Shown here piece by piece: positions 1-64,000 of a stretch of 64,000 bases of DNA (position 1 is its first letter; each line of letters opens with the position of its first letter). Where the stretch lies: assembly GCF_003814875.1 (NCBI RefSeq), contig NZ_RKQF01000001.1, positions 10,850,001 to 10,914,000 of the forward strand, read 5' to 3'. Position numbers and translations under genes: made by a program. The DNA is from Streptomyces sp. Ag109_O5-1. GTDB lineage: Bacteria; Actinomycetota; Actinomycetes; Streptomycetales; Streptomycetaceae. The notes beneath the pieces are model-generated. The model searched no databases and was not told the DNA's origin. It worked only from the letters and a program-made list of their open reading frames with translations.

Positions 1-1
1 C

Positions 2-160
2 GTCGCCGACGCCACGGTGGGGGAGGAGGAACTGCGCACCTGGGCCGCCGCCCACGTCGGCGAGGCGGCCGCCGACCGCCAAGTCCCGCTGACGGTCGTC
101 GACGTGCGCGACAGCCACGCCCGCGCCCTCGGCGAGCGTGACCACGTCCTGGTCCGGCCC
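2..160 (+). CDS. 3' part of a probable FAD-dependent monooxygenase (C-terminal thioredoxin-like domain), 5' end outside window
   Basis: The + frame starting at base 2 has almost exclusively G or C in third positions and reads ...VPLTVVDVRDSHARALG... followed by ERDHVLVRP. This resembles the C-terminal thioredoxin-like domain of PheA/TfdB-type flavin monooxygenases (LxVVDVRD..A..LY...LVLVRPDGH). After VLVRP the family pattern (DGHVAWR) is lost and the frame runs without a stop through the whole antisense of the next gene to base 703. The true end is therefore unclear and the gene may be truncated or frameshifted where it meets the MarR gene. The call rests on a short stretch and is tentative. 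Confidence 0.35.
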
Positions 161-694
161 TCAGCCGTGCCCCACGCGCGCCTCCATGACCGCGACCAGC
201 CGGTGCAGCGCCTCGGTCACCCGTGCGCGGTCCTCGCCCAGACCGGCCAACAGGTCGAACTCGATGGAGAGTTGCCGGGGAAAGAGGTCGTCCACCGCCT
301 TGGCGCCGGCCTCGGTGATGGTGACCAGGGCGGCGCGCCGGTCGGCGGGGTTGGGGGTACGGGTGATGAAGCCGCGCTTCTCCAGCTTGCCGAGGGTCTT
401 GCTGACGCCCGCCCGGGACAGTCCCAGCCGCTCGGCGAGGCTCCGGGCGATGAACGGCTCGGTCGCGTGCCGGAGCGGGATCAGCATGTCGACCTCCGGC
501 GCGGTGAGAGCGGCGCCCGCGTAGAGGGGTTCGACGGCGCGGCTGAGCACACCGTTGGCGTGCTTCAGCAGACCGACCAGCTCCATGGGGGAGGTGTCCA
601 GGTCGGGGTTGTGGGCGGCCCACTGGGCGCCGACATCGGCGGCGGACGGGGCGGAGGAGGGGGTGGGCATGCGGCTCGTCTTCTCGCTCTCCAT
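161..694 (-). CDS. MarR-family transcriptional regulator
   Basis: 177 aa, usual MarR length. The winged helix-turn-helix covers about residues 60-130: IARSLAERLGLSRAGVSKTLGKL is the recognition region and the wing ends in NPADRRAALVTITEAG, the DxR signature of the family. Helices at both ends would form the dimer interface. ATG at 694 is used; a second ATG at residue 9 is possible. It is divergent from a drug exporter with only 38 bp between the start codons, the classic MarR/efflux-pump arrangement, so it probably represses the exporter and itself in response to a small lipophilic ligand. The ligand cannot be read from the sequence. Confidence 0.9.
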   Translation of the reverse strand: MESEKTSRMPTPSSAPSAADVGAQWAAHNPDLDTSPMELVGLLKHANGVLSRAVEPLYAGAALTAPEVDMLIPLRHATEPFIARSLAERLGLSRAGVSKTLGKLEKRGFITRTPNPADRRAALVTITEAGAKAVDDLFPRQLSIEFDLLAGLGEDRARVTEALHRLVAVMEARVGHG

Positions 695-732
695 ATTTGT
701 TAGCCAGTGAACTATCAGTTACCTTTAATTTC
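695..732. promoter_or_regulatory. Divergent marR/exporter promoter with palindromic operator
   Basis: The 38-bp gap is AT-rich against its surroundings. On the + strand TTGTTA (697-702) and TACCTT (720-725) are 17 bp apart, which would start transcription at about the exporter ATG (733) and give a leaderless message; no Shine-Dalgarno precedes that ATG. Between the hexamers lies AACTatcAGTT (710-720), a 4-bp inverted repeat with 3-bp spacer placed where a MarR dimer would block both promoters. Confidence 0.55.
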
Positions 733-2010
733 ATGGTAGCTCCGTCATCCTCGCGCAACCGCGCCGACGCCGTCCCTCACACCGCCGGACCTGCGCCTTC
801 GGGTCGTACGGCCACCGCTCTCATCGCCGTGCTCGGCGCCCTGACCGCCGTCGCGCCGCTCGCGACCGACATGTACGTTCCCGGGTTTCCCGCACTGGGA
901 GAGGCGTTCAGGGCGAGCAGTTCGGCCGTGCAGCTGACGATGACCGCCTTCCTGGCCGGGCTCGTCGTCGGCCAGCTGGTCATCGGCACGCTCAGCGACG
1001 GACTCGGCCGGCGCCGGCTGCTCATCGGAGGGGCGGCCGGGTTCGTCCTCTTCTCCCTCGCCTGCGCCGCCGCCCCGAACATCGCCGTGCTGACCGGCGC
1101 CCGCTTTCTGCAGGGCGTGGCCGGTGCGGCGGGCATGGTGCTGGCCCGGGCCGTCCTCACCGACCGCTTCCACGGCCCCGAACTCCCCAGCTACTTCGCG
1201 GTGTTGTCCCAGGTGGTCGGCGTGGCCCCGGTCGCCGCGCCCGTGCTCGGCGGGGCCGTGCTCTCCATGTCCACCTGGCGGACGGTGTTCGTCGTACTGG
1301 CCGTGCTCGGTGTGCTGCTCCTGCTCGCCGTGGTGCGGGCGGTCCCCGAGTCGCTGCCGCCCGAGCGGCGGCACGGCGGCGGACTCGCCGGCACCTTCCG
1401 GGCGATGGGCGCGCTGCTCGCCGACCGGACCTTCATGGGATACGTCCTGGCCGTCGCCCTCGTCTCGGCCGCGCTGTTCGCCTACATCAGCGGTTCGAGC
1501 TTCGTCTTCGAGAACCTCCACGGGGTCTCCTCGACGACGTACTCCCTCATCTTCGCCACCAACGCCGTCGCCATGCTGGCCGGCGGGGCGTCCTTCGCAC
1601 GCCTGGCCGGGCGTGGCGTACGGCTCAACGCCATGCTCTCGGCCGGAGTCGGCATCGCCCTGCTGGGCGCGCTGGCGCAGGTTCTGCTGGTGGTGACCGC
1701 GGGGGAGACCCTCGCGGGAACCTGGATCACCCTGTTCGTGACCGCCGGCGGCATAGGCCTGGTCTTCCCCAGCGCCATGAGTATCGGCCAGGCGGTGGGT
1801 CGTGCGGCTCCGGGCGCGGCCTCCGCGCTCCTCGGCGGCCTGCAGTTCCTCTTCGGCGCCCTGGCCTCCCCGCTGGTGGGCGTGTTCGGGGAGGGCAGCT
1901 CCCGGCCGATGGCGGTCATCATGCTGGTCGCGCTGGGCGCGGCCGGGCTGGTGCTGGTGGTTCTCGCCAGGCCCTGGGAAGGACGAGGGGAACCGACGGC
2001 GACGGTGTAG
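733..2010 (+). CDS. MFS multidrug exporter, Bcr/CflA family
   Basis: 425 aa from ATG 733 with about 12 hydrophobic segments. The N-terminal part carries the Bcr/CflA hallmark ATDMYVPGFPALGEAF in helix 1 and loop, then the MFS motif A region GTLSDGLGRRRLL between helices 2 and 3, and the motif C-like segment GVAPVAAPVLGG in helix 5. Proton-driven drug efflux at the cytoplasmic membrane is the family role; the substrate is unknown. An upstream in-frame start at 697 would fall in the promoter, so ATG 733 is preferred. It is divergent from the MarR repressor. Confidence 0.9.
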   Translation: MVAPSSSRNRADAVPHTAGPAPSGRTATALIAVLGALTAVAPLATDMYVPGFPALGEAFRASSSAVQLTMTAFLAGLVVGQLVIGTLSDGLGRRRLLIGGAAGFVLFSLACAAAPNIAVLTGARFLQGVAGAAGMVLARAVLTDRFHGPELPSYFAVLSQVVGVAPVAAPVLGGAVLSMSTWRTVFVVLAVLGVLLLLAVVRAVPESLPPERRHGGGLAGTFRAMGALLADRTFMGYVLAVALVSAALFAYISGSSFVFENLHGVSSTTYSLIFATNAVAMLAGGASFARLAGRGVRLNAMLSAGVGIALLGALAQVLLVVTAGETLAGTWITLFVTAGGIGLVFPSAMSIGQAVGRAAPGAASALLGGLQFLFGALASPLVGVFGEGSSRPMAVIMLVALGAAGLVLVVLARPWEGRGEPTATV

Positions 2011-2090
2011 GGCCTGACGACTCATCCGGACAAGGACTGCCGTGGATCACGCAGTCGGCCGGGGGGAGGAGTCGGATCCGTCCGGCGCTC

Positions 2091-2741
2091 TCAGGTTCGG
2101 GGCTCGGTGTGGTGGTGCTCGACCGAGTCGCCGTGGGCCACGAACACGTCGGCGACCATCGCCGGTGGGAACAGGCCGTGTTCGACGACGCCGGGGGTGG
2201 CGCCGAGCAGTGCCGCCAGGCCCGCGAGGTCGTCGACGGCACCGTGGTAGTCCGCGATGACGCCGCCGTCGGGGCTGCGTGGTACGTCACGCAGGGAGAC
2301 CGGGTGGAGCAGCCGCATGGTCGCGGCCAGCCCGAACTCGAGCAACTCGAGCGGGACCGGCGGGTGCAGTGCCGTCACTCGTTTGCTCGAGTCGGCGATC
2401 ACGACGAAGCGGTCGGCGGCCGCGGCGACGATCTTCTCCCTGGTGTGCGCGGCCCCGCCGCCCTTGACGAGCCAGCCGTCCGGCGCGATCTGGTCCGCAC
2501 CGTCGATCGCGATGTCGAAGCGGTCGATGCTGCCGAACGGTTCGACCCGCAGACCGAGCGTCAGGGCGGCCTCCTCGGTCCGCGGCGATGTCGCGACACA
2601 CCGGAGGGACAGACCGCGGCGGGCCAGTGCGGGCAGGAGGTGGGCGACGGTGGAGCCGGTGCCGAGGCCGACGGTCATGCCGTCCTCCACGAGCTCGGCC
2701 GCGGCCTCGGCGGCACGTTGCTTCTCATGCTCGACGCTCAC
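2091..2741 (-). CDS. rpiA: Ribose-5-phosphate isomerase A
   Basis: 216 aa from GTG 2741, preceded by GGAGGAAGG; the frame is open upstream but only this start has a ribosome binding site. It interconverts ribulose 5-phosphate and ribose 5-phosphate. The family signatures are all present: phosphate loop GLGTGSTVAHLLPALA, IDGADQI (usually SDGADE), and KGGGAAHTREKIVA followed by FVVIADSSK with the catalytic Glu/Lys region. It follows the HAD gene on the same strand with a 32-bp gap and is probably co-transcribed. Together with the rightward zwf, pgl and gnd genes it completes an oxidative pentose phosphate route. Confidence 0.92.
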   Translation of the reverse strand: MSVEHEKQRAAEAAAELVEDGMTVGLGTGSTVAHLLPALARRGLSLRCVATSPRTEEAALTLGLRVEPFGSIDRFDIAIDGADQIAPDGWLVKGGGAAHTREKIVAAAADRFVVIADSSKRVTALHPPVPLELLEFGLAATMRLLHPVSLRDVPRSPDGGVIADYHGAVDDLAGLAALLGATPGVVEHGLFPPAMVADVFVAHGDSVEHHHTEPRT

Positions 2742-2773
2742 GGTCCTTCCTCCTCTCGGACCTGGACCACGGG

Positions 2774-3577
2774 TCACAGGATGAACTGCTCGACAGCGTT
2801 GGCGAAGCCCTCGTCCTCGTTGCTGGTCGTGACCCGCCTCGCCGCGCGCTGGACCTCGTGACCGGCGTTGCCCATCGCGATGGAGAGTCCCGAGTGGGCG
2901 AACATCAGTACGTCGTTGGGCATGTCGCCGATCGTAGCGATCTGTTCGGGGGGAATCCGGAGCTTGGCGGACCAGTATGCGACGACACCGCCCTTGTTGG
3001 CCTGGGGATGCGTCACATCGAGGTAGTAGGGCTGCGAGCGGGCGGCCGAGACATGGTCGCCGAACTGCGCGCGAGCCGCGACCGCGGCCGCCTCGACGAC
3101 CTCATGGTCGTCGCTGACCCCGACGATCTTGGCGGTGCCCTGCTCCAGCCCCTCGAAGCCGGCGACGAGCGTGGGTGCGAACTGCACCGTCCAGCTCTCG
3201 CGATCCACGTGCGGCCCCGACAGGTCGCGGACGTACCAGTCGGCGCCCCGGTAGATCCAGACGCTGAGGCCGAACGACTCCATCAGCGCGACGACCGGTG
3301 CCACCACCTCCGTGGGGATGACCTGCTGCTCGACAACGGTCATATCCGGGTTGACGATGAGACCACCGTTGAAGGCGGCCAGTTCGGTGCTCAGCGCCAG
3401 GGGCTCGATGATCATGGCCATGCCGCGCGGTGGTCTCCCGCTGGTCACCGCGAACACGACGCCGGCGTCGTGGAGCTTGTGGACCGCCTCTACCGCGCGG
3501 TCGGTGAGGACCTTGTCGTTCGTGACCAAAGTACCGTCGACATCGGCAAGGAACAGGCGGATCGGGCGGGTTGGCAT
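2774..3577 (-). CDS. HAD-superfamily hydrolase, Cof type (IIB)
   Basis: 267 aa, the usual Cof-type length. Motif I is DVDGTL (residues 12-17, nucleophile Asp12), motif II lies in VTSGRPP, a Lys is present in HPQANKGG and motif IV is GDMPNDVLMF. The middle about 100 residues form the type IIB cap. Cof proteins dephosphorylate sugar phosphates and related metabolites; the genome context (pentose phosphate genes) suggests a sugar phosphate but the substrate cannot be assigned. ATG 3577 has ACGGAGGTG six bases upstream. First gene of a leftward pair with rpiA. Confidence 0.85.
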   Translation of the reverse strand: MPTRPIRLFLADVDGTLVTNDKVLTDRAVEAVHKLHDAGVVFAVTSGRPPRGMAMIIEPLALSTELAAFNGGLIVNPDMTVVEQQVIPTEVVAPVVALMESFGLSVWIYRGADWYVRDLSGPHVDRESWTVQFAPTLVAGFEGLEQGTAKIVGVSDDHEVVEAAAVAARAQFGDHVSAARSQPYYLDVTHPQANKGGVVAYWSAKLRIPPEQIATIGDMPNDVLMFAHSGLSIAMGNAGHEVQRAARRVTTSNEDEGFANAVEQFIL

Positions 3578-3819
3578 CGCACCTCCGTGAACTCCGGGCG
3601 TAGCCGTGTGTCTCTCGAACGGAAGGGAAGGTCAATGCCCTTTTGGGCATGCAATTCTTTTGTATACCCATTGGGTTTTGGTATAACCAGATAAAGGTGA
3701 TGTGGCGACTATAATTAATATGCGCTATTCTTAAGGATTGTATGGCGAAACTCTTATAGGGTCTGGCCGTTCAAAATTCACACAACACATCTTGGGCCGG
3801 CCCCTGAGGGGAGCGGGCA
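3578..3819. promoter_or_regulatory. AT-rich divergent control region of the pentose phosphate module
   Basis: Bases about 3640-3790 are far more AT-rich than anything else in the window. They contain ATGCCCttttGGGCAT (3635-3650), ACCCattGGGT (3666-3676) nested in TATACC...GGTATA (3663-3685), and a consensus -10 TATAAT at 3710-3715. On the minus strand TGGTTA (3684-3689) and TATACA (3661-3666) are 17 bp apart and could drive the HAD-rpiA pair. The palindromes look like operators for an unknown regulator controlling both directions. No ORF is credible here. Confidence 0.5.
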
Positions 3820-4593
3820 GTGGTGCAGGAAAGTCTGGACAGGGCGGCCCACGTGCTGGGGGTCGACATCGGCGGGACCGGTATCAAGGGAGCGCCGGTC
3901 GACCTCGAGTCCGGCGGCCTGACCGGTGAGCGGGTCCGGATCCCGACCCCGCAGCCGGCGACCCCGGGAGCGGTCGCGGATGTGGTCGTGCAGGTGCTCT
4001 CTCAGATCGGCGTCCCAGGACCGGTCGGGCTGACGCTCCCGGCCGTCATCCGGGGCGGCAGGGTCCAGACGACGGCCAATATCGATCCGGCCTGGATGGA
4101 GACGGACGCGGCCCAGCTCTTCGCACAGGCGACCGGCCGCGACGTGCGGGTGGTCAACGACGCCGACGCGGCCGGGATCGCCGAGATGCGCTTCGGCGCC
4201 GGCAAGGGGCGCAAGGGCGTCGTCGTGATGGTGACCCTGGGCACCGGTATCGGCAGCGCCGTCTTCTCCGACGGGCTCCTGGTGCCCAACAGCGAGCTGG
4301 GGCATCTGCCGCTGCACCACGGGGATGCCGAGGACTGGGCCGCGGAGTCGGTGCGTGAGCACGACGACCTCTCCTGGAGGAAATGGGCGCACCGTCTGGA
4401 CACGTATCTCGCCCTCGTCCAGCGGCTGCTGTGGCCCGACCTGATCATCATCGGCGGCGGCGTCAGCAAGAAGGCGGACAAGTTCCTGCCGTACATCGAA
4501 CTCAGGACCGAGACCGTGCCGGCGCAGCTGCTGAACGACGCGGGAATCGTCGGTGCGGCGCTCTTCGCCCCGGCAGGGAAAGTCCAGCCCTAG
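3820..4593 (+). CDS. ppgK: Polyphosphate glucokinase (ROK family)
   Basis: 257 aa from GTG 3820, preceded by GAGGGGAG. It phosphorylates glucose with polyphosphate (and usually also ATP) as donor, producing glucose 6-phosphate in the cytoplasm. It matches the actinobacterial PpgK type: the phosphate loop [15 protein letters not shown] at about residues 14-28, the sugar-site segment [16 protein letters not shown] with catalytic Asp, [12 protein letters not shown], and the ROK-like ELGHLPL plus IIGGGVSKK near the C-terminus. Short length and the GIKGA sequence favour PpgK over ordinary ATP-glucokinase. First gene of the rightward module; its product feeds Zwf three genes downstream. Confidence 0.88.
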
Positions 4594-4607
4594 TCTGCCG
4601 CGCTCGA

Positions 4608-4654
4608 CATGGGCGAGCGTGACCGAGCCTGAACTCGGCCACGGCTCGCCCATG
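4608..4654. terminator. Large inverted repeat between ppgK and gnd
   Basis: CATGGGCGAGC (4608-4618) pairs perfectly with GCTCGCCCATG (4644-4654), and inside it GTG/CAC and CCGAG/CTCGG continue the stem around a 6-base loop. It has no U tract, as is usual in Streptomyces. It could be a terminator, an attenuator or an mRNA processing site that sets ppgK apart from gnd-pgl-zwf. Confidence 0.55.
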
Positions 4655-4699
4655 AACGCGCTGAGTACTACCGCACGCTCAAGGACCAGGAGGCACCAC

Positions 4700-5731
4700 A
4701 TGGCGACAGACAAGCCCATGCAGCTCGGGATGATCGGGCTCGGCCGGATGGGGGCGAACCTGGTGCGACGGCTGATGCGCGACGGCCACCACTGCGTGGT
4801 GTCCGACGTCAAGGCGGCCGCGGTCGCCGAACTGGCCGGCGAAGGGGCGACGGGCGCGGACTCACTCCAGGATCTCGTTGCGAAACTGGACAAGCCACGG
4901 GCCCTGTGGCTCATGCTTCCGGCCGCGATCGTCGACCCCATCCTCGACCAGCTCGAACCGTTGCTGGAACCCGGCGACATCCTCATCGACGGCGGCAACT
5001 CCTACTACCGCGACGACATCACGCGTGCCAGGCGTCTTGCCGACAAGTCGCTGCACTACGTCGACTGCGGGACCAGCGGTGGTGTCTGGGGGCTGGACCG
5101 CGGCTACTGCTTGATGATCGGCGGCGAGGACGAGGTCGTGGCCCATCTCGACCCGATCTTCAAGACGATCGCCCCCGGCGAGGGCAGCGCCGAGCCGACA
5201 CCGAGCCGGACCCGGACCGACGGCACCGCCCCGTCCGGGTACCTGCACTGCGGGCCGAACGGCGCCGGGCACTTCGTGAAGATGGTCCACAACGGGGTCG
5301 AGTACGGGATGATGGCCGCGATCGCCGAGGGCCTCGCCGTCATCAAGCACGCGGACGCCGGCCAAGGCCGGCAGGAGGTCGACGCGGAGACGACACCACT
5401 GCGCGATCCGTGGGCCTACCAGTACGACATCGACGTCGGCGAGGTGGCCGAGGTCTGGCGGCGCGGCTCGGTCGTCGGCTCCTGGCTGGTCGACCTGATC
5501 GCCGACGCCTTCGCCAGGTCGCCCTCCCTCGACGCCTTCGCCGGGCGGGTCTCCGACTCCGGGGAAGGCCGCTGGACCGTCCTCGCCGCGGTGGACGAAG
5601 GCGTCCCGGTACCGGTCATCACCACCTCGCTCTACGAGCGCTTCGAGTCCAGGCAGGCCGGGGAGTTCACCGACAAGATCCTCTCGGCGATGCGCTCCGA
5701 GTTCGGCGGGCACGCGGAGAAGAAGGGCTGA
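4700..5731 (+). CDS. gnd: 6-phosphogluconate dehydrogenase (decarboxylating), short GndA/YqeC-like type
   Basis: 343 aa from ATG 4700, preceded by AGGAGG; the open frame extends further upstream through the hairpin but without a start signal. It oxidises and decarboxylates 6-phosphogluconate to ribulose 5-phosphate. The Rossmann motif GLGRMGANLVRRL is at residues 11-23, followed by GNSYYRDD, the substrate motif CGTSGGVWGLDRGYCLMIGG and the catalytic Lys/Asn in HFVKMVHNGVEYGMM. The length is that of the single-domain bacterial form rather than the 470-aa E. coli form. This type is often NAD-linked; the cofactor is not certain from the sequence. pgl begins 5 bp after its stop. Confidence 0.9.
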   Translation: MATDKPMQLGMIGLGRMGANLVRRLMRDGHHCVVSDVKAAAVAELAGEGATGADSLQDLVAKLDKPRALWLMLPAAIVDPILDQLEPLLEPGDILIDGGNSYYRDDITRARRLADKSLHYVDCGTSGGVWGLDRGYCLMIGGEDEVVAHLDPIFKTIAPGEGSAEPTPSRTRTDGTAPSGYLHCGPNGAGHFVKMVHNGVEYGMMAAIAEGLAVIKHADAGQGRQEVDAETTPLRDPWAYQYDIDVGEVAEVWRRGSVVGSWLVDLIADAFARSPSLDAFAGRVSDSGEGRWTVLAAVDEGVPVPVITTSLYERFESRQAGEFTDKILSAMRSEFGGHAEKKG

Positions 5732-5736
5732 GCGCC

Positions 5737-6438
5737 GTGCATCACGAACTGGAGGTCGTCGCCGACCCCGATGCGGTCGCCGGCACCGCGGCGGCGTTCG
5801 TGGCGCGGCTGGCCCGGGCCCGCGTGCAGGCCCACGGCCGGTTCACGTTCGCCGTCAGCGGCGGGCACACCCCCTGGGCGATGTTCGCGCGGCTCGCACA
5901 CGAGGACGTCCCCTGGGAGCACGTGGCCGTGTTCCAGGTCGACGAGCGGGTCGCGCCCGACGGCGACCCGGACCGCAACCTCACCCACCTGCGGGAGAGC
6001 CTCGGAGCGGCTCCGGCCGAGGTCTTCGCGATGCCCGTGAACGACCCCGACCTCGACGCGGCGGCCGCCGCCTACGGGCGGTCGCTGCCCGAGCGGTTCG
6101 ACCTCGTTCACCTGGGCCTCGGTCCGGACGGGCACACCGCCTCGCTAGTGCCACAGGACCCGGTGCTAGACGTCTCGGACCGGCCGGTGGCCCTCACGGC
6201 GCCCTACATGGGCCACCAGCGCATGACACTCACCTATCCCGCGCCGACGCGCGCCGAGCAGGTGCTCTGGCTCATCACCGGAGCGGACAAACGCGAACCG
6301 CTGTCCAGGTTCGTCGCGGGAGACCGGTCGATTCCCGCCGGCCGGGTCGAGGCGGCGGCGTCGCTCGTCCTCACGGACGCGGCGGCGGCCGGCCGGAGCC
6401 CCGCCCACGCCGGCGACCGGCCGCCGGCAGGACCGTGA
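5737..6438 (+). CDS. pgl: 6-phosphogluconolactonase
   Basis: 233 aa from GTG 5737; the GAGAAGAAGGG stretch at the end of gnd acts as its ribosome binding site, so translation is probably coupled. It hydrolyses 6-phosphogluconolactone made by Zwf. The NagB/RpiA/PglA fold signatures are visible: FAVSGGHTPWAMFARL at about residues 40-55, FQVDERVAPDGDPDRN at 67-82, and DLVHLGLGPDGHTASLVP in the middle. The C-terminal tail (about 20 residues, rich in Ala, Arg and Pro) is extra to the fold. Lies between gnd and zwf, as expected for the pathway. Confidence 0.92.
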   Translation: MHHELEVVADPDAVAGTAAAFVARLARARVQAHGRFTFAVSGGHTPWAMFARLAHEDVPWEHVAVFQVDERVAPDGDPDRNLTHLRESLGAAPAEVFAMPVNDPDLDAAAAAYGRSLPERFDLVHLGLGPDGHTASLVPQDPVLDVSDRPVALTAPYMGHQRMTLTYPAPTRAEQVLWLITGADKREPLSRFVAGDRSIPAGRVEAAASLVLTDAAAAGRSPAHAGDRPPAGP

Positions 6439-6480
6439 CACCCGGCTGCGTTGCCGTGCCGGCCCCGTAAGGAGGATGAG

Positions 6481-7902
6481 GTGGCTTCGAACTCGTCGAA
6501 CGTTCCCGCCGACGTACTGGTCATTTTCGGGATCAGCGGCGACCTGGCTCGCAAGATGACGTTCCACTCGCTCTACCGGCTCGAGCGGCGCAAGCTGCTG
6601 ACCTGCCCGATCATCGGAGTGGCGCGCGACGGATGGTCCGACGACGCGCTGCGTGACCACGCCCGCGCGGCGGTCGAGGCGGCGGGCGAGCCGCTGGACG
6701 AAAGCGTCATGGCCCGGTTCGCCGCCCGACTCGGCTATGTGCAGGGCGATTACGCAGACCCGGAGACGTACCATCGCCTCGCCCGGGCGGTCGAGGACAA
6801 GCGGCACCCGGTCTTCTACCTGGAGATCCCGCCGTCACTGTTCGCCCGGGTGACCGAGGGACTGGCGGGCGTCGGGCTGACCAAGGGCGCCCGGGTCGTC
6901 GTGGAGAAACCGTTCGGGCACGACCTCGCGTCGGCGCGCGCCCTCAACGCCGAGCTGCGTCAGCTCCTCGACGAGGACCAGCTGCTGAGGATCGACCACT
7001 TCCTCGGCAAGGAGCCGGCGATGGACATCCAGTTCCTGCGGTTCGCCAACTCCGTGTTCGAGCCGGTCTGGAACCGCGACCACATCTCCTGCGTGCAGAT
7101 CACCATGGCCGAGGACTTCGGGGTCGAGGATCGCGGTCATTTCTACGACCCGGTCGGCGCGCTCCGCGACGTCGTGCAGAACCATCTGCTGCAGCTGCTC
7201 GCCCTGGTGGCGTCCGAGCCGCCGTCGGCCGCCGGCGCGGACGCGCTCCGGGACCGCCGGGTCGATGTGTTCCGGGCGATCCCCGACGCCGACCCGGCCC
7301 ACTACGTCCGCGGGCAGTACGAGGGGTACCTTCAGGTCCCCGGCGTGCGTCCGCACTCGCGCACCGAGACGTTCGTCGGGTTGCGGCTGGAGATCGAGAA
7401 CTGGCGCTGGTCCGGGGTGCCGTTCTTCATCCGCGCCGGCAAGTCGCTCCCCGAGCGGGTGACCGAGATCCGGATCGTGTTCAAGCGCCCGCCGCGACTC
7501 GCGTTCGCGGAGCGGTTCGCGCCCGAGCCCGGCCAGTGGATCCTGCGGATCGATCCGAGCCCTGGCGTGAACTTCCGCATCCAGGCCAAGCAGCCGGGCA
7601 AGCAGGACACGCAGCTGGTGGACCTCGACCTCCTCTTCGAGGCCGCGCTCGGTGAGGCACCCGAGCCGTACGAGCGCCTGCTCAGTGATGCGATGCAGGG
7701 CAACGCGAGCCTGTTCACCCGGGAGGACTCGGTGGAGGAGACCTGGCGGATCGTCCAGCCCCTGCTGGAGGCGCCCGGCGACCCCGAGAGCTATCGGCAG
7801 GGGACCTGGGGACCGGCGGGAGCGAACAAGCTCGTCGCCGGTCACCCGGGATGGCACGAACCCTGGCTGCCACCGGGAGCGGGGAGGGCGGCGGCCGGGT
7901 GA
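6481..7902 (+). CDS. zwf: Glucose-6-phosphate 1-dehydrogenase
   Basis: 473 aa from GTG 6481, with AAGGAGG five bases upstream; the ATG at 6476 is out of frame. It oxidises glucose 6-phosphate to 6-phosphogluconolactone. N-terminal dinucleotide motif GISGDLARKM at about residues 15-24 (GASGDLA in the family), EKPFGHD in the middle, and the active-site motif RIDHFLGKE with catalytic His. No opcA gene, the usual actinobacterial Zwf partner, is present here, and the order ppgK-gnd-pgl-zwf differs from the classical tkt-tal-zwf-opcA-pgl cluster. This is probably a second, specialised copy. Confidence 0.93.
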   Translation: MASNSSNVPADVLVIFGISGDLARKMTFHSLYRLERRKLLTCPIIGVARDGWSDDALRDHARAAVEAAGEPLDESVMARFAARLGYVQGDYADPETYHRLARAVEDKRHPVFYLEIPPSLFARVTEGLAGVGLTKGARVVVEKPFGHDLASARALNAELRQLLDEDQLLRIDHFLGKEPAMDIQFLRFANSVFEPVWNRDHISCVQITMAEDFGVEDRGHFYDPVGALRDVVQNHLLQLLALVASEPPSAAGADALRDRRVDVFRAIPDADPAHYVRGQYEGYLQVPGVRPHSRTETFVGLRLEIENWRWSGVPFFIRAGKSLPERVTEIRIVFKRPPRLAFAERFAPEPGQWILRIDPSPGVNFRIQAKQPGKQDTQLVDLDLLFEAALGEAPEPYERLLSDAMQGNASLFTREDSVEETWRIVQPLLEAPGDPESYRQGTWGPAGANKLVAGHPGWHEPWLPPGAGRAAAG

Positions 7903-7917
7903 CCGGGGGAGCGAGAC

Positions 7918-8607
7918 CTACCCGCAGTTGGTGATGAGTGTCTCCGGGAGGGATTTCCGGCCCTCCAGGGGGACCGTCGCGGACCGGTCGCCGTCCGTGG
8001 CCGCGGACGCCGCAGAGCGTGCGAGGAACCGTTGCCCGGACTCCCGGGGCGAGACACGGCCGCACTGCACGTCCCAGTAGCCGTCACGCCGGGTGAGGAA
8101 GACCGCGCACAGGGGCGGCACGGTGAGATGCCAGAACGTTCTCGCCGGTACGGCCAGAGCGTGGATGAGCACGGCCCGGACCACCGCTGCTTCGACGACG
8201 GCCACCACGTGGCCCGTCTCGGGCGCCATGCTGCTCAGCCAGCCCGCCGAGCGGCGGCACAGCTGGCGTACGGACTCCCCTTCGTGGGGAGCGGCATCCG
8301 GATCCGTGAGCCAGGCGGAGAACCCGTCGGGGTCGGTTGCGGCGACCTCGCCGACCGTGCGACCGCGCCAGCTGCCCACGTCGAGATCGCGCAGCATGGG
8401 CTCGGACGCCGCCACCAGGCCGATGGCGTCAGCAGTCTGCGCGCAACGGATCGAGGGTGCCCGCACGGCCGGCACACGGGGAGAGAGCACTGCTCTCGCG
8501 GTGCCTGCCAAACGCAGTCCGCGCTCGCTCAGCGGAGCGTCGCCGAGGAGTGGATCCAGCGTGGCGTCACCGCCCGGCGCGCACAGAAACGTCAGATGGA
8601 TCGACAT
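7918..8607 (-). CDS. Histidine-phosphatase-like protein lacking both catalytic histidines
   Basis: 229 aa from ATG 8607, with AAGGAGG upstream. The overall fold signature of the phosphoglycerate-mutase-like family is clear: SIRCAQTADAIGL (residues 52-64, equivalent to SPxxRAxQTA), a GES-like HEGESVRQL and a C-terminal VVAVVEAAVVRAVLIHAL. However, the RHG motif near the N-terminus is replaced by LCAPGG (residues 8-13) and the second catalytic His (in SHGG) is replaced by Glu139 in VEAAVV. The protein should not be a phosphohistidine-mechanism phosphatase; a binding or regulatory role is more likely. It ends 16 bp after the convergent zwf gene. Confidence 0.75.
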   Translation of the reverse strand: MSIHLTFLCAPGGDATLDPLLGDAPLSERGLRLAGTARAVLSPRVPAVRAPSIRCAQTADAIGLVAASEPMLRDLDVGSWRGRTVGEVAATDPDGFSAWLTDPDAAPHEGESVRQLCRRSAGWLSSMAPETGHVVAVVEAAVVRAVLIHALAVPARTFWHLTVPPLCAVFLTRRDGYWDVQCGRVSPRESGQRFLARSAASAATDGDRSATVPLEGRKSLPETLITNCG

Positions 8608-8887
8608 GGGACCGACCTCCTTCATGGCCCGGCATGGCTCTGGACGGTGTGAGACCCACGCGAAGGTCGCTGGATCGGGCCTGTCCGGCCGGCGGGCGCA
8701 CCGGGCAACGGATGGAACGGCCGACACCACGTCGTGCCTCACCTGCTCCACAGTCGGCGCAAGCCCCCGGCCGCACCATCCGTCAGGTGTCCGAAACCAC
8801 CCGGCCGACCGGCCGATGGTCTGCCTCGTCGGCCCGGCCGGAACCGGCATCCCCCGGGCCGGCGGACAGTCGTCCCGGCAGCCGTGC

Positions 8888-10000
8888 TCACCGGTTCCGT
8901 TCGATGGGCAGTTCGAGGAGGAGCTCGTAGCCCCCTTGGGCCGTGGGGCCGGAGGTGACGGTGCCGCCGAGCAGCTCCGCTCGCTGGGCCAGGCCGATCA
9001 GGCCGTTGTGGGCACTGGGCAGGTCGAACGCGAGCCGGGTGGGGGCGGTGTTCGTGACGGTGGCACACAGGGCACCGTCCCGGTGTCTGATGCGGATGGT
9101 CGCGGCGGCGCCGGGGGCGTGTTTGCGGACGTTGGTCAGCGCTTCCTGGACGGTGCGGTAGACGGCGCGCTGGACCGTGGGCGGAAGGTCCTCGGGCAGG
9201 TCGGTCTCCAGCTTCGCCTCGATGCCGCTGGCCTCGACCAGGTGCTCCAGGTCGGCGAGCGAAGGCTGCGGGGTGAGCTCCGTGGGCCTGCTGCCGGAGG
9301 CCCGCAGCACGCCGACCATGTGCCGCAGTTCTTCCAGGGTCTGCACGCTCAGGCGGCGGATCGTCGCGGCGGCCTGTCTCGTCTCGGCGTCCCGGCCGCC
9401 CACCTGCAGGGCTCCGGCCTGTACGGCGATGAGACTGACCTGGTGGGAGACCACGTCATGCATCTCCCGGGCAAGCTGGGCGCGCTCCTTCGCCAGCACG
9501 CTCTGTGCGGTCAGCAGCCGTTCCTGCTCGCGGGCCTCGGAGATGTCGGCGAGCCGCAGCGACAGTTCGCGCCGGGCCTGGACGAGCTGGCCCAGGAACA
9601 CCGGGGCGGCCGCGGTGGCCAGGGTGTAGCTGAGGTGGAACACGTTGTTCGTCTGGGACAACTCGGTGGCGTCCAGGGACGACCACGGCCAGGGCAGGAA
9701 GTCGATGATCGCGTAGAGCAGCGCGCAGCCGGCCAGCAGGAAACGGTGGCGGTTCAGGGAGGAGAGCGTGTACAGCGCGGCCATCGGGGCGACCACGGCG
9801 TCGGTGACCAGGGCGGTGGGCAGCGTGAGGACGAAGGTCGTCAGAGGCAGTCGGTGACGCAGCATCAGGGCAAGGGCGCCGAGCAACGCGCAGGCAGCCG
9901 TCGGCCGGTCCTCGACATCGATGTGACTCCATCCGTCCGCCACCGCGAAACCGACGAGACCGATGTCGAGCAGCACCGTCGGCGGCCGTCGCAGGCTCAC
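8888..10000 (-). CDS. Two-component sensor histidine kinase (NarL-type partner)
   Basis: 370 aa from GTG 10000. About four or five hydrophobic segments fill residues 8-140, with no large extracellular sensor domain. Then follow a linker coiled coil, the HisKA_3 H-box REMHDVVSHQVSLIAVQAG with the phosphorylated His, and an HATPase_c domain with the N-box EALTNVRKHAPG and the G-box region SAHNGLIGLAQRAELLGG. Its GTG overlaps the stop of the response regulator gene by four bases (GTGA), so the pair is translationally coupled. The signal is unknown; the small membrane sensor suggests an envelope or lipid-soluble stimulus. Confidence 0.92.
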   Translation of the reverse strand: MSLRRPPTVLLDIGLVGFAVADGWSHIDVEDRPTAACALLGALALMLRHRLPLTTFVLTLPTALVTDAVVAPMAALYTLSSLNRHRFLLAGCALLYAIIDFLPWPWSSLDATELSQTNNVFHLSYTLATAAAPVFLGQLVQARRELSLRLADISEAREQERLLTAQSVLAKERAQLAREMHDVVSHQVSLIAVQAGALQVGGRDAETRQAAATIRRLSVQTLEELRHMVGVLRASGSRPTELTPQPSLADLEHLVEASGIEAKLETDLPEDLPPTVQRAVYRTVQEALTNVRKHAPGAAATIRIRHRDGALCATVTNTAPTRLAFDLPSAHNGLIGLAQRAELLGGTVTSGPTAQGGYELLLELPIERNR

Positions 10001-10665
10001 CGGGCGTCCTCCTCCTGGGAGGGAGCGAGCAGGCCCGCGCGCTCGGCGATCAGCGCCGCCTGGACACGGCTGCTCACCCGCAGTTTGCCGAGCACGCTGG
10101 TGACATGGCCCTTGATCGTGCCGGTGCTCAGGTGCAGCCGTTCGCCGATCTCTGCATTGGCGAGCCCCTCGGCCATGAGGACGAGCACGGCACGCTCGCG
10201 CTCGGTGAGCCGAGTGGTGAGACGGACGGCGGCGGGCTCACGCACACTGTTGTCGAGGTAGCCGCCCACCACCAGGCGAGTGACCTTGGACGACAGTACG
10301 GTCCCTCCCTCGGCCAGGGTGCGCACCAGGTGGGGAAACTGTTCGGGGTCGGTGTCCTTGAGCAGGAATCCGGCGGCGCCCGACCGCAGAGCGGTCGCCA
10401 CGTATTCGTCGGTGTCGAACGTGGTGAGCATGGCGACCACCGGAGCCTGCGGCATACGGCGGAGGTCGGCCAGGATCGTGAGCCCGTCCACGTCCGGCAT
10501 CCGGATGTCGAGCAGGACGACATCGGGTCGCAGCTCCCGCACGGTCCGTACGGCCTGGCCACCGGGTACCGCCGCGACGACCTCGATGTCGTCCGCCGTC
10601 TCGAGAATGTGCGTGAAACCCGTGCGGATCAAGGCTTCGTCGTCGACCACCAGTACCCGGATCAC
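9997..10665 (-). CDS. NarL/FixJ-family response regulator
   Basis: 222 aa from GTG 10665, preceded by GTGGAG. The receiver domain (residues 1-118) has the acidic pair DD at 8-9, phospho-acceptor Asp53 in LLDIRMPDVDG, a Thr in MLTTFD and Lys in FLLKDTDPEQF. A LuxR-type helix-turn-helix is at about 150-210: LTERERAVLVLMAEGLANAEIGERLHLSTGTIKGHVTSVLGKL, written here as a domain description. It is cotranscribed with and regulates through the kinase encoded next. Targets are unknown, but the divergent beta-lactamase-like gene is a candidate. Confidence 0.93.
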   Translation of the reverse strand: MIRVLVVDDEALIRTGFTHILETADDIEVVAAVPGGQAVRTVRELRPDVVLLDIRMPDVDGLTILADLRRMPQAPVVAMLTTFDTDEYVATALRSGAAGFLLKDTDPEQFPHLVRTLAEGGTVLSSKVTRLVVGGYLDNSVREPAAVRLTTRLTERERAVLVLMAEGLANAEIGERLHLSTGTIKGHVTSVLGKLRVSSRVQAALIAERAGLLAPSQEEDAR

Positions 10666-10880
10666 CCGCGCTCCACTCGTCGCATGCCCCGGTCGATGCC
10701 TACCCCGCGGGAGCCTTCTCCTGGCGACCGGCACGGAGAACCCGCCGGTTGGCGGCGCGACCTCAGCCGGTCGGCGGGGGCGGCGCGCCCGGCCCGCCCG
10801 TGGCGCAGCCGGGACCTCCGCACTCGCCTCACTACGCTGAGCGACGGGAGACCACACAGTCCAGGACAGATAGGGAGACC

Positions 10881-11933
10881 ATGGCCCTCGACCTCGACAT
10901 CGACAGCCTCCGTCAACTCATCGGCGATGGTGTCCACGACAAGGTCTACCCCGGCGCCGTCTGGGCCGTCGGTGACCGCACCGGAAACATGGCCATCGGC
11001 ACCCCAGGTGTCCTGGATCCCGACCGGCCCGACGAACCGATGCGGCACGACACCGTCTTCGACGTCGCCGGACTCACGGAGGTCCTGGCGGTGTGGGCGT
11101 CCATCGGATCCCTCGTCGAGGACGGAAAGCTGCATCTCGACGAGGAGCTGGGGGACTTCTGGTCCGAGGTGAGCGGCCACCCGCTGGGCCGGGTGAGCAC
11201 CCGCCACCTGCTCACCCATACCGCAGGCGTCCCGCTCCGGACCGACCTCATGAACCTGTACGGCACCGACCCCCGGGACATCCGCGACGGCGTCCTCCAC
11301 GAAGCCGTGCGCCGGCCGCCCGGGGAGGCCGTGGAGTACACCGACCGCGCCGCCCTCGTCCTCGGCTACCTCGCCGAAGCGCTGTCCGGGCAGAGCCTCG
11401 ACGTCCTCGCCGCCACCGGAACGTGGCAGCCCCTCGGCATGACACGCACCTGCTACGGCCCCCTGCCCGGCGAGACCGCCGTCCGCTGCGCGCCGACCGA
11501 ACTCGACGACCTCACGGGTGCCCGCCTGAGGGGCACCGCCCAGAGCCCGCCGGCGCGCCTGCTCGGCGGATCCTGCGGTAATTCCGGAGTGTTCTCCGTC
11601 CTCCCCGACATCGCGGTCTTCCTCCGCCACATGCTGCAGCCGAGGCAGGACGGCGGGCAGCCGGGCTTCGGCCCCGCCTGGACCCAGGAGTCGCTGCGGA
11701 TCCAGACCGGCGAACTCGCACCCGCCCGCGGACTGTTCTGGTGCCCGGCCCCGGGAACCGTCCCCGCGACCGACGACATCTGGGTGCACTACGGCTCCAC
11801 GGGAACAGGCGCATGGCTTTCCCCGAAACAGGGCCGCTGGGCGATCCTGCTGACCAACAAGCTCTACTGCTCCAGGGACCACGGGCCCCTCACCCACGTC
11901 CGCGACGCATTCCGCTCGCTCGCCTTCGCCTGA
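10881..11933 (+). CDS. Beta-lactamase/serine hydrolase-like protein with degenerate active site
   Basis: 350 aa from ATG 10881, with AGGGAGA upstream. The fold of class C beta-lactamase-like esterases is recognisable: HDTVFDVAGLTEVLA (residues 57-70), THTAGVPLR, YTDRAALVLGYLAE and VHYGSTGTGAWLSP near the C-terminus (the HxG motif). The catalytic SxxK motif is replaced by GLTE (residues 64-67), and the YxN motif reads YTD (153-155). Nucleophile and general base are therefore missing and it is probably a non-catalytic binding protein. No signal peptide is seen, so it should be cytoplasmic. It is divergent from the two-component operon. Confidence 0.75.
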   Translation: MALDLDIDSLRQLIGDGVHDKVYPGAVWAVGDRTGNMAIGTPGVLDPDRPDEPMRHDTVFDVAGLTEVLAVWASIGSLVEDGKLHLDEELGDFWSEVSGHPLGRVSTRHLLTHTAGVPLRTDLMNLYGTDPRDIRDGVLHEAVRRPPGEAVEYTDRAALVLGYLAEALSGQSLDVLAATGTWQPLGMTRTCYGPLPGETAVRCAPTELDDLTGARLRGTAQSPPARLLGGSCGNSGVFSVLPDIAVFLRHMLQPRQDGGQPGFGPAWTQESLRIQTGELAPARGLFWCPAPGTVPATDDIWVHYGSTGTGAWLSPKQGRWAILLTNKLYCSRDHGPLTHVRDAFRSLAFA

Positions 11934-11942
11934 CCGCGCGCG

Positions 11943-12018
11943 CCGCGACCACGGTCGGTGGTCCTGCGTCGAACCGCGCACCGCGACCACGGTCGGTGTT
12001 CCCTCGCCGAACCGCGGG
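11943..12018. repeat. Two-copy direct repeat downstream of the beta-lactamase-like gene
   Basis: CCGCGACCACGGTCGGTG occurs exactly at 11943-11960 and 11981-11998, and the following bases are also similar (a GAACCGCG block in each), giving a period of 38 bp. The first unit contains GACCACggtcgGTGGTC, a 6-bp inverted repeat that could serve as a terminator for the convergent genes on either side. Confidence 0.6.
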
Positions 12019-12094
12019 TCCGCACCTCGACGAGCGGCCGAGCCCGGACTGCAAGAACTCCGCCTGGCCCGAGTGACCGGTCCGCGGCGGGAGC

Positions 12095-12754
12095 TCAGCC
12101 GGACGGCGGTCCGAGCAGACCGTCCACGATGTCGCGGAGCGGGCCCATCAGGTCGTCGGGCGTAGCGTCGGCCAAGGGCCGCAGACCCACGGCGGAACGT
12201 ACGACAGCGACCCCGACGCCCAGCGCGACCAGGAGCTCCGCCCGCAGCAGGGCGTCGGGTGCCGGTGCGGCACCCGACGCTTCGAGCACCTGCCGGCCGA
12301 ACTCCTCCAGCGCCCGCCGGCGCAGCTCGGCCACCTGCTCGTCGCCGGAGTCCCGCAACAGCAGCAGCACCGGATGCTCGCCGAACTCCGCCCACGCCCC
12401 GGCCGCCAGCTGACGGCTGAGCGCCCCGGCCAGGGCGGCACGGTCGTGCGGGAACTCCGCTTCGCCGCCCAGGAACCGGGGCGCCGACGCCAGCGCCGCC
12501 TTGAACAGGCCCTCCTTGGAGCCGAAGTACCGCTTGATCAGGGCCAGGTTGACCCCGGCGTCCGCGGCGACGTCCCGCAGCGTCGTGCGGTCGTACCCCA
12601 GCCGGGTGAACCGGGCGCGGGCGGCCAGCAGCAGGGCACGGCGCGTCGCCGCGGCGTCCCGGCGCCGGTGCCCGTCGGGCTGATCGGCCTGATCAGCCTG
12701 TTGGGCCTGATGGGTCACGCCGTCGCCCTGATCGGTCACGTCGTCCGATGACAC
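12095..12754 (-). CDS. TetR-family transcriptional regulator
   Basis: 219 aa from GTG 12754. The first 30 residues are a Gln/Asp/Ala-rich low-complexity tail (QAQQADQADQ) coming from a repeated CTGATCGGC-like DNA sequence. The TetR helix-turn-helix follows at about residues 36-85 (TTLRDVAADAGVNLALIKRYFGSKEGLF). The C-terminal all-helical ligand/dimer domain is not informative about the ligand. It is divergent from the isochorismatase-like gene, and two similar 17-18 bp sites lie between them, so it probably regulates itself and that gene. Confidence 0.9.
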   Translation of the reverse strand: MSSDDVTDQGDGVTHQAQQADQADQPDGHRRRDAAATRRALLLAARARFTRLGYDRTTLRDVAADAGVNLALIKRYFGSKEGLFKAALASAPRFLGGEAEFPHDRAALAGALSRQLAAGAWAEFGEHPVLLLLRDSGDEQVAELRRRALEEFGRQVLEASGAAPAPDALLRAELLVALGVGVAVVRSAVGLRPLADATPDDLMGPLRDIVDGLLGPPSG

Positions 12755-12816
12755 ACCGGCTCCTCTCGTCGACGCCCCCGTGGACCCTTCGAACGGGTCG
12801 AGCGGCTCGCCATCAG

Positions 12817-12878
12817 GTAATCATGCGTTGACTTCGTTCCGGAGCGGGGTAACGTTGCCAAGTAATCGCCTGATGACT
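12817..12878. promoter_or_regulatory. Paired probable TetR operator sites and promoter of the isochorismatase-like gene
   Basis: GTAATC-N6-TGACT occurs twice, at 12817-12833 and 12862-12878, 45 bp apart. The second copy is an imperfect palindrome, AGTaATC-gcct-GATgACT (12861-12878). The TTGACT inside the first copy (12828-12833) can act as a -35 hexamer for the rightward gene, so binding would cover the promoter. Confidence 0.55.
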
Positions 12879-12901
12879 AACGGGGTCGCGTAGAAGGAAC
12901 G

Positions 12902-13462
12902 GTGACGGTGCCTCAGCAAGCCCTTCTTGTCATGGATGTCCAGCAGGTCGTCGTCGACCGCTTCCCCGACCCCGACTACCTGCCACGCCTCGGCAAGGCG
13001 ATCGACGCCGCCCGCGCGGGCGGCGTCCCGGTGATCTACGTGGTCGTCGGCTTCCGCCCGGGATACCCGGAGGTCAGCGCCCGCAACAAGATGTTCCGCG
13101 GCCTCGTGGGCGCCGCCGCGAGGCTGGCCGGTGACAACCCGTCCACGCAGGTCCATCCCGAGGTGGCTCCCGCGCCCGGCGAGCCCGTCGTCACCAAGCG
13201 ACGCGTCAGCGCGTTCGCCGGCAGCGATCTCGACATGGTGCTGAGGGCCGGCGAGATCGACCACCTCGTCCTCACCGGCATCGCCACCAGCGGCGTCGTG
13301 CTGTCCACCCTGCGCCAGGCGGCCGACCTCGACTTCGAGCTCACCGTCCTGTCCGACGCCTGCCTCGACTCCGACCCGGAGGTGCACCGGGTGCTGACAG
13401 AGAAGGTGTTCCCGAAACAGGCGGAGGTCACGACCGTCGACGCGTGGGCGGCGGCACTCTGA
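12902..13462 (+). CDS. Isochorismatase-family (cysteine hydrolase fold) protein
   Basis: 186 aa from GTG 12902 with AAGGAAC upstream. The fold signature is clear: Asp12 in LLVMDVQ, Lys99 in VTKRRVSAFAGSDLD and the cis-peptide segment GIATSG at 126-131. The nucleophilic Cys expected at position 132 is Val (GIATSGVVLSTLR), so the classical Asp-Lys-Cys triad is incomplete. Proteins with the same TSGVVLST sequence form a recognisable subgroup in my knowledge of the family, so this is likely a subfamily trait rather than a local mutation. Function unknown; possibly controlled by the divergent TetR. Confidence 0.85.
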   Translation: MTVPQQALLVMDVQQVVVDRFPDPDYLPRLGKAIDAARAGGVPVIYVVVGFRPGYPEVSARNKMFRGLVGAAARLAGDNPSTQVHPEVAPAPGEPVVTKRRVSAFAGSDLDMVLRAGEIDHLVLTGIATSGVVLSTLRQAADLDFELTVLSDACLDSDPEVHRVLTEKVFPKQAEVTTVDAWAAAL

Positions 13463-13471
13463 CGCCCGCCG

Positions 13472-14746
13472 TCAGGCGAGGGTCACCTCGACCGGCAGCT
13501 TCTTGATCCCGTTGACGAAGTTGGAGCGCACCCGAGGCACCTCGCCGATCAGGCGGATGTCGGCGAGCCGGGGGATCAGCTCCTCGAACATGATCCGGAT
13601 CTCGGTGCGCGCGAGCAGGTTGCCCAGGCACAGGTGCGGGCTGCCCTTGCCGAAGGTTACGTGGTCGTTGTCGGTGCGGGTGACGTCGAAGTCGTACGGG
13701 TTCCCGAAGACCTCCTCGTCGCGGTTGCCCGAGGCGTACCACATGACGACCTTGTCGCCCTCCTTGATGTTCTTGCCGCCGAGCTCGACGTCACGGGTCG
13801 CGGTACGGCGGAAGTGGTAGACGGGGGACGCCCAGCGCAGGAACTCCTCCACCGCCGTCGGGATCAGCGACGGGTCGTCCTTGAGACGGGCCAGCTGCTC
13901 CGGGTGCTGGAGGAGGGCCAGCATGGAGTGGGTGATGGTGTGCCGGGTGGTCTCGTTGCCGGCCACCACCAGGAGCAGGAAGTAGTTGTCGAAGTCCTGG
14001 GCGGAGAGCGGGACTCCGTCGCGCGGGGTGGTGTTGACCAGCTTGGAGATCAGGTCGGTCCCCTCGCCGCCGCGTCGCTGCCGGGCCAACTCCCGCCCGT
14101 ACTCGAAGACTTCGAGCGAGGCGGGGGAGCGGAACGGCAGATCGCGGTACTTCTCGCTCTCCGCGCTGTGCAGCAGGACGTCCGCGTAGTCGGGGTCGGT
14201 GTTCCCGATGATGCGGTTGCCCCAGTCGATCAACTGCTGGTTGTCCTCCGGCGGTACGTCGAGGAGCCGGGCCAGCACGTTGATGGGGAAGTCCGCGGAG
14301 ACCTCGCGCACGAAGTCGAACCGCCCCTTCGCCAGCGCCGCGTCCAGAGTCTTCGCGGTCAGCCCGCGCAGGAAGTCGGTGTAGCTGTTGATGACACCGG
14401 CGCCGAACTGGCGCTGGATCACGCTGCGCAGGGCGCGGTGCCGGACGCCGTCCAGCTCCAGGATCGAGGCGCGCTTCTTGATCTGGTCCTCGTCGACCTC
14501 CTCCAGGTTCACGAACCTGGTGGAGGTGAAGGTCTCGGCGTCCCGGTCGACACGCGCGATGTCGGCGTGCCGGGTGAGCGCCCAGAAACCGGAGTTGGGC
14601 GCCCCCTCGGGCTGCCAGTGCACCGGGTCCTGGTGGCGCAGGGTGTGGAACATCCGCCAGGGGGTCACCCCGTCGGTGAAGTTGTCGAGATTGGCGAGGT
14701 CGACATCAGCGAGGCGCATGGCCTCGACGCCGGTGGTTGTGGTCAT
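13472..14746 (-). CDS. Cytochrome P450 monooxygenase
   Basis: 424 aa from ATG 14746 (AAGGAC upstream); 18 extra upstream codons are open but lack a ribosome binding site. The I-helix oxygen motif is VVAGNETTR, the ExxR motif is EEFLR, and the heme loop is FGKGSPHLCLGNLLAR with the proximal Cys. The extra residue before His is like CYP124/125/142-type heme loops (GPHFCLG). It is soluble and bacterial class I, receiving electrons from a ferredoxin. It follows the glutamine-synthetase-like gene with a 10-bp gap, and the ferredoxin and reductase are divergent nearby, so the redox partners are probably those two. Substrate unknown; by context a gamma-glutamylated or aromatic amine. Confidence 0.93.
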   Translation of the reverse strand: MTTTTGVEAMRLADVDLANLDNFTDGVTPWRMFHTLRHQDPVHWQPEGAPNSGFWALTRHADIARVDRDAETFTSTRFVNLEEVDEDQIKKRASILELDGVRHRALRSVIQRQFGAGVINSYTDFLRGLTAKTLDAALAKGRFDFVREVSADFPINVLARLLDVPPEDNQQLIDWGNRIIGNTDPDYADVLLHSAESEKYRDLPFRSPASLEVFEYGRELARQRRGGEGTDLISKLVNTTPRDGVPLSAQDFDNYFLLLVVAGNETTRHTITHSMLALLQHPEQLARLKDDPSLIPTAVEEFLRWASPVYHFRRTATRDVELGGKNIKEGDKVVMWYASGNRDEEVFGNPYDFDVTRTDNDHVTFGKGSPHLCLGNLLARTEIRIMFEELIPRLADIRLIGEVPRVRSNFVNGIKKLPVEVTLA

Positions 14747-14756
14747 CGTCGGTCCT

Positions 14757-16106
14757 TCACAGGTGGTAGGCGTACTCGGTGAACTCCCAGTCGGTGACAT
14801 GCCGTTGGAAGCGTTCGACCTCGTTGCGTTTGTAGGAGAGGTAGGAGTCGGTGAAGTCCTTGCCGAGCAGCTCGGCCAGGTCGGTGTCCGCCTCCAGCGC
14901 GTCCAGCGCGGCGGACAGGTCCATGGGCAGCACGGCCGCCTTCGCGGTGTCGTAGCCGTAGCCCTCCAGCGGGGCGGGTGGCTCCTCGCCCGCCAGGACG
15001 CCGAGCAGGGCGGCGGCCGTGGTCGCGGCGATCGCCAGATACGGGTTGGCGCTCGCGTCGCCGAGCCGCAGTTCGAGCCGGGCGCCGGTGCCCCGCTCGG
15101 GCGGTACGCGGACCATCGCGCTGCGGTTGTCCAGGCCCCAGTCGATCAGCCAGGGGGCCAGGGTGTCCGGGCCGAAGCGCTTGTACGAGTTGACGGTCGG
15201 GTTGAGCAGTGCGGCCAGGGCGGGCGCGTGGGCGAGGATGCCGGCGATCGCGTGCCGGGCGGTGGCCGACAGGCCGTACGCGCCGGACGGATCGTCGAAG
15301 GTGTTGCGGCCCTCGGGATCGGCGCACGACAGATGCAGATGGAAGCCGGAGCCGCCCGCGTCGTTGAAGGGCTTCGCCATGAAGGTGGCGAGTCGCCCCT
15401 CGCGCCGGGCCAGTTCCTTGATCGCGGCCTTGAAGCGGAACGCCCGGTCGGCGGCGGACAGGGCCTCGGAGTGCAGCAGGTTGATCTCGAACTGCCCGCC
15501 GTCGAACTCGTGATTCCCGCTCAGCACCCCGATGCCGAGCCCGCGGACCTGGCGCAGGGTGCGCAACAGGTGGTTGTCGGGGTCGGCGCGCAGCCCGGCG
15601 GTGTAGACGACACCGGGGGTGGCGCCGTAGCGGCGCCAGCCACCGCCCGCTTCCTGTTCGCACAGGAAGTACTCCAGTTCGGGCCCGACGACCGGGCTCA
15701 GCCCGTGCTCGTGGCACCGGTCCAGGACCGACCGCAGCAGGTCGCGCGGCGACTCGGGGGCCGGTGCCCCGGTTGCCGGATCGACGACGTCGGCCAGACA
15801 GGCCGCCACCCCCGGCTCCCAGGGGAGCGCGACCAGGGTGCCCAGGTCCGGCCGTACGCAGATGTCGGGCAGACCCGCGTCCAGACCGCCGCTGACCGGG
15901 ACCACATCACCCTGCGGGCTGGTGTGGTAGACGGCCCGGCAGAAGGCCAGCCCGTGCTCGACCGCCCTGGGCAGTTCCTCCAGGAGCACATCTCGGGCCC
16001 GGTCGGTGCCGATGAGGTCGGGGTATGTCACCCGGACGACATCGATGCCGTCGGCGGCGAGCCGGTCCATGTGCCGGCGGACTTCTGACAGGTCTTGATC
16101 GCTCAC
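14757..16106 (-). CDS. Glutamine-synthetase-like gamma-glutamyl-amine ligase
   Basis: 449 aa from GTG 16106, preceded by GAGGAGA. The GS catalytic core is intact: the Glu residues of GPELEYFL and GNHEFDGGQFEINLLHSE, the ATP loop FMAKPFNDAGGSGFHLHLS, and the C-terminal PPERGTGARLELRLGDASANPYL. It lacks features of housekeeping GlnA (adenylylation loop, usual length 470 aa) and resembles PuuA/IpuC-type ligases that couple glutamate to an amine using ATP. This agrees with the PuuC- and PuuD-like genes 8-10 kb away under the same operator. It is the first gene of a leftward operon with the P450. The amine substrate cannot be read from the sequence. Confidence 0.85.
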   Translation of the reverse strand: MSDQDLSEVRRHMDRLAADGIDVVRVTYPDLIGTDRARDVLLEELPRAVEHGLAFCRAVYHTSPQGDVVPVSGGLDAGLPDICVRPDLGTLVALPWEPGVAACLADVVDPATGAPAPESPRDLLRSVLDRCHEHGLSPVVGPELEYFLCEQEAGGGWRRYGATPGVVYTAGLRADPDNHLLRTLRQVRGLGIGVLSGNHEFDGGQFEINLLHSEALSAADRAFRFKAAIKELARREGRLATFMAKPFNDAGGSGFHLHLSCADPEGRNTFDDPSGAYGLSATARHAIAGILAHAPALAALLNPTVNSYKRFGPDTLAPWLIDWGLDNRSAMVRVPPERGTGARLELRLGDASANPYLAIAATTAAALLGVLAGEEPPAPLEGYGYDTAKAAVLPMDLSAALDALEADTDLAELLGKDFTDSYLSYKRNEVERFQRHVTDWEFTEYAYHL

Positions 16107-16244
16107 CGTTGTCTCCTCGGGCGGACGGACGTCGGGGCACCACCTCCGGGAATCCGGGAATCCGGGGCTCCAGGGATCCCGGGAGGCGGGTGGCGTGGCA
16201 GGTGGTGGCCGGGGCGCGATGTCGCGGGCAGCTCCCGGCCTGGT

Positions 16245-16285
16245 GTTTGAAGCCAAACGGTAGGCAGGGGCCCACCCTGCCGCAA
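16245..16285 (-). promoter_or_regulatory. Promoter and MarR-type operator of the GS-like/P450 operon
   Basis: On the minus strand TTGCGG (16280-16285) and TACCGT (16257-16262) are separated by exactly 17 bp. The operator GTTTGAAGCCAAACG (16245-16259, written on +), with TTTG-aagc-CAAA symmetry, overlaps the end of the -10 box and the start site. It is identical to the copy at 16352-16366. Confidence 0.7.
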
Positions 16286-16304
16286 GAGGGCGAGGCAAAG
16301 AATT

Positions 16305-16366
16305 TATCCATACGGATAGGTATTGACCAGGGGGTGCTGGCTGCCTACCTTGTTTGAAGCCAAACG
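16305..16366 (+). promoter_or_regulatory. Promoter and MarR-type operator of the ferredoxin operon
   Basis: TTGACC (16323-16328) and TACCTT (16346-16351) are 17 bp apart, and the operator GTTTGAAGCCAAACG (16352-16366) follows directly at the start site. The arrangement mirrors that of the divergent promoter. Upstream of the -35 box is a different palindrome, TATCCatacGGATA (16305-16318), midway between the two promoters; it may bind another regulator or activator. Confidence 0.7.
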
Positions 16367-16479
16367 AGTTCGGGTCGCGGTTCGCCGCAACCCGTTGGCA
16401 GGGCCCGGTCGGTACGACCGGCCGGGCCCACTACTTCCCATCCCTTCCCTTCGCTTCCGCTCCCTCAGGAGGACCGGCC

Positions 16480-16668
16480 ATGAAGGTCGTCGTCGACATG
16501 AACAAGTGCCAGGACCACGGCCAGTGCGTCTTCGCGGCTCCCGACGTCTTCTCGCTGGACGACGCGGGCCACCTCGTGTACGTCTCCGACCCGGACGACG
16601 CGCTGCGCGACGAGGTCGAGGAAGCGGCCGACGTCTGCCCGCTCCAGGCCATCCGGATCGAGGGCTGA
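16480..16668 (+). CDS. P450-type [3Fe-4S]/[4Fe-4S] ferredoxin
   Basis: 62 aa from ATG 16480 with AGGAGG upstream; an in-frame extension to 16354 lacks a ribosome binding site and overlaps the operator. The cluster ligands are Cys10 and Cys16 in CQDHGQC and Cys53 in CPLQAI, i.e. the CxxHxxC...CP pattern of actinobacterial P450 ferredoxins, in which His13 replaces the fourth Cys. It carries electrons from the reductase encoded next to a P450, most likely the divergent one. Confidence 0.93.
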   Translation: MKVVVDMNKCQDHGQCVFAAPDVFSLDDAGHLVYVSDPDDALRDEVEEAADVCPLQAIRIEG

Positions 16669-16669
16669 G

Positions 16670-17878
16670 ATGAACGCGCGCATCGTGGTGGCCGGTGCCT
16701 CCATGGCCGGCCTGCGCGCCGCCGAGCAGCTGCGCGCGGCGGGCTGGACCGGCGCGATCACCGTCGTCGGCGACGAGCCGCACATGCCCTACAACCGGCC
16801 GCCCCTCTCCAAGGAGGTCCTGGCCGGCAAGGTCCCCTTCGAGTCCCTCGCCTTCCGCCCGCGCGCGAGCGTGTCGGACGTGGAGTGGCGGCTGGGGCGG
16901 CGGGTCGTCTCCGCCGGGCTGGACGAGCGGACGGTCCGGCTCGACGACGGCGGCGCGCTGTCGTACGACGGACTGGTCGTCGCCACCGGGATGCGCCCCC
17001 GGCGCCTGAACTGCCCGGGACCGCTCGCCGGCCGGCACACGGTCCGCACCCTCGACGACGCTCAGGGCCTGCGTGAGGAGCTGACCCGGCCCGGTGCCCG
17101 GGTCGTCGTGGTCGGAGCCGGCTTCATCGGCTGCGAGGTCGCCGCGACCGCGGTGGGACTCGGTGTCGCCGAGGTGACGGTCGTCGATCCGCTGCCGCTG
17201 CCGATGGCCGGGCCGCTCGGAGAGCTGCTGGGCCGGGCACTGCTCGCGCGGCACGAGGACCGTGGAGTGCGCTTCGCGCTGGGCGTGGGGGTGGCCGGGT
17301 TCACCGGCGAGGACCGGGTCACCGGTGTGGTGCTGAGTGACGGTTCCGTGCTCCCCGCGGACGTGGTGGTCGAGTCGGTCGGATCGGTCGCCAACACGGA
17401 GTGGCTCGACGGCAACGGTCTCGATCTGCGAGACGGCGTGCTGACCGACGAACTGCTGCGGGTCGGCGGCCGCCCGGAGGTGGTGGCCGTCGGTGACGTG
17501 GCCCGGTTCCCCAACGCCCGCTACGACGGCGTCCCGCGCCGCGTCGAGCACTGGTCCATCCCGACCGACAGCGCCAAGCACGCGGCGAAGGCGCTGGTGC
17601 GTCATCTCTCCGGAGAACAGGAGGAGTCGACGCCGTTCGCGCCGCTTCCCACCTTCTGGAGCGACCAGCACGACTTCCGGCTCCAGTCCTTCGGCGCGCC
17701 CGTGCTCGGCAAGGACGACGTCCGGGTGCTCGACGGCGACTCCGACGGGGACGTACTCGTCGGCTACCACCGCGACGGCCGGCTCGTCGGCGTCGTGGCG
17801 CTCGGCGGCCAGGCCGTCGCCGCGTCCGCCGCCCGTTACCGCACCGAACTGCTCAAGCAGCCCGCCCTCACTGTTTAA
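16670..17878 (+). CDS. NAD(P)H-dependent ferredoxin reductase (FAD)
   Basis: 402 aa; the ATG lies one base after the ferredoxin stop, so the two are coupled. An N-terminal FAD Rossmann motif (IVVAGASMAGLRAAEQLR) is followed by the conserved YNRPPLSKEVL, a second dinucleotide motif for NAD(P)H (VVVVGAGFIGCEVAATA) at about residue 145, and the FAD-binding VAVGDVARFPN at about 275. This is the rubredoxin/putidaredoxin-reductase type that serves class I P450 systems. A C-terminal reductase domain closes the chain. Confidence 0.93.
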   Translation: MNARIVVAGASMAGLRAAEQLRAAGWTGAITVVGDEPHMPYNRPPLSKEVLAGKVPFESLAFRPRASVSDVEWRLGRRVVSAGLDERTVRLDDGGALSYDGLVVATGMRPRRLNCPGPLAGRHTVRTLDDAQGLREELTRPGARVVVVGAGFIGCEVAATAVGLGVAEVTVVDPLPLPMAGPLGELLGRALLARHEDRGVRFALGVGVAGFTGEDRVTGVVLSDGSVLPADVVVESVGSVANTEWLDGNGLDLRDGVLTDELLRVGGRPEVVAVGDVARFPNARYDGVPRRVEHWSIPTDSAKHAAKALVRHLSGEQEESTPFAPLPTFWSDQHDFRLQSFGAPVLGKDDVRVLDGDSDGDVLVGYHRDGRLVGVVALGGQAVAASAARYRTELLKQPALTV

Positions 17879-17888
17879 GGAGCCCCAA

Positions 17889-18701
17889 GTGGCCAGTCTC
17901 CGTGGTTACTTCCATCCGAAGACGGCGAGCGGTGCCTCGTCGCTGATTCCCTCGCCGCCGTGGCGGTACTCCGGTGACCTGCTCACGATCGAGTACCGGA
18001 CCGACCCCGCGCGGGTGCGCGAACTGCTGCCCGAGCCGCTGGAGTTGGCCGACGAGGATCCTGGCGCGGTCGCGCTGATCTGGGCCGACTGGCAGTCGTG
18101 CTCGGCGTCGGGGGAGGAGCTGCTCGACCCGGTGCTCTCCCAGTACAAGGAGGCGTTCGCGGTCGTGCGCTGCAAGTACCGGGGGCAGACGTACTCGCGG
18201 TGCGTGTACATCTGGGTCGACAAGGACTTCGCGATCGCCCGCGGGCTGCACCAGGGGTATCCGAAGAAGCTCGGGTCGATCCACCAGACGCGACCCCATC
18301 CGTACGGGCCCGCTCCGCGGATCGAGGCCGGCGCCCGGTTCGGGGCGACGCTGGCGGCTGCGGACCGGCGGTTGGCCCAGGCGGTGGTGACGCTGCGGGA
18401 GCCTTCCGGGACGAACGGGTTCGTCAATGGACATCCGATGGCTCATCACCGGTGGCTGCCGTCGATCGAGAAGGGGAAGGGGCTGGCGCTGGATGAGTTG
18501 ATCGAGTCGGGGGCGGCGTCCTTCGAGGGCGGTCAGCCGTGGGTCGGTGACGCCGAGTTGGAGCTGTTCGAGGCGCCTACGGAGGAACTGGCCCGGCTGG
18601 AGATCCGGGAGCCGATCGCCGCGTACTACCGGCAGGTCGGGGTGGTGTGGGATGGAGGGCGGCTGCTGGAGAGCGGGACGTCCGGAGCGGCTGCCGGGTG
18701 A
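17889..18701 (+). CDS. Acetoacetate decarboxylase-family protein
   Basis: 270 aa from GTG 17889 (AAGGAGC upstream), 10 bp after the reductase gene. The family core is visible: PPWRYSGDLLTIEYRTDPARV at the N-terminus and the Schiff-base region GYPKKLGSIH, where the first of the paired lysines is the catalytic residue of true acetoacetate decarboxylase. Family members also act as hydratases or aldolase-dehydratases on 2-oxo acids, and in a meta-cleavage operon such a reaction on a ring-cleavage product is plausible. The exact reaction is not assignable. Confidence 0.8.
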   Translation: MASLRGYFHPKTASGASSLIPSPPWRYSGDLLTIEYRTDPARVRELLPEPLELADEDPGAVALIWADWQSCSASGEELLDPVLSQYKEAFAVVRCKYRGQTYSRCVYIWVDKDFAIARGLHQGYPKKLGSIHQTRPHPYGPAPRIEAGARFGATLAAADRRLAQAVVTLREPSGTNGFVNGHPMAHHRWLPSIEKGKGLALDELIESGAASFEGGQPWVGDAELELFEAPTEELARLEIREPIAAYYRQVGVVWDGGRLLESGTSGAAAG

Positions 18702-18721
18702 GGCCGGTGGTGTGGTGCGGG

Positions 18722-18784
18722 TGTGTTGTGGCTGGTCGCGCCCACGCGGCGGTAGCCGCACATGCAACACAGCCCCGCGCCCCT
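18722..18784. repeat. Streptomyces-type intergenic palindromic repeat (REP-like)
   Basis: TGTGTTG (18722-18728) pairs with CAACACA (18765-18771); an inner stem GCGGC-ggta-GCCGC sits at 18746-18759, and the element ends in CAGCCCCGCGCCCCT. From memory, sequences with the GCGGC...GCCGC plus CAGCCCCGCGCCCCT arrangement recur between genes in Streptomyces chromosomes. It interrupts the catabolic operon between the decarboxylase-like and dehydrogenase genes. Confidence 0.55.
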
Positions 18785-18826
18785 AGGTAAGCGGTAGTCC
18801 CCTTGGCCAAGATTGGATCCTCGCTC

Positions 18827-20287
18827 ATGTCCTACAAGACCATTGTCGCCGGAGTCTCCGTCGACACCCGGCACTGGATCGGCGGTGAACGTGTCGCCTC
18901 CGCCGAGACGTTCACCGACCACTCACCCATCGACGGGCAGCCGATCGGCGAGATCGCCCGCGGCGGTCCCGCCGAAGCCCGAGCCGCCGTCGCCGCCGCC
19001 AAGGCGGCCTTCCCCGGCTGGGCCGCCACCCCCCGTGCCGAGCGCGCGCGCCTCCTCCATGCCATCGCCGACGGTGTCGAGAAGCGGATCGAAGAGCTCG
19101 CGATCGTCGAGACCACCGACAATGGCGCTCTGCTCCGGTCCCACCGCCGTGGCGTCATGCCCCGCGTCGCTCACAACTTCCGGTTCTTCGCCGACTGGCT
19201 GCTGACGCTGGAGCACGACGACTTCGAGACCCGCGGGCACACCAACCACGTCAGCTGGGACCCCGCCGGCCCCTGCGTGCTGATCACCCCGTGGAACGCC
19301 CCGCTGATGCTGGCCACCTGGAAGGTCGCCCCGGCGCTCGCCGCCGGGAACACCGTCGTCCTGAAGCCCGCCGAGTGGTCGCCGCTGACCGCCTCCCTCC
19401 TCGCCGACATCGCCGCCGAGGCCGGACTGCCGGCCGGTGTCCTGAACGTCGTGCAGGGTTACGGCGCCGAGATCGGCGACGCGCTGACCTCGCACCCGGA
19501 CGTGCGCCGGATCAGCTTCACCGGGTCCGTGCCCACCGCCCAGCGGATCGCCGCCTCGGCCGCCGCCAATCTGACACCCCTGAGTCTCGAACTCGGCGGA
19601 AAGTCGCCCCTGTTGGTGTTCGCCGACGCCGATCTCGACCTCGCCGTGGACCTCGCGGTGGAGCAGTACGACAACGCCGGGCAGGTTTGTCTGGCGGGCA
19701 CTCGGTTGCTCGTCGAGGAGTCCGTCGCCGAGGAGTTCACCCGACGGTTCGTGGCGAAGGCCAGTGCCTTGCAGCAGGGTGACCCGCGGGACGAGAGCAC
19801 CGATGGCGGGCCCAATATCCACCCCCGTCAGCTGGAGAAGATCGATGGGTTCGTGCAGCGGGCGATCGCGGCCGGGGCCCGTGCCGTGATCGGAGGCAGC
19901 CGCAACGACGGGCAGTTCTACGCGCCCACCCTGCTCACCGATGTCGCGCAGGACAGCGAGGTCGTCCAGGAGGAGGTCTTCGGGCCGGTCCTGACCCTCC
20001 AGACCTTCGCCGACGAGGACGAGGCCGTCCGGCTCGCCAACGACACCCGGTTCGGGCTCGCCGCCACCCTTGCCACCGGCGACCCCGAGTGCGCCGAGCG
20101 CGTCACCGCACAGCTGGTCGCGGGCACGGTCTGGGTCAACTGCTTCTTCGTCCGCGACCTCCAGGCACCCTTCGGCGGCTCCCGCCTCTCCGGTGTCGGA
20201 CGCGAGGGCGGCACCTGGAGCTTCGACTTCTACTGCGACCTGAAGAACACCGTCACCGCACCGAAGGGCTGGAAGGACCATGGGTGA
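18827..20287 (+). CDS. Aldehyde dehydrogenase, HpaE-like (5-carboxymethyl-2-hydroxymuconate semialdehyde type)
   Basis: 486 aa from ATG 18827; a TTG at 18803 is in frame but has no ribosome binding site. Catalytic Cys is in NAGQVCLAGTRLLV, the general base Glu in LELGGKSP, and the NAD site is SFTGSVPTAQRIA. LRDLQAPFGGSRLSGVGREGG near the C-terminus is typical of HpaE/ring-cleavage semialdehyde dehydrogenases. It overlaps the extradiol dioxygenase gene by 8 bp, which supports a role in oxidising the semialdehyde made by that enzyme. Confidence 0.85.
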   Translation: MSYKTIVAGVSVDTRHWIGGERVASAETFTDHSPIDGQPIGEIARGGPAEARAAVAAAKAAFPGWAATPRAERARLLHAIADGVEKRIEELAIVETTDNGALLRSHRRGVMPRVAHNFRFFADWLLTLEHDDFETRGHTNHVSWDPAGPCVLITPWNAPLMLATWKVAPALAAGNTVVLKPAEWSPLTASLLADIAAEAGLPAGVLNVVQGYGAEIGDALTSHPDVRRISFTGSVPTAQRIAASAAANLTPLSLELGGKSPLLVFADADLDLAVDLAVEQYDNAGQVCLAGTRLLVEESVAEEFTRRFVAKASALQQGDPRDESTDGGPNIHPRQLEKIDGFVQRAIAAGARAVIGGSRNDGQFYAPTLLTDVAQDSEVVQEEVFGPVLTLQTFADEDEAVRLANDTRFGLAATLATGDPECAERVTAQLVAGTVWVNCFFVRDLQAPFGGSRLSGVGREGGTWSFDFYCDLKNTVTAPKGWKDHG

Positions 20288-21218
20288 GATCGTCGGGGCG
20301 GGGCTCCTCGCCCACGTCCCCACCATCGTGCTGCCGGAGGCCGACCGGCTGGAGCTCAACGAGGGCAAGGAGATCACCCTCGTCACCGGTCTGCGGCAGC
20401 TGCGCCGGGAGGTGTTCGAGCGGGACGACTACGACACCGTCGTCGTCCTGGACTCGCACTGGGCGACCACCGTCGAGTTCGTGGTCACCGCCCAGCAGCG
20501 GCGGGCCGGGCTGTTCACCTCCGAGGAACTGCCGCGCGGGATGTGCCGGATGCCGTACGACTTTCCCGGGGATCCCGAACTCGCCCGCAACATCGAGAGG
20601 TTCGCCGACAAGCACGGCACCTGGATCACCGCGATCGACGACGAGTACCTGCCGATCTACTACGCCACCATCAACCTCTGGAAGTACCTGGGGGAAGGCC
20701 TGCCCGACAAGCGGTGGGTGACCATCGGGGTCTGCCAGACCGGGGACATGGAGGACCATCTGCGGCTCGGCCGGGCGCTCGCCGACGGGATCGCCGCCAC
20801 CCCGGGGCGGCGGGTGCTGCTCATCGCCTCCGGCGCCCTCTCCCACACCTTCTGGCCGCTGCGCGAACTGCGCGACCACGAGGCCAGCGATCCGGTGCAC
20901 ATCCGTACGCCCGAGGCGCGGGAAGCGGACTGCGAACGCATCGGGTGGTTCAAGGAGGGCCGGCACGACAAAGTTCTCGACACCATGGACGCGTTCTGGA
21001 AGTTCAAGCCCGAGGCGAAGTTCTTCCACTACCTGATGATGGCCGGCGCCCTCGGCGAACAGGCCTGCGTGGCCAAGGCCCGGCAGTACGGGGAGTACGA
21101 GAACTCCGTCGGCACCGGCCAGGTCCACCTGTGGTTCGACCGGCCCGCCGACGGCTGGACCGGCACGGGCGAGCCCATGACGACCACCGCACCCCACCAC
21201 CCGCACCGCCGCGCCTAG
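20280..21218 (+). CDS. Class III extradiol ring-cleavage dioxygenase (homoprotocatechuate 2,3-dioxygenase-like)
   Basis: 312 aa; the ATG is inside the end of the dehydrogenase gene. The protein has the LigB/HpaD fold pattern: N-terminal GLLAHVPTIVLPEA with a metal-binding His, VVVLDSHWATTVEF with the second His, IASGALSHTFWPL with the conserved Ser-His pair, and a Glu in the C-terminal half. The family opens catecholic rings next to the hydroxyls with Fe(II). With HpaE- and HpaG-like neighbours the likely substrate is 3,4-dihydroxyphenylacetate or a close relative. The C-terminal 20 residues are a disordered Thr/Pro/His tail. Confidence 0.87.
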   Translation: MGEIVGAGLLAHVPTIVLPEADRLELNEGKEITLVTGLRQLRREVFERDDYDTVVVLDSHWATTVEFVVTAQQRRAGLFTSEELPRGMCRMPYDFPGDPELARNIERFADKHGTWITAIDDEYLPIYYATINLWKYLGEGLPDKRWVTIGVCQTGDMEDHLRLGRALADGIAATPGRRVLLIASGALSHTFWPLRELRDHEASDPVHIRTPEAREADCERIGWFKEGRHDKVLDTMDAFWKFKPEAKFFHYLMMAGALGEQACVAKARQYGEYENSVGTGQVHLWFDRPADGWTGTGEPMTTTAPHHPHRRA

Positions 21219-21229
21219 GAGGCCCGCCC

Positions 21230-22075
21230 ATGCCCGAATACCGCCGCATCCTCCTCGACGGCGCCGCCGTCCAGGTCACCGTCGACGGGGACGAACTCGT
21301 CGCCGGGGACGGGCGTCGAGTGAAGACCGAGGACGCTCAGCACCTGCCGCCGGTCGTGCCGTCCAAGGTCGTCGCCGTACATCTCAACCACCGCAGCCGT
21401 GTCGACGAGTTCCGGATCGAACTGCCCGACACCCCGACCTACTTCCACAAGCCGACGTCCTCCCTCAACTCCCACAAGGGCGCCATCGTCCGGCCCGAGG
21501 GCTGCAAGTGGCTCAACTACGAGGGCGAGGTCGCCATCGTGATCGGCAGGACCGCGCGGAACGTCTCACCGACCGAGGCGGGGGAGTACATCGCCGGGTA
21601 CACCATCGCCAACGACTACGGGCTGCACGACTTCCGCGACACCGACGCCGGGTCCATGCTGCGGGTGAAGGGGTCGGACACGCTGTGCCCGCTCGGCCCG
21701 GGGCTGGTCACCGACTGGGACTTCCACGGCAAGCGGCTGCGGACGTACGTCAACGGCGAGGTCGTCCAGGACGGATCCACCGACGAGATGAAGTGGGACA
21801 TGCACTACCTCGTCGCCGACATCGCCCGCACGATCACGCTGTACCCGGGCGATGTGCTGCTCTCCGGCACCCCGGCCAACTCCCGCCCGGTCCAGCCCGG
21901 CGACGTCGTCGAGGTCGAGGTCGAAGGCCTCGGCAAGCTCACCAACCACATCGTCACCGGACCCACCCCGATCCGTACCGACGTCGGGGCGCAGCCCACC
22001 GAGTCCGAGGAGGTGCTGTCCACCGCGCTCGGCGGCGACTGGGAATTCCGTGGCATCCGCCCGCCCCGCCGGTAG
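21230..22075 (+). CDS. Fumarylacetoacetate hydrolase-family protein (HpaG-like)
   Basis: 281 aa from ATG 21230 with AGGAGG upstream. The FAH core contains YFHKPTSSLNSHKGAIVRPEGC, the metal ligands in LNYEGEVAIVIG, GYTIANDYGLHDFRDTD, KGSDTLCPLGP and the C-terminal LLSGTPANSRPVQPGDVVEVEVEGLG. In homoprotocatechuate degradation HpaG isomerises and decarboxylates the ring-cleavage acid. It is the last enzyme gene before the TetR gene. HpaH (hydratase) and HpaI (aldolase) are not seen in the window. Confidence 0.87.
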   Translation: MPEYRRILLDGAAVQVTVDGDELVAGDGRRVKTEDAQHLPPVVPSKVVAVHLNHRSRVDEFRIELPDTPTYFHKPTSSLNSHKGAIVRPEGCKWLNYEGEVAIVIGRTARNVSPTEAGEYIAGYTIANDYGLHDFRDTDAGSMLRVKGSDTLCPLGPGLVTDWDFHGKRLRTYVNGEVVQDGSTDEMKWDMHYLVADIARTITLYPGDVLLSGTPANSRPVQPGDVVEVEVEGLGKLTNHIVTGPTPIRTDVGAQPTESEEVLSTALGGDWEFRGIRPPRR

Positions 22076-22118
22076 GTGCCTCGACCTGCGGCGGGGCCCG
22101 GCGGGTAGGGTCGCGCCC

Positions 22119-22745
22119 ATGACCGAATCCGCCGGGACCCCGCAGCCGTCCGACGCCCGGTCGCGCAAGCGGCTCGGGTACGGGGAGGGGCGCGAGGCGC
22201 TGCTCAAGGCCGCGGTCCGGGTCGTCGGGCGGCGGGGACTGCGCCACCTCACCTACCGTGCCGTGGCCGAGGAAGCCGGCGTCACCCATGGTCTGGTCGT
22301 CCACCACTTCGGCTCCCGGGACGCGCTGATCGAGGAGTCCCTCGCCTACGCCGTGCGCCTGAGCCTCAGCAGCAGCCTGCTGGAGCCCGGCACCGGGAAG
22401 CCCGAGGACTTCGTGAGCGGGCTGACGGACATGGTCGAGGACGAGGCGGACGTGCAGGCGTACCAGTACGAGCTGCTCCTGGAGGCCCGCCGCCGCCCCG
22501 AGCTGCTGCCGCAGGTCCGCGAGCTGTACGACGAGTACTTCGGCGCCTCGCAGCGCGAGCTGGCCCGCATACTGCCCGACGACGCGAGCCCGGCGTTCAA
22601 CCGGCTGGTCTTCGCCGCACTGGACGGCCTGGTGCTGCACCAGCTCACCGGTATCGGTGACCGTGCCGACACCGAGGCCGCCCTGGCCGAGCTGCGTGCG
22701 CTGCTGCGCACCCTGGGTGAGCGGCCGCCGGAGAACCGCGACTGA
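22119..22745 (+). CDS. TetR-family transcriptional regulator
   Basis: 208 aa from ATG 22119; the ribosome binding site is weak (GGGTAGGG). The helix-turn-helix at about residues 25-70 reads GLRHLTYRAVAEEAGVTHGLVVHHFGSRDALIEESL. The remainder is a helical ligand domain with a ...VFAALDGLVLHQL motif. As last gene of the ferredoxin-dioxygenase operon it may sense a pathway intermediate. Its own target site was not identified; the repeated operator in the region fits the MarR protein better. Confidence 0.88.
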   Translation: MTESAGTPQPSDARSRKRLGYGEGREALLKAAVRVVGRRGLRHLTYRAVAEEAGVTHGLVVHHFGSRDALIEESLAYAVRLSLSSSLLEPGTGKPEDFVSGLTDMVEDEADVQAYQYELLLEARRRPELLPQVRELYDEYFGASQRELARILPDDASPAFNRLVFAALDGLVLHQLTGIGDRADTEAALAELRALLRTLGERPPENRD

Positions 22746-22759
22746 GCGTGCCCGACCCG

Positions 22760-22791
22760 GAACCCCCCGTCGCGGTCGCGCCGGGGGGTTC
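22760..22791 (+). terminator. Strong hairpin after the ferredoxin-dioxygenase-TetR operon
   Basis: GAACCCCCCG (22760-22769) pairs perfectly with CGGGGGGTTC (22782-22791) around a 12-base loop, 15 bp after the TetR stop. A typical GC-rich Streptomyces terminator separating this operon from the permease promoter. Confidence 0.8.
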
Positions 22792-22845
22792 GCCATGCCC
22801 CGGGAGCGGTGGGTTTCCCCGGCGTAAATTCCCTTCCCGACCCCC

Positions 22846-22899
22846 TTGCCAGATGGATAGCTCCAGCACACCATAAGGCAACTCGTTTGGCTCAAAACG
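22846..22899 (+). promoter_or_regulatory. Promoter and MarR-type operator of the permease-puuC-puuD operon
   Basis: CGTTTGGCTCAAAACG (22884-22899) is the reverse-complement version of the operator found at 16245 and 16352, with one base shifted (CGTTT-N6-AAACG symmetry). Upstream TTGCCA (22846-22851) and CACCAT (22869-22874) are 17 bp apart; the operator starts 10 bp after the -10 box. Confidence 0.6.
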
Positions 22900-22933
22900 A
22901 AAACTCCTCCCTTCCCCTCAGCAGGTGATCCGA

Positions 22934-24376
22934 GTGGACAGTCAGACGGTCGACGCCTCTCCGCAGACCGGAGAGGGCCGCCCCGCGGCCACCCTCAAAC
23001 GCAACGCCCTGGGTGTCCTGGGCATCCTCTTCTTCGTCCTGTCCGCGCAGGCGCCGCTCACGGGTATCGCGGGCGCCGTCCCGATCGCCGTCGCCGTCGG
23101 CAACGGAGCCGGAGCCCCGGCCGCCTACGCCATCGCCGGAGCGGTGATCCTGCTCTTCTCCGTGGGCTTCGTGGCCATGGGCCGGCACGTCGTGAACGCC
23201 GGCGCCTTCTACACGTACATCGGCAAGGGACTGGGGCGGACGACGGGCAGCGGCAGCGCGGCCGTGGCGCTGTTCGCCTACTGCACGGTCCAGGCCGCGA
23301 TGTACGGCCTGTACGGATTCACCGTCAGCGGGCTGGTGGAGCACTACTCCGGCGCGCACATCGCCTGGTGGGTGTGGGCCCTGGCGACCATGGCCGTCGT
23401 CCAGGTGCTGGGCGCGGCAGGCATCGAACTGGGCGCCAAGGTGCTCGCCGTGTTCGTGCTCGCCGAGTTCAGCATCCTGCTCGTCTTCGCGCTGGTCACC
23501 TTCTTCAAGGGCGGCGGACCCGAGGGCCTCGACTTCGGCGGTACGTTCTCGCCGGGCGCCGTGCTCCAGGGTGCGCCCGGCGTGGCCCTGATGTTCGCCG
23601 TCGCCTCCATGTTCGGCTTCGAGGCCACCGCCATCTACGGCGAGGAGGCCCGCGAGCCCCACAAGACCGTCCCCCGGGCCACCTATCTGTCGGTCACCGT
23701 GGTCACCGGCTTCTTCGCCTTCGTCTCCTGGATGCTGGTCTCGTCGTACGGCCCCTCGAAGGTCACTGCGGCCGCGGGCAAGGCCCTCTCCGGCGGTGAC
23801 TCCACGGTGTTCGTGTTCGCGCCGATCGCCGCCCAGTTCGGCGGCTGGGTCAACGACGTCCTGCCGATCCTGCTCGCCACCTCGCTCTTCGCCGGTATCC
23901 TCGCCTTCCACAACTCCGCCAACCGCTACCTGTTCTCCCTCAGCCGCGAGGGCCTGCTGCCGGAGCGGCTGCGCACCCTCAACCACCGGCACTCGCCCTG
24001 GGTCGCGGGCATCGTGCAGACGGCGATCGCGGTGCTCCTGGTGGTGCCCTTCGCCCTCGCCGGCAAGGACCCGGTCCTCACCCTCTTCTCCTGGTTCAGC
24101 GGTGTCGGGGTCCTGGCCTGCATGCTCCTGTACTTCCTGACCTCGGTCTCGGTGATCGTCTTCTTCCGCCGCCGGCGCCTCGACACCCGGCCCTGGAACA
24201 CCCTGATCGCCCCCGCCCTCGGCGCACTCGGCATCGCCGCCGTGATCTGGCTCGTGCTCACCAACTTCACGACCCTCATCGGCGGCGACGCCACCACGGC
24301 CACCTGGCTGGTCCTGGCCGTGCCCGCGGTGCTGCTCCTCGGAGCGGGGACCGCGCGGATCGTCCACGGTCGCTGA
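22934..24376 (+). CDS. APC-family amino acid/amine permease
   Basis: 480 aa from GTG 22934 (CAGGTGA upstream; GTG 22925 is an alternative). About 12 membrane segments. Helix 1 carries the APC signature FVLSAQAPLTGIAGAVPIAV, and FGFEATAIYGEEAREPHKTVPRATYLSV marks the helix 6-7 region typical of APC transporters. First gene of the operon with the PuuC- and PuuD-like enzymes, so it probably imports the amine or amino-acid-like substrate of the pathway. Under the same operator as the GS-like/P450 and ferredoxin operons. Confidence 0.88.
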   Translation: MDSQTVDASPQTGEGRPAATLKRNALGVLGILFFVLSAQAPLTGIAGAVPIAVAVGNGAGAPAAYAIAGAVILLFSVGFVAMGRHVVNAGAFYTYIGKGLGRTTGSGSAAVALFAYCTVQAAMYGLYGFTVSGLVEHYSGAHIAWWVWALATMAVVQVLGAAGIELGAKVLAVFVLAEFSILLVFALVTFFKGGGPEGLDFGGTFSPGAVLQGAPGVALMFAVASMFGFEATAIYGEEAREPHKTVPRATYLSVTVVTGFFAFVSWMLVSSYGPSKVTAAAGKALSGGDSTVFVFAPIAAQFGGWVNDVLPILLATSLFAGILAFHNSANRYLFSLSREGLLPERLRTLNHRHSPWVAGIVQTAIAVLLVVPFALAGKDPVLTLFSWFSGVGVLACMLLYFLTSVSVIVFFRRRRLDTRPWNTLIAPALGALGIAAVIWLVLTNFTTLIGGDATTATWLVLAVPAVLLLGAGTARIVHGR

Positions 24377-24388
24377 CCCACCTCCGCC

Positions 24389-24415
24389 GGGCCCGGCCGC
24401 CGAGCGGCCGGGCCC
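24389..24415. terminator. Intercistronic hairpin between permease and puuC-like gene
   Basis: GGGCCCGGCCGC (24389-24400) and GCGGCCGGGCCC (24404-24415) form a perfect 12-bp stem with a CGA loop. Because an operon seems to continue, it may be a partial terminator or an mRNA stabiliser that lets the permease be expressed at a different level from the enzymes. Confidence 0.65.
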
Positions 24416-24436
24416 CGACCTCCCGACGGGATCACC

Positions 24437-25927
24437 ATGCTGGATCTGACCCACGACGAACTGCTCGGCCGGGCCAAGGCGCTCGACCTGCCCGCACAGC
24501 ACCACATCGACGGGACCGACGAACCCGGCGGAGGAGCGGCCTTCGAGGTCGTCTCGCCGCGCGACGGGCAGGTCCTCACCCGGGTCGGCGACGCCGGCCA
24601 GGCCGAGGTCGACCACGCGGTGGCCGCCGCCCGGCGCGCCTTCGACTCCGGCCCCTGGCCGCAGCTGGCCCCCGCCGAACGCGGCCGGATCCTGCTGCGC
24701 ATGGCCGAATTCCTCGAAGAACACCGGGAGAGGCTCGCCCTCACCATCACCCTGGAGATGGGCAAGCCGATCACCGAGGCGTACGCCATCGAACTCCGTG
24801 CCGCGATCAACACCTTCCGCTGGTACGGGCAGTTGGCCGACAAGCTCACCGACGAGTCCCCGCGGACCGCCCCCGACGCCCTCGCGCTGGTCACCCGCGA
24901 GCCGACGGGTGTCGTCGGCGCAGTGGTCCCCTGGAACTTCCCCCTCACCCTTGCCAGTTGGAAGGTGGCCCCGGCGCTCGCGGCCGGCTGCACGGTGGTG
25001 TTGAAGCCGTCCGAGTCCTCTCCGCTCTCCGCCCTGCTGCTGGGCCGGATCGGCACCGAGGCCGGACTTCCGCCGGGCGTCCTGAACGTCGTCACCGGTG
25101 ACGGCCCCACCGCCGGGCGGGCCCTCGGCCTCCACCCGGACGTCGACGTCCTGGCCTTCACCGGCTCCACCGCCGTCGGCCGCCACTTCCTGCGCTACTC
25201 CGCGGACTCCAACCTCAAGCGGGTCTGGCTGGAGCTGGGCGGCAAGTCGCCCAACATCATCCTTCCCGACGCCCCCGACCTGGACCGGGCCGCCGCGACC
25301 GCCGCCTGGGGCATCTTCTTCAACCAGGGCGAGATGTGCACCGCGCCTTCCCGGCTCCTCGTGCACTCCTCGATCGCCGAGCGGGTGACGGACGCGATCG
25401 TGCGCCGGGCCGAGGAGCTGCGGATCGGCGACCCCCTCGACCCGGCGACCGAGATGGGCGCGCTGGTCGGGGAGGCCCACCTGGGGCGGGTGCAGGACCA
25501 CATCACCACCGGGTGCGAGCAGGGCGCCCGGCTGCGCACGGGTGGCGCACGCACCCTCGCCGAGACCGGCGGCAGCTATCTGCGGCCGGCCGTCTTCGAC
25601 CGCGTCGACCCCGGTATGCGCCTCGCCCGGGAGGAGATCTTCGGCCCCGTCCTGTCCATCCTGGCCTTCGACGACCTCGACGAGGCGGTACGGCTCGCCA
25701 ACGCCACCGAGTACGGCCTCGCCGCCGGCCTGTGGACCTCTGACCTGTCCACCGCCCACAAGGTCTCGCGCGCGCTCAAGGCCGGGACGGTCTGGGTCAA
25801 CTGCTACGAGGAGGGCGACCTGACCGTCCCCTTCGGTGGCATGAAGCAGTCCGGCAACGGCCGCGACAAGTCCGCCCACGCGATCGACAAGTACACCGAA
25901 CTCAAGACGACCTGGATCCAGCTGTGA
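24437..25927 (+). CDS. puuC: Aldehyde dehydrogenase, PuuC-like (gamma-glutamyl-amino-aldehyde dehydrogenase)
   Basis: 496 aa from ATG 24437. Catalytic Cys in FFNQGEMCTAPSRLLV, Glu in LELGGKSPNIIL, NAD loop FTGSTAVGRHFL. The C-terminus FGGMKQSGNGRDKSAHAID followed by KYTELKTTWIQL closely follows the PuuC pattern (KQSGNGRDKS...ELKTIW). In the Puu pathway this enzyme oxidises a gamma-glutamylated amino-aldehyde to the acid. The gene symbol is by family; the real substrate is probably set by the pathway amine. Stop overlaps the next start (GTGA). Confidence 0.82.
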   Translation: MLDLTHDELLGRAKALDLPAQHHIDGTDEPGGGAAFEVVSPRDGQVLTRVGDAGQAEVDHAVAAARRAFDSGPWPQLAPAERGRILLRMAEFLEEHRERLALTITLEMGKPITEAYAIELRAAINTFRWYGQLADKLTDESPRTAPDALALVTREPTGVVGAVVPWNFPLTLASWKVAPALAAGCTVVLKPSESSPLSALLLGRIGTEAGLPPGVLNVVTGDGPTAGRALGLHPDVDVLAFTGSTAVGRHFLRYSADSNLKRVWLELGGKSPNIILPDAPDLDRAAATAAWGIFFNQGEMCTAPSRLLVHSSIAERVTDAIVRRAEELRIGDPLDPATEMGALVGEAHLGRVQDHITTGCEQGARLRTGGARTLAETGGSYLRPAVFDRVDPGMRLAREEIFGPVLSILAFDDLDEAVRLANATEYGLAAGLWTSDLSTAHKVSRALKAGTVWVNCYEEGDLTVPFGGMKQSGNGRDKSAHAIDKYTELKTTWIQL

Positions 25928-26610
25928 CCCGTCCGCTCATCGCCGTACCCGCCCGGTTCTCCGCCACCACCTCGGCCCTGCGGTTCGCCGCCGAGGTCAA
26001 CGCCCGGTCCCTGATCGAGGCGGTCTGGCGGGCCGGCGGCGAGCCCGCGAGCATCCATCCCGCCGACACCGGCGCGGCCGACCGGCTGGCCCGCTTCGAC
26101 GGAGTGCTGCTGCCCGGCGGTGGCGACCTCGCCCCGTACCGCTACGGCGCAGGCGACACCCACGACAGCGTCTACGACGTCGACGACCTCCAGGACACCT
26201 TCGACCTCGAAGTCGCCCGCCACGCCGTCGAGTCGGGCCTGCCCCTGCTCGCGATCTGCCGTGGACTCCAGGCCGTGAACGTGGCGTTGGGCGGCACACT
26301 GGAGCAGGACATGGACACCGGCCATCGCCATCTGGTCCACCCGGTGCGTATCCGCGCCGGCTCCTGGCTCGAACAGGCCACCGGGGCCGAGAAGCTGGAC
26401 GCCTCCTGCTACCACCACCAGCGTGTGGACCGCCTCGGCACCGGCCTCACCGTCACCGCGGCCGCGGCGGACGGCACGGTCGAGGGCGTCGAACTCGCCG
26501 ACGGCCGGGGCTGGTTCACCGCCGTGCAGTGGCACCCCGAGGACACCGCGCACGAAGACCCCGTCCAGCAGCGGCTGTTCGACGCGTTCGTCCGGGCCGC
26601 GGCCGCCTGA
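25924..26610 (+). CDS. puuD: Gamma-glutamyl hydrolase of the PuuD type (class I glutamine amidotransferase-like)
   Basis: 228 aa from GTG 25924, overlapping puuC by 4 bp. The nucleophile elbow is LLAICRGLQAVNVALGG with Cys112; His204 and Glu206 in AVQWHPEDT complete the triad. LLPGGGDLAPYRYG and the long DTFDLEVARHAV segment match gamma-glutamyl-GABA hydrolases. It would remove glutamate from the gamma-glutamylated acid made by the PuuC-like enzyme, closing the cycle opened by the GS-like ligase. Confidence 0.87.
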   Translation: MTRPLIAVPARFSATTSALRFAAEVNARSLIEAVWRAGGEPASIHPADTGAADRLARFDGVLLPGGGDLAPYRYGAGDTHDSVYDVDDLQDTFDLEVARHAVESGLPLLAICRGLQAVNVALGGTLEQDMDTGHRHLVHPVRIRAGSWLEQATGAEKLDASCYHHQRVDRLGTGLTVTAAAADGTVEGVELADGRGWFTAVQWHPEDTAHEDPVQQRLFDAFVRAAAA

Positions 26611-26623
26611 TCAGCCGCCCTGA

Positions 26624-27196
26624 TCAGGCCTTGGGGCGTCGTCCGCTGCGGCGCGGCGCGGGCTCGGCCCCGTCCAGCAGCTCGCGCCGTCGCTCCTCGC
26701 CGTGCTCCTCCACCTGGAGCACGACCCGCCGCAGCCCCTCCGCGAGGCTGCGGCACTCGGCGTCGCTGAGCCCGGAGGTCACGAAGGCCTCCTCCTCGTT
26801 GAACGCCGGGAACACCCGCTGCATCAGCTCCTCGCCCTTGTCGGTGAGGCTGAGCAGCACCAGGCGGCCGTCGCTCGGATGCCCGGCCCGGCTCAGCAGC
26901 CCACGCGACTCCAGTGTCCGGGCCACCCCGGTGAGCGTGCCCTTGGAGATCCCGGCCTCCTCCGCCACATGCCGGGTCTCCGACTCGCCCCACACCCATA
27001 CGACCCACAGCACCACGAACGCCGTCCAGGTCAGGTCCGAGCCGCGCAGCACCGAGTTCTCCAGGTGCTGGCGCACGGCGGAGGCGGCCCGGTAGATGTT
27101 CGCCACGGCGGCCATCTGGTCCCGGCGGATCGGGGTGCCGCCGAGCTTCGCCGAGGCGAGCTTCTCGGCTTCGGTGATGGACCGCTGACCGGGCAC
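26624..27196 (-). CDS. MarR-family repressor, probable regulator of the amine/aromatic catabolic regulon
   Basis: 190 aa from GTG 27196 with AAGGAG upstream; an upstream in-frame start at 27250 lies close to the operator and lacks a ribosome binding site. Winged helix at about residues 60-130: HVAEEAGISKGTLTGVARTLESRGLLSRAGHPSDGRLVLLSLTDKG, described here as a domain. The C-terminal tail is Arg/Pro-rich. It is convergent with puuD, and the operator shared by the three catabolic promoters lies just upstream of its own start, so it is the natural regulator of the whole block. Confidence 0.88.
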   Translation of the reverse strand: MPGQRSITEAEKLASAKLGGTPIRRDQMAAVANIYRAASAVRQHLENSVLRGSDLTWTAFVVLWVVWVWGESETRHVAEEAGISKGTLTGVARTLESRGLLSRAGHPSDGRLVLLSLTDKGEELMQRVFPAFNEEEAFVTSGLSDAECRSLAEGLRRVVLQVEEHGEERRRELLDGAEPAPRRSGRRPKA

Positions 27197-27253
27197 GGAC
27201 GACTCCTTCGCAATCTTCGCCGGGGACCGTGCGGGCCGGGACGGCCACACGTT

Positions 27254-27269
27254 CGTTCGGCCTCAAATT
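27254..27269 (-). promoter_or_regulatory. Operator upstream of the marR gene
   Basis: CGTTCGGCCTCAAATT (+ strand) matches CGTTTGGCTTCAAACA, the reverse complement of the catabolic operator, at 12 of 16 positions. It lies 58 bp upstream of the GTG start and suggests autoregulation. Confidence 0.55.
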
Positions 27270-27302
27270 GTACGGTCGCCGGGCCGCGGTCGGACCGGAC
27301 GC

Positions 27303-27965
27303 TCACCTGGTCCAGTAGCGGAGGTTGCGGAAACGTGCCTCGGCGCGTCCGGAACCGTGGTTGTACACGCCGTTCTTGAAGTAGCGGGTGGCCGGGCCCC
27401 GGTCGTCGACCGTCAGGACGAGGGAGTCGTCGAAGTAGACCCTGATGGTCCCGGTCCCGGCGCTCGCCTCGTGGGCGATCTTCACGTTGAACCAGGTGTC
27501 GTACGCGTCGGTTCTGAGCGCCGTGCCGTCGTAGCGCCGCACGGTGCCGCCGCCGGTGTCGTACACGTCGAGCATGATGTCCGTGGCCGGGGTTCCCGAG
27601 GGGTGGACGCTGCGCAGGATCTGGACGAAGGTCGCGCCGTCGGTGCCGGACGGGAGGTACACGTCCCCGTCCCACATGTGGTCGCCCGTGCTGTAGTCGA
27701 CCTTCCAGCGCATCTCGGTGCGCGGGTCGGTGTCGCTGCCCTCCTCGAACGGCTCGTCGGTGGCGTACACCCACATCCGGTCGACGCCCCCGGTGGAACT
27801 GTGCCGGTCGCTCAGGTCCAGGTTCCAGGGCTTCTGCCAGCTGTAGGTGAACGAGGTCTGCGTCCAGCCACTGGTCGGGTCGGTGGCCGCGACGGCGGCA
27901 CCGGCGGTGAGGGGGAGCGCGACCAGCGCTCCGGCACCGGCCCGTAAGACGGATCTCCGGTTCAT
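27303..27965 (-). CDS. Secreted polysaccharide lyase-like protein (PL7-type jelly roll)
   Basis: 220 aa with a Tat-like signal peptide (NRRSVLRAGAGALVAL..., probable cleavage after AVA at about residue 26). The mature protein looks all-beta. RTEMRW, a Gln in FVQILRS and YFKNGVYNHGSG correspond in order to the PL7 alginate lyase motifs RxELR, QIH and YFKAGVYN, which carry catalytic Arg, Gln, His and Tyr; the His of QIH is not conserved (QIL). A beta-elimination lyase for a uronic acid polymer, or a binding relative, is likely. It is divergent from the GH95 gene. Confidence 0.65.
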   Translation of the reverse strand: MNRRSVLRAGAGALVALPLTAGAAVAATDPTSGWTQTSFTYSWQKPWNLDLSDRHSSTGGVDRMWVYATDEPFEEGSDTDPRTEMRWKVDYSTGDHMWDGDVYLPSGTDGATFVQILRSVHPSGTPATDIMLDVYDTGGGTVRRYDGTALRTDAYDTWFNVKIAHEASAGTGTIRVYFDDSLVLTVDDRGPATRYFKNGVYNHGSGRAEARFRNLRYWTR

Positions 27966-28141
27966 GGACGGTCCTTTCCTGTGCGCGAGTCGGAGGCGGG
28001 ACGGAGAAGCGGCAACGCGAACGCAGGCAACCGCAATACATCGGAGGAGTCAAGGATCTGGGCATGGGTTATTCATGTGAACGTGAAGGTCGTGGCGGGT
28101 AGGCGGCCAGGGTTGGTGAAATCCGATGACTGTTGGGGTTG

Positions 28142-28192
28142 TTGACAGACCTGTGTGAGGTCCCTAGGTTCGCCGATACACCCGATGTATCG
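28142..28192 (+). promoter_or_regulatory. Promoter with palindromic operator for the GH95-GH97 operon
   Basis: TTGACA (28142-28147) and TAGGTT (28165-28170) are 17 bp apart, a strong sigma-70-type promoter. Right downstream is CGATACAcccgaTGTATCG (28174-28192), perfect 7-bp arms with a 5-bp spacer, the layout of a GntR/LacI-type operator. A similar half-site, AATACATCGG, occurs at 28035-28044 in front of the divergent lyase gene. Confidence 0.75.
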
Positions 28193-28219
28193 ATGATCCG
28201 TCAGGTCTGGAGGACGACG

Positions 28220-30520
28220 ATGACCTCACAGCCGGAGGAACGTTCACCGGTGCCCCGCAGAGCCGTACTCGGCACTGCCCTCGGCGGAGCAGCGGCCGCG
28301 GCCCTGCCCGCGACCGCCCACGCGGCCGCGGCCGACGCCCGGGCCGCACACCCCTGGAAACTCCGCGACACCATGACCACCGACACCGCCTGGGACCGCT
28401 TCCTGCGCGGCCAGGATCTGCTGTGGAGCAGGCTGCCGGCCCTCTGGTACGAGGGACCGTTCCTCGGTGACGGGCTGCTCGGCAGCATGGTCTACCAGGA
28501 GCCGGGCGCCAACCAGGTCCGTTTCACCGTGCAGCACGGCCGGGTGCAGGACCACCGGCCGGAGTTCGGCAGCGGCTGGGGCACCGCCCGTCTCCCGGTC
28601 GGCCACCTCACCCTCGAACCGGTCGGCACCATCACCGGCGTCGACTGGCGCCTGAGCCTGTGGAACGCCGAGCTCACCGGCACCGTCACCACCACCGCCG
28701 GCACCCTCACCCTTGCCGCCCTCATCCACGACGAGGTCCTCGCCGTCCGCGCCACGGCCGACGGCGGCGAACAGGTCACCTGGACCTTCCATCCCGAGGA
28801 GGCCATCAGCCCCCGCAAGATCCAGGAGTCACCGCCCGCCGGCTACACCGCCAACCCGCCCTGGACCACCCGGACCACGGCCGACGGCACCGAGCAGGTG
28901 CTCCAACCTCTCACCGGCGGCGGCCAGACGGCCACCTCCTACCGCCGTACCGGCGACGAACTGCTGCTGAGCGTCGGCCACAGCTTCCCCTCGGACACCG
29001 CCGCCGAGCGCGACTCCCGGCGGAACCTGCACAGTGCCATGTCGTACAGCGCCCTCAGGCGACGGCACGCCCGCTGGTGGCACGCCTTCTACCGGAAGAG
29101 CTTCGTCTCGTTCCCCGACCAGCGGCTGCAGAGCTTCCACTGGATCCAGCTCTACAAGGTCGCCTCCGCCAGCCGCGCGGACGGCCCGGTCATGGCCACC
29201 CCCGGCCCCTGGCTGGAGCCCACCCCCTGGCCCGCCGTCTGGTGGAACCTCAACGTCCAGCTCGAATACTGGCTGATCCACGCCTTCAACCACCCGGAAC
29301 TGGACTCCCTCGCCACCACCCTGCGCCAAAGCCAGGAACAGCTCACCGCCAACGTGCCCGCCGCCTACCGCACGGACAGCTCCGGCATCGGCCGCAGCTC
29401 CGACATGTTCGCCACCCGGGAGGTGGGGCAACCGGGAACCGGCGCCGAGACCGGCGACCTCACCTGGGCGCTGCACAACGTCTGGCTGTCGTACCGCCAC
29501 TCCATGGACAAGTCCCTCCTGCGCGACACGATCTACCCGCTGCTGCGCCGCACGATCAACTACTACTGGCACTTCCTCACCCCGGGCAGCGACGGCAAAC
29601 TGCACCTCCCGAGCACGCTCTCACCCGAGTACCCCGTCGTCCCGCCGCAGGACACCAACTACGACCTCGCCCTGATCCGCTGGGGCTGCCAGACCCTCCT
29701 CGACTCCGCCGAACTGCTCGGCGTCGACGACGAGTTGAAGCCCCGATGGCAGGAGATACTGGCCCGGCTCACCCCGTACCCGGTCGACGACAACGGCTTC
29801 ATGATCGGCGCCGACACCCCGTACGCGCAGTCCCACCGCCACTACTCGCACCTGCTGATGGTGTACCCGCTGTACCTCGTCAACTGGGACCAGCCCGAGA
29901 ACCGCGACCTGATCACCAAGTCCGTGGTCCGCTGGCACGCGCTGACCGGCGCGCACCGCGGCTACAGCTACACCGGGGCCGCCTCGATGTACGCCATGAC
30001 CGGCGACGGCGACACCGCGATCGGCTACCTGCGGAAGTTCTTCGACCCCACGACCCGCTATCCGTGCCGGGCCAACACCCACTACACCGAGGCCGGTCCG
30101 GTCATCGAGACCCCGCTGTCCGCCTCGCAGTCCCTGCACGACATGTTCTGCCAGAGCTGGGGCGGGATCGTCCGCGTCTTCCCGGCCGTACCGACCGCCT
30201 GGACGGACCTCACCCTGCACAACTTCCGCACCCAGGGCGCCTTCCTGGTCAGCGCCGTGCGGAAGGCGGGCAGCACCAGGTTCATCCGGATCCGCAGCCT
30301 GGCCGGTGAGCCCCTCAAGCTCCGGCACGGCCTGACCGGCCGGCTCACCGCCCTGCTCGACGACGGCACCCCGGCCCGCACCCACGACCTCGGCGACGGC
30401 ACCCTGGCCATCGACCTGCCCCGCGGCCGAGAGGTGCTCGTGTACTCCGGCTCCCGCCCCGACCTCGTCATCGCACCCGTCGCCGTCAGTGAACCGGGCG
30501 CGGCATGGGGACTGCCGTAA
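28220..30520 (+). CDS. Secreted glycoside hydrolase, GH95 family-like
   Basis: 766 aa from ATG 28220 (GGAGG upstream). Twin-arginine signal PRRAVLGTALGG...ATAHAAA at residues 10-38. An N-terminal beta domain begins with FLRGQDLLWSRLPALWYEGPFLGDGLLG, as in GH95 (W..ALP.GNGRLGAM). The (alpha/alpha)6 domain contains STLSPEYP, TNYDLALIRWG and HRHYSHLLMVYPLY, matching GH95 positions for the SPE, DMQIIRD and HRHVSHLYGLYP motifs. GH95 enzymes are alpha-1,2-fucosidases or alpha-L-galactosidases; some motif residues differ, so the sugar is uncertain. First gene of an operon with the GH97 gene. Confidence 0.75.
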   Translation: MTSQPEERSPVPRRAVLGTALGGAAAAALPATAHAAAADARAAHPWKLRDTMTTDTAWDRFLRGQDLLWSRLPALWYEGPFLGDGLLGSMVYQEPGANQVRFTVQHGRVQDHRPEFGSGWGTARLPVGHLTLEPVGTITGVDWRLSLWNAELTGTVTTTAGTLTLAALIHDEVLAVRATADGGEQVTWTFHPEEAISPRKIQESPPAGYTANPPWTTRTTADGTEQVLQPLTGGGQTATSYRRTGDELLLSVGHSFPSDTAAERDSRRNLHSAMSYSALRRRHARWWHAFYRKSFVSFPDQRLQSFHWIQLYKVASASRADGPVMATPGPWLEPTPWPAVWWNLNVQLEYWLIHAFNHPELDSLATTLRQSQEQLTANVPAAYRTDSSGIGRSSDMFATREVGQPGTGAETGDLTWALHNVWLSYRHSMDKSLLRDTIYPLLRRTINYYWHFLTPGSDGKLHLPSTLSPEYPVVPPQDTNYDLALIRWGCQTLLDSAELLGVDDELKPRWQEILARLTPYPVDDNGFMIGADTPYAQSHRHYSHLLMVYPLYLVNWDQPENRDLITKSVVRWHALTGAHRGYSYTGAASMYAMTGDGDTAIGYLRKFFDPTTRYPCRANTHYTEAGPVIETPLSASQSLHDMFCQSWGGIVRVFPAVPTAWTDLTLHNFRTQGAFLVSAVRKAGSTRFIRIRSLAGEPLKLRHGLTGRLTALLDDGTPARTHDLGDGTLAIDLPRGREVLVYSGSRPDLVIAPVAVSEPGAAWGLP

Positions 30521-30545
30521 CCACCGACCAGAAGGCAGGGTTCTC

Positions 30546-32444
30546 ATGGCTGTTCCCCCCAGAAGAACCGTGGTCGCCGCGCTCTGCGCCGGACTGGCGG
30601 CCACCCTCCTCACCACCGCGCCCGCCGCACGGGCCGAGCAGCGGCAACCGCACGCCTGGACCGTCTCCGAGGCCGCCCACGCACCCCGCGCCCGGATCTC
30701 CCTCGACGACACCACCGGCGCCCTGCGCCTCGCGGTCACCCGCGACGGCCGTACGGTCATCGAGCCGTCACCCCTCGGGATCGTGACCGAACAGGCCGAC
30801 CTGTCCCAGGGGTTGCGCTTCCTGCACCGCAAGGACCGTACGGTCGACGAGCGTTACCGGGCGAAGTCCGGCAAACGCCTGGACCGCAGGGTGCACATGA
30901 ACGAGACCCGGCTGTCCTTCGCCACCGCAGCCGGCGCCCGCCTCGACCTGGTCGTCCGCGCCTCCGCGGACGGCATCGCCTACCGATACGTACTCCCCGC
31001 CCAACTCGGCGACGTCCTCGGCGAGACCTCCGCCTTCGACCTGCCGTCGGACGCGGGCGCCTGGCTCAGCACCTACCGGGTCGACAACGAGGGCCAGTTC
31101 AACCAGTACACCGCCGCGACCGCCCCCACCGGCGCGTACTCCGACCAGGCCCTCTTCGCCACCGACGGCGGCTACACCCTGCTCGCCGAGTCCGACCTCA
31201 CCGGCACCTACTCCGGCGCGCGGCTCGCCCACACGCAGGGCACCGGCACCTACCGCGTCCAGCTCGCCGACGACCGCGTCCACACCGACGGCCCCCTCAC
31301 CACCCCCTGGCGGGCCATGATCACCGGCGATCTCGCCACCGTCACCCGGTCCACCTTCACCGACGACCTCGCCCCCGCCTCCAAGGTCGCCGACACCTCC
31401 TGGATCCGCCCCGGCACCGTGCTGTGGACCTGGCTGGCCGGCGGCCGTACGGCGGGGCAGAGCCTCGACGCGCAGAAGGCGTACGTCGACTACGCGGCCC
31501 AACACCACTGGCCCTACGAAGCCGTCGACTCCGGCTGGTACTTCAAGAAGGACGAGTGGGACGTCACCGACCCCGACTGGCAGACCGACAGCTGGATGCC
31601 GGAACTCGTCGACTACGCGCGCGCCAAGGGCGTCGGGATCATCGTCTGGGTCCACCAGCGCGACCTCGACACCCCCGAGGAACGCGCCCAGTGGCTGCCC
31701 ACGCTGGAGCGCTGGGGCGTCAAGGGCGTGAAGATCGACTTCATGAACTCCGAGGCGCAGTCGATGTTCCAGTGGTACGACACGATCCTCGCGGAGACCG
31801 CGGCCCACCACCTCATGGTCGACTTCCACGGCGCCACCCTCCCCAAGGGCATCCAGCGCACCTGGCCCCAGGTGATGACCATGGAGGCCGTCGGCGGCGA
31901 GGAGAAGCGCACCAACACCGCCACCCACCTCACCACCCTCCCCTTCACCCGCAACGTCATCGGCTCCATGGACTTCACCCCCGGCGGCTTCCAGCGCGTC
32001 GGCCTGCGCCCCAATTCGGACGCGGCCGAGGCCGGACTCACCGTCGTCTACGAGTCGGGGCTCCAGATGTTCGCGGGCACCCCGGAGTCGTACGACGCCC
32101 GGCCCCTGGCCCGGGACTTCCTCGACCAGGAGCCCGCGGCCTGGGACGACACCCGCCTGCTGGCCGGCAACCCCGGCCAGGAAGCAGTCCTCGCCCGCCG
32201 CAGCGGGGACCGCTGGTTCCTCGGCGGGGTGTACGCCGGCGCCGCCCGCACCGCCACCGTGCCGCTGACCATCGGCCGCGGACGCTGGCTGGTGGAGACG
32301 ATCAGGGACGGCGCCGACGGCCTCGTTCAGGACCGCCAAGTCCTCAACGGCGGTGACGAGTTGAGCGTCGACGTCGTCGCCAACGGCGGATTCGCCGGGA
32401 TCGCCTGCCGGTGGCACCCCGGCATCACGACCTGCTACCGCTGA
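30546..32444 (+). CDS. Secreted glycoside hydrolase, GH97 family (retaining type)
   Basis: 632 aa from ATG 30546; Sec-type signal peptide ending near PAARAEQ. N-terminal beta-super-sandwich (about 40-290) with DGIAYRYVLP, then a TIM barrel with WTWLAGGRT, AVDSGWYF, VWVHQRDLD, GVKGVKIDFMNSEAQ and MVDFHGATLPKGIQRTWP. In GH97, Asp in the KIDFM position acts as nucleophile in the retaining alpha-galactosidase group, whereas SusB-like members use an inverting Glu. Calcium-dependent exo-activity on alpha-galactosides or similar is the most likely role. The gene follows GH95 by 25 bp. Confidence 0.85.
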   Translation: MAVPPRRTVVAALCAGLAATLLTTAPAARAEQRQPHAWTVSEAAHAPRARISLDDTTGALRLAVTRDGRTVIEPSPLGIVTEQADLSQGLRFLHRKDRTVDERYRAKSGKRLDRRVHMNETRLSFATAAGARLDLVVRASADGIAYRYVLPAQLGDVLGETSAFDLPSDAGAWLSTYRVDNEGQFNQYTAATAPTGAYSDQALFATDGGYTLLAESDLTGTYSGARLAHTQGTGTYRVQLADDRVHTDGPLTTPWRAMITGDLATVTRSTFTDDLAPASKVADTSWIRPGTVLWTWLAGGRTAGQSLDAQKAYVDYAAQHHWPYEAVDSGWYFKKDEWDVTDPDWQTDSWMPELVDYARAKGVGIIVWVHQRDLDTPEERAQWLPTLERWGVKGVKIDFMNSEAQSMFQWYDTILAETAAHHLMVDFHGATLPKGIQRTWPQVMTMEAVGGEEKRTNTATHLTTLPFTRNVIGSMDFTPGGFQRVGLRPNSDAAEAGLTVVYESGLQMFAGTPESYDARPLARDFLDQEPAAWDDTRLLAGNPGQEAVLARRSGDRWFLGGVYAGAARTATVPLTIGRGRWLVETIRDGADGLVQDRQVLNGGDELSVDVVANGGFAGIACRWHPGITTCYR

Positions 32445-32565
32445 CCGGCCGCTCGTACGCGGACGCCGTTCCCGGCAACGGCGTCCGCGCCGGGCGGTCC
32501 TGGAGAACGTCCAGGATGTTGTCGACGGCCAGGTCCACCATGGCCGCCCTGTGAGCGGGGCAACG
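32425..32565 (-). pseudogene. C-terminal remnant of a D-2-hydroxyacid dehydrogenase
   Basis: On the minus strand upstream of the stop at 32425-32427, the frame reads ...HRAAMVDLAVDNILDVLQDRP and then ARTPLPGTAS. This is the conserved C-terminal helix of D-isomer 2-hydroxyacid dehydrogenases (RAAM..LAVDNILAVL.GRPP.TPV). Nothing upstream in this frame resembles the rest of the enzyme; only about 45 codons survive before the phytoene-synthase-like gene ends at 32590. It overlaps the end of the GH97 gene by 20 bp, and its sequence supplies the terminator-like hairpin. Confidence 0.55.
32459..32488. terminator. Perfect 12-bp hairpin after the GH97 gene
   Basis: GCGGACGCCGTT (32459-32470) and AACGGCGTCCGC (32477-32488) pair completely around CCCGGC. 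Ten bases downstream a second stem, TCCTGGA-gaacg-TCCAGGA (32498-32516), follows. Together they could terminate both convergent units. Confidence 0.7.
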
Positions 32566-32589
32566 GGAGTGCCAGGCGGGCGACGGTGC

Positions 32590-33501
32590 TCAGCGCGCCG
32601 CGCGGGCGCCCCGGCGGGCGTCTCGCAGCACCTTGAGGGTGCCCGGCAAGGACGGTGACGCCGAGCCGCGCAGGATCCCGGCACCGCGCGCGAGCACCGC
32701 CTCGGCGGTGAGGAGTTCGATCTCGATCAGTGCGCCCACCATCGGCCGGCCGGCCGGCGGGATCAGACCGAGGAGCTCGCGAGCCGAGCGCAGGTCGGTC
32801 CGTGCGGCCTCGACCTCGTGCTCCACGAGTGAGCCCAGGCCGGGGGAGGCGTGGCCTGCCGCGAGTTCCTCCTCCGTGACCGAGAAGTGCTTCAGGGTCT
32901 CGGCGGGAATGCCCGGATGCCCCTCCCGTATGTCCTCGGCGAGGTCGTTGACGAAGTCCAGCCGCTGGCTGCCGTCGATGAACGTGCGGCAGCCGGCGCG
33001 GAACGCGCCGTCGGGATCGGGCTCGGGGCCGATCAACGCCGCGACCAGGAGAAAGCCCGGAAGTGAGTAGGCGTCCAGGTAGGCCTGGTAGTCGGCCTCG
33101 GTCGCGAAGCCCGCGAACTCCAACTCGGCGCCGGCGGTGGCCAGATAGGAGTCCACGACCTCCCGGTGCCGGGGATGCGCGCTGAGTGTGTGCAGCAGGG
33201 TGCGGATCAGGGGTTCGTCGGTCGTGCCCGTCTCCAGGGCGGCGCGCACCCGCTGTTCCCAGGCGGCCCAGGCCGGCGCCCGCTGCGGCTTCGGGCCGGT
33301 GTCCATGAGGTCGTCGCCGTGGTGCATCAGGGCCGTGGTGGCCAGGACATGGGGCAGTACCGCCGGCGGCAGCAGCATCCGGCAGGCCAGGTAGGCGCTG
33401 CGGCGGTACCGCCGCACCACGCCCCGTTGGGTGCTGTAGTCCCGGCGCAGCTCCGGCTCCCGGATGCCGGCCGCGGTCAGGCTCTGATTCCACGTGCTCA
33501 C
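32590..33501 (-). CDS. Squalene/phytoene synthase-family enzyme
   Basis: 303 aa from GTG 33501; no clear ribosome binding site, so the start is uncertain. The two Asp-rich Mg-diphosphate motifs of head-to-head prenyl synthases are present: HHGDDLMDTG at about residues 60-69 and QRLDFVNDLAEDIREGHPGIP at about 180-200. YxxxxY-type residues appear in the Tyr-rich helix YQAYLDAYSLPGF. It would condense two isoprenyl diphosphates, but there is no desaturase, squalene-hopene cyclase or second synthase next to it, so the product is unknown. No signal or membrane segment. Confidence 0.82.
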   Translation of the reverse strand: MSTWNQSLTAAGIREPELRRDYSTQRGVVRRYRRSAYLACRMLLPPAVLPHVLATTALMHHGDDLMDTGPKPQRAPAWAAWEQRVRAALETGTTDEPLIRTLLHTLSAHPRHREVVDSYLATAGAELEFAGFATEADYQAYLDAYSLPGFLLVAALIGPEPDPDGAFRAGCRTFIDGSQRLDFVNDLAEDIREGHPGIPAETLKHFSVTEEELAAGHASPGLGSLVEHEVEAARTDLRSARELLGLIPPAGRPMVGALIEIELLTAEAVLARGAGILRGSASPSLPGTLKVLRDARRGARAAR

Positions 33502-33553
33502 GAGATGATCGTAGAGGTATGCGCGGAGAGCGGAGCCCGACCGCGGAGGGCTC

Positions 33554-34510
33554 TCAGGTGAGGGACTTGAGGAACTCGGCGAGTGCCGCGTTCACCTCGT
33601 CCGGGCGCTCCTGCTGGGTCCAGTGGCCGCAGCCCGACAGCTTCAGGGGCTCGCGTACCAGGTTGGGCATCAGAGCGGGGAGCTGCGCGATGAGGTCGGG
33701 CGTACCAGGGAACGCCGCGACCAGGTCCTGGTCGCCGTAGACGTACAGCGCGGGAGTGGTGACGACCGCACCCTGCCAGGGAGCGGTGAGTTCCCAGTTG
33801 CGATCGAGGTTGCGATACCAGTTGAGCGCCCCGGTGAAGCCCTGGGAGAAGCTCTCGGCGAGGGTGTCGAGGTCCGCCTCGGTCAGCCACTCCGGAAGCT
33901 CCTCCGGCTCCTGCATGTCCGCGAGCCAGCCGCGCTCGGGGTCGACCAGCGGCTGCGCGACCTCACCGGAGCCGTCGCCCGCTGTCGTGGTGAGGAACTT
34001 CCGCAGAGTGGTGCGCGGGTCGCGGCCGAACTCGGCGTCGGCGACACCGGGGAGGTTGAAGTAGTTCCAGTAGAAGCGGCCGCCGAACATCTTGTTCATG
34101 ATCTGCAGCGGCGGCTCCGAGCTCCGGAACGGCGGCGGCACACTCAGTCCGGCCACCCCGCGGACCATGTCGGGCCGCAGCAGCGCGGTGTGCCAGGCCA
34201 CCGGCGCACCCCAGTCGTGGCCGACCACGAACGCCTGCTCCTCGCCCAACTCCCGGATCAGCCCGACGACATCGCCGACCAGGTGGAAGATGCTGTACGC
34301 GTTGACGTCCTCGGGGTGGTCACTGCTCCCGTACCCGCGCTGGTCGGGCGCGACCACCCGGTAGCCGGCCGCGGCCAGCGGGCCGAACTGGTGCTGCCAG
34401 GAGTGCCAGGACTCGGGGAAGCCGTGCAGCAGCACGACCAGCGGGCCGGAACCCTCTTCGGCGATGTGCAGCCGGATCCCGTTCACGTCGATCATTCGAT
34501 GCTGAACCAT
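33554..34510 (-). CDS. Alpha/beta-fold epoxide hydrolase
   Basis: 318 aa from ATG 34510 (34516 is an alternative). Oxyanion motif HGFPESW, DQRGYGSSD, nucleophile Asp in VGHDWGAPVAWH, Asp in YVYGDQD and His in GCGHWTQQE. The lid region contains YWNYFNLPGVADAEF and the SQGFTGALNWYRN Tyr segment that protonates the epoxide. The signature fits soluble epoxide hydrolases of the EphA/EphB type. Detoxification of epoxides or a role in secondary metabolism is possible; the neighbours do not decide. Confidence 0.9.
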   Translation of the reverse strand: MVQHRMIDVNGIRLHIAEEGSGPLVVLLHGFPESWHSWQHQFGPLAAAGYRVVAPDQRGYGSSDHPEDVNAYSIFHLVGDVVGLIRELGEEQAFVVGHDWGAPVAWHTALLRPDMVRGVAGLSVPPPFRSSEPPLQIMNKMFGGRFYWNYFNLPGVADAEFGRDPRTTLRKFLTTTAGDGSGEVAQPLVDPERGWLADMQEPEELPEWLTEADLDTLAESFSQGFTGALNWYRNLDRNWELTAPWQGAVVTTPALYVYGDQDLVAAFPGTPDLIAQLPALMPNLVREPLKLSGCGHWTQQERPDEVNAALAEFLKSLT

Positions 34511-34516
34511 GTGCAC

Positions 34517-34528
34517 GAGCGTACGCTC
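34517..34528. promoter_or_regulatory. 12-bp palindrome just upstream of the epoxide hydrolase start
   Basis: GAGCGTACGCTC is a perfect palindrome placed directly before the epoxide hydrolase start codon and between it and the MFS gene end. Position and symmetry suggest an operator, but there is no second copy nearby to confirm it. Confidence 0.4.
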
Positions 34529-34571
34529 AGTGATCTTCGGTCACCGTCTCCGGCCTCCGGACAGGCGCGGA

Positions 34572-36209
34572 TCAGGACGTTCTGCCGAGTGCGGTGGACG
34601 TGGCGTCGAACGCGTGCGTGACCTCCGGCTCGGTGCCGGGCAGCAGGAAGGCACGGGCCCTGTCCTCGAAGCGGCGGTCGGTCTCGGTCAGCCGGGCGTG
34701 GTGCTGGGCGAGATGCTCCGCCCAGGAGCCGACGAGGTAGTTCTCGATGAACCGGCCGGGTGCGTTGCCGTCCTCGTAGAGGCCCCACGTCAACGCTCCG
34801 GTACGGCGCCGGGAGCGGGCGACCTGGTCCATGGCATGCGTGAAGGCGGCCCGGTCTTCGGGGGCGATGCGGTAGACGACGGAGACCAGGACCGGGCCGT
34901 CGGCCGGGCCGGGCTCGTGGACCAGCGGCGGGGTGGGCCAGTGGTCGGACGGGGTCGGGTCGATGCGGGCGGCGTCGTACAGCGGCCACAGGCGCACGCT
35001 CGCCGCGGCCGGCAGCAGCAACGCGGCCGCGATCAGCAGGGCGGTGGTCAGCCCCAGCCACTGGGCGAGGGCGCCCCACAGCGGTGCGGCGAGGGCCTGG
35101 CCGCCCTGGAAGACCAGCAGGTAGACGGCGAGGCCACGGGCCCGTACCCAGCCGGGCAGCCGGGTCTGGGTCGCCGCGCTGAGAATGGACAGCACGCCGA
35201 TCCAGGCCGGCCCGGCGGGCAGCAGCGCGAGCACCACGACCCAGGGGACGTGGACCGTGCCCAGGACGACGAGTACCGCGGCGAAGACGGCGGCTCCGGC
35301 GGCGAGGGTGCCGTTGGCGCCGAGCACCTTGTTCAGCCGGGGGAGGAGGAAGGCGCCGCTGACCGCGCCGATCCCGACGGCGGCGAGCAGCAGTCCGTAT
35401 CCGCCGGAGCCCAGCTTCAGCGAGTCGCCGGCGACCAGCGGCAGCAGGGACCAGACGGCGGCGGCACCGGGGATGAACAGGGCCGTGCGCAGCAGGACAC
35501 GGCGGACGCCGGGCGCGTTCCACACGTAGCGGCGCGCCGCGTACAGGGCGGTGAAGAACCCCTCGCGCTGGGCGGCCGGGACGGGCGGGGCCGGAGCGCG
35601 CTTCCACAGCAGCAGGACGATCACGATGCCCAGGAAGGACACCGCGTTGAAGGCGAAGGTCCAGCCCGCGCCCGCCGCGGCGACGAGCACACCGCCGACG
35701 GCAGGCCCGATGGCACGCGCCAGGTTCATGTTGACCGCGCCCAGTGCGGAGGCCTGCCCCAGCTGGCCGCGGTCGACGAGTTCGGGCTGGATCGCCTGCC
35801 ACGCCGGGCCCATCAGGGCGGTGCCGCAGCCGAGCAGGAAGGTCAGGGCGAGCAGCGCTCCGGGGGCCAGCGCGTCGGCGAAGGCCAGCACCGCCAGGAC
35901 CGTCGCCACCGCGCACATCGCGAACTGGGCGACCACCAGCAGCCGGCGCCGGTCGAAGCGGTCGGCGAGCACACCGGAGGGCAGGGCCAGCAGCACGACG
36001 GGCAGGCTGGACGCCGTCTGGACGAGGGTGACCAGCGTGGCCCCGTGGCCCAGGAGCAGCCACTGGGCGCCGACCGTCTGCATCCAGGTGCCGACGTTCG
36101 ACACGAACTGCGCGATCCACAGGGCCCGGAACACCGGGGCGGCCAGGGGCGCCCAGGCCGACTCCGCCCGGGCGGCACCGCCGGGCTCGGGTCTCGTGCG
36201 CACTGCCAT
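34572..36209 (-). CDS. MFS exporter of the MFS_3 type with C-terminal ABM-like domain
   Basis: 545 aa from ATG 36209 (GGGAG upstream). Residues about 20-420 contain 10-12 membrane segments, with FRALWIAQFVSNVGTWMQTVGAQWLLL at helix 1 and the motif A-like GVLADRFDRRRLL. These are hallmarks of the MFS_3/enterobactin-exporter-like group. The soluble C-terminus (about 430-545; VSVVYRIAPEDRAAF...RFIENYLVGSWAEHLAQHHARL) resembles the antibiotic-biosynthesis-monooxygenase dimer fold commonly attached in this group. Probably a small-molecule exporter controlled by the divergent LysR. Confidence 0.87.
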   Translation of the reverse strand: MAVRTRPEPGGAARAESAWAPLAAPVFRALWIAQFVSNVGTWMQTVGAQWLLLGHGATLVTLVQTASSLPVVLLALPSGVLADRFDRRRLLVVAQFAMCAVATVLAVLAFADALAPGALLALTFLLGCGTALMGPAWQAIQPELVDRGQLGQASALGAVNMNLARAIGPAVGGVLVAAAGAGWTFAFNAVSFLGIVIVLLLWKRAPAPPVPAAQREGFFTALYAARRYVWNAPGVRRVLLRTALFIPGAAAVWSLLPLVAGDSLKLGSGGYGLLLAAVGIGAVSGAFLLPRLNKVLGANGTLAAGAAVFAAVLVVLGTVHVPWVVVLALLPAGPAWIGVLSILSAATQTRLPGWVRARGLAVYLLVFQGGQALAAPLWGALAQWLGLTTALLIAAALLLPAAASVRLWPLYDAARIDPTPSDHWPTPPLVHEPGPADGPVLVSVVYRIAPEDRAAFTHAMDQVARSRRRTGALTWGLYEDGNAPGRFIENYLVGSWAEHLAQHHARLTETDRRFEDRARAFLLPGTEPEVTHAFDATSTALGRTS

Positions 36210-36335
36210 GTCGCCGCTCCCGCGAGGGTTGGGTCCCGGGTGCTCAGGTCCACGCCGCCGGGCCGGAACGCCGTAAGCCTGCCAGAAGCGACCGGCCAGG
36301 ACAGCTGCCGGAAGCAGTCGGCGTCCTGGCTCCGC

Positions 36336-36354
36336 ATCGATGCACCGCATCAAT
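36336..36354. promoter_or_regulatory. Probable LysR-binding palindrome
   Basis: ATCGATGC-acc-GCATCAAT has 8-bp arms with one mismatch and fits the T-N11-A style of LysR sites. It lies in the 180-bp gap between the MFS gene and the lysR gene, 36 bp before the LysR start. Confidence 0.6.
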
Positions 36355-36389
36355 TGACCGGAAACGATCGGCGGGAGAGATTGATTCCC

Positions 36390-37337
36390 ATGGAGCTGCG
36401 GCATCTGAGGTACTTCCTGGCGGTCGCCGACACCCACAACTTCACCCAGGCCGCCGCCCGTTGCTATGTGGCGCAGTCGGCGCTCAGCCAGCAGGTCGCC
36501 CGGCTGGAGAAGGACGTCGGCGCCCCGCTGTTCAGCCGCACCAGCCGCTCGGTACGGCTGACCGCCGCCGGCGAGCTGCTGGAGCCGCTGGCCCGGCGCA
36601 TCCTCGCCGACGTCGACAACGCCCAGGCCGCCCTGGACGCGCTGGCGGGACTGCGCCGGGGCACTCTGCGGCTGGGCCTGGTGCAGACGATGGCCGTGTC
36701 CTTCGACATCGTGGAGGTGGCGGCCGAGTACCGCGCCCGCTACCCCGGCATCGACCTTCAGGTGTCCAACGCGTCCAGCTCGCGCATGGCAGCCGAGGTC
36801 CTCGCGGGAACGCTCGACGTCGCCGTGGTCGGCCTTCACTCGGGGCAGGTGCCGGAGGGCCTGGAGTACCGGGTGCTGGGCAGCGCCCCGCTGGTCCTCG
36901 TGGTACCGCACGACCACGCTCTCGCCGACCGTGAGGCCGTCGGTCTCGCCGATCTGCCGGAGAGCCATCCGCTGATCCAGTTCACCCGTGGCAGCGGCCT
37001 GCGCCACCAGGTCGAGGCGGCCTTCGACCGCGCGGGCATGGCGGCGGGGCAGCACTTCGAGGTCGGCCAGATCCTCGACATGCTCCGGCTGGCCGCACGA
37101 GGCCTCGGTGTGACCGTGGTACCCCGCTCCTCCGTCGTCGGCCCCGGCTCCGTCCTGGGCCTGGACACCGCCGACGACCTGCCCCGGGGCGCCCGGATGC
37201 TGCGTCTGACGGACGACGAGGCCGTCCACCACATCTGCGCGGTGTACGACGGGACCCGGCTGGCACCGGCCGCCGCGGCCTTCCTCGACGTCCTCGAACA
37301 CCACGGCACCGACGCGTCGGCTGATCGGTCGGCCTGA
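36390..37337 (+). CDS. LysR-family transcriptional regulator
   Basis: 315 aa from ATG 36390 with GGGAGAGA upstream. N-terminal helix-turn-helix (residues 1-60): ELRHLRYFLAVADTHNFTQAA, then SALSQQVARLEKDVGAPLFSR. The substrate domain (90-300) contains the periplasmic-binding-like RLGLVQTM and LVVPHDHALA segments. It is divergent from the MFS exporter, which is the likely target, with a palindrome between them. The co-inducer is unknown. Confidence 0.92.
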   Translation: MELRHLRYFLAVADTHNFTQAAARCYVAQSALSQQVARLEKDVGAPLFSRTSRSVRLTAAGELLEPLARRILADVDNAQAALDALAGLRRGTLRLGLVQTMAVSFDIVEVAAEYRARYPGIDLQVSNASSSRMAAEVLAGTLDVAVVGLHSGQVPEGLEYRVLGSAPLVLVVPHDHALADREAVGLADLPESHPLIQFTRGSGLRHQVEAAFDRAGMAAGQHFEVGQILDMLRLAARGLGVTVVPRSSVVGPGSVLGLDTADDLPRGARMLRLTDDEAVHHICAVYDGTRLAPAAAAFLDVLEHHGTDASADRSA

Positions 37338-37465
37338 CTGGTCGGGCAGACCTGTCGGGCAGACCGGTCGGCCTGATCGGCTGGTCTGACCAGCTGGGCT
37401 GACCGGTCGGCTCGATCGCTCGCTCTGGTCGGTCGGCTCGCTCGATCTATCGGTCCGGGCGATCG
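37319..37465. repeat. Degenerate short tandem repeats rich in GGTCGG
   Basis: After the LysR stop the DNA is a run of imperfect 12-16 bp units built from CTGATCGGTCGG, CTGACTGGTCGGGCAG and GACCGGTCGG. GGTCGG or its close variants occur about ten times in 150 bp, in both orientations. The units are irregular and not separated by spacers, so this is not CRISPR. It may be slippage-derived; the repeat touches the end of the LysR coding region. Confidence 0.6.
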
Positions 37466-37565
37466 CTGTGCGCGGATCCATATCTTGGACAGCGCGGCCG
37501 GTCCGGCCGGACGCTGGAGGGGACGCACCGCCAGAGGTACGCCCTCCCCCTCCGAATGGACCTCC

Positions 37566-38318
37566 ATGTCGATCAAGGATGCCGTCCACCCCGTCCTGCA
37601 TGAGGCACGGGCCACCGTGCTGCCCGACCCGGCCGACCGCCACGGTCCGCTGCCCCCGCTGATGCTCGTCCTCACCGTGGTCACCGGCCTCGTGGACGCC
37701 TTCAGCTACCTGGTGCTCGGCCATGTCTTCGTCGCCAACATGACCGGCAACGTGGTCTTCTCCGGCTTCGCGATCACGGGCGCCCCGGGCTTCTCCCTGG
37801 CCGCCTCGCTGGCCGCGCTGGCCGCCTTCGCGGCGGGTGCCCTGCTGGGCGGCCGGATCGCCCATCGGGCCTGGGCGCACCGCGGCCGCGTCCTGCACCT
37901 GGCCCTTGTCACGGAGACGGCCCTGGTCCTGGCGGCTTATGCCGTCGCCCGGTTCGCCGCGCTCCTGGACGCGGCCGGGACCCGGCACACGTTGATCGCG
38001 CTCCTCGGGCTCGCCATGGGTGTCCAGAACGCGACCGCCCGCGCACTCGCCGTACCGGACCTGACCACCACTGTCCTGACCCTGACGATCACCGGCATGG
38101 CCTCCGACAGCAGGGCCGCCGGAGGCCGCGGTGGCAGGAGCGGCCGCCGGCCCCTCTCGGCGCTGGCGATGTTCGCCGGTGCCCTGGGCGGTGCCTTCGC
38201 CGTCCGGCTCGGCAGCCCGACCCTGCCCCTGCTGCTCGCCGCCCTGCTTCTCGCGGGCAGCACCCTGGACGCGTTCGCCCTGACCAGGTCCGACGCGAGG
38301 TGGACCGACCCGCTCTGA
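37566..38318 (+). CDS. DUF1275 (YoaK) family membrane protein
   Basis: 250 aa from ATG 37566; ribosome binding is weak (GGACC). Six hydrophobic segments. The family signature LVDAFSYLVLGHVFVANMTGNVVF is at about residues 40-63, and GLAMGVQNATARALAVPDLTTTVLTLTITGMASDS at 150-185, described here as the second signature. The function of the family is unknown; it is sometimes annotated as a transporter-like protein. A loop of about 15 Gly/Arg residues before the last helices is extra. Confidence 0.87.
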   Translation: MSIKDAVHPVLHEARATVLPDPADRHGPLPPLMLVLTVVTGLVDAFSYLVLGHVFVANMTGNVVFSGFAITGAPGFSLAASLAALAAFAAGALLGGRIAHRAWAHRGRVLHLALVTETALVLAAYAVARFAALLDAAGTRHTLIALLGLAMGVQNATARALAVPDLTTTVLTLTITGMASDSRAAGGRGGRSGRRPLSALAMFAGALGGAFAVRLGSPTLPLLLAALLLAGSTLDAFALTRSDARWTDPL

Positions 38319-38337
38319 ACCGAGGTCCTGCGGTGGC

Positions 38338-39867
38338 CTATTTCCCGCTGGTCACCGACGCTCGGGTCGGCCTTCCCAGCGCCCAGAAGACGACACCGAG
38401 CAGCATGAACCCGACGAGCGGGACCAGCTCCGTCAGCAGGTACTTCCAGCGCTCGGCGTGACTCCAGCCGTCCGGCGCGTAGGCGGAGCCGAACCACTGG
38501 TCGCCGGCCCCGGGCGCGACGAGCTGCACGCTGGCGAAGACGATGAGCAGGGTGAGGACGATGCTGATGACCCAGGGGAAGGGCGCCCGGTAGGGGCGGG
38601 GCGTGTTCGGGTACTTCCGCCGCAGGAACGGGAGCGCCGGGAAGATGCCCAGGTAGCTGACGAGCGTGGTGGAGACGGCGAGACCGAGGACCGCGCCGAA
38701 CAGCTTGGCCGCGCTGCCGTTGGTCAGCTGGTGGGCCAGGATCAGGACGGCGGTGGAGACCAGCCCGCTGAGGATGTTCACCCGGACCGGGGTGCCGAAC
38801 CGGCTGGAGATGACCCCGAGGAAGCGGGGCGCCGCGCCGTCGTAGCCGGAGACGGCCAGGGCGCGGTCCGAGCCCATGATCCAGGTGACGCCGGAGGACA
38901 GCACCGTGAGGATGAACATGATCGCGGCGAGGTCTCCGAGCACACTGCCGGCCCCGCTGAGCGTGGCCGTGCCGTCGGCGGAGACATGGCCGCCGTACAC
39001 CGTGAAGACCTGCCGGATCGCATCGAGGAACCCGCCGAGGCCGGTGATCGCCTTGACGGGCAGGACCAGCAGGATGCCGAGGATGGGCAGCGCGTACAGC
39101 AGGACCGAGATGATCGCGCTGCGGAAGATGCCGTAGGGCACGTCCTTCTGCGCGTCGGTCATCTCCTCACCGGCCGTGTTGGGCAGCTCGAAGCCCACGT
39201 AGTTGAACATCAGGACGGGCACCAGGCCGACGAATCCCGCGTACGTCGGCGAGAAGTCGCCGAGCCCGAAGCCGTGCAGGCCGTGCTCGACGCCGTAGAC
39301 CACGACCGTCACGGTGAACAGGCCGAGCAGGAGGATACGGCTCCACGCGCCGATCGTCGGGATCCACTTGCCGACGTCGAAGGAGAGGATGGCCGCGAGC
39401 ACGCCCACCCAGACGAAGACGAGGGTGAAGGCGTAGAAGGCGGGGGTGCTCAGGTCCTTCCCGCCGTTGAAGAAGGTGGTGTACGCGGTCGCCGCCGAGA
39501 CGGCGAGGGTGCCGCCCAGCCACACCGGGTTGGTGATCCAGTACAGGAAGTTGTTCACCGCCCCCGCGAGCCGCCCGAAGGCCCGGCTGGTCCAGATGTA
39601 GGGGCCGCCCTCGTCGGGGAACGCGGCCCCGAGTTCGGCGATGAGCAGCGCGGACGGCACGAAGAACACCACGGCCAGCACGATCAGCCAGGTGAACGCC
39701 TCGGCACCGGACGAGGCCACGGTGCCGATGGTGTCGACCCCGACGATGGTGCACAGCAGGAAGAAAAGGATGTCGAACCGGCCGAAGTGCTTGCGCAGCT
39801 TCTGCCGTTCCGTCTGCGCCGCGGCCGGCGCGTCGACCGGCTCGGATGCGATGGGGCCAGCGGTCAC
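38338..39867 (-). CDS. APC-family amino acid permease
   Basis: 509 aa from GTG 39867, chosen because GGAG lies six bases before it; the frame is open to 39942. About 12-14 membrane segments. FFLLCTIVGVDTIGTVASSGAEAF corresponds to helix 1 and FPDEGGPYIWTSRAFGRLAGAVNNFLYWITNP to helix 3, as in GABA/glutamate or polyamine antiporters of the APC superfamily. The substrate is not clear. It is convergent with the DUF1275 gene (19-bp gap) and shows no local enzyme partner. Confidence 0.85.
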   Translation of the reverse strand: MTAGPIASEPVDAPAAAQTERQKLRKHFGRFDILFFLLCTIVGVDTIGTVASSGAEAFTWLIVLAVVFFVPSALLIAELGAAFPDEGGPYIWTSRAFGRLAGAVNNFLYWITNPVWLGGTLAVSAATAYTTFFNGGKDLSTPAFYAFTLVFVWVGVLAAILSFDVGKWIPTIGAWSRILLLGLFTVTVVVYGVEHGLHGFGLGDFSPTYAGFVGLVPVLMFNYVGFELPNTAGEEMTDAQKDVPYGIFRSAIISVLLYALPILGILLVLPVKAITGLGGFLDAIRQVFTVYGGHVSADGTATLSGAGSVLGDLAAIMFILTVLSSGVTWIMGSDRALAVSGYDGAAPRFLGVISSRFGTPVRVNILSGLVSTAVLILAHQLTNGSAAKLFGAVLGLAVSTTLVSYLGIFPALPFLRRKYPNTPRPYRAPFPWVISIVLTLLIVFASVQLVAPGAGDQWFGSAYAPDGWSHAERWKYLLTELVPLVGFMLLGVVFWALGRPTRASVTSGK

Positions 39868-40145
39868 CGAGAGCTCCAGCTTGCTTGTGATAACGGCGGG
39901 ATTCGGCCAATGATCCGCCGCGCCGCACAACCTCACAAGCACTCAGGGTCAAGTCGTGACCATCACTTCTTCAATCACCGCCGACGGAAATCTCACCGAA
40001 ACACGAGCGCCGCGAACACCCGCTCCCGCTGCCGGTCAGTCAGCCGATCGGGTGCCGCGGCCCGGCCGCGCGGGTGTTTCGCGGTGGTCGGCCACTCGCC
40101 TCGTGTCTCCCGGGCAAGAGATGGCGAGAGTGAGGAGGGCGTTCG

Positions 40146-41663
40146 GTGAATCCTGGGAGCGGCGCGGCGGGAGAGCGGTTCGCGGACGCGGTCGACGCCC
40201 GGTTGCCCGTCCACGACGGGGCCGGACAGTTGCTGCGCAAGGCCTTCCCCGATCACTGGTCGTTCCTGCTCGGCGAGATCGCCCTCTACAGCCTGATCGT
40301 CCTGGTGCTGACGGGCGTGTGGCTGACGTTCTTCTTCACGCCCGAGATGAGTGAGGTCGTCTACCAGGGACCGTACGTCCCGCTGCGCGGGCGGCTCATG
40401 TCGGGAGCCTTCGACTCCACCCTGCGCATCAGCTTCGACATCCGCGGCGGACTGCTGATGCGGCAGGCCCATCACTGGGCCGCGCTGGTCTTCGTCGCCG
40501 CGATCGGCGTGCACCTGCTGCGGATCTTCTTCACCGGTGCCTTCCGCCGCCCCCGGGAGATCAACTGGGTCATCGGCGTCACGCTCTTCGTGCTCGCCCT
40601 GTCCGAGGGCTTCGCCGGCTACTCGCTCCCGGACGACCTGCTCTCCGGCACCGGCCTGCGGATCGCGCAGGGCATCATGCTGTCGATCCCGGTGATCGGG
40701 ACGTATGTGAGCACGCTCGCGTTCGGCGCCCAGTACCCCGGCCACGACATCGTCCCCCGGCTGTACAGCCTGCACATCCTGCTGCTGCCGGGCGCGCTGA
40801 TCGCCCTGGTGACCGTCCATCTGATCCTGGTCTTCTATCTGAAGCACACTCACTGGCGCGGGCCGGGCCGCAGGAACTCCAACGCAGTCGGCAAGCCGCT
40901 CTTCCCCCGGTTCACCGCCTCCTCCCTCGGCCTGTTCCTCACCGTCTCCGGAGTGCTGGTGGCGCTCTCGGGGGTCGCCCAGATCAACCCGGTGTGGAAA
41001 TACGGCCCCTACCGGCCCGACCAGGTGTCGACCGGTTCCCAGCCGGACTGGTACGTCGGCTTCCTGGAAGGCTCGCTGCGGCTCGTCCCGCCCTGGGAGA
41101 CGAACGTCGCCGGTCACACCCTGATGTGGAACGTGCTGCTGCCGGCCGTCGTGCTGCCCGCCCTGTTCTTCCTCGTCCTGTACGCCTACCCCTTCGTCGA
41201 ACAGCGGCTGACGGGGGAGTGGCGTCAGGAGCAGCATTTCTGCGACCGCCCCCGGGAACGGCCCGTCCGCACCGGCCTCGGTGCGGCCGGTGTCACCTTC
41301 TACGCGGTGCTGTTGCTGGCCGGTGGCAACGACGTCGTCGCGCTGTCCTTCCGGATCTCGGTGAACGCCCTGACCTGGGTCTTCCGGATCTCCCTGATCG
41401 TGGCGCCGATCGCCGCCTTCTTCGTCACCCGTACGCTGTGCCGGGCCCTGCTGCACGCAGAACAGGAGCGGCTGACCGAGGGCGAGGAGGTCGGCGAGGT
41501 ACGCCAGACCCTCACCGGCGGCTACGAGAGCGGCCACCGCCCGGTGACGTCGTTCCGGCCGGGCGCCCCACGCAGACCGCTCAGTCCTCCTGATCGGCCC
41601 CCCGGTTCACGTACTGGAACACCAGCCCGGCCACGCCCCGAGCCAGAACACCGAAGCCGATGA
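40146..41663 (+). CDS. qcrB: Cytochrome b subunit of a cytochrome bc complex (QcrB-like), orphan copy
   Basis: 505 aa from GTG 40146 with GAGGAGG upstream. Heme-ligand pairs lie in MRQAHHWAALVFVAAIGVHLLR and YSLHILLLPGALIALVTVHLIL; PDDLLSGTGLRI and PDWYVGFLEGSLRLVPPWE match the actinobacterial QcrB quinol region. qcrC and qcrA, which normally sit beside it, are missing. The last 28 codons (Pro/Arg/Ser-rich) run antisense through the 3' end of the convergent ctaF gene. An additional paralogue of the main bcc complex rather than the primary one is likely. Confidence 0.87.
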   Translation: MNPGSGAAGERFADAVDARLPVHDGAGQLLRKAFPDHWSFLLGEIALYSLIVLVLTGVWLTFFFTPEMSEVVYQGPYVPLRGRLMSGAFDSTLRISFDIRGGLLMRQAHHWAALVFVAAIGVHLLRIFFTGAFRRPREINWVIGVTLFVLALSEGFAGYSLPDDLLSGTGLRIAQGIMLSIPVIGTYVSTLAFGAQYPGHDIVPRLYSLHILLLPGALIALVTVHLILVFYLKHTHWRGPGRRNSNAVGKPLFPRFTASSLGLFLTVSGVLVALSGVAQINPVWKYGPYRPDQVSTGSQPDWYVGFLEGSLRLVPPWETNVAGHTLMWNVLLPAVVLPALFFLVLYAYPFVEQRLTGEWRQEQHFCDRPRERPVRTGLGAAGVTFYAVLLLAGGNDVVALSFRISVNALTWVFRISLIVAPIAAFFVTRTLCRALLHAEQERLTEGEEVGEVRQTLTGGYESGHRPVTSFRPGAPRRPLSPPDRPPGSRTGTPARPRPEPEHRSR

Positions 41664-41985
41664 GGAACAGCCACAGCCCGAACACCACCCCGGCCGCCGC
41701 GACGGCGAACCCGAACGCGGTGACGACCGGCCAGGGGCTGTGCGGCGGGAAGAACTCCAGCGGACCGGCGGAGTCCGCCACCTCCGCATCCGCACGGTCC
41801 TGCGGGCGCGGGCCGCGCCGGACGTAGTGCGTCGCGCAGAAGAACGACACCACAAACGCCATCCCGAAGGCCACGATCAGCGCCGCCGTACCCGCCGGGT
41901 CGGCATGCGACCACACGCCGTAGAGCGCCGCCGCGGCGGCGAAGAAGACGGCCACACCGCCGAAGAGCAGCGCCTCGACCTTCAC
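41581..41985 (-). CDS. ctaF: Cytochrome c oxidase subunit IV, actinobacterial CtaF type
   Basis: 134 aa from GTG 41985, overlapping the ctaD stop by GTGA. The N-terminus [25 protein letters not shown] matches CtaF, which has four membrane helices; [21 protein letters not shown] is the third. It stabilises the aa3-type oxidase in actinobacteria. Translationally coupled to ctaD. Confidence 0.88.
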
Positions 41986-43655
41986 CGCGGAACCTCCGGC
42001 TCCGTCTCCCGGGCGACCTCCGGATGGTGCAGGTCGAACGCGGGAGACTCCGACCGCACCCGGGGCAGCGCCACGAAGTTGTGCCGCGGCGGCGGGCAGG
42101 AGGTGGCCCACTCCAGGGCACGGCCGAACCCCCACGGGTCGTCCTCCTCGACCTGCCGTCCCTTGTGGGCCGTACGCCAGACGTTGTGGAGGAACGGCAG
42201 CGTGGAGACGCCGAGCAGGAACGCGCCCGCCGACGAGATGGTGTTGAGGAGGGTGAAGCCGTCGGCCGGCAGATAGTCGGCGTACCGGCGGGGCATGCCC
42301 TCCGCGCCGAGCCAGTGCTGCACAAGGAACGTCATCTGGAAACCCGGGAAGAGCAGCCAGAAATGCAGCTTGCCCAGCCGCTCGTCCAGCATCTTCCCGG
42401 TGAACTTGGGCCACCAGAAGTAGAACCCGGCGAACATCGCGAACACCACGGTCCCGAACAGCACATAGTGCAGATGGGCGACGATGAAGTACGAGTCGGT
42501 GACATGGAAGTCGATCGGCGGCGACGCGACCAGCACCCCGCTCAGCCCGCCCAGCAGGAACGACACCAGAAAGCCCAGCGACCACAGCATCGGTGTCTCG
42601 AAGGAGAGCGAGCCCCGGTGCATGGTCCCGATCCACGCGAAGAACTTGATGCCGGTCGGCACCGCGATCAGGAACGACATCACCGAGAAGAACGGCAGCA
42701 GCACCGCTCCGGTGGCGAACATATGGTGCGCCCATACGACCGCGGACAGCATGGTGATGGCGATCGTGGCCCCGATCATCGGCAGATAGCCGAACATCGG
42801 CTTGCGGGAGAACACCGGGAGGATCTCGGAGACGATCCCGAAGAACGGCAGCGCGACGATGTACACCTCGGGATGCCCGAAGAACCAGAAGAGGTGCTGC
42901 CACAGCAGCGCCCCGCCGTTGTGCGCGTCGAAGACGTGCGAGCCGAACTTCCGGTCGCACTCCAGGGCGAGGAGGGCGGCGGTGAGCACCGGGAACGCGG
43001 GCAGCACCAGGACGGACGTGAACAGCACGTTCCAGGTGAAGATCGGCATCCGGAACATCGTCATGCCGGGCGCGCGCAGGCACATGATCGTCGTGGCGAA
43101 GTTGACCGCGCCCAGGGTCGTCGAGACACCGGTGACCACCAGGCCCATCACCCACAGGTCCGCGCCCGCGCCGGGGGTGTAGTACGCGCTGTTGAGCGGG
43201 GCGTAGGCGAACCAGCCGAAGGCGGCGGCACCACCGGGCACCAGGAAACCCGACACCACCATCAGGCCGCCGAACAGGTACATCCAGTACGACAGCGCGT
43301 TCAGCCTCGGGAAGGCCACGTCCGGCGCCCCGATCTGAAGCGGCATCACGGCGTTCGCGAACCCGGCGAACATCGGGGTCGCGAACAGCAGCATCATGAT
43401 CGTGCCGTGGATGGTGAAGAACTGGTTGTAGGTCTCCTGGCCCATGAACTGCAGCCCGGGCCGCGCCAGTTCGGCCCGCATGCCCAGCGCCAGCAGCCCG
43501 GCGAGGAGGAAGAAGCAGAACGCCGTCACCATGTACAGCCGGCCGATCACCTTGTGGTCGGTCGTGGACGCCCAGCCCAGCATCCGGCGGCCCAGCGGTG
43601 CCGGAGCGAAGGGAGGCGCGGGCTTTTCGCCGACGCGTTGCGACAGTTCGCTCAT
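41982..43655 (-). CDS. ctaD: Cytochrome c oxidase subunit I (aa3 type)
   Basis: 557 aa from ATG 43655 with GGAGGACC upstream. Twelve membrane helices. Low-spin heme ligand in [15 protein letters not shown], the CuB/His-Tyr cross-link motif HPEVYI, the His pair WAHHMF, and heme ligands [10 protein letters not shown] are all intact. [22 protein letters not shown] is typical of K-channel helix VIII. Subunits II and III (ctaC, ctaE) are not adjacent; the gene forms a two-gene unit with ctaF, convergent to the cytochrome b gene. A second oxidase copy for particular oxygen or growth conditions is likely. Confidence 0.93.
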
Positions 43656-43839
43656 GGTCCTCCGCAACACAACAGACATGACCGGTAGATGAGGTTTTGC
43701 GCACTCCTGGGCGACGCTACCGGTGCACCGGCGAATGCCACGTCCGCCACGCCTCGTCTCCCGGGCATTCGACGCGGCACGCCGGGTGCCGGGCGCCCGA
43801 TGCGCGGGACACTGACCGGGCTCGGTGGCAGGCAGGGAA

Positions 43840-43865
43840 CCCCCGGGCCCGCGTGGGCCCGGGGG
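43840..43865 (-). terminator. Hairpin terminator after the SRPBCC gene
   Basis: CCCCCGGGCCC (43840-43850) and GGGCCCGGGGG (43855-43865) form a perfect 11-bp stem with a GCGT loop, 28 bp after the stop of the leftward SRPBCC gene. The rest of 43656-43893 holds a perfect palindrome CCGGTGCACCGG (43720-43731) in the ctaD promoter region and no gene. Confidence 0.75.
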
Positions 43866-43893
43866 CGTGTACGAACGGCCGTTCTCGCAGGCA

Positions 43894-44370
43894 TCAGAGG
43901 ACGGAGCCGGGATTCCCGGGACGGATGCGGCCGCGCCAGCCGCCGGTCTCGCCTCCGCGCTGCTCGATGTAGTCCTTGAAGCGCCGCAGGTCTCCCTTGA
44001 CCCGCCGGTCGATCATGCCGAGGGCGTCGGCCCCCTTCTCGGCGACGCTGCTCGGCTCGACGTCCATCGTGAGCTCCACCCGGGTGTGGGTGTCGTCCAG
44101 GGACTCGAACCGGACGGATCCCCGCTGTCGGATGTCACCCTCGACGGCCCGCCAGGTGATCCTGTCGTCCGCGAGCTGGTCGACGATCTCGGTGTCGAAC
44201 TCACGCCGGACCCCGCCGATCCTGGTGGTCCAGTGGTTGTGCCGGTCGTCGAGCTGCCTGACCTCCTCGACACCCTCCATGAAGTGCGGGAAGTCCTCGA
44301 ACTGGGTCCATTGGTTGTAGGCCGTGCGGACCGGGACGGCGACGTCCACGGCTTCCTTGACCGTGCTCAT
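43894..44370 (-). CDS. SRPBCC-family protein (polyketide cyclase/dehydrase-like)
   Basis: 158 aa from ATG 44370 with GAGGAGG upstream. [36 protein letters not shown] is the START/Bet v1-like N-terminus of the SRPBCC family, and [40 protein letters not shown] is its C-terminal helix, described here as a domain. Such small proteins bind hydrophobic ligands; the DUF-like subgroup is common in stress-associated clusters. Divergent from an alpha/beta hydrolase gene. No catalytic role can be assigned. Confidence 0.85.
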
Positions 44371-44472
44371 CTGTTCCTCCTCGTTGTCCCGCTTGTCTTC
44401 CTGCGGCGACCGGGTACCCCGAGAAGGGAGAATTGTTCTGATCGGTGCAGTGCTTCCGGCAAGGAGGACGCC

Positions 44473-45126
44473 GTGAACGCAGTCATGGAGAGCGTGCGCA
44501 TACCCGCCCGAGGTGTGCTGCTCGAAGCCGACGTGGCCGTCCCCGAGGCGGCGAAGGGTGCCGTGCTCTTCGCGCACGGCAGCGGCAGCAGCCGGCTCAG
44601 CCCCCGCAACCGCTTCGTCGCCGGCGAACTGCGGACGGCGGGGTTCGGCACCGTGCTCGCCGACCTGCTCACCCGCGAGGAGGAGAACGTCGACACGGTC
44701 ACCGGGACGCTCCGCTTCGACATCGACATGCTCGCCGCGCGCCTGGTCGGCCTCGCCGACTGGCTCCAGGGGTACGAGCCCGCCGCCGGCCTCGGCTGCG
44801 GGCTCTTCGGCGCGAGCACGGGCGCCGCGGCCGCCCTGGTCGCCGCTGCGGAGCGCCCCGACACGATCCGCGCGGTCGTCAGCCGGGGCGGCCGGCCGGA
44901 TCTGGCCGGGGACTCCCTGGCGGCCGTCCGGCAGCCGACCCTGCTGATCGTCGGCGGGCGGGACCAGGAGGTGCTGCGGCTCAACAGGGAGGCGATGCGG
45001 GAGATCCCCGGGGAGACCCGGCTGGACGTCGTCCCCGGCGCGACCCATCTGTTCGAGGAGCCCGGCACCCTGGAACGGGTGGCCCACCTGGCCGGTGACT
45101 GGTTCACCCGTCATCTGCCCGGCTGA
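44473..45126 (+). CDS. Alpha/beta hydrolase (dienelactone hydrolase-like)
   Basis: 217 aa from GTG 44473 with AAGGAGG upstream. FAHGSGSSRLSPRNRFVA is the oxyanion region, GLFGASTGAAAALVAA the nucleophile elbow (GxSxG with Ser), VGGRDQEV carries the Asp and PGATHLFEE the His. Small single-domain form without a lid. Members are often found next to phosphoribosyltransferase or stress genes in actinobacteria; the substrate is unknown. Confidence 0.87.
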   Translation: MNAVMESVRIPARGVLLEADVAVPEAAKGAVLFAHGSGSSRLSPRNRFVAGELRTAGFGTVLADLLTREEENVDTVTGTLRFDIDMLAARLVGLADWLQGYEPAAGLGCGLFGASTGAAAALVAAAERPDTIRAVVSRGGRPDLAGDSLAAVRQPTLLIVGGRDQEVLRLNREAMREIPGETRLDVVPGATHLFEEPGTLERVAHLAGDWFTRHLPG

Positions 45127-45142
45127 CCTCGCCGCGGGCCGG

Positions 45143-45610
45143 TCACGGCGCCGAGGGGCGCGTCTCCGTCCAGTCGACCATCAGCCGGCGCTCGGCGAAC
45201 AGCCACTCGCCGTCCTGCTTGGTGAACTCGTCGAGACAGCGGATGGACGCGACCATCAGCGTGCGCTGCCCGTCGTCCCCGACCGAGACATGGTGGGCCA
45301 GGCAGTAGCTCTCGCCGGTCGCACGGTCCCCGTCCAGGGAAACGGTGCTCTGCCCGTTGAAGTGCCTCGTCGTCCGGTACGAGTTGAGGTTGTCGAACAC
45401 GGGGGCGAGCGACTCCCGGCCGTGCAGCTCCTGCGTCGGCTCCGCGGCCGTGGCGTCCATGAAGACCAGGAGACGGGTGTCCTCGGTGAACAGGCTCATC
45501 TGGCCCTTGGCGTCCCGTCGGTCCGCGCAGTGGGCATAGGCGTCGATCAGCTCGCGGACGGCCGGCCGGTCGCCGGCCTCCTGCGGCGATACGGAGGTAT
45601 GGGCGGCCAT
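45143..45610 (-). CDS. SnoaL-like/NTF2-fold protein
   Basis: 155 aa from ATG 45610 with CGGAGGAG upstream. The NTF2-like pattern is clear: VRELIDAYAHCADRRDAKGQMSLFTEDTRLLVF at the N-terminus, RESLAPVFDNL and the C-terminal ...DGEWLFAERRLMVDW. SnoaL-like cone folds act as cyclases, isomerases or ligand binders. It is divergent from a TetR gene with a strong palindrome between, so it is probably repressed by that TetR. Confidence 0.87.
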   Translation of the reverse strand: MAAHTSVSPQEAGDRPAVRELIDAYAHCADRRDAKGQMSLFTEDTRLLVFMDATAAEPTQELHGRESLAPVFDNLNSYRTTRHFNGQSTVSLDGDRATGESYCLAHHVSVGDDGQRTLMVASIRCLDEFTKQDGEWLFAERRLMVDWTETRPSAP

Positions 45611-45669
45611 GAGGGGCTCCTCCGGGTTTCTTGCACCCGTCTATTTGACAGATGTATAAAAGCATAAGC

Positions 45670-45703
45670 GTTGCCGGTGCATGGCCGGCAATGCACCGGC
45701 AAC
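45670..45703. promoter_or_regulatory. Strong TetR-type operator
   Basis: GTTGCCGGTGCAT (45670-45682) and ATGCACCGGCAAC (45691-45703) are perfect 13-bp arms around an 8-bp spacer. The site lies between the divergent SnoaL-like and tetR genes. The upstream 45640-45670 stretch is AT-rich and holds TTGACA (45646-45651, + strand) and TATACAT on the minus strand as promoter elements. Confidence 0.8.
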
Positions 45704-45727
45704 GGCCACGCACAGGAGGGCAGTGCT

Positions 45728-46345
45728 CTGAACGACCGGATCGATCCGCGTATCACCCGAACGGTCCGCGCCTTCGAAGAGGCCGTGGTGGCACTGGCCT
45801 CGGAGCGTCCCGTCTCGCAGATCACCGTCGCCGAGCTCGCGGACCGGGCCGGGGTCACCCGGGCCACCTTCTACAACCGCTACAGCACCCCGCTGGACCC
45901 GCTCATCCAGGTGCTCTACGACGACCTGGAGCGTGGTCACAGGAGGGAGGACGCGCTGCGGGCCCAGGGCGGACACTCCGCTCTGGAACTGCTCCGCCTC
46001 GCCACGGCCGACATCGCCGACCACGTGGAACGGTTCGTGGACGTCTACCGGAACTCCCTCGCCGACCCGGCGGACAGCGGAGTGTACGAGGCACTCGTAC
46101 GGCACTTCAGCGAGTACACCCTGGCGTTCATGGCCCGCACCGGGCAGCCCGCTCTGCCCGGTGCCAACCGGCAGGTGATCGCCCAGTTCATGGCCCATGG
46201 TTTCGCCGGGGCCATCAAGGCCTGGCTCGACGACCCGTCCGTCACCAAGGACGACATGGTCGGCTCGGCCGTGGCCTGCGCCCCCGACTGGTGGACGTCG
46301 GGTTCCGATCCGGACCCCGCCTCCCAGCAACGGAGACCCCAGTGA
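45728..46345 (+). CDS. TetR-family transcriptional regulator
   Basis: About 205 aa. HTH at residues 18-65: PVSQITVAELADRAGVTRATFYNRYSTPLDPLI. The start is unusual: the only in-frame position after a good ribosome binding site (AGGAGGG) is CTG 45728; TTG 45671 and GTG 45677 are in frame too but lie inside the operator palindrome with no Shine-Dalgarno. The stop overlaps the GTG of the next gene (GTGA). It probably represses itself, the downstream reductase-like gene and the divergent SnoaL-like gene. Confidence 0.85.
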   Translation: MNDRIDPRITRTVRAFEEAVVALASERPVSQITVAELADRAGVTRATFYNRYSTPLDPLIQVLYDDLERGHRREDALRAQGGHSALELLRLATADIADHVERFVDVYRNSLADPADSGVYEALVRHFSEYTLAFMARTGQPALPGANRQVIAQFMAHGFAGAIKAWLDDPSVTKDDMVGSAVACAPDWWTSGSDPDPASQQRRPQ

Positions 46346-47007
46346 ACGTCCTTCTCTTCGGTGCGTCCGGCATGGTCGGACAAGGCGTCCTGCGCGCCTG
46401 CCTCCTCGACCCCACGGTCGACGGTGTCCTGGTCGTGAGCCGCCGCCCGCTGGGCGTCACCCACCCCAAGCTCACGGAGGTGATCCACGACGACTTCACC
46501 GACCTGACCGCCATCGGCGACCGGCTGACCGGCATCGACGCCTGCTTCTACTGCCTGGGCGTGTCCTCCGCCGGTATGAGCGAGGCCGAATACACCCGCG
46601 TCACCTACGACTTCACCCTCGCCGCCGCCCGCGCACTGGTGGCCGCGAGCGCCGGACCGACCTTCACCTACGTCTCCGGCGAGGGCACCGACAGCACCGA
46701 ACAGGGCCGCACCATGTGGGCGCGCGTGAAGGGGCGCACCGAGAACGACCTGCTCGCCATGCCGATGGACGCGTACATGTTCCGCCCCGGCTACATCCAG
46801 CCGCTGCACGGAGCGGTCTCCAGAACCTGCTCCTACCGCGTCATGTACACCCTCACCTCCTGGCTCTACCCCCTGCTGCACCGCCTCGTCCCGGCCCACA
46901 CGACGACCACCGAACACCTGGCCCGCGCCATGCTGGCGGTGACCCGCCCCGGCGCCACCGAGAACCGGGTGCTGTACAGCAAGGACATCAACCGCCTGGG
47001 CGCCTGA
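46342..47007 (+). CDS. NAD(P)-binding Rossmann protein (atypical SDR, epimerase-like)
   Basis: 221 aa from GTG 46342. The dinucleotide motif GASGMVGQGVLRACL is at residues 7-21. FYCLGVSSAGMSEAEYTRVTYDFTLAAARA and FTYVSGEGTDSTEQGRTMWARVKGRTEN carry a Ser and Lys at positions expected in extended/atypical SDRs, but the YxxxK motif is degenerate. RPGYIQPL is the usual substrate-loop RPG. It is the TetR co-operon partner and probably acts on a compound sensed by the TetR protein. Confidence 0.85.
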   Translation: MNVLLFGASGMVGQGVLRACLLDPTVDGVLVVSRRPLGVTHPKLTEVIHDDFTDLTAIGDRLTGIDACFYCLGVSSAGMSEAEYTRVTYDFTLAAARALVAASAGPTFTYVSGEGTDSTEQGRTMWARVKGRTENDLLAMPMDAYMFRPGYIQPLHGAVSRTCSYRVMYTLTSWLYPLLHRLVPAHTTTTEHLARAMLAVTRPGATENRVLYSKDINRLGA

Positions 47008-47102
47008 GGGATCCCGTACGGTCGCCGCCCACCGCGTCCGCCGCAGGGCAACCGGCTGACCCGGGACGCCGGCCGGCCTCGGGGCGGATGCGCCGGCGGT
47101 GG

Positions 47103-47867
47103 TCATGTCCCGGTGGACCGCCCTTCGCCGGACTCCGTCGTGAGCTCTTCGAGCATGGGGCGGAGGCGGTTCGCGAGCCGGGGATCGAAGCGTTCGACCT
47201 CGTCCATCGCGAGTGCGGCGGTGGCGGTCAGGGCGCGGCGGAGTTCCGGTTCGGTGAGCGAGCGGACCAGAGTCGACTCCAGCCGATCCGTCAGCTCCTC
47301 GGGCAGCAGATGGGCGCCCTTCGCATAGGCGGTGGGATGGCCCAGCCGGAGGCAGGCGAGTGTGATCGTGTGGTCGCGTGTGGCGCCGATCCAGTGCTCG
47401 GCCTGCCACCGGTGCCCGCGCTCCATGCTGACGCGGGCGTGCAGGGCGTGGTGCCAGACGAGCCCGGCCAGGGTGCCGGGGTCGGGAGCCGCGAAGGGGT
47501 CGTGCGGCCGGGGCTCGCCGAAGAGTGTGCGCCACTGGGGGCCGCGCGGGCCGAACTCGGCCTCGGGGGCGAAGGTCAGGTCGATCTCGAGCCAGCCGGG
47601 GAGCAGGAAGACGCGGATGACGGTGCCACCGGCCGGCAGCTCCCAGTGGTGCCGGACGTCGAGTTCGTCGTAGAGCCACCGGGTCCAGCGGTCCGCGGTG
47701 TCGGTCGGCTCGCCGCGTACGGCGAGGACGAGGTCGATGTCCGACCACCGATCGCCCGCACCGACGGCGAGCGAACCCGTGAAGGCCGCGCCGGTGACGG
47801 TCCCGTCGGTCTCGGCCCGGGCCAGCAACCGCTCCCGGACCCGGTCCCGTTCGGTCGCCGCGAACAT
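47103..47867 (-). CDS. Nucleotidyltransferase-domain protein
   Basis: 254 aa from ATG 47867, with AAAGGAG seven bases upstream; GTG 47870 is an alternative. The polymerase-beta-like motif is GSLAVGAGDRWSDIDLVLAV, with the metal-binding DxD as DID, at about residues 31-50; a third acidic residue is in EIDLTF. The C-terminal helical half includes HHALHARVSMERGHRW. This is the architecture of streptomycin/kanamycin-type nucleotidyltransferases and of uncharacterised relatives. It follows the MFS exporter by 13 bp, so a drug-resistance pair is possible but unproven. Confidence 0.8.
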   Translation of the reverse strand: MFAATERDRVRERLLARAETDGTVTGAAFTGSLAVGAGDRWSDIDLVLAVRGEPTDTADRWTRWLYDELDVRHHWELPAGGTVIRVFLLPGWLEIDLTFAPEAEFGPRGPQWRTLFGEPRPHDPFAAPDPGTLAGLVWHHALHARVSMERGHRWQAEHWIGATRDHTITLACLRLGHPTAYAKGAHLLPEELTDRLESTLVRSLTEPELRRALTATAALAMDEVERFDPRLANRLRPMLEELTTESGEGRSTGT

Positions 47868-47880
47868 CACCCGGCTCCTT

Positions 47881-49119
47881 TCACCTGTTCTGCCCCACCG
47901 GGGGCTCGGCCCGCCGTGCGGCCACGAGCATCACGACCACGGAAGCCAGCGCTATCGCCGCACCGGTGTAGAGCGGCGCCGTGTAGCCGAGGCCCGCGCT
48001 GATGGCGAGGCCGCCGAGCCAGGCGCCGAGGGCGTTGCCGACGTTGGACGCTGACACATTGGCGCTCGCGGCCAGCGCCGCACCGTGGGCGGCGTCGGTC
48101 ACCCTGGTGATCATGCCGGGAACGCCGGCGAACCCGGCCACCCCCATCAGGAACACCAGTATCACCGACGCCACGGCACTGGCGGCCAGCAGGCCGAACG
48201 CGGCCAGGGTGACGGTCAGTCCGAGCGACGAAAGAACCAGCGCGCGATCCCGGGCCCGGTCCGCGGCCCGCCCGCCGATCAGGTTCCCCACGACCAGACC
48301 GACGCCGTACACCATCAGCAGCCAGGCGACATCCGCCGACGAGAACCCGCTGACCTCGGTGAGGGTGTACGCGAGGTAGCTGAACGCCCCGAGCATCCCG
48401 CCGTAGCCGAGCGCGGTGGCCGTCAGCGTCAGCCAGACCTGCGAGGACCGGAACGCCCGGAGCTGGTCCCGCAGGCCGGTGGGCGCCCCGGCCCCCGTCA
48501 CCGTCCCGGCCCGGCCGGGGACGAGGGCGACGATGCCGGCCAGTGCCAGCACGCCGATCGCGGTGACCGCCCAGAACGCCGCCCGCCAGCCCCAGCGCTC
48601 GCCCACCAGCGCACCGAACGGCACACCCAGTACGTTCGCGACCGTCAGCCCGGCGAACATCACCGCCACCGCCCGGGACTTCCGCTCCGGTGCGACCAGA
48701 CTGCCGGCGACGAGCGAGCCGATGCCGAAGAACGAGCCGTGGCACAGGGCGGCGACGATCCGCCCGAGCAGCAGCACGGAGTAGGAGGGCGCGATCGCGG
48801 ACAGCAGGTTGCCGATGACGAACAACGCCACCAGACCCACCAGGACCTGCTTGCGAGGCAGCCGCGCCGTCGCCGCGGTGAGCAGGATCGCGCCGACGGC
48901 GACACTCAGCGCGTACCCGGAGATCAGCCGGCCCGCGGTCGCCTCGGACACCGCGAAGTCCGACGCCACCTGCGGCAGCAGCCCGGCGATCAGGAACTCG
49001 GTCAGCCCGATACCGAACCCGCCGAGTGCCAGCGCCACCAGCCCGCTCGGCACCCGCCGCGGCCCGGCCGCGTGCACCTCCGCCGGCACCTGCCGGTCGT
49101 CGACCCCGGATCCGCCCAT
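47881..49119 (-). CDS. MFS exporter (Cmx/AraJ-like)
   Basis: 412 aa from ATG 49119 (GAGGG upstream); the frame is open to 49233 but that part is Gly/Asp/Arg-rich and unlike an MFS N-terminus. Twelve membrane segments. GFGIGLTEFLIAGLLPQVASDF is the helix 1 signature of DHA1 AraJ/Cmx-type exporters, TARLPRKQVLVGL the motif A region and GVPFGALVGERWGWR a motif C-like stretch. Chloramphenicol-type drugs or sugars are exported by relatives. First gene of a leftward pair with the nucleotidyltransferase. Confidence 0.87.
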   Translation of the reverse strand: MGGSGVDDRQVPAEVHAAGPRRVPSGLVALALGGFGIGLTEFLIAGLLPQVASDFAVSEATAGRLISGYALSVAVGAILLTAATARLPRKQVLVGLVALFVIGNLLSAIAPSYSVLLLGRIVAALCHGSFFGIGSLVAGSLVAPERKSRAVAVMFAGLTVANVLGVPFGALVGERWGWRAAFWAVTAIGVLALAGIVALVPGRAGTVTGAGAPTGLRDQLRAFRSSQVWLTLTATALGYGGMLGAFSYLAYTLTEVSGFSSADVAWLLMVYGVGLVVGNLIGGRAADRARDRALVLSSLGLTVTLAAFGLLAASAVASVILVFLMGVAGFAGVPGMITRVTDAAHGAALAASANVSASNVGNALGAWLGGLAISAGLGYTAPLYTGAAIALASVVVMLVAARRAEPPVGQNR

Positions 49120-49314
49120 GCACCGACCCTCACCGCCGGCACCGGCTCCGTCCATGGACAAAGACCGACGGTGCTTGGACGAATCGGGATCACCGCCGCG
49201 GTCCTCGGTCCGCACCGGTCCGGCGCCGCTCACCCCGAAACCCTTTCTTCACACCTTGACTTAACATCGCGGATATTGCTTGGATCGCAACTCACCCAGA
49301 GTCCAGGAGTAGTT

Positions 49315-51570
49315 GTGAGACGTACGCTCACCGCGATCGCGGCCGTCACTGTCATGACACTGCCACTCATCGGCGCGGCCCCGACCGCGCACCCCGACCG
49401 AACCGAGGGCGCACAGGCCAGGCACGGCCGGATCGTGACCGGCACCTACTCCACCGGCGGTACGCAGGCCTGGCGGCCATTGCCGATCGTCAGGACGGGC
49501 ACGGACACCGACGGTCCCGTCGACGCCACCGTGGTCGCTGACCCCAGCGCCCTCCGGCAGCAGTACACGGGCATCGGCTTCTCCCTGGACGAGACCAGCG
49601 TGTCCAACCTGTGGAAGCTCACCCCGGCCGAGCGGGCGAAGGCCGTACGGCTGCTCGTCGACCCCGAACACGGCGCGGGACTCGACCGGTTCCGGCTGAC
49701 GATCGGCAGCCCCGACCTCATCGAACACCTGCCGTTCTGGTCGGAGGACGACCTGCCCGCCGGTGTCACCGAGGACTTCGGCCTGAAGCACTTCTCCGTC
49801 CAGCGCGACCTCGACCTGCACATCATCGACACCATCAAGCTCATCCAGCACTACAACCCGCACGCCACGTTCTTCGCGTCGGCGTGGAGCGCACCTGCCT
49901 GGATGAAGTCGAACAACCGCTTCCTCGGCGAGGTCGCGCTCAAGCCGGGGAGCAGCACGGACTACTACCAGGTCGGCAAGTTGCGGGACGACTGCATCGA
50001 CGCGTTCGCCCGGTACTACGTCAAGTTCGTCCAGGCGTACGCCAGGCACGGCATCCGCGTCGACGCGCTGACCCTGCTGAACGAGCCCGGCATGGACGTC
50101 GTCTACCCGGCCATGGACATCAGCGTCGCCCAGCAGCAGAAGCTGGCCCTGGCGGTCAAACGCGAACTCCGTGCCGCCCGCCTGGACACCCAGCTCTATG
50201 TGCACGACTTCAACTTCTGGGACTGGCACGACCCCAACAGCACGGCGACGAAGAACTACTACCGCATCTTCGAGGACGCCCCCGGCGGCTCGGTGACCGG
50301 CGCGCAGGTCCGCAAGGCGGCCGACGCCATCGCCTTCCACCCCTACTGGGGCGACCCGCACGTCATGCGCGACGCCTACGAGCAGACCGGAAAGCCGGTC
50401 CAGCTCACCGAGACCAGCGACCTGTCGTCCTCGACCGTCCTCGACGACTTCCGCCTCGACGCCGGTTCCTACATCCTGTGGGCCCAGACCACCGACCAGG
50501 ACGGCGGCACACTCCACTGGACGCCGTCCCGGGACAACAACATCGACTGGGACCAGGTCGCGGCCACCACCAAGTGGCCGGACCGGCTGGTCACGGTCCA
50601 CACGGACACGAAGCGCTTCACGGTCCGCGACGAGCTGTACGAGCTCGGGCAGTTCGCGAAGTACCTCTCGCCCGGGGATGTACGCCTGGAGTCCAGCGCC
50701 ACGGAACACGGCGTCGGCAACGTGGTCTACCGCACCCGCAACGGCGGTTACACCGCGGTCCTCGGCAACAGCACCGGCACCGACAGCCGGGTCCGGATGG
50801 TCGTCGGCGCCCAGACGTTCGTCGTGACCGTCCCGGCGGGCTCCTTCGCCACCTACCGCTGGCAGGGCCAGGCACCCACGGGCGGCCGTGACCACGCCCC
50901 GGTCTTCGCACCGGCCGCCGATGTCGTCGCCGACCAGTACGGCACCACGCACCTGCAGCTGAGGGCCACCGACGCGGACGGCGACCGGCCGGCCTACTAC
51001 GCCACCGAACTGCCCGACGGCGTCACCCTCGACCCGGCGACCGGCCTGGTCACGATCCACCCGACCGTCACCGGCGAACAGGACCTGACCTTCTACGCCA
51101 CCGACGGCAGAGCCCACGACAAGCTCACCGTCCACCTGACCGTCCGCCCGCACGCGGCACCCGTGGGCGAGCGGATCGAGGCCGAGAGCTACACCGGCCG
51201 GCACGGCTGGCCGGCCGGCGGCAGCAACTTCGTCGAGTCCAACTCGGCCGCCAGCGGCGGCAAGGACGTGGGCTGGACCGCCGCCGGCAACTGGCTGACG
51301 TACCGCCTGGAGGTACCGCAGGCGGGCTCGTACGACCTCGAACTGCGCGTCGCCAACGGCACGGGAGCCACCGCGGCGAACGCCGTGTCCCTCCGGGACG
51401 ACACCGGCACCACTCTGGCGACGGCGTCCGTCCCGGCCACCGGCGGCTGGGGGACTTATCAGTCGGTGCAGGTGCCCGTCACGCTCCGGGCCGGAGAACA
51501 GACGGTCACCGTCTTCTGCGAGACCGGCGGCTTCAACCTCGACTACCTGCGTTTCACCGTGGCCGGGTGA
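49315..51570 (+). CDS. Secreted GH30 glycoside hydrolase with Ig-like and CBM6 domains
   Basis: 751 aa from GTG 49315 (CAGGAG upstream). Sec signal peptide, cleavage near GAAPTAH. The GH30 barrel (about 55-400) has GIGFSLDETSVSNLWKL, SAWSAPAWMKSNN, acid/base Glu in LTLLNEPGMD and nucleophile Glu in VQLTETSD; a beta domain follows to about 520. A putative Ig domain (RATDADGDRPAYYATELPDGVTLDPATGLV) lies at 530-610, and a C-terminal CBM6 begins ERIEAESYTGRHGW and ends FNLDYLRFTV. GH30 members cleave beta-1,6-glucan, beta-1,6-galactan, xylan or glucosylceramide; the exact target is open. Confidence 0.88.
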   Translation: MRRTLTAIAAVTVMTLPLIGAAPTAHPDRTEGAQARHGRIVTGTYSTGGTQAWRPLPIVRTGTDTDGPVDATVVADPSALRQQYTGIGFSLDETSVSNLWKLTPAERAKAVRLLVDPEHGAGLDRFRLTIGSPDLIEHLPFWSEDDLPAGVTEDFGLKHFSVQRDLDLHIIDTIKLIQHYNPHATFFASAWSAPAWMKSNNRFLGEVALKPGSSTDYYQVGKLRDDCIDAFARYYVKFVQAYARHGIRVDALTLLNEPGMDVVYPAMDISVAQQQKLALAVKRELRAARLDTQLYVHDFNFWDWHDPNSTATKNYYRIFEDAPGGSVTGAQVRKAADAIAFHPYWGDPHVMRDAYEQTGKPVQLTETSDLSSSTVLDDFRLDAGSYILWAQTTDQDGGTLHWTPSRDNNIDWDQVAATTKWPDRLVTVHTDTKRFTVRDELYELGQFAKYLSPGDVRLESSATEHGVGNVVYRTRNGGYTAVLGNSTGTDSRVRMVVGAQTFVVTVPAGSFATYRWQGQAPTGGRDHAPVFAPAADVVADQYGTTHLQLRATDADGDRPAYYATELPDGVTLDPATGLVTIHPTVTGEQDLTFYATDGRAHDKLTVHLTVRPHAAPVGERIEAESYTGRHGWPAGGSNFVESNSAASGGKDVGWTAAGNWLTYRLEVPQAGSYDLELRVANGTGATAANAVSLRDDTGTTLATASVPATGGWGTYQSVQVPVTLRAGEQTVTVFCETGGFNLDYLRFTVAG

Positions 51571-51687
51571 CGGGCGCTTATGGCTAGCCCCCGGGTGTGA
51601 CAACCGGTCTGCCGGATGGTGGCAGGCGAGCCGGTCCACAAAGCTGAGAGGAGCCGCTGAACACCCGCAGCCAAGGAGGCCCCTGCC

Positions 51688-52917
51688 TTGCTCACCCGCC
51701 GCACCGCTGTGCTGTCGGCCGTCGCCGCCACCCTGTCCGCCGTCACCACGCGCGCCGCGTCCGCCGCCGCGCAGCCCAGGACCGGGCGGGTACGACTGAC
51801 ACTGCCGGCCCCCAGCGGGCCGCATCCGGTGGGGACGGTCTCCCTGCGCCTCGTCGACACCGCACGCGCGGATCCCTGGGTCGCGTCGCAGCCGTACCGG
51901 GAGCTGATGATCGGCATCCGCTACCCGGCGCGGGCCGTCGGCGCGTACCCGAGGGCACCGCAGATGCTGCCCGGGGAGGCTGCCGGGTTCGCCGCCGTCA
52001 ACAACCTCACCGACGTGCCCGCCGACAGGGTCGACTGGTCGGCCACCCGCACCCACGCCCATGCAGGCGCCCCGATCGACCGGGACCGGGGTCCCTACCC
52101 GGTCGTCTGCTACTCACCCGGTGCCGGCGATCCGCGTTCCCTGGGCACCACCCTCTGCGACGACCTCGCCTCCCGAGGTTACGTCGTGGTGACACTCGAC
52201 CACACCTACGACGCCACGGCCGTCCAGTTCCCCGGCGGCCGTGTCGAACACACCGTACTGCCCGCGGAGTTCGCCAAGGCCTCCCCGGACCAGGGGCGCA
52301 TCACGGCCCTCCTCAGGAAGACGATGGCCGTCCGGGTGGCCGACACCCGCTTCCTCCTCGACGAACTGCCCCGCGCGCTGCCCCGGGAACTGCGCGGCAC
52401 CCTCGACTGGGACCGGATCGGCATGTTCGGCCACTCGGCGGGCGGCTTCACCGCCCTGCAGACGATGCACGACGACCGGCGCATCGCGGCGGCGGCCGAC
52501 TTCGACGGCGTTCTCGCCTACGTCCAGGAGGACAGCGACTCCGGCAACCTGTCCGGCGTCGCCGCCGACGGCCTCGACCGTCCCTTCCTGCTGGTCGGCA
52601 AGGACGGCAACGACCTCGACACGGTGCCGTCCTGGAACGCCCTGTGGCGGCACAGCCGCGGCCCGCGCGAGGGTCTGACACTGCGCGGCGCGGAACACGC
52701 CACGTACACCGACGCGGAGGCGATGATCCCGCAGCTCGCCCGCCGGCTCGGCCTGCCCCGGAAGACGGTCGTCGAGAACATCGGCACCATCGCCCCGGGA
52801 CACGCGATCGCCGCCGAACGGCCCGTCCTCGCCTCGTTCTTCGACCGCCGGCTGCGTGCACGTGACGGCGAAGTCCTGCCCGGCCGTCATCCGGAGGTGC
52901 GCGCCTTCTCCCGCTGA
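51688..52917 (+). CDS. Secreted alpha/beta hydrolase (PAF-acetylhydrolase/lipase-like)
   Basis: 409 aa from TTG 51688 with AAGGAGG upstream. Tat-like signal LTRRTAVLSAVAATLSAVTT ending near ASAAAQ. The fold is that of bacterial platelet-activating-factor acetylhydrolase II/cutinase-like enzymes: YPVVCYSPGAGDPRSLGTTL (oxyanion), GHSAGGFTALQ (nucleophile Ser), LVGKDGNDLD (Asp) and GAEHATYTD (His). A lipid or ester substrate outside the cell is likely. A terminator-like stem follows the stop. Confidence 0.85.
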   Translation: MLTRRTAVLSAVAATLSAVTTRAASAAAQPRTGRVRLTLPAPSGPHPVGTVSLRLVDTARADPWVASQPYRELMIGIRYPARAVGAYPRAPQMLPGEAAGFAAVNNLTDVPADRVDWSATRTHAHAGAPIDRDRGPYPVVCYSPGAGDPRSLGTTLCDDLASRGYVVVTLDHTYDATAVQFPGGRVEHTVLPAEFAKASPDQGRITALLRKTMAVRVADTRFLLDELPRALPRELRGTLDWDRIGMFGHSAGGFTALQTMHDDRRIAAAADFDGVLAYVQEDSDSGNLSGVAADGLDRPFLLVGKDGNDLDTVPSWNALWRHSRGPREGLTLRGAEHATYTDAEAMIPQLARRLGLPRKTVVENIGTIAPGHAIAAERPVLASFFDRRLRARDGEVLPGRHPEVRAFSR

Positions 52918-52923
52918 GCGGGC

Positions 52924-52948
52924 GCCCCTTTCTGCGAGCCGAAGGGGC
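52924..52948 (+). terminator. Hairpin after the secreted hydrolase
   Basis: GCCCCTT (52924-52930) pairs with AAGGGGC (52942-52948) around an 11-base loop, seven bases after the stop. Confidence 0.6.
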
Positions 52949-53013
52949 AAGGAGCCGTCAACCGCTCGTGCCGGCGCAGCTTCTTCGAGGTGGGCCTGCC
53001 CCGCCCGGCCGGG

Positions 53014-53202
53014 CTATCCGCGCCAAGGGCCGTACGACCCCTTCGGCCCTTCGGTAAGGGGCCAAACGGCGTGCCGCGGGGCGCCTGCGGCCCCTGCCCG
53101 GGGCGCCGGGGAGCGACCAGCATCGTCCGCGGAGCCGCCGCACCTCCCTGCGCGCCGTCCTGGGGCCCCGTCCACACCGACGACCACGTTCTGGCGGGTC
53201 AT
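53014..53202 (-). pseudogene. Universal stress protein remnant (N-terminal fragment)
   Basis: ATG 53202 is preceded by AAGGGAAG and opens MTRQNVVVGVDGAPG, the start of a universal stress protein (VVVGVDGS). After about 15 residues the resemblance stops and the frame ends at 53014 after 62 codons rich in Gly/Ala/Arg/Pro. It looks like a USP gene whose body was lost or frameshifted. The whole gap 52918-53416 holds nothing else gene-like apart from two DevR-like boxes. Confidence 0.5.
53027..53041. promoter_or_regulatory. DevR/DosR-like box
   Basis: GGGCCGTACGACCCC; its reverse complement contains GGGTC-GTAC-GGCCC, which fits the GGGNC-N4-GNCCC core of actinobacterial dormancy-regulator sites. 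Lies inside the USP remnant, so its present target is uncertain. Confidence 0.4.
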
Positions 53203-53290
53203 GTCGACTTCCCTTCTGCTCCGTTGCACGGTGGCCCGGTACTGCTGGTGCCGACCACCAGCTGACGGATCCTCAACATTCCTCACAGCG

Positions 53291-53306
53291 AGGGACGTTC
53301 GGCCCT
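53291..53306. promoter_or_regulatory. DevR/DosR-like box upstream of the DoxX-like gene and USP remnant
   Basis: AGGGACGTTCGGCCCT holds GGGAC-GTTC-GGCCC. It is in the gap between the divergent USP remnant start (53202) and the DoxX-like start (53417). The 15-base core AGGGACGTTCGGCCC recurs exactly, inverted, at 55318-55332 in front of the intact USP gene. Confidence 0.55.
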
Positions 53307-53416
53307 ACGAGGTGGGCGGGGCAGCCCCCTGCGGAGCGGATGCGACAGCGGGACATTGAAGACGCAACGAGAGGCGTCAGATCCCCGCGCACCACCCCTT
53401 GGAAGGGATGACCATC

Positions 53417-54043
53417 ATGGCAGTCCACCACGACCACCCCCGCCGGCACCTGGGATTCCACCTCCCGTCCCTGCGCAAGGACGGGACGGCGCCCGAGTCC
53501 GGTGAGGTGACGACCGCGGCGGTGACGGCGACCAGCGCGTACGCGCTCGCCGGGCTCCGTCTGGTGACCGGGTTCGTCTTCCTGTGGGCGTTCCTGGACA
53601 AGACGTTCGGCTTCGGCTACGCCACTCCGTCCGGCAAGGGCTGGATCGACGGCGGCTCGCCCACCAAGGGCTTCCTCAGCGGGGTCGCCGCCGGCCCGAT
53701 GGAGTCCACGTTCCACGACTGGGCCGGCCAGGGCTGGGCGGACTGGCTGTTCATGCTCGGTCTGCTCGGCATCGGCCTCGCGCTGATCGCCGGCATCGGC
53801 CTGCGGATCGCCGCGATCGCCGGCACTTTGATGATGGCGTTCATGTGGATCGCCGAGTGGCCGCCGGCCAAGCACCTCTCGGACGGTTCGGTGAGCATGT
53901 CCACCAACCCGTTCGCCGATTACCACCTCGTCTACGCCGTCGTCATGATCGCCCTGGTGGCCGCAGGCGCCGGCACGGTCTGGGGCCTGGGCAAGGTCTG
54001 GGCCCGGCTGCCCTTCGTCAGCCGCAACCACTGGCTGCTCTGA
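53417..54043 (+). CDS. DoxX-family membrane protein
   Basis: 208 aa from ATG 53417; GGAAGGG lies at the right distance, whereas ATG 53408 would be too close to it. After a soluble N-terminus of about 40 residues there are four membrane segments. ALAGLRLVTGFVFLWAFLDKTFGFGYAT is the DoxX-like first helix, and MWIAEWPPAKH with DYHLVYAVVMIALV are later conserved parts. Relatives act in quinone-linked or redox-stress reactions at the membrane, and similar genes belong to DevR/OsdR dormancy regulons in actinobacteria. Placed between stress-protein genes and preceded by a DevR-like box. Confidence 0.8.
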   Translation: MAVHHDHPRRHLGFHLPSLRKDGTAPESGEVTTAAVTATSAYALAGLRLVTGFVFLWAFLDKTFGFGYATPSGKGWIDGGSPTKGFLSGVAAGPMESTFHDWAGQGWADWLFMLGLLGIGLALIAGIGLRIAAIAGTLMMAFMWIAEWPPAKHLSDGSVSMSTNPFADYHLVYAVVMIALVAAGAGTVWGLGKVWARLPFVSRNHWLL

Positions 54044-54239
54044 CCTTCGGGTACACACAGAAGCACGCACCGCAGGCCCGGAATGGGGCCTGCCGTGTTG
54101 TGGTCGGAGGCCGAACACCGCGTCAGCCGATGCCGTGGACGAGCAGGCAGAGCTCGCGGAAGGCACGAGTGGGGGCCGCCGGCTCCGCCGGAGCGGACTT
54201 CGGGCACCGCGAACGGCAACGGCACGCCCGCGGTCTGAG

Positions 54240-54291
54240 GCGCGGATCGGGCCGTGGCGCGGGTCGGGCCGTGGCGCGGGTCGGGTTCGTG
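54240..54291. repeat. Three-unit 17-bp tandem repeat
   Basis: GCGCGGATCGGGCCGTG, GCGCGGGTCGGGCCGTG and GCGCGGGTCGGGTTCGTG follow each other at 54240-54256, 54257-54273 and 54274-54291. It lies between the convergent DoxX and USP genes. No gene is credible in 54044-54317. Confidence 0.75.
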
Positions 54292-54317
54292 CGGTACGAC
54301 GCCACGGCCCTGCGAAC

Positions 54318-55208
54318 TCACTCGTGCGGCACGATCGCGACCGGGCAGCGGACGTGGTGCATGACGGCGTGCGCGACGGGCCCGGTGTGCGCGCCCAGCC
54401 GGGCCGGACGGATCGGGCGGCCGACGGCCAGCAGACCGGCGTCCTGCGCGGCGCTCAGCAGCCGCTGAGCCGGATGCCCCTCCTCCGCCTGCTCGACGAC
54501 CTCGACGGTGGGGAACTTCTCCCGCCATGGGGCGAGCGCCGCGGTCAGGGCCCGCCGGGCGGCGGCCTCCTCCGTCTGGTGCGCCCCGGCCTCCGCAACG
54601 GCCCGCACCATCGGCAGCCGCCAGGCGTACACCGCCCGCAACGGCGTGCTGCGCAGGGCCGCGCTCTCGAACGCGAACGCGAGCACCTGTTCCGCGGGCC
54701 GCACCGCGTCGACACCGACGACCACGGCACGGTACGGGGTGTCGGCCGACGGGCGCCCTTCCGGATCCGGGGTGTGCTCGTCCTCGACGGTCTGGTCGGC
54801 ACGGACGAGCACGACGGGCCGTTCCACGCGGGTCACCGTCTGCAGCGCCACCGAACCGGCCAGGAACCCACCGAACCCGCTGAACGCCCGGCTGCCGAGC
54901 ACCAGCAGTTCGCCGGCGCCGCCCGCGGAGACGAGCGCCTCGGCGGCGGGCCGGGCGATCTGCTCCGCGCTCAGGTACAGCCGCGGATACCGCTCGTTGA
55001 TCTGGTCCATGGCGTCGCGCAGGATCCGCCGCGCCCAGTGGCGCGGGGCCGAGAGCTCCGGCAGGTCCGACCCACCGGCGGCCGGCGCATCGGCCGCATG
55101 CACCAGGCGCAGCGGCAGGCCGCGCCGCAAGGCCTCCCGCGCCGCCCAGTCGGCGGCGGTGAGACTCTCCCGCGATCCGTCCAGTCCTACGACTACGGGG
55201 CGAAGCAC
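54318..55208 (-). CDS. Tandem-domain universal stress protein
   Basis: 296 aa from GTG 55208 (GAGGTGAGGG upstream; GTG 55217 is an alternative). Two UspA domains: residues 1-140 with VVVGLDGSRESLTAADWAARE and the ATP loop LLVLGSRAFSGFGGFLAGSVALQTVTRVERPVVLVR (G-2x-G-9x-GS), and 155-296 with VVVGVDAVRPAEQVLAFAFESA. The second loop (LLAVGRPIRPARLGAHTGPVAHAVMHHVRCPVAIV) is a degenerate version, so probably one domain binds ATP. A DevR-like box lies 110 bp upstream, which agrees with induction in dormancy or hypoxia. Confidence 0.9.
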   Translation of the reverse strand: MLRPVVVGLDGSRESLTAADWAAREALRRGLPLRLVHAADAPAAGGSDLPELSAPRHWARRILRDAMDQINERYPRLYLSAEQIARPAAEALVSAGGAGELLVLGSRAFSGFGGFLAGSVALQTVTRVERPVVLVRADQTVEDEHTPDPEGRPSADTPYRAVVVGVDAVRPAEQVLAFAFESAALRSTPLRAVYAWRLPMVRAVAEAGAHQTEEAAARRALTAALAPWREKFPTVEVVEQAEEGHPAQRLLSAAQDAGLLAVGRPIRPARLGAHTGPVAHAVMHHVRCPVAIVPHE

Positions 55209-55317
55209 GACCCTCACCTCTCTCGGATCCGCGCCCGCGCCCGGCGCTACGGGCTCCGTACCACCAGGGTCGCCGCGCGACGCCGGCCGGGGACAGGGGC
55301 TGCCCGGCCCCGGGAGC

Positions 55318-55332
55318 GGGCCGAACGTCCCT
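55318..55332. promoter_or_regulatory. DevR/DosR-like box upstream of the USP gene
   Basis: GGGCCGAACGTCCCT is the exact reverse complement of AGGGACGTTCGGCCC found at 53291-53305. It sits at the stop codon of the PAS-phosphatase gene and 110 bp upstream of the USP start. Confidence 0.55.
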
Positions 55333-57293
55333 CACAGCCGGAGGGTGAACCAGGTGGTCTTTCCCTCGTCCGTGGGCCGTACCCCCCAGCTGTCGGCGAG
55401 CGTACGGACGAGGAGCAGCCCCCGGCCGGACTCCTCGTCCTCGGCGGCCCGGCGCGGCCGGGGCAGCTGAGGGCTGCGGTCGCTGATCTCGACGGTGAGG
55501 TCGGTGGCGGTGCGGTGCAGATGCAGGCCGATGGGCCCCTCGCCGTGCTGGACGGCGTTGGTCAGGGTCTCCGACAGCAGCAGGAGCGCGTCGTCCGCGC
55601 CCGCGGCGCAGTCCCAGGCGGTGAGCGCCTTGTGCAGGAACGCCCGGCCTTCCGGCACCGAGGAGGGGCAGGCCGGAAGGTCGGTGGTGAGGGCCGCCAG
55701 CGGTGCGGCCGGTAGCTGCGCAAGCAGCAGGGTGACGTCGTCGTTGTGGCTCTCGGCGTCCGGGAGCAGGCTCGCCAGCACCTGGTCGGCGGCGGTCTCC
55801 AGGCACGGGGTGCCGGTGAAGAACTCCTCCAGGGCGACGCTGAGTTCGGAGATCCGGCCCTCGATGTCACTTCCGGGGGTCTCGATCAGCCCGTCCGTGT
55901 ACAGCACGAGGGTCGACCCGGGCGGGACGGCCGTACGGGACTGCTCGTAGAGGATGCCTCCCACCCCCAGCGGGGCGTTGACGGGCGAGTCGAGGATGCC
56001 GACCGCGCCGTCGCCGGCGCCCGCGACGAGCGTCGGCAGATGGCCGGCCGAGCAGACGGTCACGGTCCCGGAGTCGGGGGCGATGACCAGATAGCAGCAG
56101 GTGACGAGCTGATCGGGGACGTCGAGGTCGGCCACGCAGGAGTCCAGGGCCTGCATCAGCAGCCGGGGTTCCATCCCGGTCTTGGCGAGCGCGTGCGCCG
56201 CCGAACGCAACTGGCCCATGACGGCGGCGGCCTCCAGCCCGCGGCCCATGACGTCACCGATGAGCACGCCCACCCGGTCGGCGCCCAGCGGTATCAGGTC
56301 GAACCAGTCGCCGCCCACCCCGGCGCCCTGGGTGGCGGGCCGGTAGCGGCTGGCGGTGGCCAGGCCGGGGAGCGCGGGCGGCGTGCCCATCAGGCTGCGC
56401 TGGAGGGTGAGGGCGATGTGCCGCTGCTGCTCGTACAGGGCGGTCAGTTCGGCCTCGGCACGCTTGCGGTCGCTGATGTCCCGGACGATGGCGCAGGCCC
56501 CGACGACCCTGCCGTGGGTGTCCCGCGTGGGCCACAGGGTCACGTCCACGTCCAGCAGGGCGCCGGAGTCGGTGACACACAGCGTCTCGAAGTGCTCGAC
56601 CTTCTCGCCCCGGCGCAGCCGGGTCAGCAACGCGCTGATCTCCCCGCGGAGTTCGACCGGGGCGAGCATGGAGACGTGCCGCCCGATTGCATCCTCGGCG
56701 GTGTAGCCGTAGAGGTCCTGCGCCGCCGCGTTCCAGTACGTGATGTATCCGTCGAGGGTCTTGGCGAGGATGGCGTCCTGGGAGGACTCGACGAGGGCGG
56801 CGAGTTCGTTGATGCGGGCCTCGGCTGCCTTGCGGTCGCTGACGTCGCGGACGGCGGCGGACACCAGCAGCCCGTCCTCCGTCTCCATCGGGCTGAGGCT
56901 GATCTCCACCGGGAACTCGGTGCCGTCCTTGCGCAGCCCGTGCAGTTCCAGGCCGGCGCCCATCGGACGCACCTGGCGGTTGGCCGAGTAGCCGCCCCGG
57001 TGCCGGGTGTGCTGGCTGTGGAAGCGGGTCGGTATCAGCAACTCGACCGGATGGCCCAGGAGTTCCTCGCGGCGGTAGCCGAAGAGCGCCTCGGTCTGCG
57101 CGTTGACCAGCTTGATGATGCCCGAGCCGTCGACGATGACCATCGCGTCCGGCGCGGCCTCCAGCAGACCGCGGAACCGTTCCTCCGCGGCGCCGGTCGC
57201 CTGTCCGGCAGCCGCAGAGCTGCTGCATGTGCAGCGCTCCGCCTCTGCTGTGACGACCACACGCGCCCGTTCGCCTTCGAGGGAGCCGACCAT
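55332..57293 (-). CDS. PAS-PAS-SpoIIE phosphatase with C-terminal anti-sigma-factor-type ATPase domain
   Basis: 653 aa from ATG 57293. First PAS at about 38-150 (AAPDAMVIVDGSGIIKLVNAQTEALFGYRREELLG), second PAS at 165-290 (SSQDAILAKTLDGYITYWNAAAQDLYGY). The PP2C/SpoIIE domain at 305-520 has GVGGDWFDLIPLGADRVGVLIGDVMGRG with metal-binding Asp residues, and LVLYTDGLIE. An HATPase_c domain runs 530-650 (LLSETLTNAVQHGEGPIGLHL; GRGLLLVRTLADSWG). Such proteins dephosphorylate anti-anti-sigma factors and may also phosphorylate them, coupling a PAS-sensed signal to sigma-factor release. The gene is upstream of the USP gene on the same strand. Confidence 0.92.
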   Translation of the reverse strand: MVGSLEGERARVVVTAEAERCTCSSSAAAGQATGAAEERFRGLLEAAPDAMVIVDGSGIIKLVNAQTEALFGYRREELLGHPVELLIPTRFHSQHTRHRGGYSANRQVRPMGAGLELHGLRKDGTEFPVEISLSPMETEDGLLVSAAVRDVSDRKAAEARINELAALVESSQDAILAKTLDGYITYWNAAAQDLYGYTAEDAIGRHVSMLAPVELRGEISALLTRLRRGEKVEHFETLCVTDSGALLDVDVTLWPTRDTHGRVVGACAIVRDISDRKRAEAELTALYEQQRHIALTLQRSLMGTPPALPGLATASRYRPATQGAGVGGDWFDLIPLGADRVGVLIGDVMGRGLEAAAVMGQLRSAAHALAKTGMEPRLLMQALDSCVADLDVPDQLVTCCYLVIAPDSGTVTVCSAGHLPTLVAGAGDGAVGILDSPVNAPLGVGGILYEQSRTAVPPGSTLVLYTDGLIETPGSDIEGRISELSVALEEFFTGTPCLETAADQVLASLLPDAESHNDDVTLLLAQLPAAPLAALTTDLPACPSSVPEGRAFLHKALTAWDCAAGADDALLLLSETLTNAVQHGEGPIGLHLHRTATDLTVEISDRSPQLPRPRRAAEDEESGRGLLLVRTLADSWGVRPTDEGKTTWFTLRL

Positions 57294-57505
57294 GTCCGCC
57301 CCACCCCTTTCCCAACGATGGTTGCGGTCATCTCAGCGGTTCCGGCGCGCTCGGGCGAGGAGAAGTCGTTTACTGGCCGTGACCGGCCGAACCTGTCCGG
57401 TGCGGCACACTGGTTGGTCACCTTGTGTGCGGGACCGGTGTCCGGGCCGTGGGGGCAGCGGGGGATGGGCCGACCTGCCCTCCCCCGGGCGTTTCCAGCA
57501 CCACC

Positions 57506-59815
57506 TCACGGCGCGAGGGAGAAGTAGTTCTCCTCTTCCTGGGTGAAGTGCAGGCGCAGCACAGTGTGCAGCCCGTACAGGCAGGCCCGGAGGTCGTCGA
57601 GTTGTTCCGGGGGCAGGGGCCCGGCCTTGCCGGCGAGTGCGAGGTGGATGGCGATGCGGCGGGCGAGGCGTTCGATCTCGGCGTGGGCGCGGCTCATCGT
57701 GGCGGTGGCCTCCGGGCCGCCGAGGGCCGGGGCGAGTGCCGGATAGAGCTCGTGCTCCTCCGCGTACTCGTGCGGCAGCAGCCGCTCGGTGAGCAGTCGG
57801 TGGACCTCCGCCACCGCCGCGAGGGACTCGGGCCCGGTGCCGGCGGAGAGGCGGTCCGCGGCGGAGCGTACGGCCTCCAGCACGTCCCGCAGGTCATCGT
57901 GCTCGGCCGCGAAACGGTGGATGAGCGCCGTCGTGGAGCGCCGCAGAGCCGGTCGCGCCGCCCGGTCGTCGCCCAGTGCCCGCAGGGCGTTGAGGATCAC
58001 CACGACGTCGATCCCCTCCTGAAGGAGAGCGCCGACGGCCGGCGGGAGCAGACCGACGGCGGCCACGGCCATCGCGGCCAGCGACAGTGCCATCCCGCCG
58101 AGCGCGCTCTGCACGGCGATGCGCCGGGACCGTACGGCGATGGCGACCGCGTCGGCCAGCCGGTCCACCCGGTCGGTGGTCAGCACGATGTCGGCGGCCT
58201 CGGAGGACGCCGTGGCGCCGCGGGCTCCCATGGCCACGCCGATGTCGGCCGCCGCGAGGGCAGGAGCGTCGTTCACGCCGTCCCCCACCATCACGGTGAC
58301 CGCGCGGGCGCGTTCCGCGCGGACCACGGCGACCTTGTCGGCCGGGGTGAGCCCGGCCCGTACCTCGTCGAGGCCGAGTACGGCGCCGACCTCCAGGGCG
58401 GGTTCGGGCCGGTCGCCGGTGAGCATCACTAGCCGTCCGACTCCCGCCGCGCGCAGCCGGCGCAGCGTGCGCGGCGCGTCGGGGCGCATCGTGTCGTGCA
58501 GCAGTACTGCACCGACGGGGCGGCTGTCGACGCTCAGCCAGGCGACGGCCGCGCCGTCGAGCAGGGCCCGGTTGTCCACCCCGCGGACCCAGTCCGGCCT
58601 TTCGGCGGCGGTGTCGAGGCGGCCGACCGTCATCCTCCGGGCGGCGAGCGTGCCGGCCGCGCCCCGGCCGGGTACCTCGGACACGTCCGCCGGGACGGAC
58701 AGCGGCAGCCCGCGCTCACGGGCCGCGTCCACCACCGCACGGGCCAGCACGTGCGGTGAGTACTGGTCGATCGAGGCGGCCAGCCGCAGCACCTGACTGG
58801 ACTGCCAGCCGGGCGCCGCGACCACGTCGAGGACTCGAGGGCGGCCCTCGGTGAGCGTGCCGGTCTTGTCCAGGAGCAGGGTCCGGGCCCGGCCCAGTGC
58901 CTCCAGCGCCCCGCCGTCCCGGACCACAACGCCGAGCCGAGAGGTCCGCGACAGACCGGAGACGACGGCGACCGGAGCCGCCAGCAGCAGCGGGCACGGC
59001 GTGGCGACCACCAGGACCGCCACCGCGCGCACGGCGGAACCGGATACCAGCCAGGCCAGCCCCGCGGCCACCAGGGACAGCGGAAGGAACCAGGCCGCGT
59101 ACCGGTCGGCCAGCCGGACGACGGGCGCGGACTCGGCACCGGCCTGCCGCGCCAGCCGTACGATCCCGGCGTACGTGCTGTCCCGCTCGGTGGCCGTGGC
59201 GCGTATCTCGAATGCGCCCCCGGCGTTCACGACACCGCTGCGCACCGGCTCACCGGCGGGGCGCCGCACGGTCAGCGGCTCGCCGGTGAGCACCGATTCG
59301 TCCAGCACCGCCGGGTCGCCGGCGACCCGGCCGTCGACAGGGACGACCTCGCCGGGGCCGACCACGAGCAGGTCGCCGGGCACGACGTCGGCCGACGGCA
59401 CGGTGTGCACCTCGGCGCCGGTGCGCCGCCGTGCGGTACGGGGCGCGTGTTCCAGCAGAGCGCGCAGGTCCCGGGAGGCGCGCCGCTGCGCCACCGACTC
59501 CAGGGTGCGGCCGGTGGCGAGCATCAGCGCGATCAGCGCCCCGGCCAGGTACTCGCTGACGGCCAGGGTGCCGCCCAGGGCCACCACCGCGATCAGGTCC
59601 ACCCCCGCCTGCCTGCGATGCAGGGCCTCCAGCACCCATGCGACGGCGGGGACGACGGCGGCGACCGTGCCGAGGGCCCAGCAGAGATCGGCGAGGTCCC
59701 GGGCGCCGAGCAGCCACGCGACGGCGCCGGCCGTGAGTGCGGCGGTCGTGGCCGCCAGGAGAGCCGGTTCGGTGCCAGGGAGCCGGAACGATCTGGTCCG
59801 CAGTGCGTGGTTCAT
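57506..59815 (-). CDS. P1B-5-type metal-transporting ATPase fused to a C-terminal hemerythrin domain
   Basis: 769 aa. P-type ATPase features: actuator TGEP (177-180), membrane motif ATPCPLLLA with TPCP at 272-275 in place of CPC, phosphorylated Asp316 in DKTGTLTEG, and GDGVNDAPALA. The late helix has QEGIDVVVI. TPCP together with QExxD are the metal-site marks of P1B-5 ATPases (Nia/CtpD-like, Fe(II)/Ni(II)/Co(II) export). Residues about 625-765 form an HHE domain: HRFAAEHDD, LLPHEYAEEHELYP, RAHAEIERL and LHTVLRLHFTQEEENYF supply diiron ligands. It could sense oxygen, NO or iron and regulate transport. Confidence 0.88.
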   Translation of the reverse strand: MNHALRTRSFRLPGTEPALLAATTAALTAGAVAWLLGARDLADLCWALGTVAAVVPAVAWVLEALHRRQAGVDLIAVVALGGTLAVSEYLAGALIALMLATGRTLESVAQRRASRDLRALLEHAPRTARRRTGAEVHTVPSADVVPGDLLVVGPGEVVPVDGRVAGDPAVLDESVLTGEPLTVRRPAGEPVRSGVVNAGGAFEIRATATERDSTYAGIVRLARQAGAESAPVVRLADRYAAWFLPLSLVAAGLAWLVSGSAVRAVAVLVVATPCPLLLAAPVAVVSGLSRTSRLGVVVRDGGALEALGRARTLLLDKTGTLTEGRPRVLDVVAAPGWQSSQVLRLAASIDQYSPHVLARAVVDAARERGLPLSVPADVSEVPGRGAAGTLAARRMTVGRLDTAAERPDWVRGVDNRALLDGAAVAWLSVDSRPVGAVLLHDTMRPDAPRTLRRLRAAGVGRLVMLTGDRPEPALEVGAVLGLDEVRAGLTPADKVAVVRAERARAVTVMVGDGVNDAPALAAADIGVAMGARGATASSEAADIVLTTDRVDRLADAVAIAVRSRRIAVQSALGGMALSLAAMAVAAVGLLPPAVGALLQEGIDVVVILNALRALGDDRAARPALRRSTTALIHRFAAEHDDLRDVLEAVRSAADRLSAGTGPESLAAVAEVHRLLTERLLPHEYAEEHELYPALAPALGGPEATATMSRAHAEIERLARRIAIHLALAGKAGPLPPEQLDDLRACLYGLHTVLRLHFTQEEENYFSLAP

Positions 59816-60464
59816 CGGCGGTCCTCACTGGGGCGACCAGAAGCCGTCAGCCGTGTGGGGGTGACGGTGACCGGTCGTGCGGTACGGGCGGAGGGAGGTG
59901 CGGTACCGGGGGACGGCGGCGGTTGTCGCCCGTACCCTCGCGCGGACGGATTGCCGAATCCGCAGAACTCCGCGAATGCGGAACCAGCCATGACGTACAC
60001 CTCCGGTGCCGGCGCGACGGGCCGGGGCAGGGGCGCCGCGAGGTTGCCTCCGATCCCAGCCTCCGTGCCGGCACCGCCGACGGGGGAGGGCCGGTCGGTG
60101 CGCTTTTGGGACCGTACGGCCCACTGCGGACCGGAGCGGCCGGACAGACGCCGGCATCCGGACAGTGCGGCGGTGGCCGCCCGGCCGCACGCCGCCGCCT
60201 GTCCCGGCGTCCGGGAGAGGACCCGCTGACAAGGGGAAGGGGAGGGCTGCGCCTACGGCAAGCACTTCCCGGGCCGGCGCGCTCATGTACCGCACCGCGA
60301 CGGCGGGAGGAAACGCGAAGGTGACGCGCGAGGGCGAGCGGTGAACGATGGAGATGAGGTCTGAGGTCGACGTGGTGAGACCGGCCGGCCAGGGCAGCCC
60401 GTGACCGCCTCGGCAGTCGCCGAAGGCCGCGGCGTCCGGGCCGGCGGAACGGGCGGTGACCGGC
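59816..60464. other. Intergenic region with one DevR-like box
   Basis: About 650 bp between the divergent ATPase and PAS-GAF-phosphatase genes. Several frames are open but their products are Arg/Pro/Gly-rich with codon usage unlike the neighbours, so I call no gene. The region probably carries both promoters. The only clear element is GGGACCGTACGGCCC at 60108-60122. Confidence 0.6.
60108..60122. promoter_or_regulatory. DevR/DosR-like box in the ATPase/PAS-GAF intergenic region
   Basis: GGGACCGTACGGCCC; its last 14 bases, GGACC-GTAC-GGCCC, fit the same layout as the sites at 53292 and 55318. It is 293 bp upstream of the ATPase start and 343 bp upstream of the divergent phosphatase start. Confidence 0.5.
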
Positions 60465-62891
60465 ATGCGGGATGTCACTCCACTCGGCGGGAGCCCCGGC
60501 GTACCGCCGGATCCGGCCGACTCGGCCACGGCGGTCGTCGACGACCGGGGCATCGTGACGGGCTGGAGCGCGGGAGCGGAGCACCTGCTGGGCTACCCCT
60601 ATGACGAGGCCGTGGGAAGCCCGGTCACCCGGCTGATCGCCCCGGACGCGGGCGGCGGCAGGAACGGTCTGCCAACTTTGAACGGGCCCGGTACCACGGT
60701 CCTGCTCCGGCACCGGGACGGCCGCCACGTGAAGGTCCTGGTGCGGGCGTATCCGTCCGTCGACCACGAGGGCCGCACCCAGCGCTTCCTCGTGGCGACG
60801 CCATCGGAGCAGCCACCACCGGATCCGGTGACGGCCGACGAGGCGTTCGCACAGTGCCGACTGCCCGTGATGGTCTACGACTCCGCGCTGCGGGCCGTAC
60901 GGGCGACCGCCGGTGCCGTACGGATACTCGGCCTGAGCGAGGAGCGGATACGCGGCCGGCGGGTCACCGACATCCTGCCGCCCCACCTCTGCGAACGGAT
61001 CGAGGACGGCATGGGCCGGGTGCTCGCGACGGGTGAGTCCCAGCAGTTCCACGTCCGGGGCAGGGCCCGGCGGGACGCGCCCGAGAAGGTCTGGTCCGTG
61101 ACCGTGTCCCCGCTCGTCACGCCGACGGGGGAGGTGCGGCACGTGGAGGTCTCGGCGCTCGATGTGACCGAGCAGCACCTGGCCCGGGAGCGGCTGGCGC
61201 TGCTGAACGACATCAGCGCGCAGGTGGGCAGCACCCTGGACGTGATGCGAACGGCCCAGGAGATGGCCGACGTCATCGTGGGCCGGCTCGCCGACTTCGT
61301 CACCGTCGATCTGCTCGACTCCCTGTACCGCGGAGACGAGCCGAAGCCCTCCACGACGAGCTCGGTCCCGCTGCGGCGCGCGGCCCAGCAGTCCGTCCTG
61401 CCCGGCGTGCCCGAGGCGCTGATCGGGCTGGGAGACGTGGACGACTACCCCGAGTTCGCACCCCCCGTCCGCTGCCTGGCCACCGGCAGGTCCTCACTGC
61501 ACGGCACCCAGGACGAGGCGATCAGGAACTGGCGACGGGCGGATCCCGAGCGGGCGGGAGTCGTCCGCAGGTTCGGCATCCACTCGATCATGGTCATTCC
61601 GCTGCGTGCCCGCGGTATCACTCTCGGCGTGGCGGTCCTCGTCCGGCACCAGCGGGAGGATCCCTTCACCCGCGACGATCTGTTCCTGGCCGAGGAGATC
61701 GGCGCGCGGGCCGCCGTGGCCGTGGACAACGCCCGCCGCTACACCCTGGAACGAGCCACCGCACTGGCCCTGCAGCGCAGCCTGCTGCCGAGCCGGCTCT
61801 CGGCCCAGGACGCCGTCGAGGTGGCTCATCGCTACCTTCCGGCCCGTACCCGGGCCGGGCTGGGCGGTGACTGGTTCGACGTGATTCCCCTGTCAGGCGC
61901 CAGGGTGGCGCTGGTGGTGGGCGATGTGGTGGGGCACGGGCTGCGGGCGTCGGCCACCATGGGGCGGCTGCGGACCGCGGTGCGCACGCTTGCCGACGTC
62001 GAGCTTCCCGCCGACGAACTGCTCACCCATCTCGACGACCTGGTCACACACCTGGCGGCCGAGGAGGACAGCACCGCGGACCACGAGCCAGACCTCGAAG
62101 TTTCGACCGACCTCGTCGCCACCTGCCTGTACGTGGTCTACGACCCGATCTCCCGGCGTTGCACGGCCGCCTCCGCGGGTCACCTGCCGCCCGCCGTCGT
62201 CCGGCCGGGCAGCCCGCCGGAGTTCGCCGACGTTCCGCCCGGCCCTCCGCTGGGTGTGGGGGGTCTGCCCTTCGAGACCGCCGAGTGGGAACTGCCCCCG
62301 GGCAGTCTCCTCACGCTGTACACGGACGGCCTCGTCCAGGACGCCGGGCACGATCTGGGCAACGGGCTGGAGGAGCTGCTCCGGTGCCTGGGCCATCCCG
62401 GTTCGGGGCCGCTGGAGACGCTGTGCGACGAACTGGTCCGGACGCTGCTGCCCGCACGGCCCCAGGACGACGTCGCCCTGCTCGTCGCGCGCACCCGGGC
62501 GTTCGACGCCGGCCGGGTCGCCACCTGGGATCTGTCCTCCGACCCGGCGCTGGTGGCCGACGCCCGTGCCCAGGTGCTGGCCAAGCTGGACGCCTGGCAC
62601 CTGCCGGACGTGGCGTTCGCCGCCGAGCTGGTGGTGAGTGAGCTCGTCACGAACGCGATCCGCTACGGGCAACCGCCGATCCGGTTGCGGCTGATCCGCG
62701 GTGCCGCGCTGATCTGCGAGGTGTCCGACGGCAGTGGCACCGCCCCGCACCTGCGCCGGGCCCGCACGTACGACGAGGGGGGCCGCGGCCTGCTGCTCGT
62801 CGCCCAACTCGCGCAGCGCTGGGGCACCCGGCACCACGGCGGAGGCAAGACCATCTGGGCAGAGTTCGAACTCACCGAGCCGGACAGCTGA
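60465..62891 (+). CDS. PAS-PAS-GAF-SpoIIE phosphatase with C-terminal ATPase domain
   Basis: 808 aa from ATG 60465 (GGTGA upstream); GTG 60456 is an alternative. First PAS at about 20-115 (SATAVVDDRGIVTGWSAGAEHLLGYPYDEAVG), second at 125-240 (VMVYDSALRAVRATAGAVRILGLSEERIRG), GAF at 245-430 (LALLNDISAQVGSTLDVMRTAQ; VIPLRARGITLGVAVLVRH). The SpoIIE/PP2C domain at 440-660 has GLGGDWFDVIPLSGARVALVVGDVVGHG and LLTLYTDGLVQD. HATPase_c lies at 680-805 (LVVSELVTNAIRYGQPPIRLRL; GRGLLLVAQLAQRWG). Same architecture as the gene at 55332 but with an added GAF domain; both flank the hemerythrin ATPase. A stress-signal integrator for an anti-sigma cascade. Confidence 0.92.
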   Translation: MRDVTPLGGSPGVPPDPADSATAVVDDRGIVTGWSAGAEHLLGYPYDEAVGSPVTRLIAPDAGGGRNGLPTLNGPGTTVLLRHRDGRHVKVLVRAYPSVDHEGRTQRFLVATPSEQPPPDPVTADEAFAQCRLPVMVYDSALRAVRATAGAVRILGLSEERIRGRRVTDILPPHLCERIEDGMGRVLATGESQQFHVRGRARRDAPEKVWSVTVSPLVTPTGEVRHVEVSALDVTEQHLARERLALLNDISAQVGSTLDVMRTAQEMADVIVGRLADFVTVDLLDSLYRGDEPKPSTTSSVPLRRAAQQSVLPGVPEALIGLGDVDDYPEFAPPVRCLATGRSSLHGTQDEAIRNWRRADPERAGVVRRFGIHSIMVIPLRARGITLGVAVLVRHQREDPFTRDDLFLAEEIGARAAVAVDNARRYTLERATALALQRSLLPSRLSAQDAVEVAHRYLPARTRAGLGGDWFDVIPLSGARVALVVGDVVGHGLRASATMGRLRTAVRTLADVELPADELLTHLDDLVTHLAAEEDSTADHEPDLEVSTDLVATCLYVVYDPISRRCTAASAGHLPPAVVRPGSPPEFADVPPGPPLGVGGLPFETAEWELPPGSLLTLYTDGLVQDAGHDLGNGLEELLRCLGHPGSGPLETLCDELVRTLLPARPQDDVALLVARTRAFDAGRVATWDLSSDPALVADARAQVLAKLDAWHLPDVAFAAELVVSELVTNAIRYGQPPIRLRLIRGAALICEVSDGSGTAPHLRRARTYDEGGRGLLLVAQLAQRWGTRHHGGGKTIWAEFELTEPDS

Positions 62892-62986
62892 CGCCCTGAG
62901 CCGGACAGCGAGTCGCCCTGGAGAGCGCCGTCGGTCAGAATGGATCTCACGAAGAACCTCACCCGTGCACGGAGGGGGAGGGAACC

Positions 62987-64000
62987 ATGAAGGTAGGAGT
63001 ACTGACCGGCGGCGGTGACTGTCCCGGTCTCAACGCCGTGATCCGCAGCGTCGTACGCAAGGGTGTCCAGGAGTACGGCTTCGAGTTCGCCGGCCTGCGG
63101 GACGGCTGGCTCGGCGCGCTCCAGGACCGGGTGGTGCCGCTGGGCGTCCCCGAGGTGCGGGGCATCCTGCCACGCGGCGGAACCATCCTCGGCTCGTCCC
63201 GCACCAACCCGTTCAAGCACGAGGACGGCGTGCGCCGCATCCAGGACACCCTCGCCGCGCACGGCATCGAGGCTCTCGTCGCGATCGGCGGCGAGGACAC
63301 GCTCGGCGCGGCGGCCGAGCTGAGCCGCCGGGGGATCCCGATCGTCGGCGTGCCCAAGACGATCGACAACGACGTACCCGGCACCGACTACACCTTCGGC
63401 TTCGACACGGCCGTGGGCATCGCGACCGAGGCCATCGACCGTCTGCACACCACCGCCGAGTCGCACATGCGCACCCTGGTGGTGGAGGTGATGGGCCGGC
63501 ACTCCGGATGGATCGCCCTGCACGCCGGTGTAGCGGGCGGTGCCAACGTGATCCTCATCCCGGAACGGCCCTTCGACATCGAGCAGGTGTGTGCGTGGGT
63601 GAAGCGCCGCTTCGAGTTCCACTACGCGCCGATCGTCGTCACCGCCGAAGGCGCTGTTCCCAAGGAGGGGCAGATGGTCCTCAAGGACCGGTCGGTGGAC
63701 GAGTACGGCCATGTGCGGCTGTCCGGGATCGGCGACTGGCTGGCACGGGAGATCTCGCAGCGGACCGGCACGGACGCCCGCACGACGGTGCTCGGTCACG
63801 TCCAGCGTGGCGGCACGCCGAGCGCCTTCGACCGGTGGCTGGCCACCCGCTTCGGACTGCACGCCGTCGACGCGGTCAAGGACGGCGCCTTCGGGACCAT
63901 GGTCGCCCTGAGCGGCACCCGGATCGTACGGGTCCCGATCCCCGGCGCCGAGACGAAGAGCCGGATGGTCGACCCGTCGCTGTACGACGAGTTCGGGGTG
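62987..64000 (+). CDS. pfkA: 6-phosphofructokinase (3' end cut by the window)
   Basis: 338 codons visible, nearly complete against about 341 aa in actinobacterial PfkA. ATG 62987 follows GGAGGGGGAGGG. N-terminal VGVLTGGGDCPGLNAVIR (phosphate-donor loop), GGTILGSSRTNPF, catalytic PKTIDNDVPGTDYTFGFDTA with Asp127, and VEVMGRHSGWIALHAG with VTAEGA for fructose 6-phosphate. The donor-specificity loop is GGED (Asp104) and position 124 is Lys; these are the residues of pyrophosphate-dependent enzymes, while classical ATP enzymes have Gly at both. The donor should therefore be treated as open. Last of the dormancy-type genes. Confidence 0.9.
   Translation, partial: MKVGVLTGGGDCPGLNAVIRSVVRKGVQEYGFEFAGLRDGWLGALQDRVVPLGVPEVRGILPRGGTILGSSRTNPFKHEDGVRRIQDTLAAHGIEALVAIGGEDTLGAAAELSRRGIPIVGVPKTIDNDVPGTDYTFGFDTAVGIATEAIDRLHTTAESHMRTLVVEVMGRHSGWIALHAGVAGGANVILIPERPFDIEQVCAWVKRRFEFHYAPIVVTAEGAVPKEGQMVLKDRSVDEYGHVRLSGIGDWLAREISQRTGTDARTTVLGHVQRGGTPSAFDRWLATRFGLHAVDAVKDGAFGTMVALSGTRIVRVPIPGAETKSRMVDPSLYDEFGV

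Follow-up and report, generated by a model that had tools for sequence, protein, structure and literature searches.

A gene island of Streptomyces proposed to degrade gamma-glutamyl-capped arylethylamines ring-first to GABA

An island of genes in Streptomyces sp. Ag109_O5-1, probably under the control of a MarR regulator, has in our estimate a somewhat better than even chance of catabolizing a tyramine- or dopamine-type arylethylamine by a route in which the aromatic ring is opened first, the amine remains capped, and GABA is the end product. The broader idea that a gamma-glutamylated arylethylamine would be degraded by meta cleavage is supported.

Gene content and regulation

The island lies in the window, that is, the whole stretch of 64,000 nucleotides that was analyzed. 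Gene content, operator, conservation, protein family, and catalytic residues were read directly from the sequences. Profile searches with Pfam and NCBIfam found every gene named in the original prediction at the place claimed for it. The features are as follows.

13472..14746, minus strand: cytochrome P450 (Pfam p450; PDB sequence search)
14757..16106, minus strand: predicted glutamine-synthetase-like gamma-glutamylamine ligase (Gln-synt_C; start uncertain, frame open to 16298)
16245..16258: Operator 1, GTTTGAAGCCAAAC (motif search)
16352..16365: Operator 2, GTTTGAAGCCAAAC (motif search)
16480..16668, plus strand: short ferredoxin, 62 aa (Fer4_13/Fer4_15)
16670..17878, plus strand: FAD-dependent ferredoxin reductase (Pyr_redox_2 and Reductase_C)
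17889..18701, plus strand: acetoacetate-decarboxylase-superfamily (ADC-like) protein (PF06314)
18803..20287, plus strand: aldehyde dehydrogenase (ALDH), HpaE-like (HpaE the best model)
20280..21218, plus strand: class III extradiol dioxygenase (LigB)
21230..22075, plus strand: FAH-family protein (HpaG C-terminal domain model; 1gtt residues 210-426)
22119..22745, plus strand: TetR regulator (TetR_N, TetR_C_31)
22885..22898: Operator 3, GTTTGNNNNCAAAC with 1 mismatch, before the permease (motif search)
22925..24376, plus strand: APC-type amine/amino acid permease (AA_permease_2)
24437..25927, plus strand: PuuC-like aldehyde dehydrogenase (PuuC the best model)
25924..26610, plus strand: predicted PuuD-like gamma-glutamyl hydrolase (Peptidase_C26)
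26624..27250, minus strand: MarR regulator (PF01047)
27255..27268: weak Operator 4, GTTTGNNNNCAAAC with 2 mismatches, before marR (motif search)

Operators 1 and 2 are situated between the ligase and ferredoxin genes. That the genes form one regulon through a repeated operator had been proposed earlier, and the conservation of the motif agrees with it: with at most one mismatch it occurs 267 times across 80 loci (1.6 Mb), which are related and so do not count as independent, against 1, 1, and 2 occurrences of three control palindromes. In the 12 Mb genome, GTTTGRNNNCAAAC has three sites with 0 mismatches, two of them inside the island; the third is at genome position 7,532,801. When one mismatch is allowed, no clear excess of the motif is found over the whole genome (22 rows versus 16 for a control pattern). 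The strong evidence for the putative operator is its conservation across related loci rather than the genome-wide count. MarR, which shows a weak resemblance to the HpaR model (43 bits, cut-off 121), is the probable reader of this operator. On plasmid pSLUN1 of Streptomyces lunaelactis, the PuuC-PuuD genes diverge from the ALDH-dioxygenase-FAH-decarboxylase genes, and the operators lie between the two groups; one promoter region containing the operator serves both PuuC-PuuD and the ring-cleavage operon, which counts for the ring-first reading.

The ligase and its substrate

The ligase has a glutamine synthetase (GS) catalytic domain that lacks the ammonium-specific Glu-327. In the alignment, the position of GlnA Glu-327 (E327 flap) is occupied by Leu; the alignment at the Asp-50 position is not sure. 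The replacement of Glu-327 supports the earlier view that the protein is a candidate gamma-glutamylamine ligase and not a glutamine synthetase. The protein falls below the cut-offs of the GlnA, GSIII, and PuuA models (NCBIfam), and with 260.7 bits on GGputSyn (cut-off 650) it is not a PuuA-type equivalog.

An arylethylamine-type substrate had also been predicted, and it is supported by decarboxylase genes inside sister islands, the nearest relatives of which are tyrosine decarboxylases. In one distant locus type the decarboxylase is nearest to DOPA decarboxylase, among others. The decarboxylases of distant loci also resemble diaminobutyrate and cysteine-sulfinate decarboxylases, which counts against the ring-first reading.

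Ring-cleavage enzymes

The dioxygenase carries a LigB domain (83.2 bits, Pfam), and its H12, H60, H189, and E245 are conserved in 97% or more of 126 relatives. From LigB, we take H12, H60, and E245 to be the His/His/Glu set and H189 the catalytic His, and these features uphold its prediction as a class III extradiol dioxygenase. The protein is not an HpaD equivalog (121.3 bits, cut-off 315.95) and belongs to a clade separate from HpaD (88/98 support; one change in 86% of bootstrap trees). Public records list related dioxygenases under 3,4-dihydroxyphenylacetate 2,3-dioxygenase and even under catechol 1,2-dioxygenase.

HpaE is the best model for the ALDH at 18803..20287 (526.9 bits, cut-off 638.35). 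The FAH protein scores 215 bits on the C-terminal and 118.5 bits on the N-terminal domain of HpaG and aligns with residues 210-426 of 1gtt. The ADC-like protein combines a family match with the lysine of the YPKK motif, which presumably has a Schiff-base role; K126/K127 of this motif are conserved in 97% or more of 108 relatives, and the nearest solved proteins are 6eej/4zbo/4zbt, MppR, and 5upb. An aldolase role is proposed for it because of activities that Sbi00515 and Swit_4259 reportedly possess.

None of HpaF, HpaH, and HpaI was found among the island ORFs. That the island has no HpaF-type isomerase counts against the ring-first reading. Elsewhere in the genome there is one weak CHMI match (33 bits), whose two recognized neighbors are two-component genes; two of four hpa-type loci likewise show no annotated HpaF-type isomerase. 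The hpa-type loci contain HpaH and/or HpaI and lack the ligase and ADC genes, which counts for the ring-first reading, as does the presence of an ADC-superfamily protein in an island devoid of HpaH and HpaI.

The dioxygenases related through LigB include 2-aminophenol dioxygenases, a fact that would suit the capping of a ring amine. In the aniline and 1-naphthylamine routes (AtdA1, NpaA1), the cap is placed on the ring amine before the first oxygenation, whereas that of the island would remain in place while the ring is cleaved. By the logic of these routes, the P450 would oxygenate a glutamylanilide and the dioxygenase would cleave a catechol or aminophenol. The available text of PMC11335346 describes a GS-like ligase that starts aerobic aromatic-amine catabolism in these routes, as would the one in the island, with glutamylation of the aromatic amine prior to oxygenation. 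However, such a reading leaves no place for PuuC and PuuD, the decarboxylase genes of the sister clusters point to an arylethylamine, and the ALDH resembles HpaE more closely than it does the hydroxymuconic semialdehyde dehydrogenase models; we regard it as very unlikely.

PuuC-like and PuuD-like genes

PuuC is the best model for the ALDH at 24437..25927 (557.5 bits, cut-off 850), and C301 and E266 are conserved in 97% or more of 76 relatives (identity at least 55%). The PuuD-like protein scores 159.6 bits on Peptidase_C26 and 70 bits on the PuuD model (cut-off 266), with C112, H204, and E206 conserved in 97% or more of 75 relatives (identity at least 60%). Whether Puu-like and ring-cleavage genes are ever found together in homologous loci had been named as decisive. 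They are, in that 72 of the 80 nearest loci have the PuuC-like and 73 the PuuD-like gene beside the ring-cleavage genes; in 36 distant loci both are rare (3 and 4, respectively), which counts against the ring-first reading.

The original prediction had an amine-first order: glutamylation, oxidation of the carbon next to nitrogen by the P450 or another enzyme, formation of an arylacetate by the PuuC-like enzyme, removal of the cap by PuuD, and opening of 3,4-dihydroxyphenylacetate by an HpaD-like enzyme. Phenylacetaldehyde dehydrogenase models do score well on the PuuC-like ALDH, and the ALDH, FAH protein, and dioxygenase all resemble Hpa enzymes. However, neither PuuB nor another amine oxidase is present among the island ORFs, the nitrogen in an amide cap should be shielded from oxidases, and dealkylation of the amide by the P450 would make PuuD needless. 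The earlier suggestion that the P450 stands in for PuuB is not supported, since islands exist that have no P450 ortholog, one of them (G773) with PuuC and PuuD. Release of the arylacetate before ring opening also fits poorly with a dioxygenase far under the HpaD cut-off and in its own clade, and with an island that is devoid of HpaF, HpaH, and HpaI. The amine-first order therefore appears rather doubtful.

Proposed pathway

The homoprotocatechuate meta pathway ends in pyruvate and succinic semialdehyde. Of the four carbons of the latter, two come from the ring and the others are those of the CH2COOH side chain. If this side chain is replaced by CH2CH2-NH-gammaGlu, the end product becomes 4-(gamma-glutamylamino)butanal, which is the PuuC substrate. 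This carbon bookkeeping supplies the substrates of PuuC and then PuuD, so that PuuB is not needed and both genes are explained without an amine oxidase.

We infer the substrate, the order of the steps, and every reaction. The permease would import the amine, which in sister loci would be made by the tyrosine/DOPA-decarboxylase-like enzyme, and the GS-like ligase would convert it to the gamma-glutamylamide. The P450 with ferredoxin and reductase would add a second ring hydroxyl, from the tyramine to the dopamine level. The dioxygenase would carry out 2,3 ring cleavage of the capped catechol, a gamma-glutamyl catecholamine, and the HpaE-like ALDH would oxidize the ring-fission semialdehyde. The HpaG-C-like FAH protein would decarboxylate the product, with an isomerization that is spontaneous or its own. 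The ADC-like protein, as a hydratase-aldolase, would hydrate and cleave it by a retro-aldol reaction to pyruvate and 4-(gamma-glutamylamino)butanal, which the PuuC-like ALDH would oxidize to gamma-Glu-GABA and the PuuD-like hydrolase would split into glutamate and GABA. The glutamyl cap would prevent the free amine from cyclizing with the ring-fission product.

A more general form of this proposal has, in our view, barely more than an even chance: a capped-amine ring-first route of bacteria from tyramine- or dopamine-type amines to pyruvate and gamma-glutamyl-aminobutyraldehyde and on to GABA, free of any amine oxidase, with an ADC-superfamily enzyme replacing HpaH and HpaI, exchangeable front ends, and a core that spans taxa. 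The front ends may be P450 modules (from a monophenol amine) or amino-acid decarboxylase modules (from L-DOPA), and the core may be present not only in Streptomyces but also in other families of actinobacteria and on an alphaproteobacterial plasmid.

P450 and its electron carriers

The nearest solved relatives of the P450 are an ancestral CYP125 reconstruction and CYP124 (PDB sequence search); E299/R302 and the heme C371 (422-aa reading) are conserved in 97% or more of 86 relatives. The CYP125 family is known for sterol side-chain oxidation, and the proximity to ancestral CYP125 counts against a ring-hydroxylase role in the ring-first reading. The short ferredoxin is the probable redox partner. 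In 8 of 12 Streptomyces genomes tested, the dioxygenase/decarboxylase island and the ligase are present without any P450 ortholog (best match 40-42%, versus 92-100% where the ortholog is present). Around the decarboxylase, 20 Streptomyces loci (20 of 62 places) contain the dioxygenase in 10, and the P450 in none of these 10.

A second P450 is found between tetR and permease in 14 of the 80 loci, with an added ferredoxin in 13 of the 14. Within the stored flanks, FolD (10 loci), PurU (4), and a GcvT-like gene (1) are near the island, all three in S. canus. These genes would suit another capped amine degraded ring-first, a methylated or methoxylated phenethylamine of the hordenine or 3-methoxytyramine type, with the P450 as demethylase. 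However, the window contains nothing that closely matches these extra genes, the sole responses coming from its own P450 (24%) and ferredoxin (57%), and the main P450 is not replaced where they occur; such a substrate is quite unlikely.

Variants and distribution

One scan of GTDB genomes confirmed 303 related dioxygenase stretches, of which the nearest 80 were examined, and the gene set looks common. The Streptomyces genome G773, a single contig, has ligase, MarR, ADC, PuuD, PuuC, ALDH, dioxygenase, FAH, and decarboxylase, without a P450 ortholog, and the same set lies on pSLUN1 of S. lunaelactis. Variants of this kind, which keep ligase, dioxygenase, PuuC, PuuD, and a tyrosine-decarboxylase-like gene, count for the ring-first reading. 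Ligase, dioxygenase, and decarboxylase are also present in seven other Streptomyces variants (G757, G485, G552, G769, G537, G742, G449), which count against it, since they lack orthologs of PuuD (best 39-42%) and PuuC (only a 52-53% relative at an unrelated locus without operator). The P450 island is kept in L018, L051, and L055 with PuuC and PuuD not adjoining, and in L024 both of these look broken; these loci, too, count against the ring-first reading. Among the 36 distant actinobacterial loci, 15 have amino-acid decarboxylases and 12 a GABA-transaminase-like gene, and both findings count for the ring-first reading; the transaminase-like genes all belong to one family (f16) and thus reflect few independent events.

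The marR gene adjoins the island in 45 of the 80 nearest loci, and PuuC and PuuD are absent in a few, so the parts are separable and could be two unrelated cassettes that merely stand side by side. Against this, the operator is common to both parts, the gene set is kept in rearranged order in Embleya, other actinobacterial families carry much of it, and six core genes are together in Novosphingobium, so that mere adjacency is most improbable. The co-occurrence of the six genes there counts for the ring-first reading. Against it, the second ALDH of the Novosphingobium cluster does not resemble PuuC, PuuD is not annotated, and the operator was not found. The gene set is an old functional unit.

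Comparison with known systems

The mycobacterial mor cluster, which serves the catabolism of cyclic aliphatic amines, contains a P450, ferredoxin, reductase, and a GS-like gene. As in the island, a P450 redox system stands beside a GS-like gene for amine catabolism; the ring dioxygenase is present only in the island. The Puu putrescine pathway of E. coli consists of PuuA-PuuB-PuuC-PuuD and shares with the island the glutamyl cap, a PuuC-like ALDH, and a PuuD-like hydrolase, the proposed last two steps being identical; in contrast, the island has no PuuB, its aldehyde is proposed to arise from ring cleavage, and its ligase is not a PuuA equivalog. The homoprotocatechuate pathway (HpaDEFGHI) has in common with it a class III dioxygenase, an HpaE-like ALDH, an HpaG-C-like FAH protein, and a MarR-type regulator, whereas the dioxygenase of the island belongs to another clade, HpaF, HpaH, and HpaI are missing from it and an ADC-like protein is present, and the proposed substrate retains a capped aminoethyl side chain.

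The catecholamine preference of PA5508/PauA7 was reportedly described by Ladner in 2012. This GS homologue of Pseudomonas aeruginosa is cited for that preference in PMC6478659, the available part of which mentions no ring-cleavage island. The preference counts for the reading of the island's ligase as a gamma-glutamylamine ligase and for the ring-first proposal. The Streptomyces ligases GlnA3 and GlnA4 use polyamines and ethanolamine, and GlnA4, like the ligase of the island an actinobacterial GS-like protein, lacks the ammonium-specific Glu-327, according to the available part of PMC6529630.

Significance

We found no description of a capped-amine ring-first route to GABA, and every step of the proposed one yields a checkable prediction. 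If the proposal is true, tyramine or dopamine would be converted to GABA without an amine oxidase, and the glutamyl cap would have a rationale in keeping the ring-fission product from cyclization. The dioxygenase, which now goes under the names of other enzymes in public records, would gain a function, and an ADC-superfamily enzyme a physiological role.

Gene content and conserved residues

The island extends from the P450 gene (13472) to marR (27250) in a genome of 12.0 Mb, and its closest relatives for this region are Streptomyces. The gene calls of the original prediction all hold in the open reading frame, Pfam and NCBIfam model results. An isochorismatase-family hydrolase gene adjoining the P450 gene (12902-13462) was tried as a further member, but just 2 of 80 related loci have it in this position, and it is probably outside the island.

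Conserved residues of the island proteins (present in 97% or more of the relatives compared; identity floors 30-60%, depending on the family)
Dioxygenase H12, H60, H189 and E245: 126 sequences, 36 of them below 65% identity
ADC-like protein K126/K127: 108 sequences, 19 below 65% identity
PuuD-like protein C112/H204/E206: 75 sequences, 2 below 65% identity
PuuC-like protein C301/E266: 76 sequences, 2 below 65% identity
P450 E299/R302 and C371 (numbering of the 422-aa reading): 86 sequences, 14 below 65% identity

By sequence comparison, the ligase lacks Glu-327, the residue described as ammonium-specific in glutamine synthetase (GS) in an excerpt of PMC6529630, and a catecholamine-preferring GS homologue has been reported (Ladner 2012, cited in an excerpt of PMC6478659). 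The nearest solved relative of the P450 is ancestral CYP125, a sequence relationship that does not argue for ring hydroxylation.

Proposed chemistry

With all functions predicted from sequence, we somewhat favour the catabolism of a tyramine- or dopamine-type amine whose ring would be opened while the amine stays gamma-glutamyl-capped. The homoprotocatechuate pathway proceeds through ring cleavage, oxidation, isomerisation, decarboxylation, hydration and aldol cleavage to CO2, pyruvate and succinic semialdehyde, the last of which holds two ring and two side-chain carbons. With CH2CH2-NH-gamma-Glu attached in place of CH2COOH, identical chemistry would give 4-(gamma-glutamylamino)butanal. This aldehyde is reportedly the substrate of PuuC, whose product is in turn that of PuuD, so that both enzymes would be explained, PuuB would be unnecessary and a GABA transaminase would be a natural neighbour. 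In the 2,3-cleavage of DOPA, the amine cyclises with the ring-fission product, and the glutamyl cap would block this cyclisation. The P450 would serve as a front-end ring hydroxylase, required for monophenol amines only and dispensable in loci that start from L-DOPA. The step proposed for the ADC-like protein rests on superfamily precedent. Weak points of the pathway are the isomerisation, for which no HpaF-type gene was recognised in the island, and PuuC and PuuD, which are missing from part of the loci.

Conservation among close relatives

In one GTDB genome scan with the dioxygenase, 303 of 324 pattern matches were confirmed as relatives, and a phylum-wide draw held a relative at E <= 1e-20 in 37 of 396 genomes. 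Among the best 80 of the 303 loci, a choice that biases the counts to close relatives, the HpaE-like ALDH and ADC-like genes are present in all 80, FAH in 79, the ligase in 75, the PuuD-like and permease genes in 73 each, the P450 and PuuC-like genes in 72 each and MarR in 45. Six of the eight loci without the P450 are truncated at a contig end (L026, L027, L028, L040, L056, L067), and the other two are decarboxylase variants (L068, L080). PuuC or PuuD is likewise missing from eight: four are cut short (L046, L056, L078, L088), three uncut loci hold neither gene (L018, L051, L055) and one keeps only fragments of them (L024).

A second P450 gene lies between tetR and the permease gene in 14 of the 80 loci, 13 of them with a ferredoxin. 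The same arrangement is found in the Streptomyces canus plasmid NZ_CP107732.1 (L225:14672-17234, L226:14487-17347), together with an F420-dependent oxidoreductase gene and, beyond PuuD, GcvT-like, PurU and FolD genes. As predicted from sequence, these extra genes suggest that a demethylation is accompanied by oxidation of one-carbon units and that the range of substrates is broader.

The island is also marked by a repeated operator.

Sites of the operator GTTTGNNNNCAAAC in the island
Between the ligase and ferredoxin genes: two exact copies
Ahead of the permease gene: one site, 1 mismatch
Ahead of marR: one site, 2 mismatches

A whole-genome search for the exact pattern GTTTGRNNNCAAAC gave 3 places, 2 of them within the island. 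With one mismatch allowed, 22 rows were returned across the genome versus 16 for a control pattern; this is no clear excess, and the idea of a genome-wide excess was dropped, so that only the exact sites and their conservation carry weight. In the 80 homologous loci, 267 operator matches compare with 1, 1 and 2 for control palindromes. The operator is kept in all decarboxylase variants (L068, L080, L179-L188), in both Embleya loci and in the Streptomyces genome G773; S. lunaelactis has 8 sites, and 3 of these lie in the gap from which PuuC-PuuD and the ring-cleavage genes diverge.

Variants lacking the P450

The variant locus L080 runs in the order ligase, MarR, ALDH, dioxygenase, FAH, PLP decarboxylase, ADC, PuuC and PuuD, and the P450, ferredoxin and reductase are absent; L068 is similar but has only a fragment of the ligase gene. 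Tyrosine decarboxylases are the closest matches of the L080 decarboxylase, at scores under the curated cut-offs, and relatives of it occur in 58 of 392 drawn Streptomyces genomes. Of 62 listed places, 20, mostly best matches, were fetched; the dioxygenase stands beside the decarboxylase in 10 of these (L179-L188), none of which has the P450 within the stretch. When 12 genomes, including the window's own, were searched whole, a P450 ortholog (92-100%) was found in 4 and not in the other 8, where the best match was 40-42%. One of these eight, G773, is a single contig, 100% complete, and holds in one stretch the ligase, MarR, a permease-like gene, ADC, PuuD, PuuC, ALDH, dioxygenase, FAH and decarboxylase; at plasmid level, this layout has a named and annotated counterpart in Streptomyces lunaelactis pSLUN1. 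The other seven keep the ligase, MarR, ALDH, dioxygenase, FAH, decarboxylase and ADC. Since the island occurs in genomes that have no ortholog of the P450, the earlier proposal that this enzyme substitutes for PuuB is rejected as the main reading.

In the same seven genomes (L180-L186), PuuD orthologs were not found (best match 39-42%), and the only PuuC relative, at 52-53%, is located elsewhere. Relocation of PuuC was considered and set aside, as these relatives sit in unrelated, operator-free loci. The seven variants therefore count against PuuC and PuuD being indispensable. A class III aminotransferase near several of them is not counted as support, since it shares ~31-33% identity with the GABA-transaminase-like gene found in distant loci and adjoins a LysR-like gene.

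A tyrosine-decarboxylase-like gene is also present in the window's own genome (G000:C1:5967979-5969334, L177); it is 79% identical to the copy inside the variant islands and has no dioxygenase beside it.

Distant loci and another phylum

The dioxygenase loci read from other families of the phylum, 31-57% identical, number 36 (all 34 distant matches and 2 of 3 new ones; the third, G789, is a contig-end fragment), and many are cut by contig ends. They hold ALDH in 26, ADC in 19, FAH in 18, the ligase in 17, the P450 and a PLP decarboxylase in 15 each, MarR in 13, a GABA-transaminase-like gene in 12, PuuD-like in 4 and PuuC-like in 3, counts that are non-independent, as the family labels of the decarboxylase and GABA-transaminase-like genes show. 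The 18 loci flanked by 6 kb or more on each side have the ligase in 14, the P450 in 12, the decarboxylase in 10 and the GABA-transaminase-like gene in 5. The decarboxylases belong to families f15, f16, f50 and f55 and are of three sequence types, whose matches include non-aromatic as well as aromatic kinds. All 12 GABA-transaminase-like genes are from f16, and against the GABA transaminase model the aminotransferase reaches 376-385 bits, under the cut-off of 507. Locus L135 joins, within 19 kb, decarboxylase, ligase, P450, dioxygenase, ALDH, FAH, ADC, PuuC-like, amidotransferase, GABA-transaminase-like and further ALDH genes.

A second type of class I amidotransferase occurs in 6 of the 36 loci. 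In Embleya the gene set is present in rearranged form, and both records have a class I amidotransferase gene, 37% identical to the distant type (L243:19279-19472, L223:23087-24049), with three and two operator sites close by, respectively. By sequence, this amidotransferase may serve the regulon as an additional gamma-glutamyl hydrolase.

In another phylum, the Novosphingobium plasmid pABRDHK22 again carries six core genes. Identity to the window is 76% for FAH, 56% for ADC, 55% for the dioxygenase and 54% for the ALDH, and the ligase (52%) and P450 (45%) have distant actinobacterial forms as best matches. A MarR gene is annotated next to the core genes; the second ALDH is not PuuC-like, no PuuD is annotated and no operator site was found in the cluster.

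In a tree of 27 dioxygenases, 20 with ligase and/or ADC context fall on one side of a branch (support 88/98; recovered in 86% of bootstrap trees), separate from the hpa group; L132 and L216 are unlabelled, L241 is in the hpa group though its neighbourhood lacks HpaH and HpaI, and the placement of L224, which forms a long branch, is unsure. The hpa-type loci L224, L239, L240 and L242 have HpaH and/or HpaI genes and lack the ligase and ADC-like genes; no HpaF is annotated in L224 and L242. In L224 (Sphingobium pTomTYG64a), a 38% dioxygenase relative accompanies hpaE, HpaG-like, hydratase and HpcH aldolase genes, the last two forming the HpaH/HpaI pair whose place in the island the ADC-like protein seems to take.

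In the hpa cluster of Phaeobacter porticola pP97_b (L239), two adjoining genes bear the name hpaD, and the genes lying between hpaD and hpaH include one for a pyridoxal-dependent decarboxylase. Public records annotate the class III extradiol enzyme of these islands (L222:13001-13975, L221:14001-14858) as catechol 1,2-dioxygenase, an intradiol enzyme of an unrelated family.

The possibility that the window's genome has a canonical hpa operon at another site was rejected: the sole CHMI match is weak, and among four neighbouring frames scanned, the two recognised are a response regulator and a histidine kinase.

The broader reading, in which the cap would persist through ring cleavage, the route would end in GABA without an amine oxidase, an ADC-type enzyme would stand in for HpaH/HpaI and the core would be shared, is favoured only very slightly. 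Our assessment is tempered because a single family supplies all the GABA-transaminase-like genes and neither PuuC- nor PuuD-like genes are seen in the Novosphingobium cluster.

Significance

No description of such a capped-amine pathway was found in the open-licence PMC literature, a scope outside which most subscription journals lie. Each enzyme is of a known kind; the novelty would lie in the order of the steps and in a cap that stays in place while the ring is cleaved.
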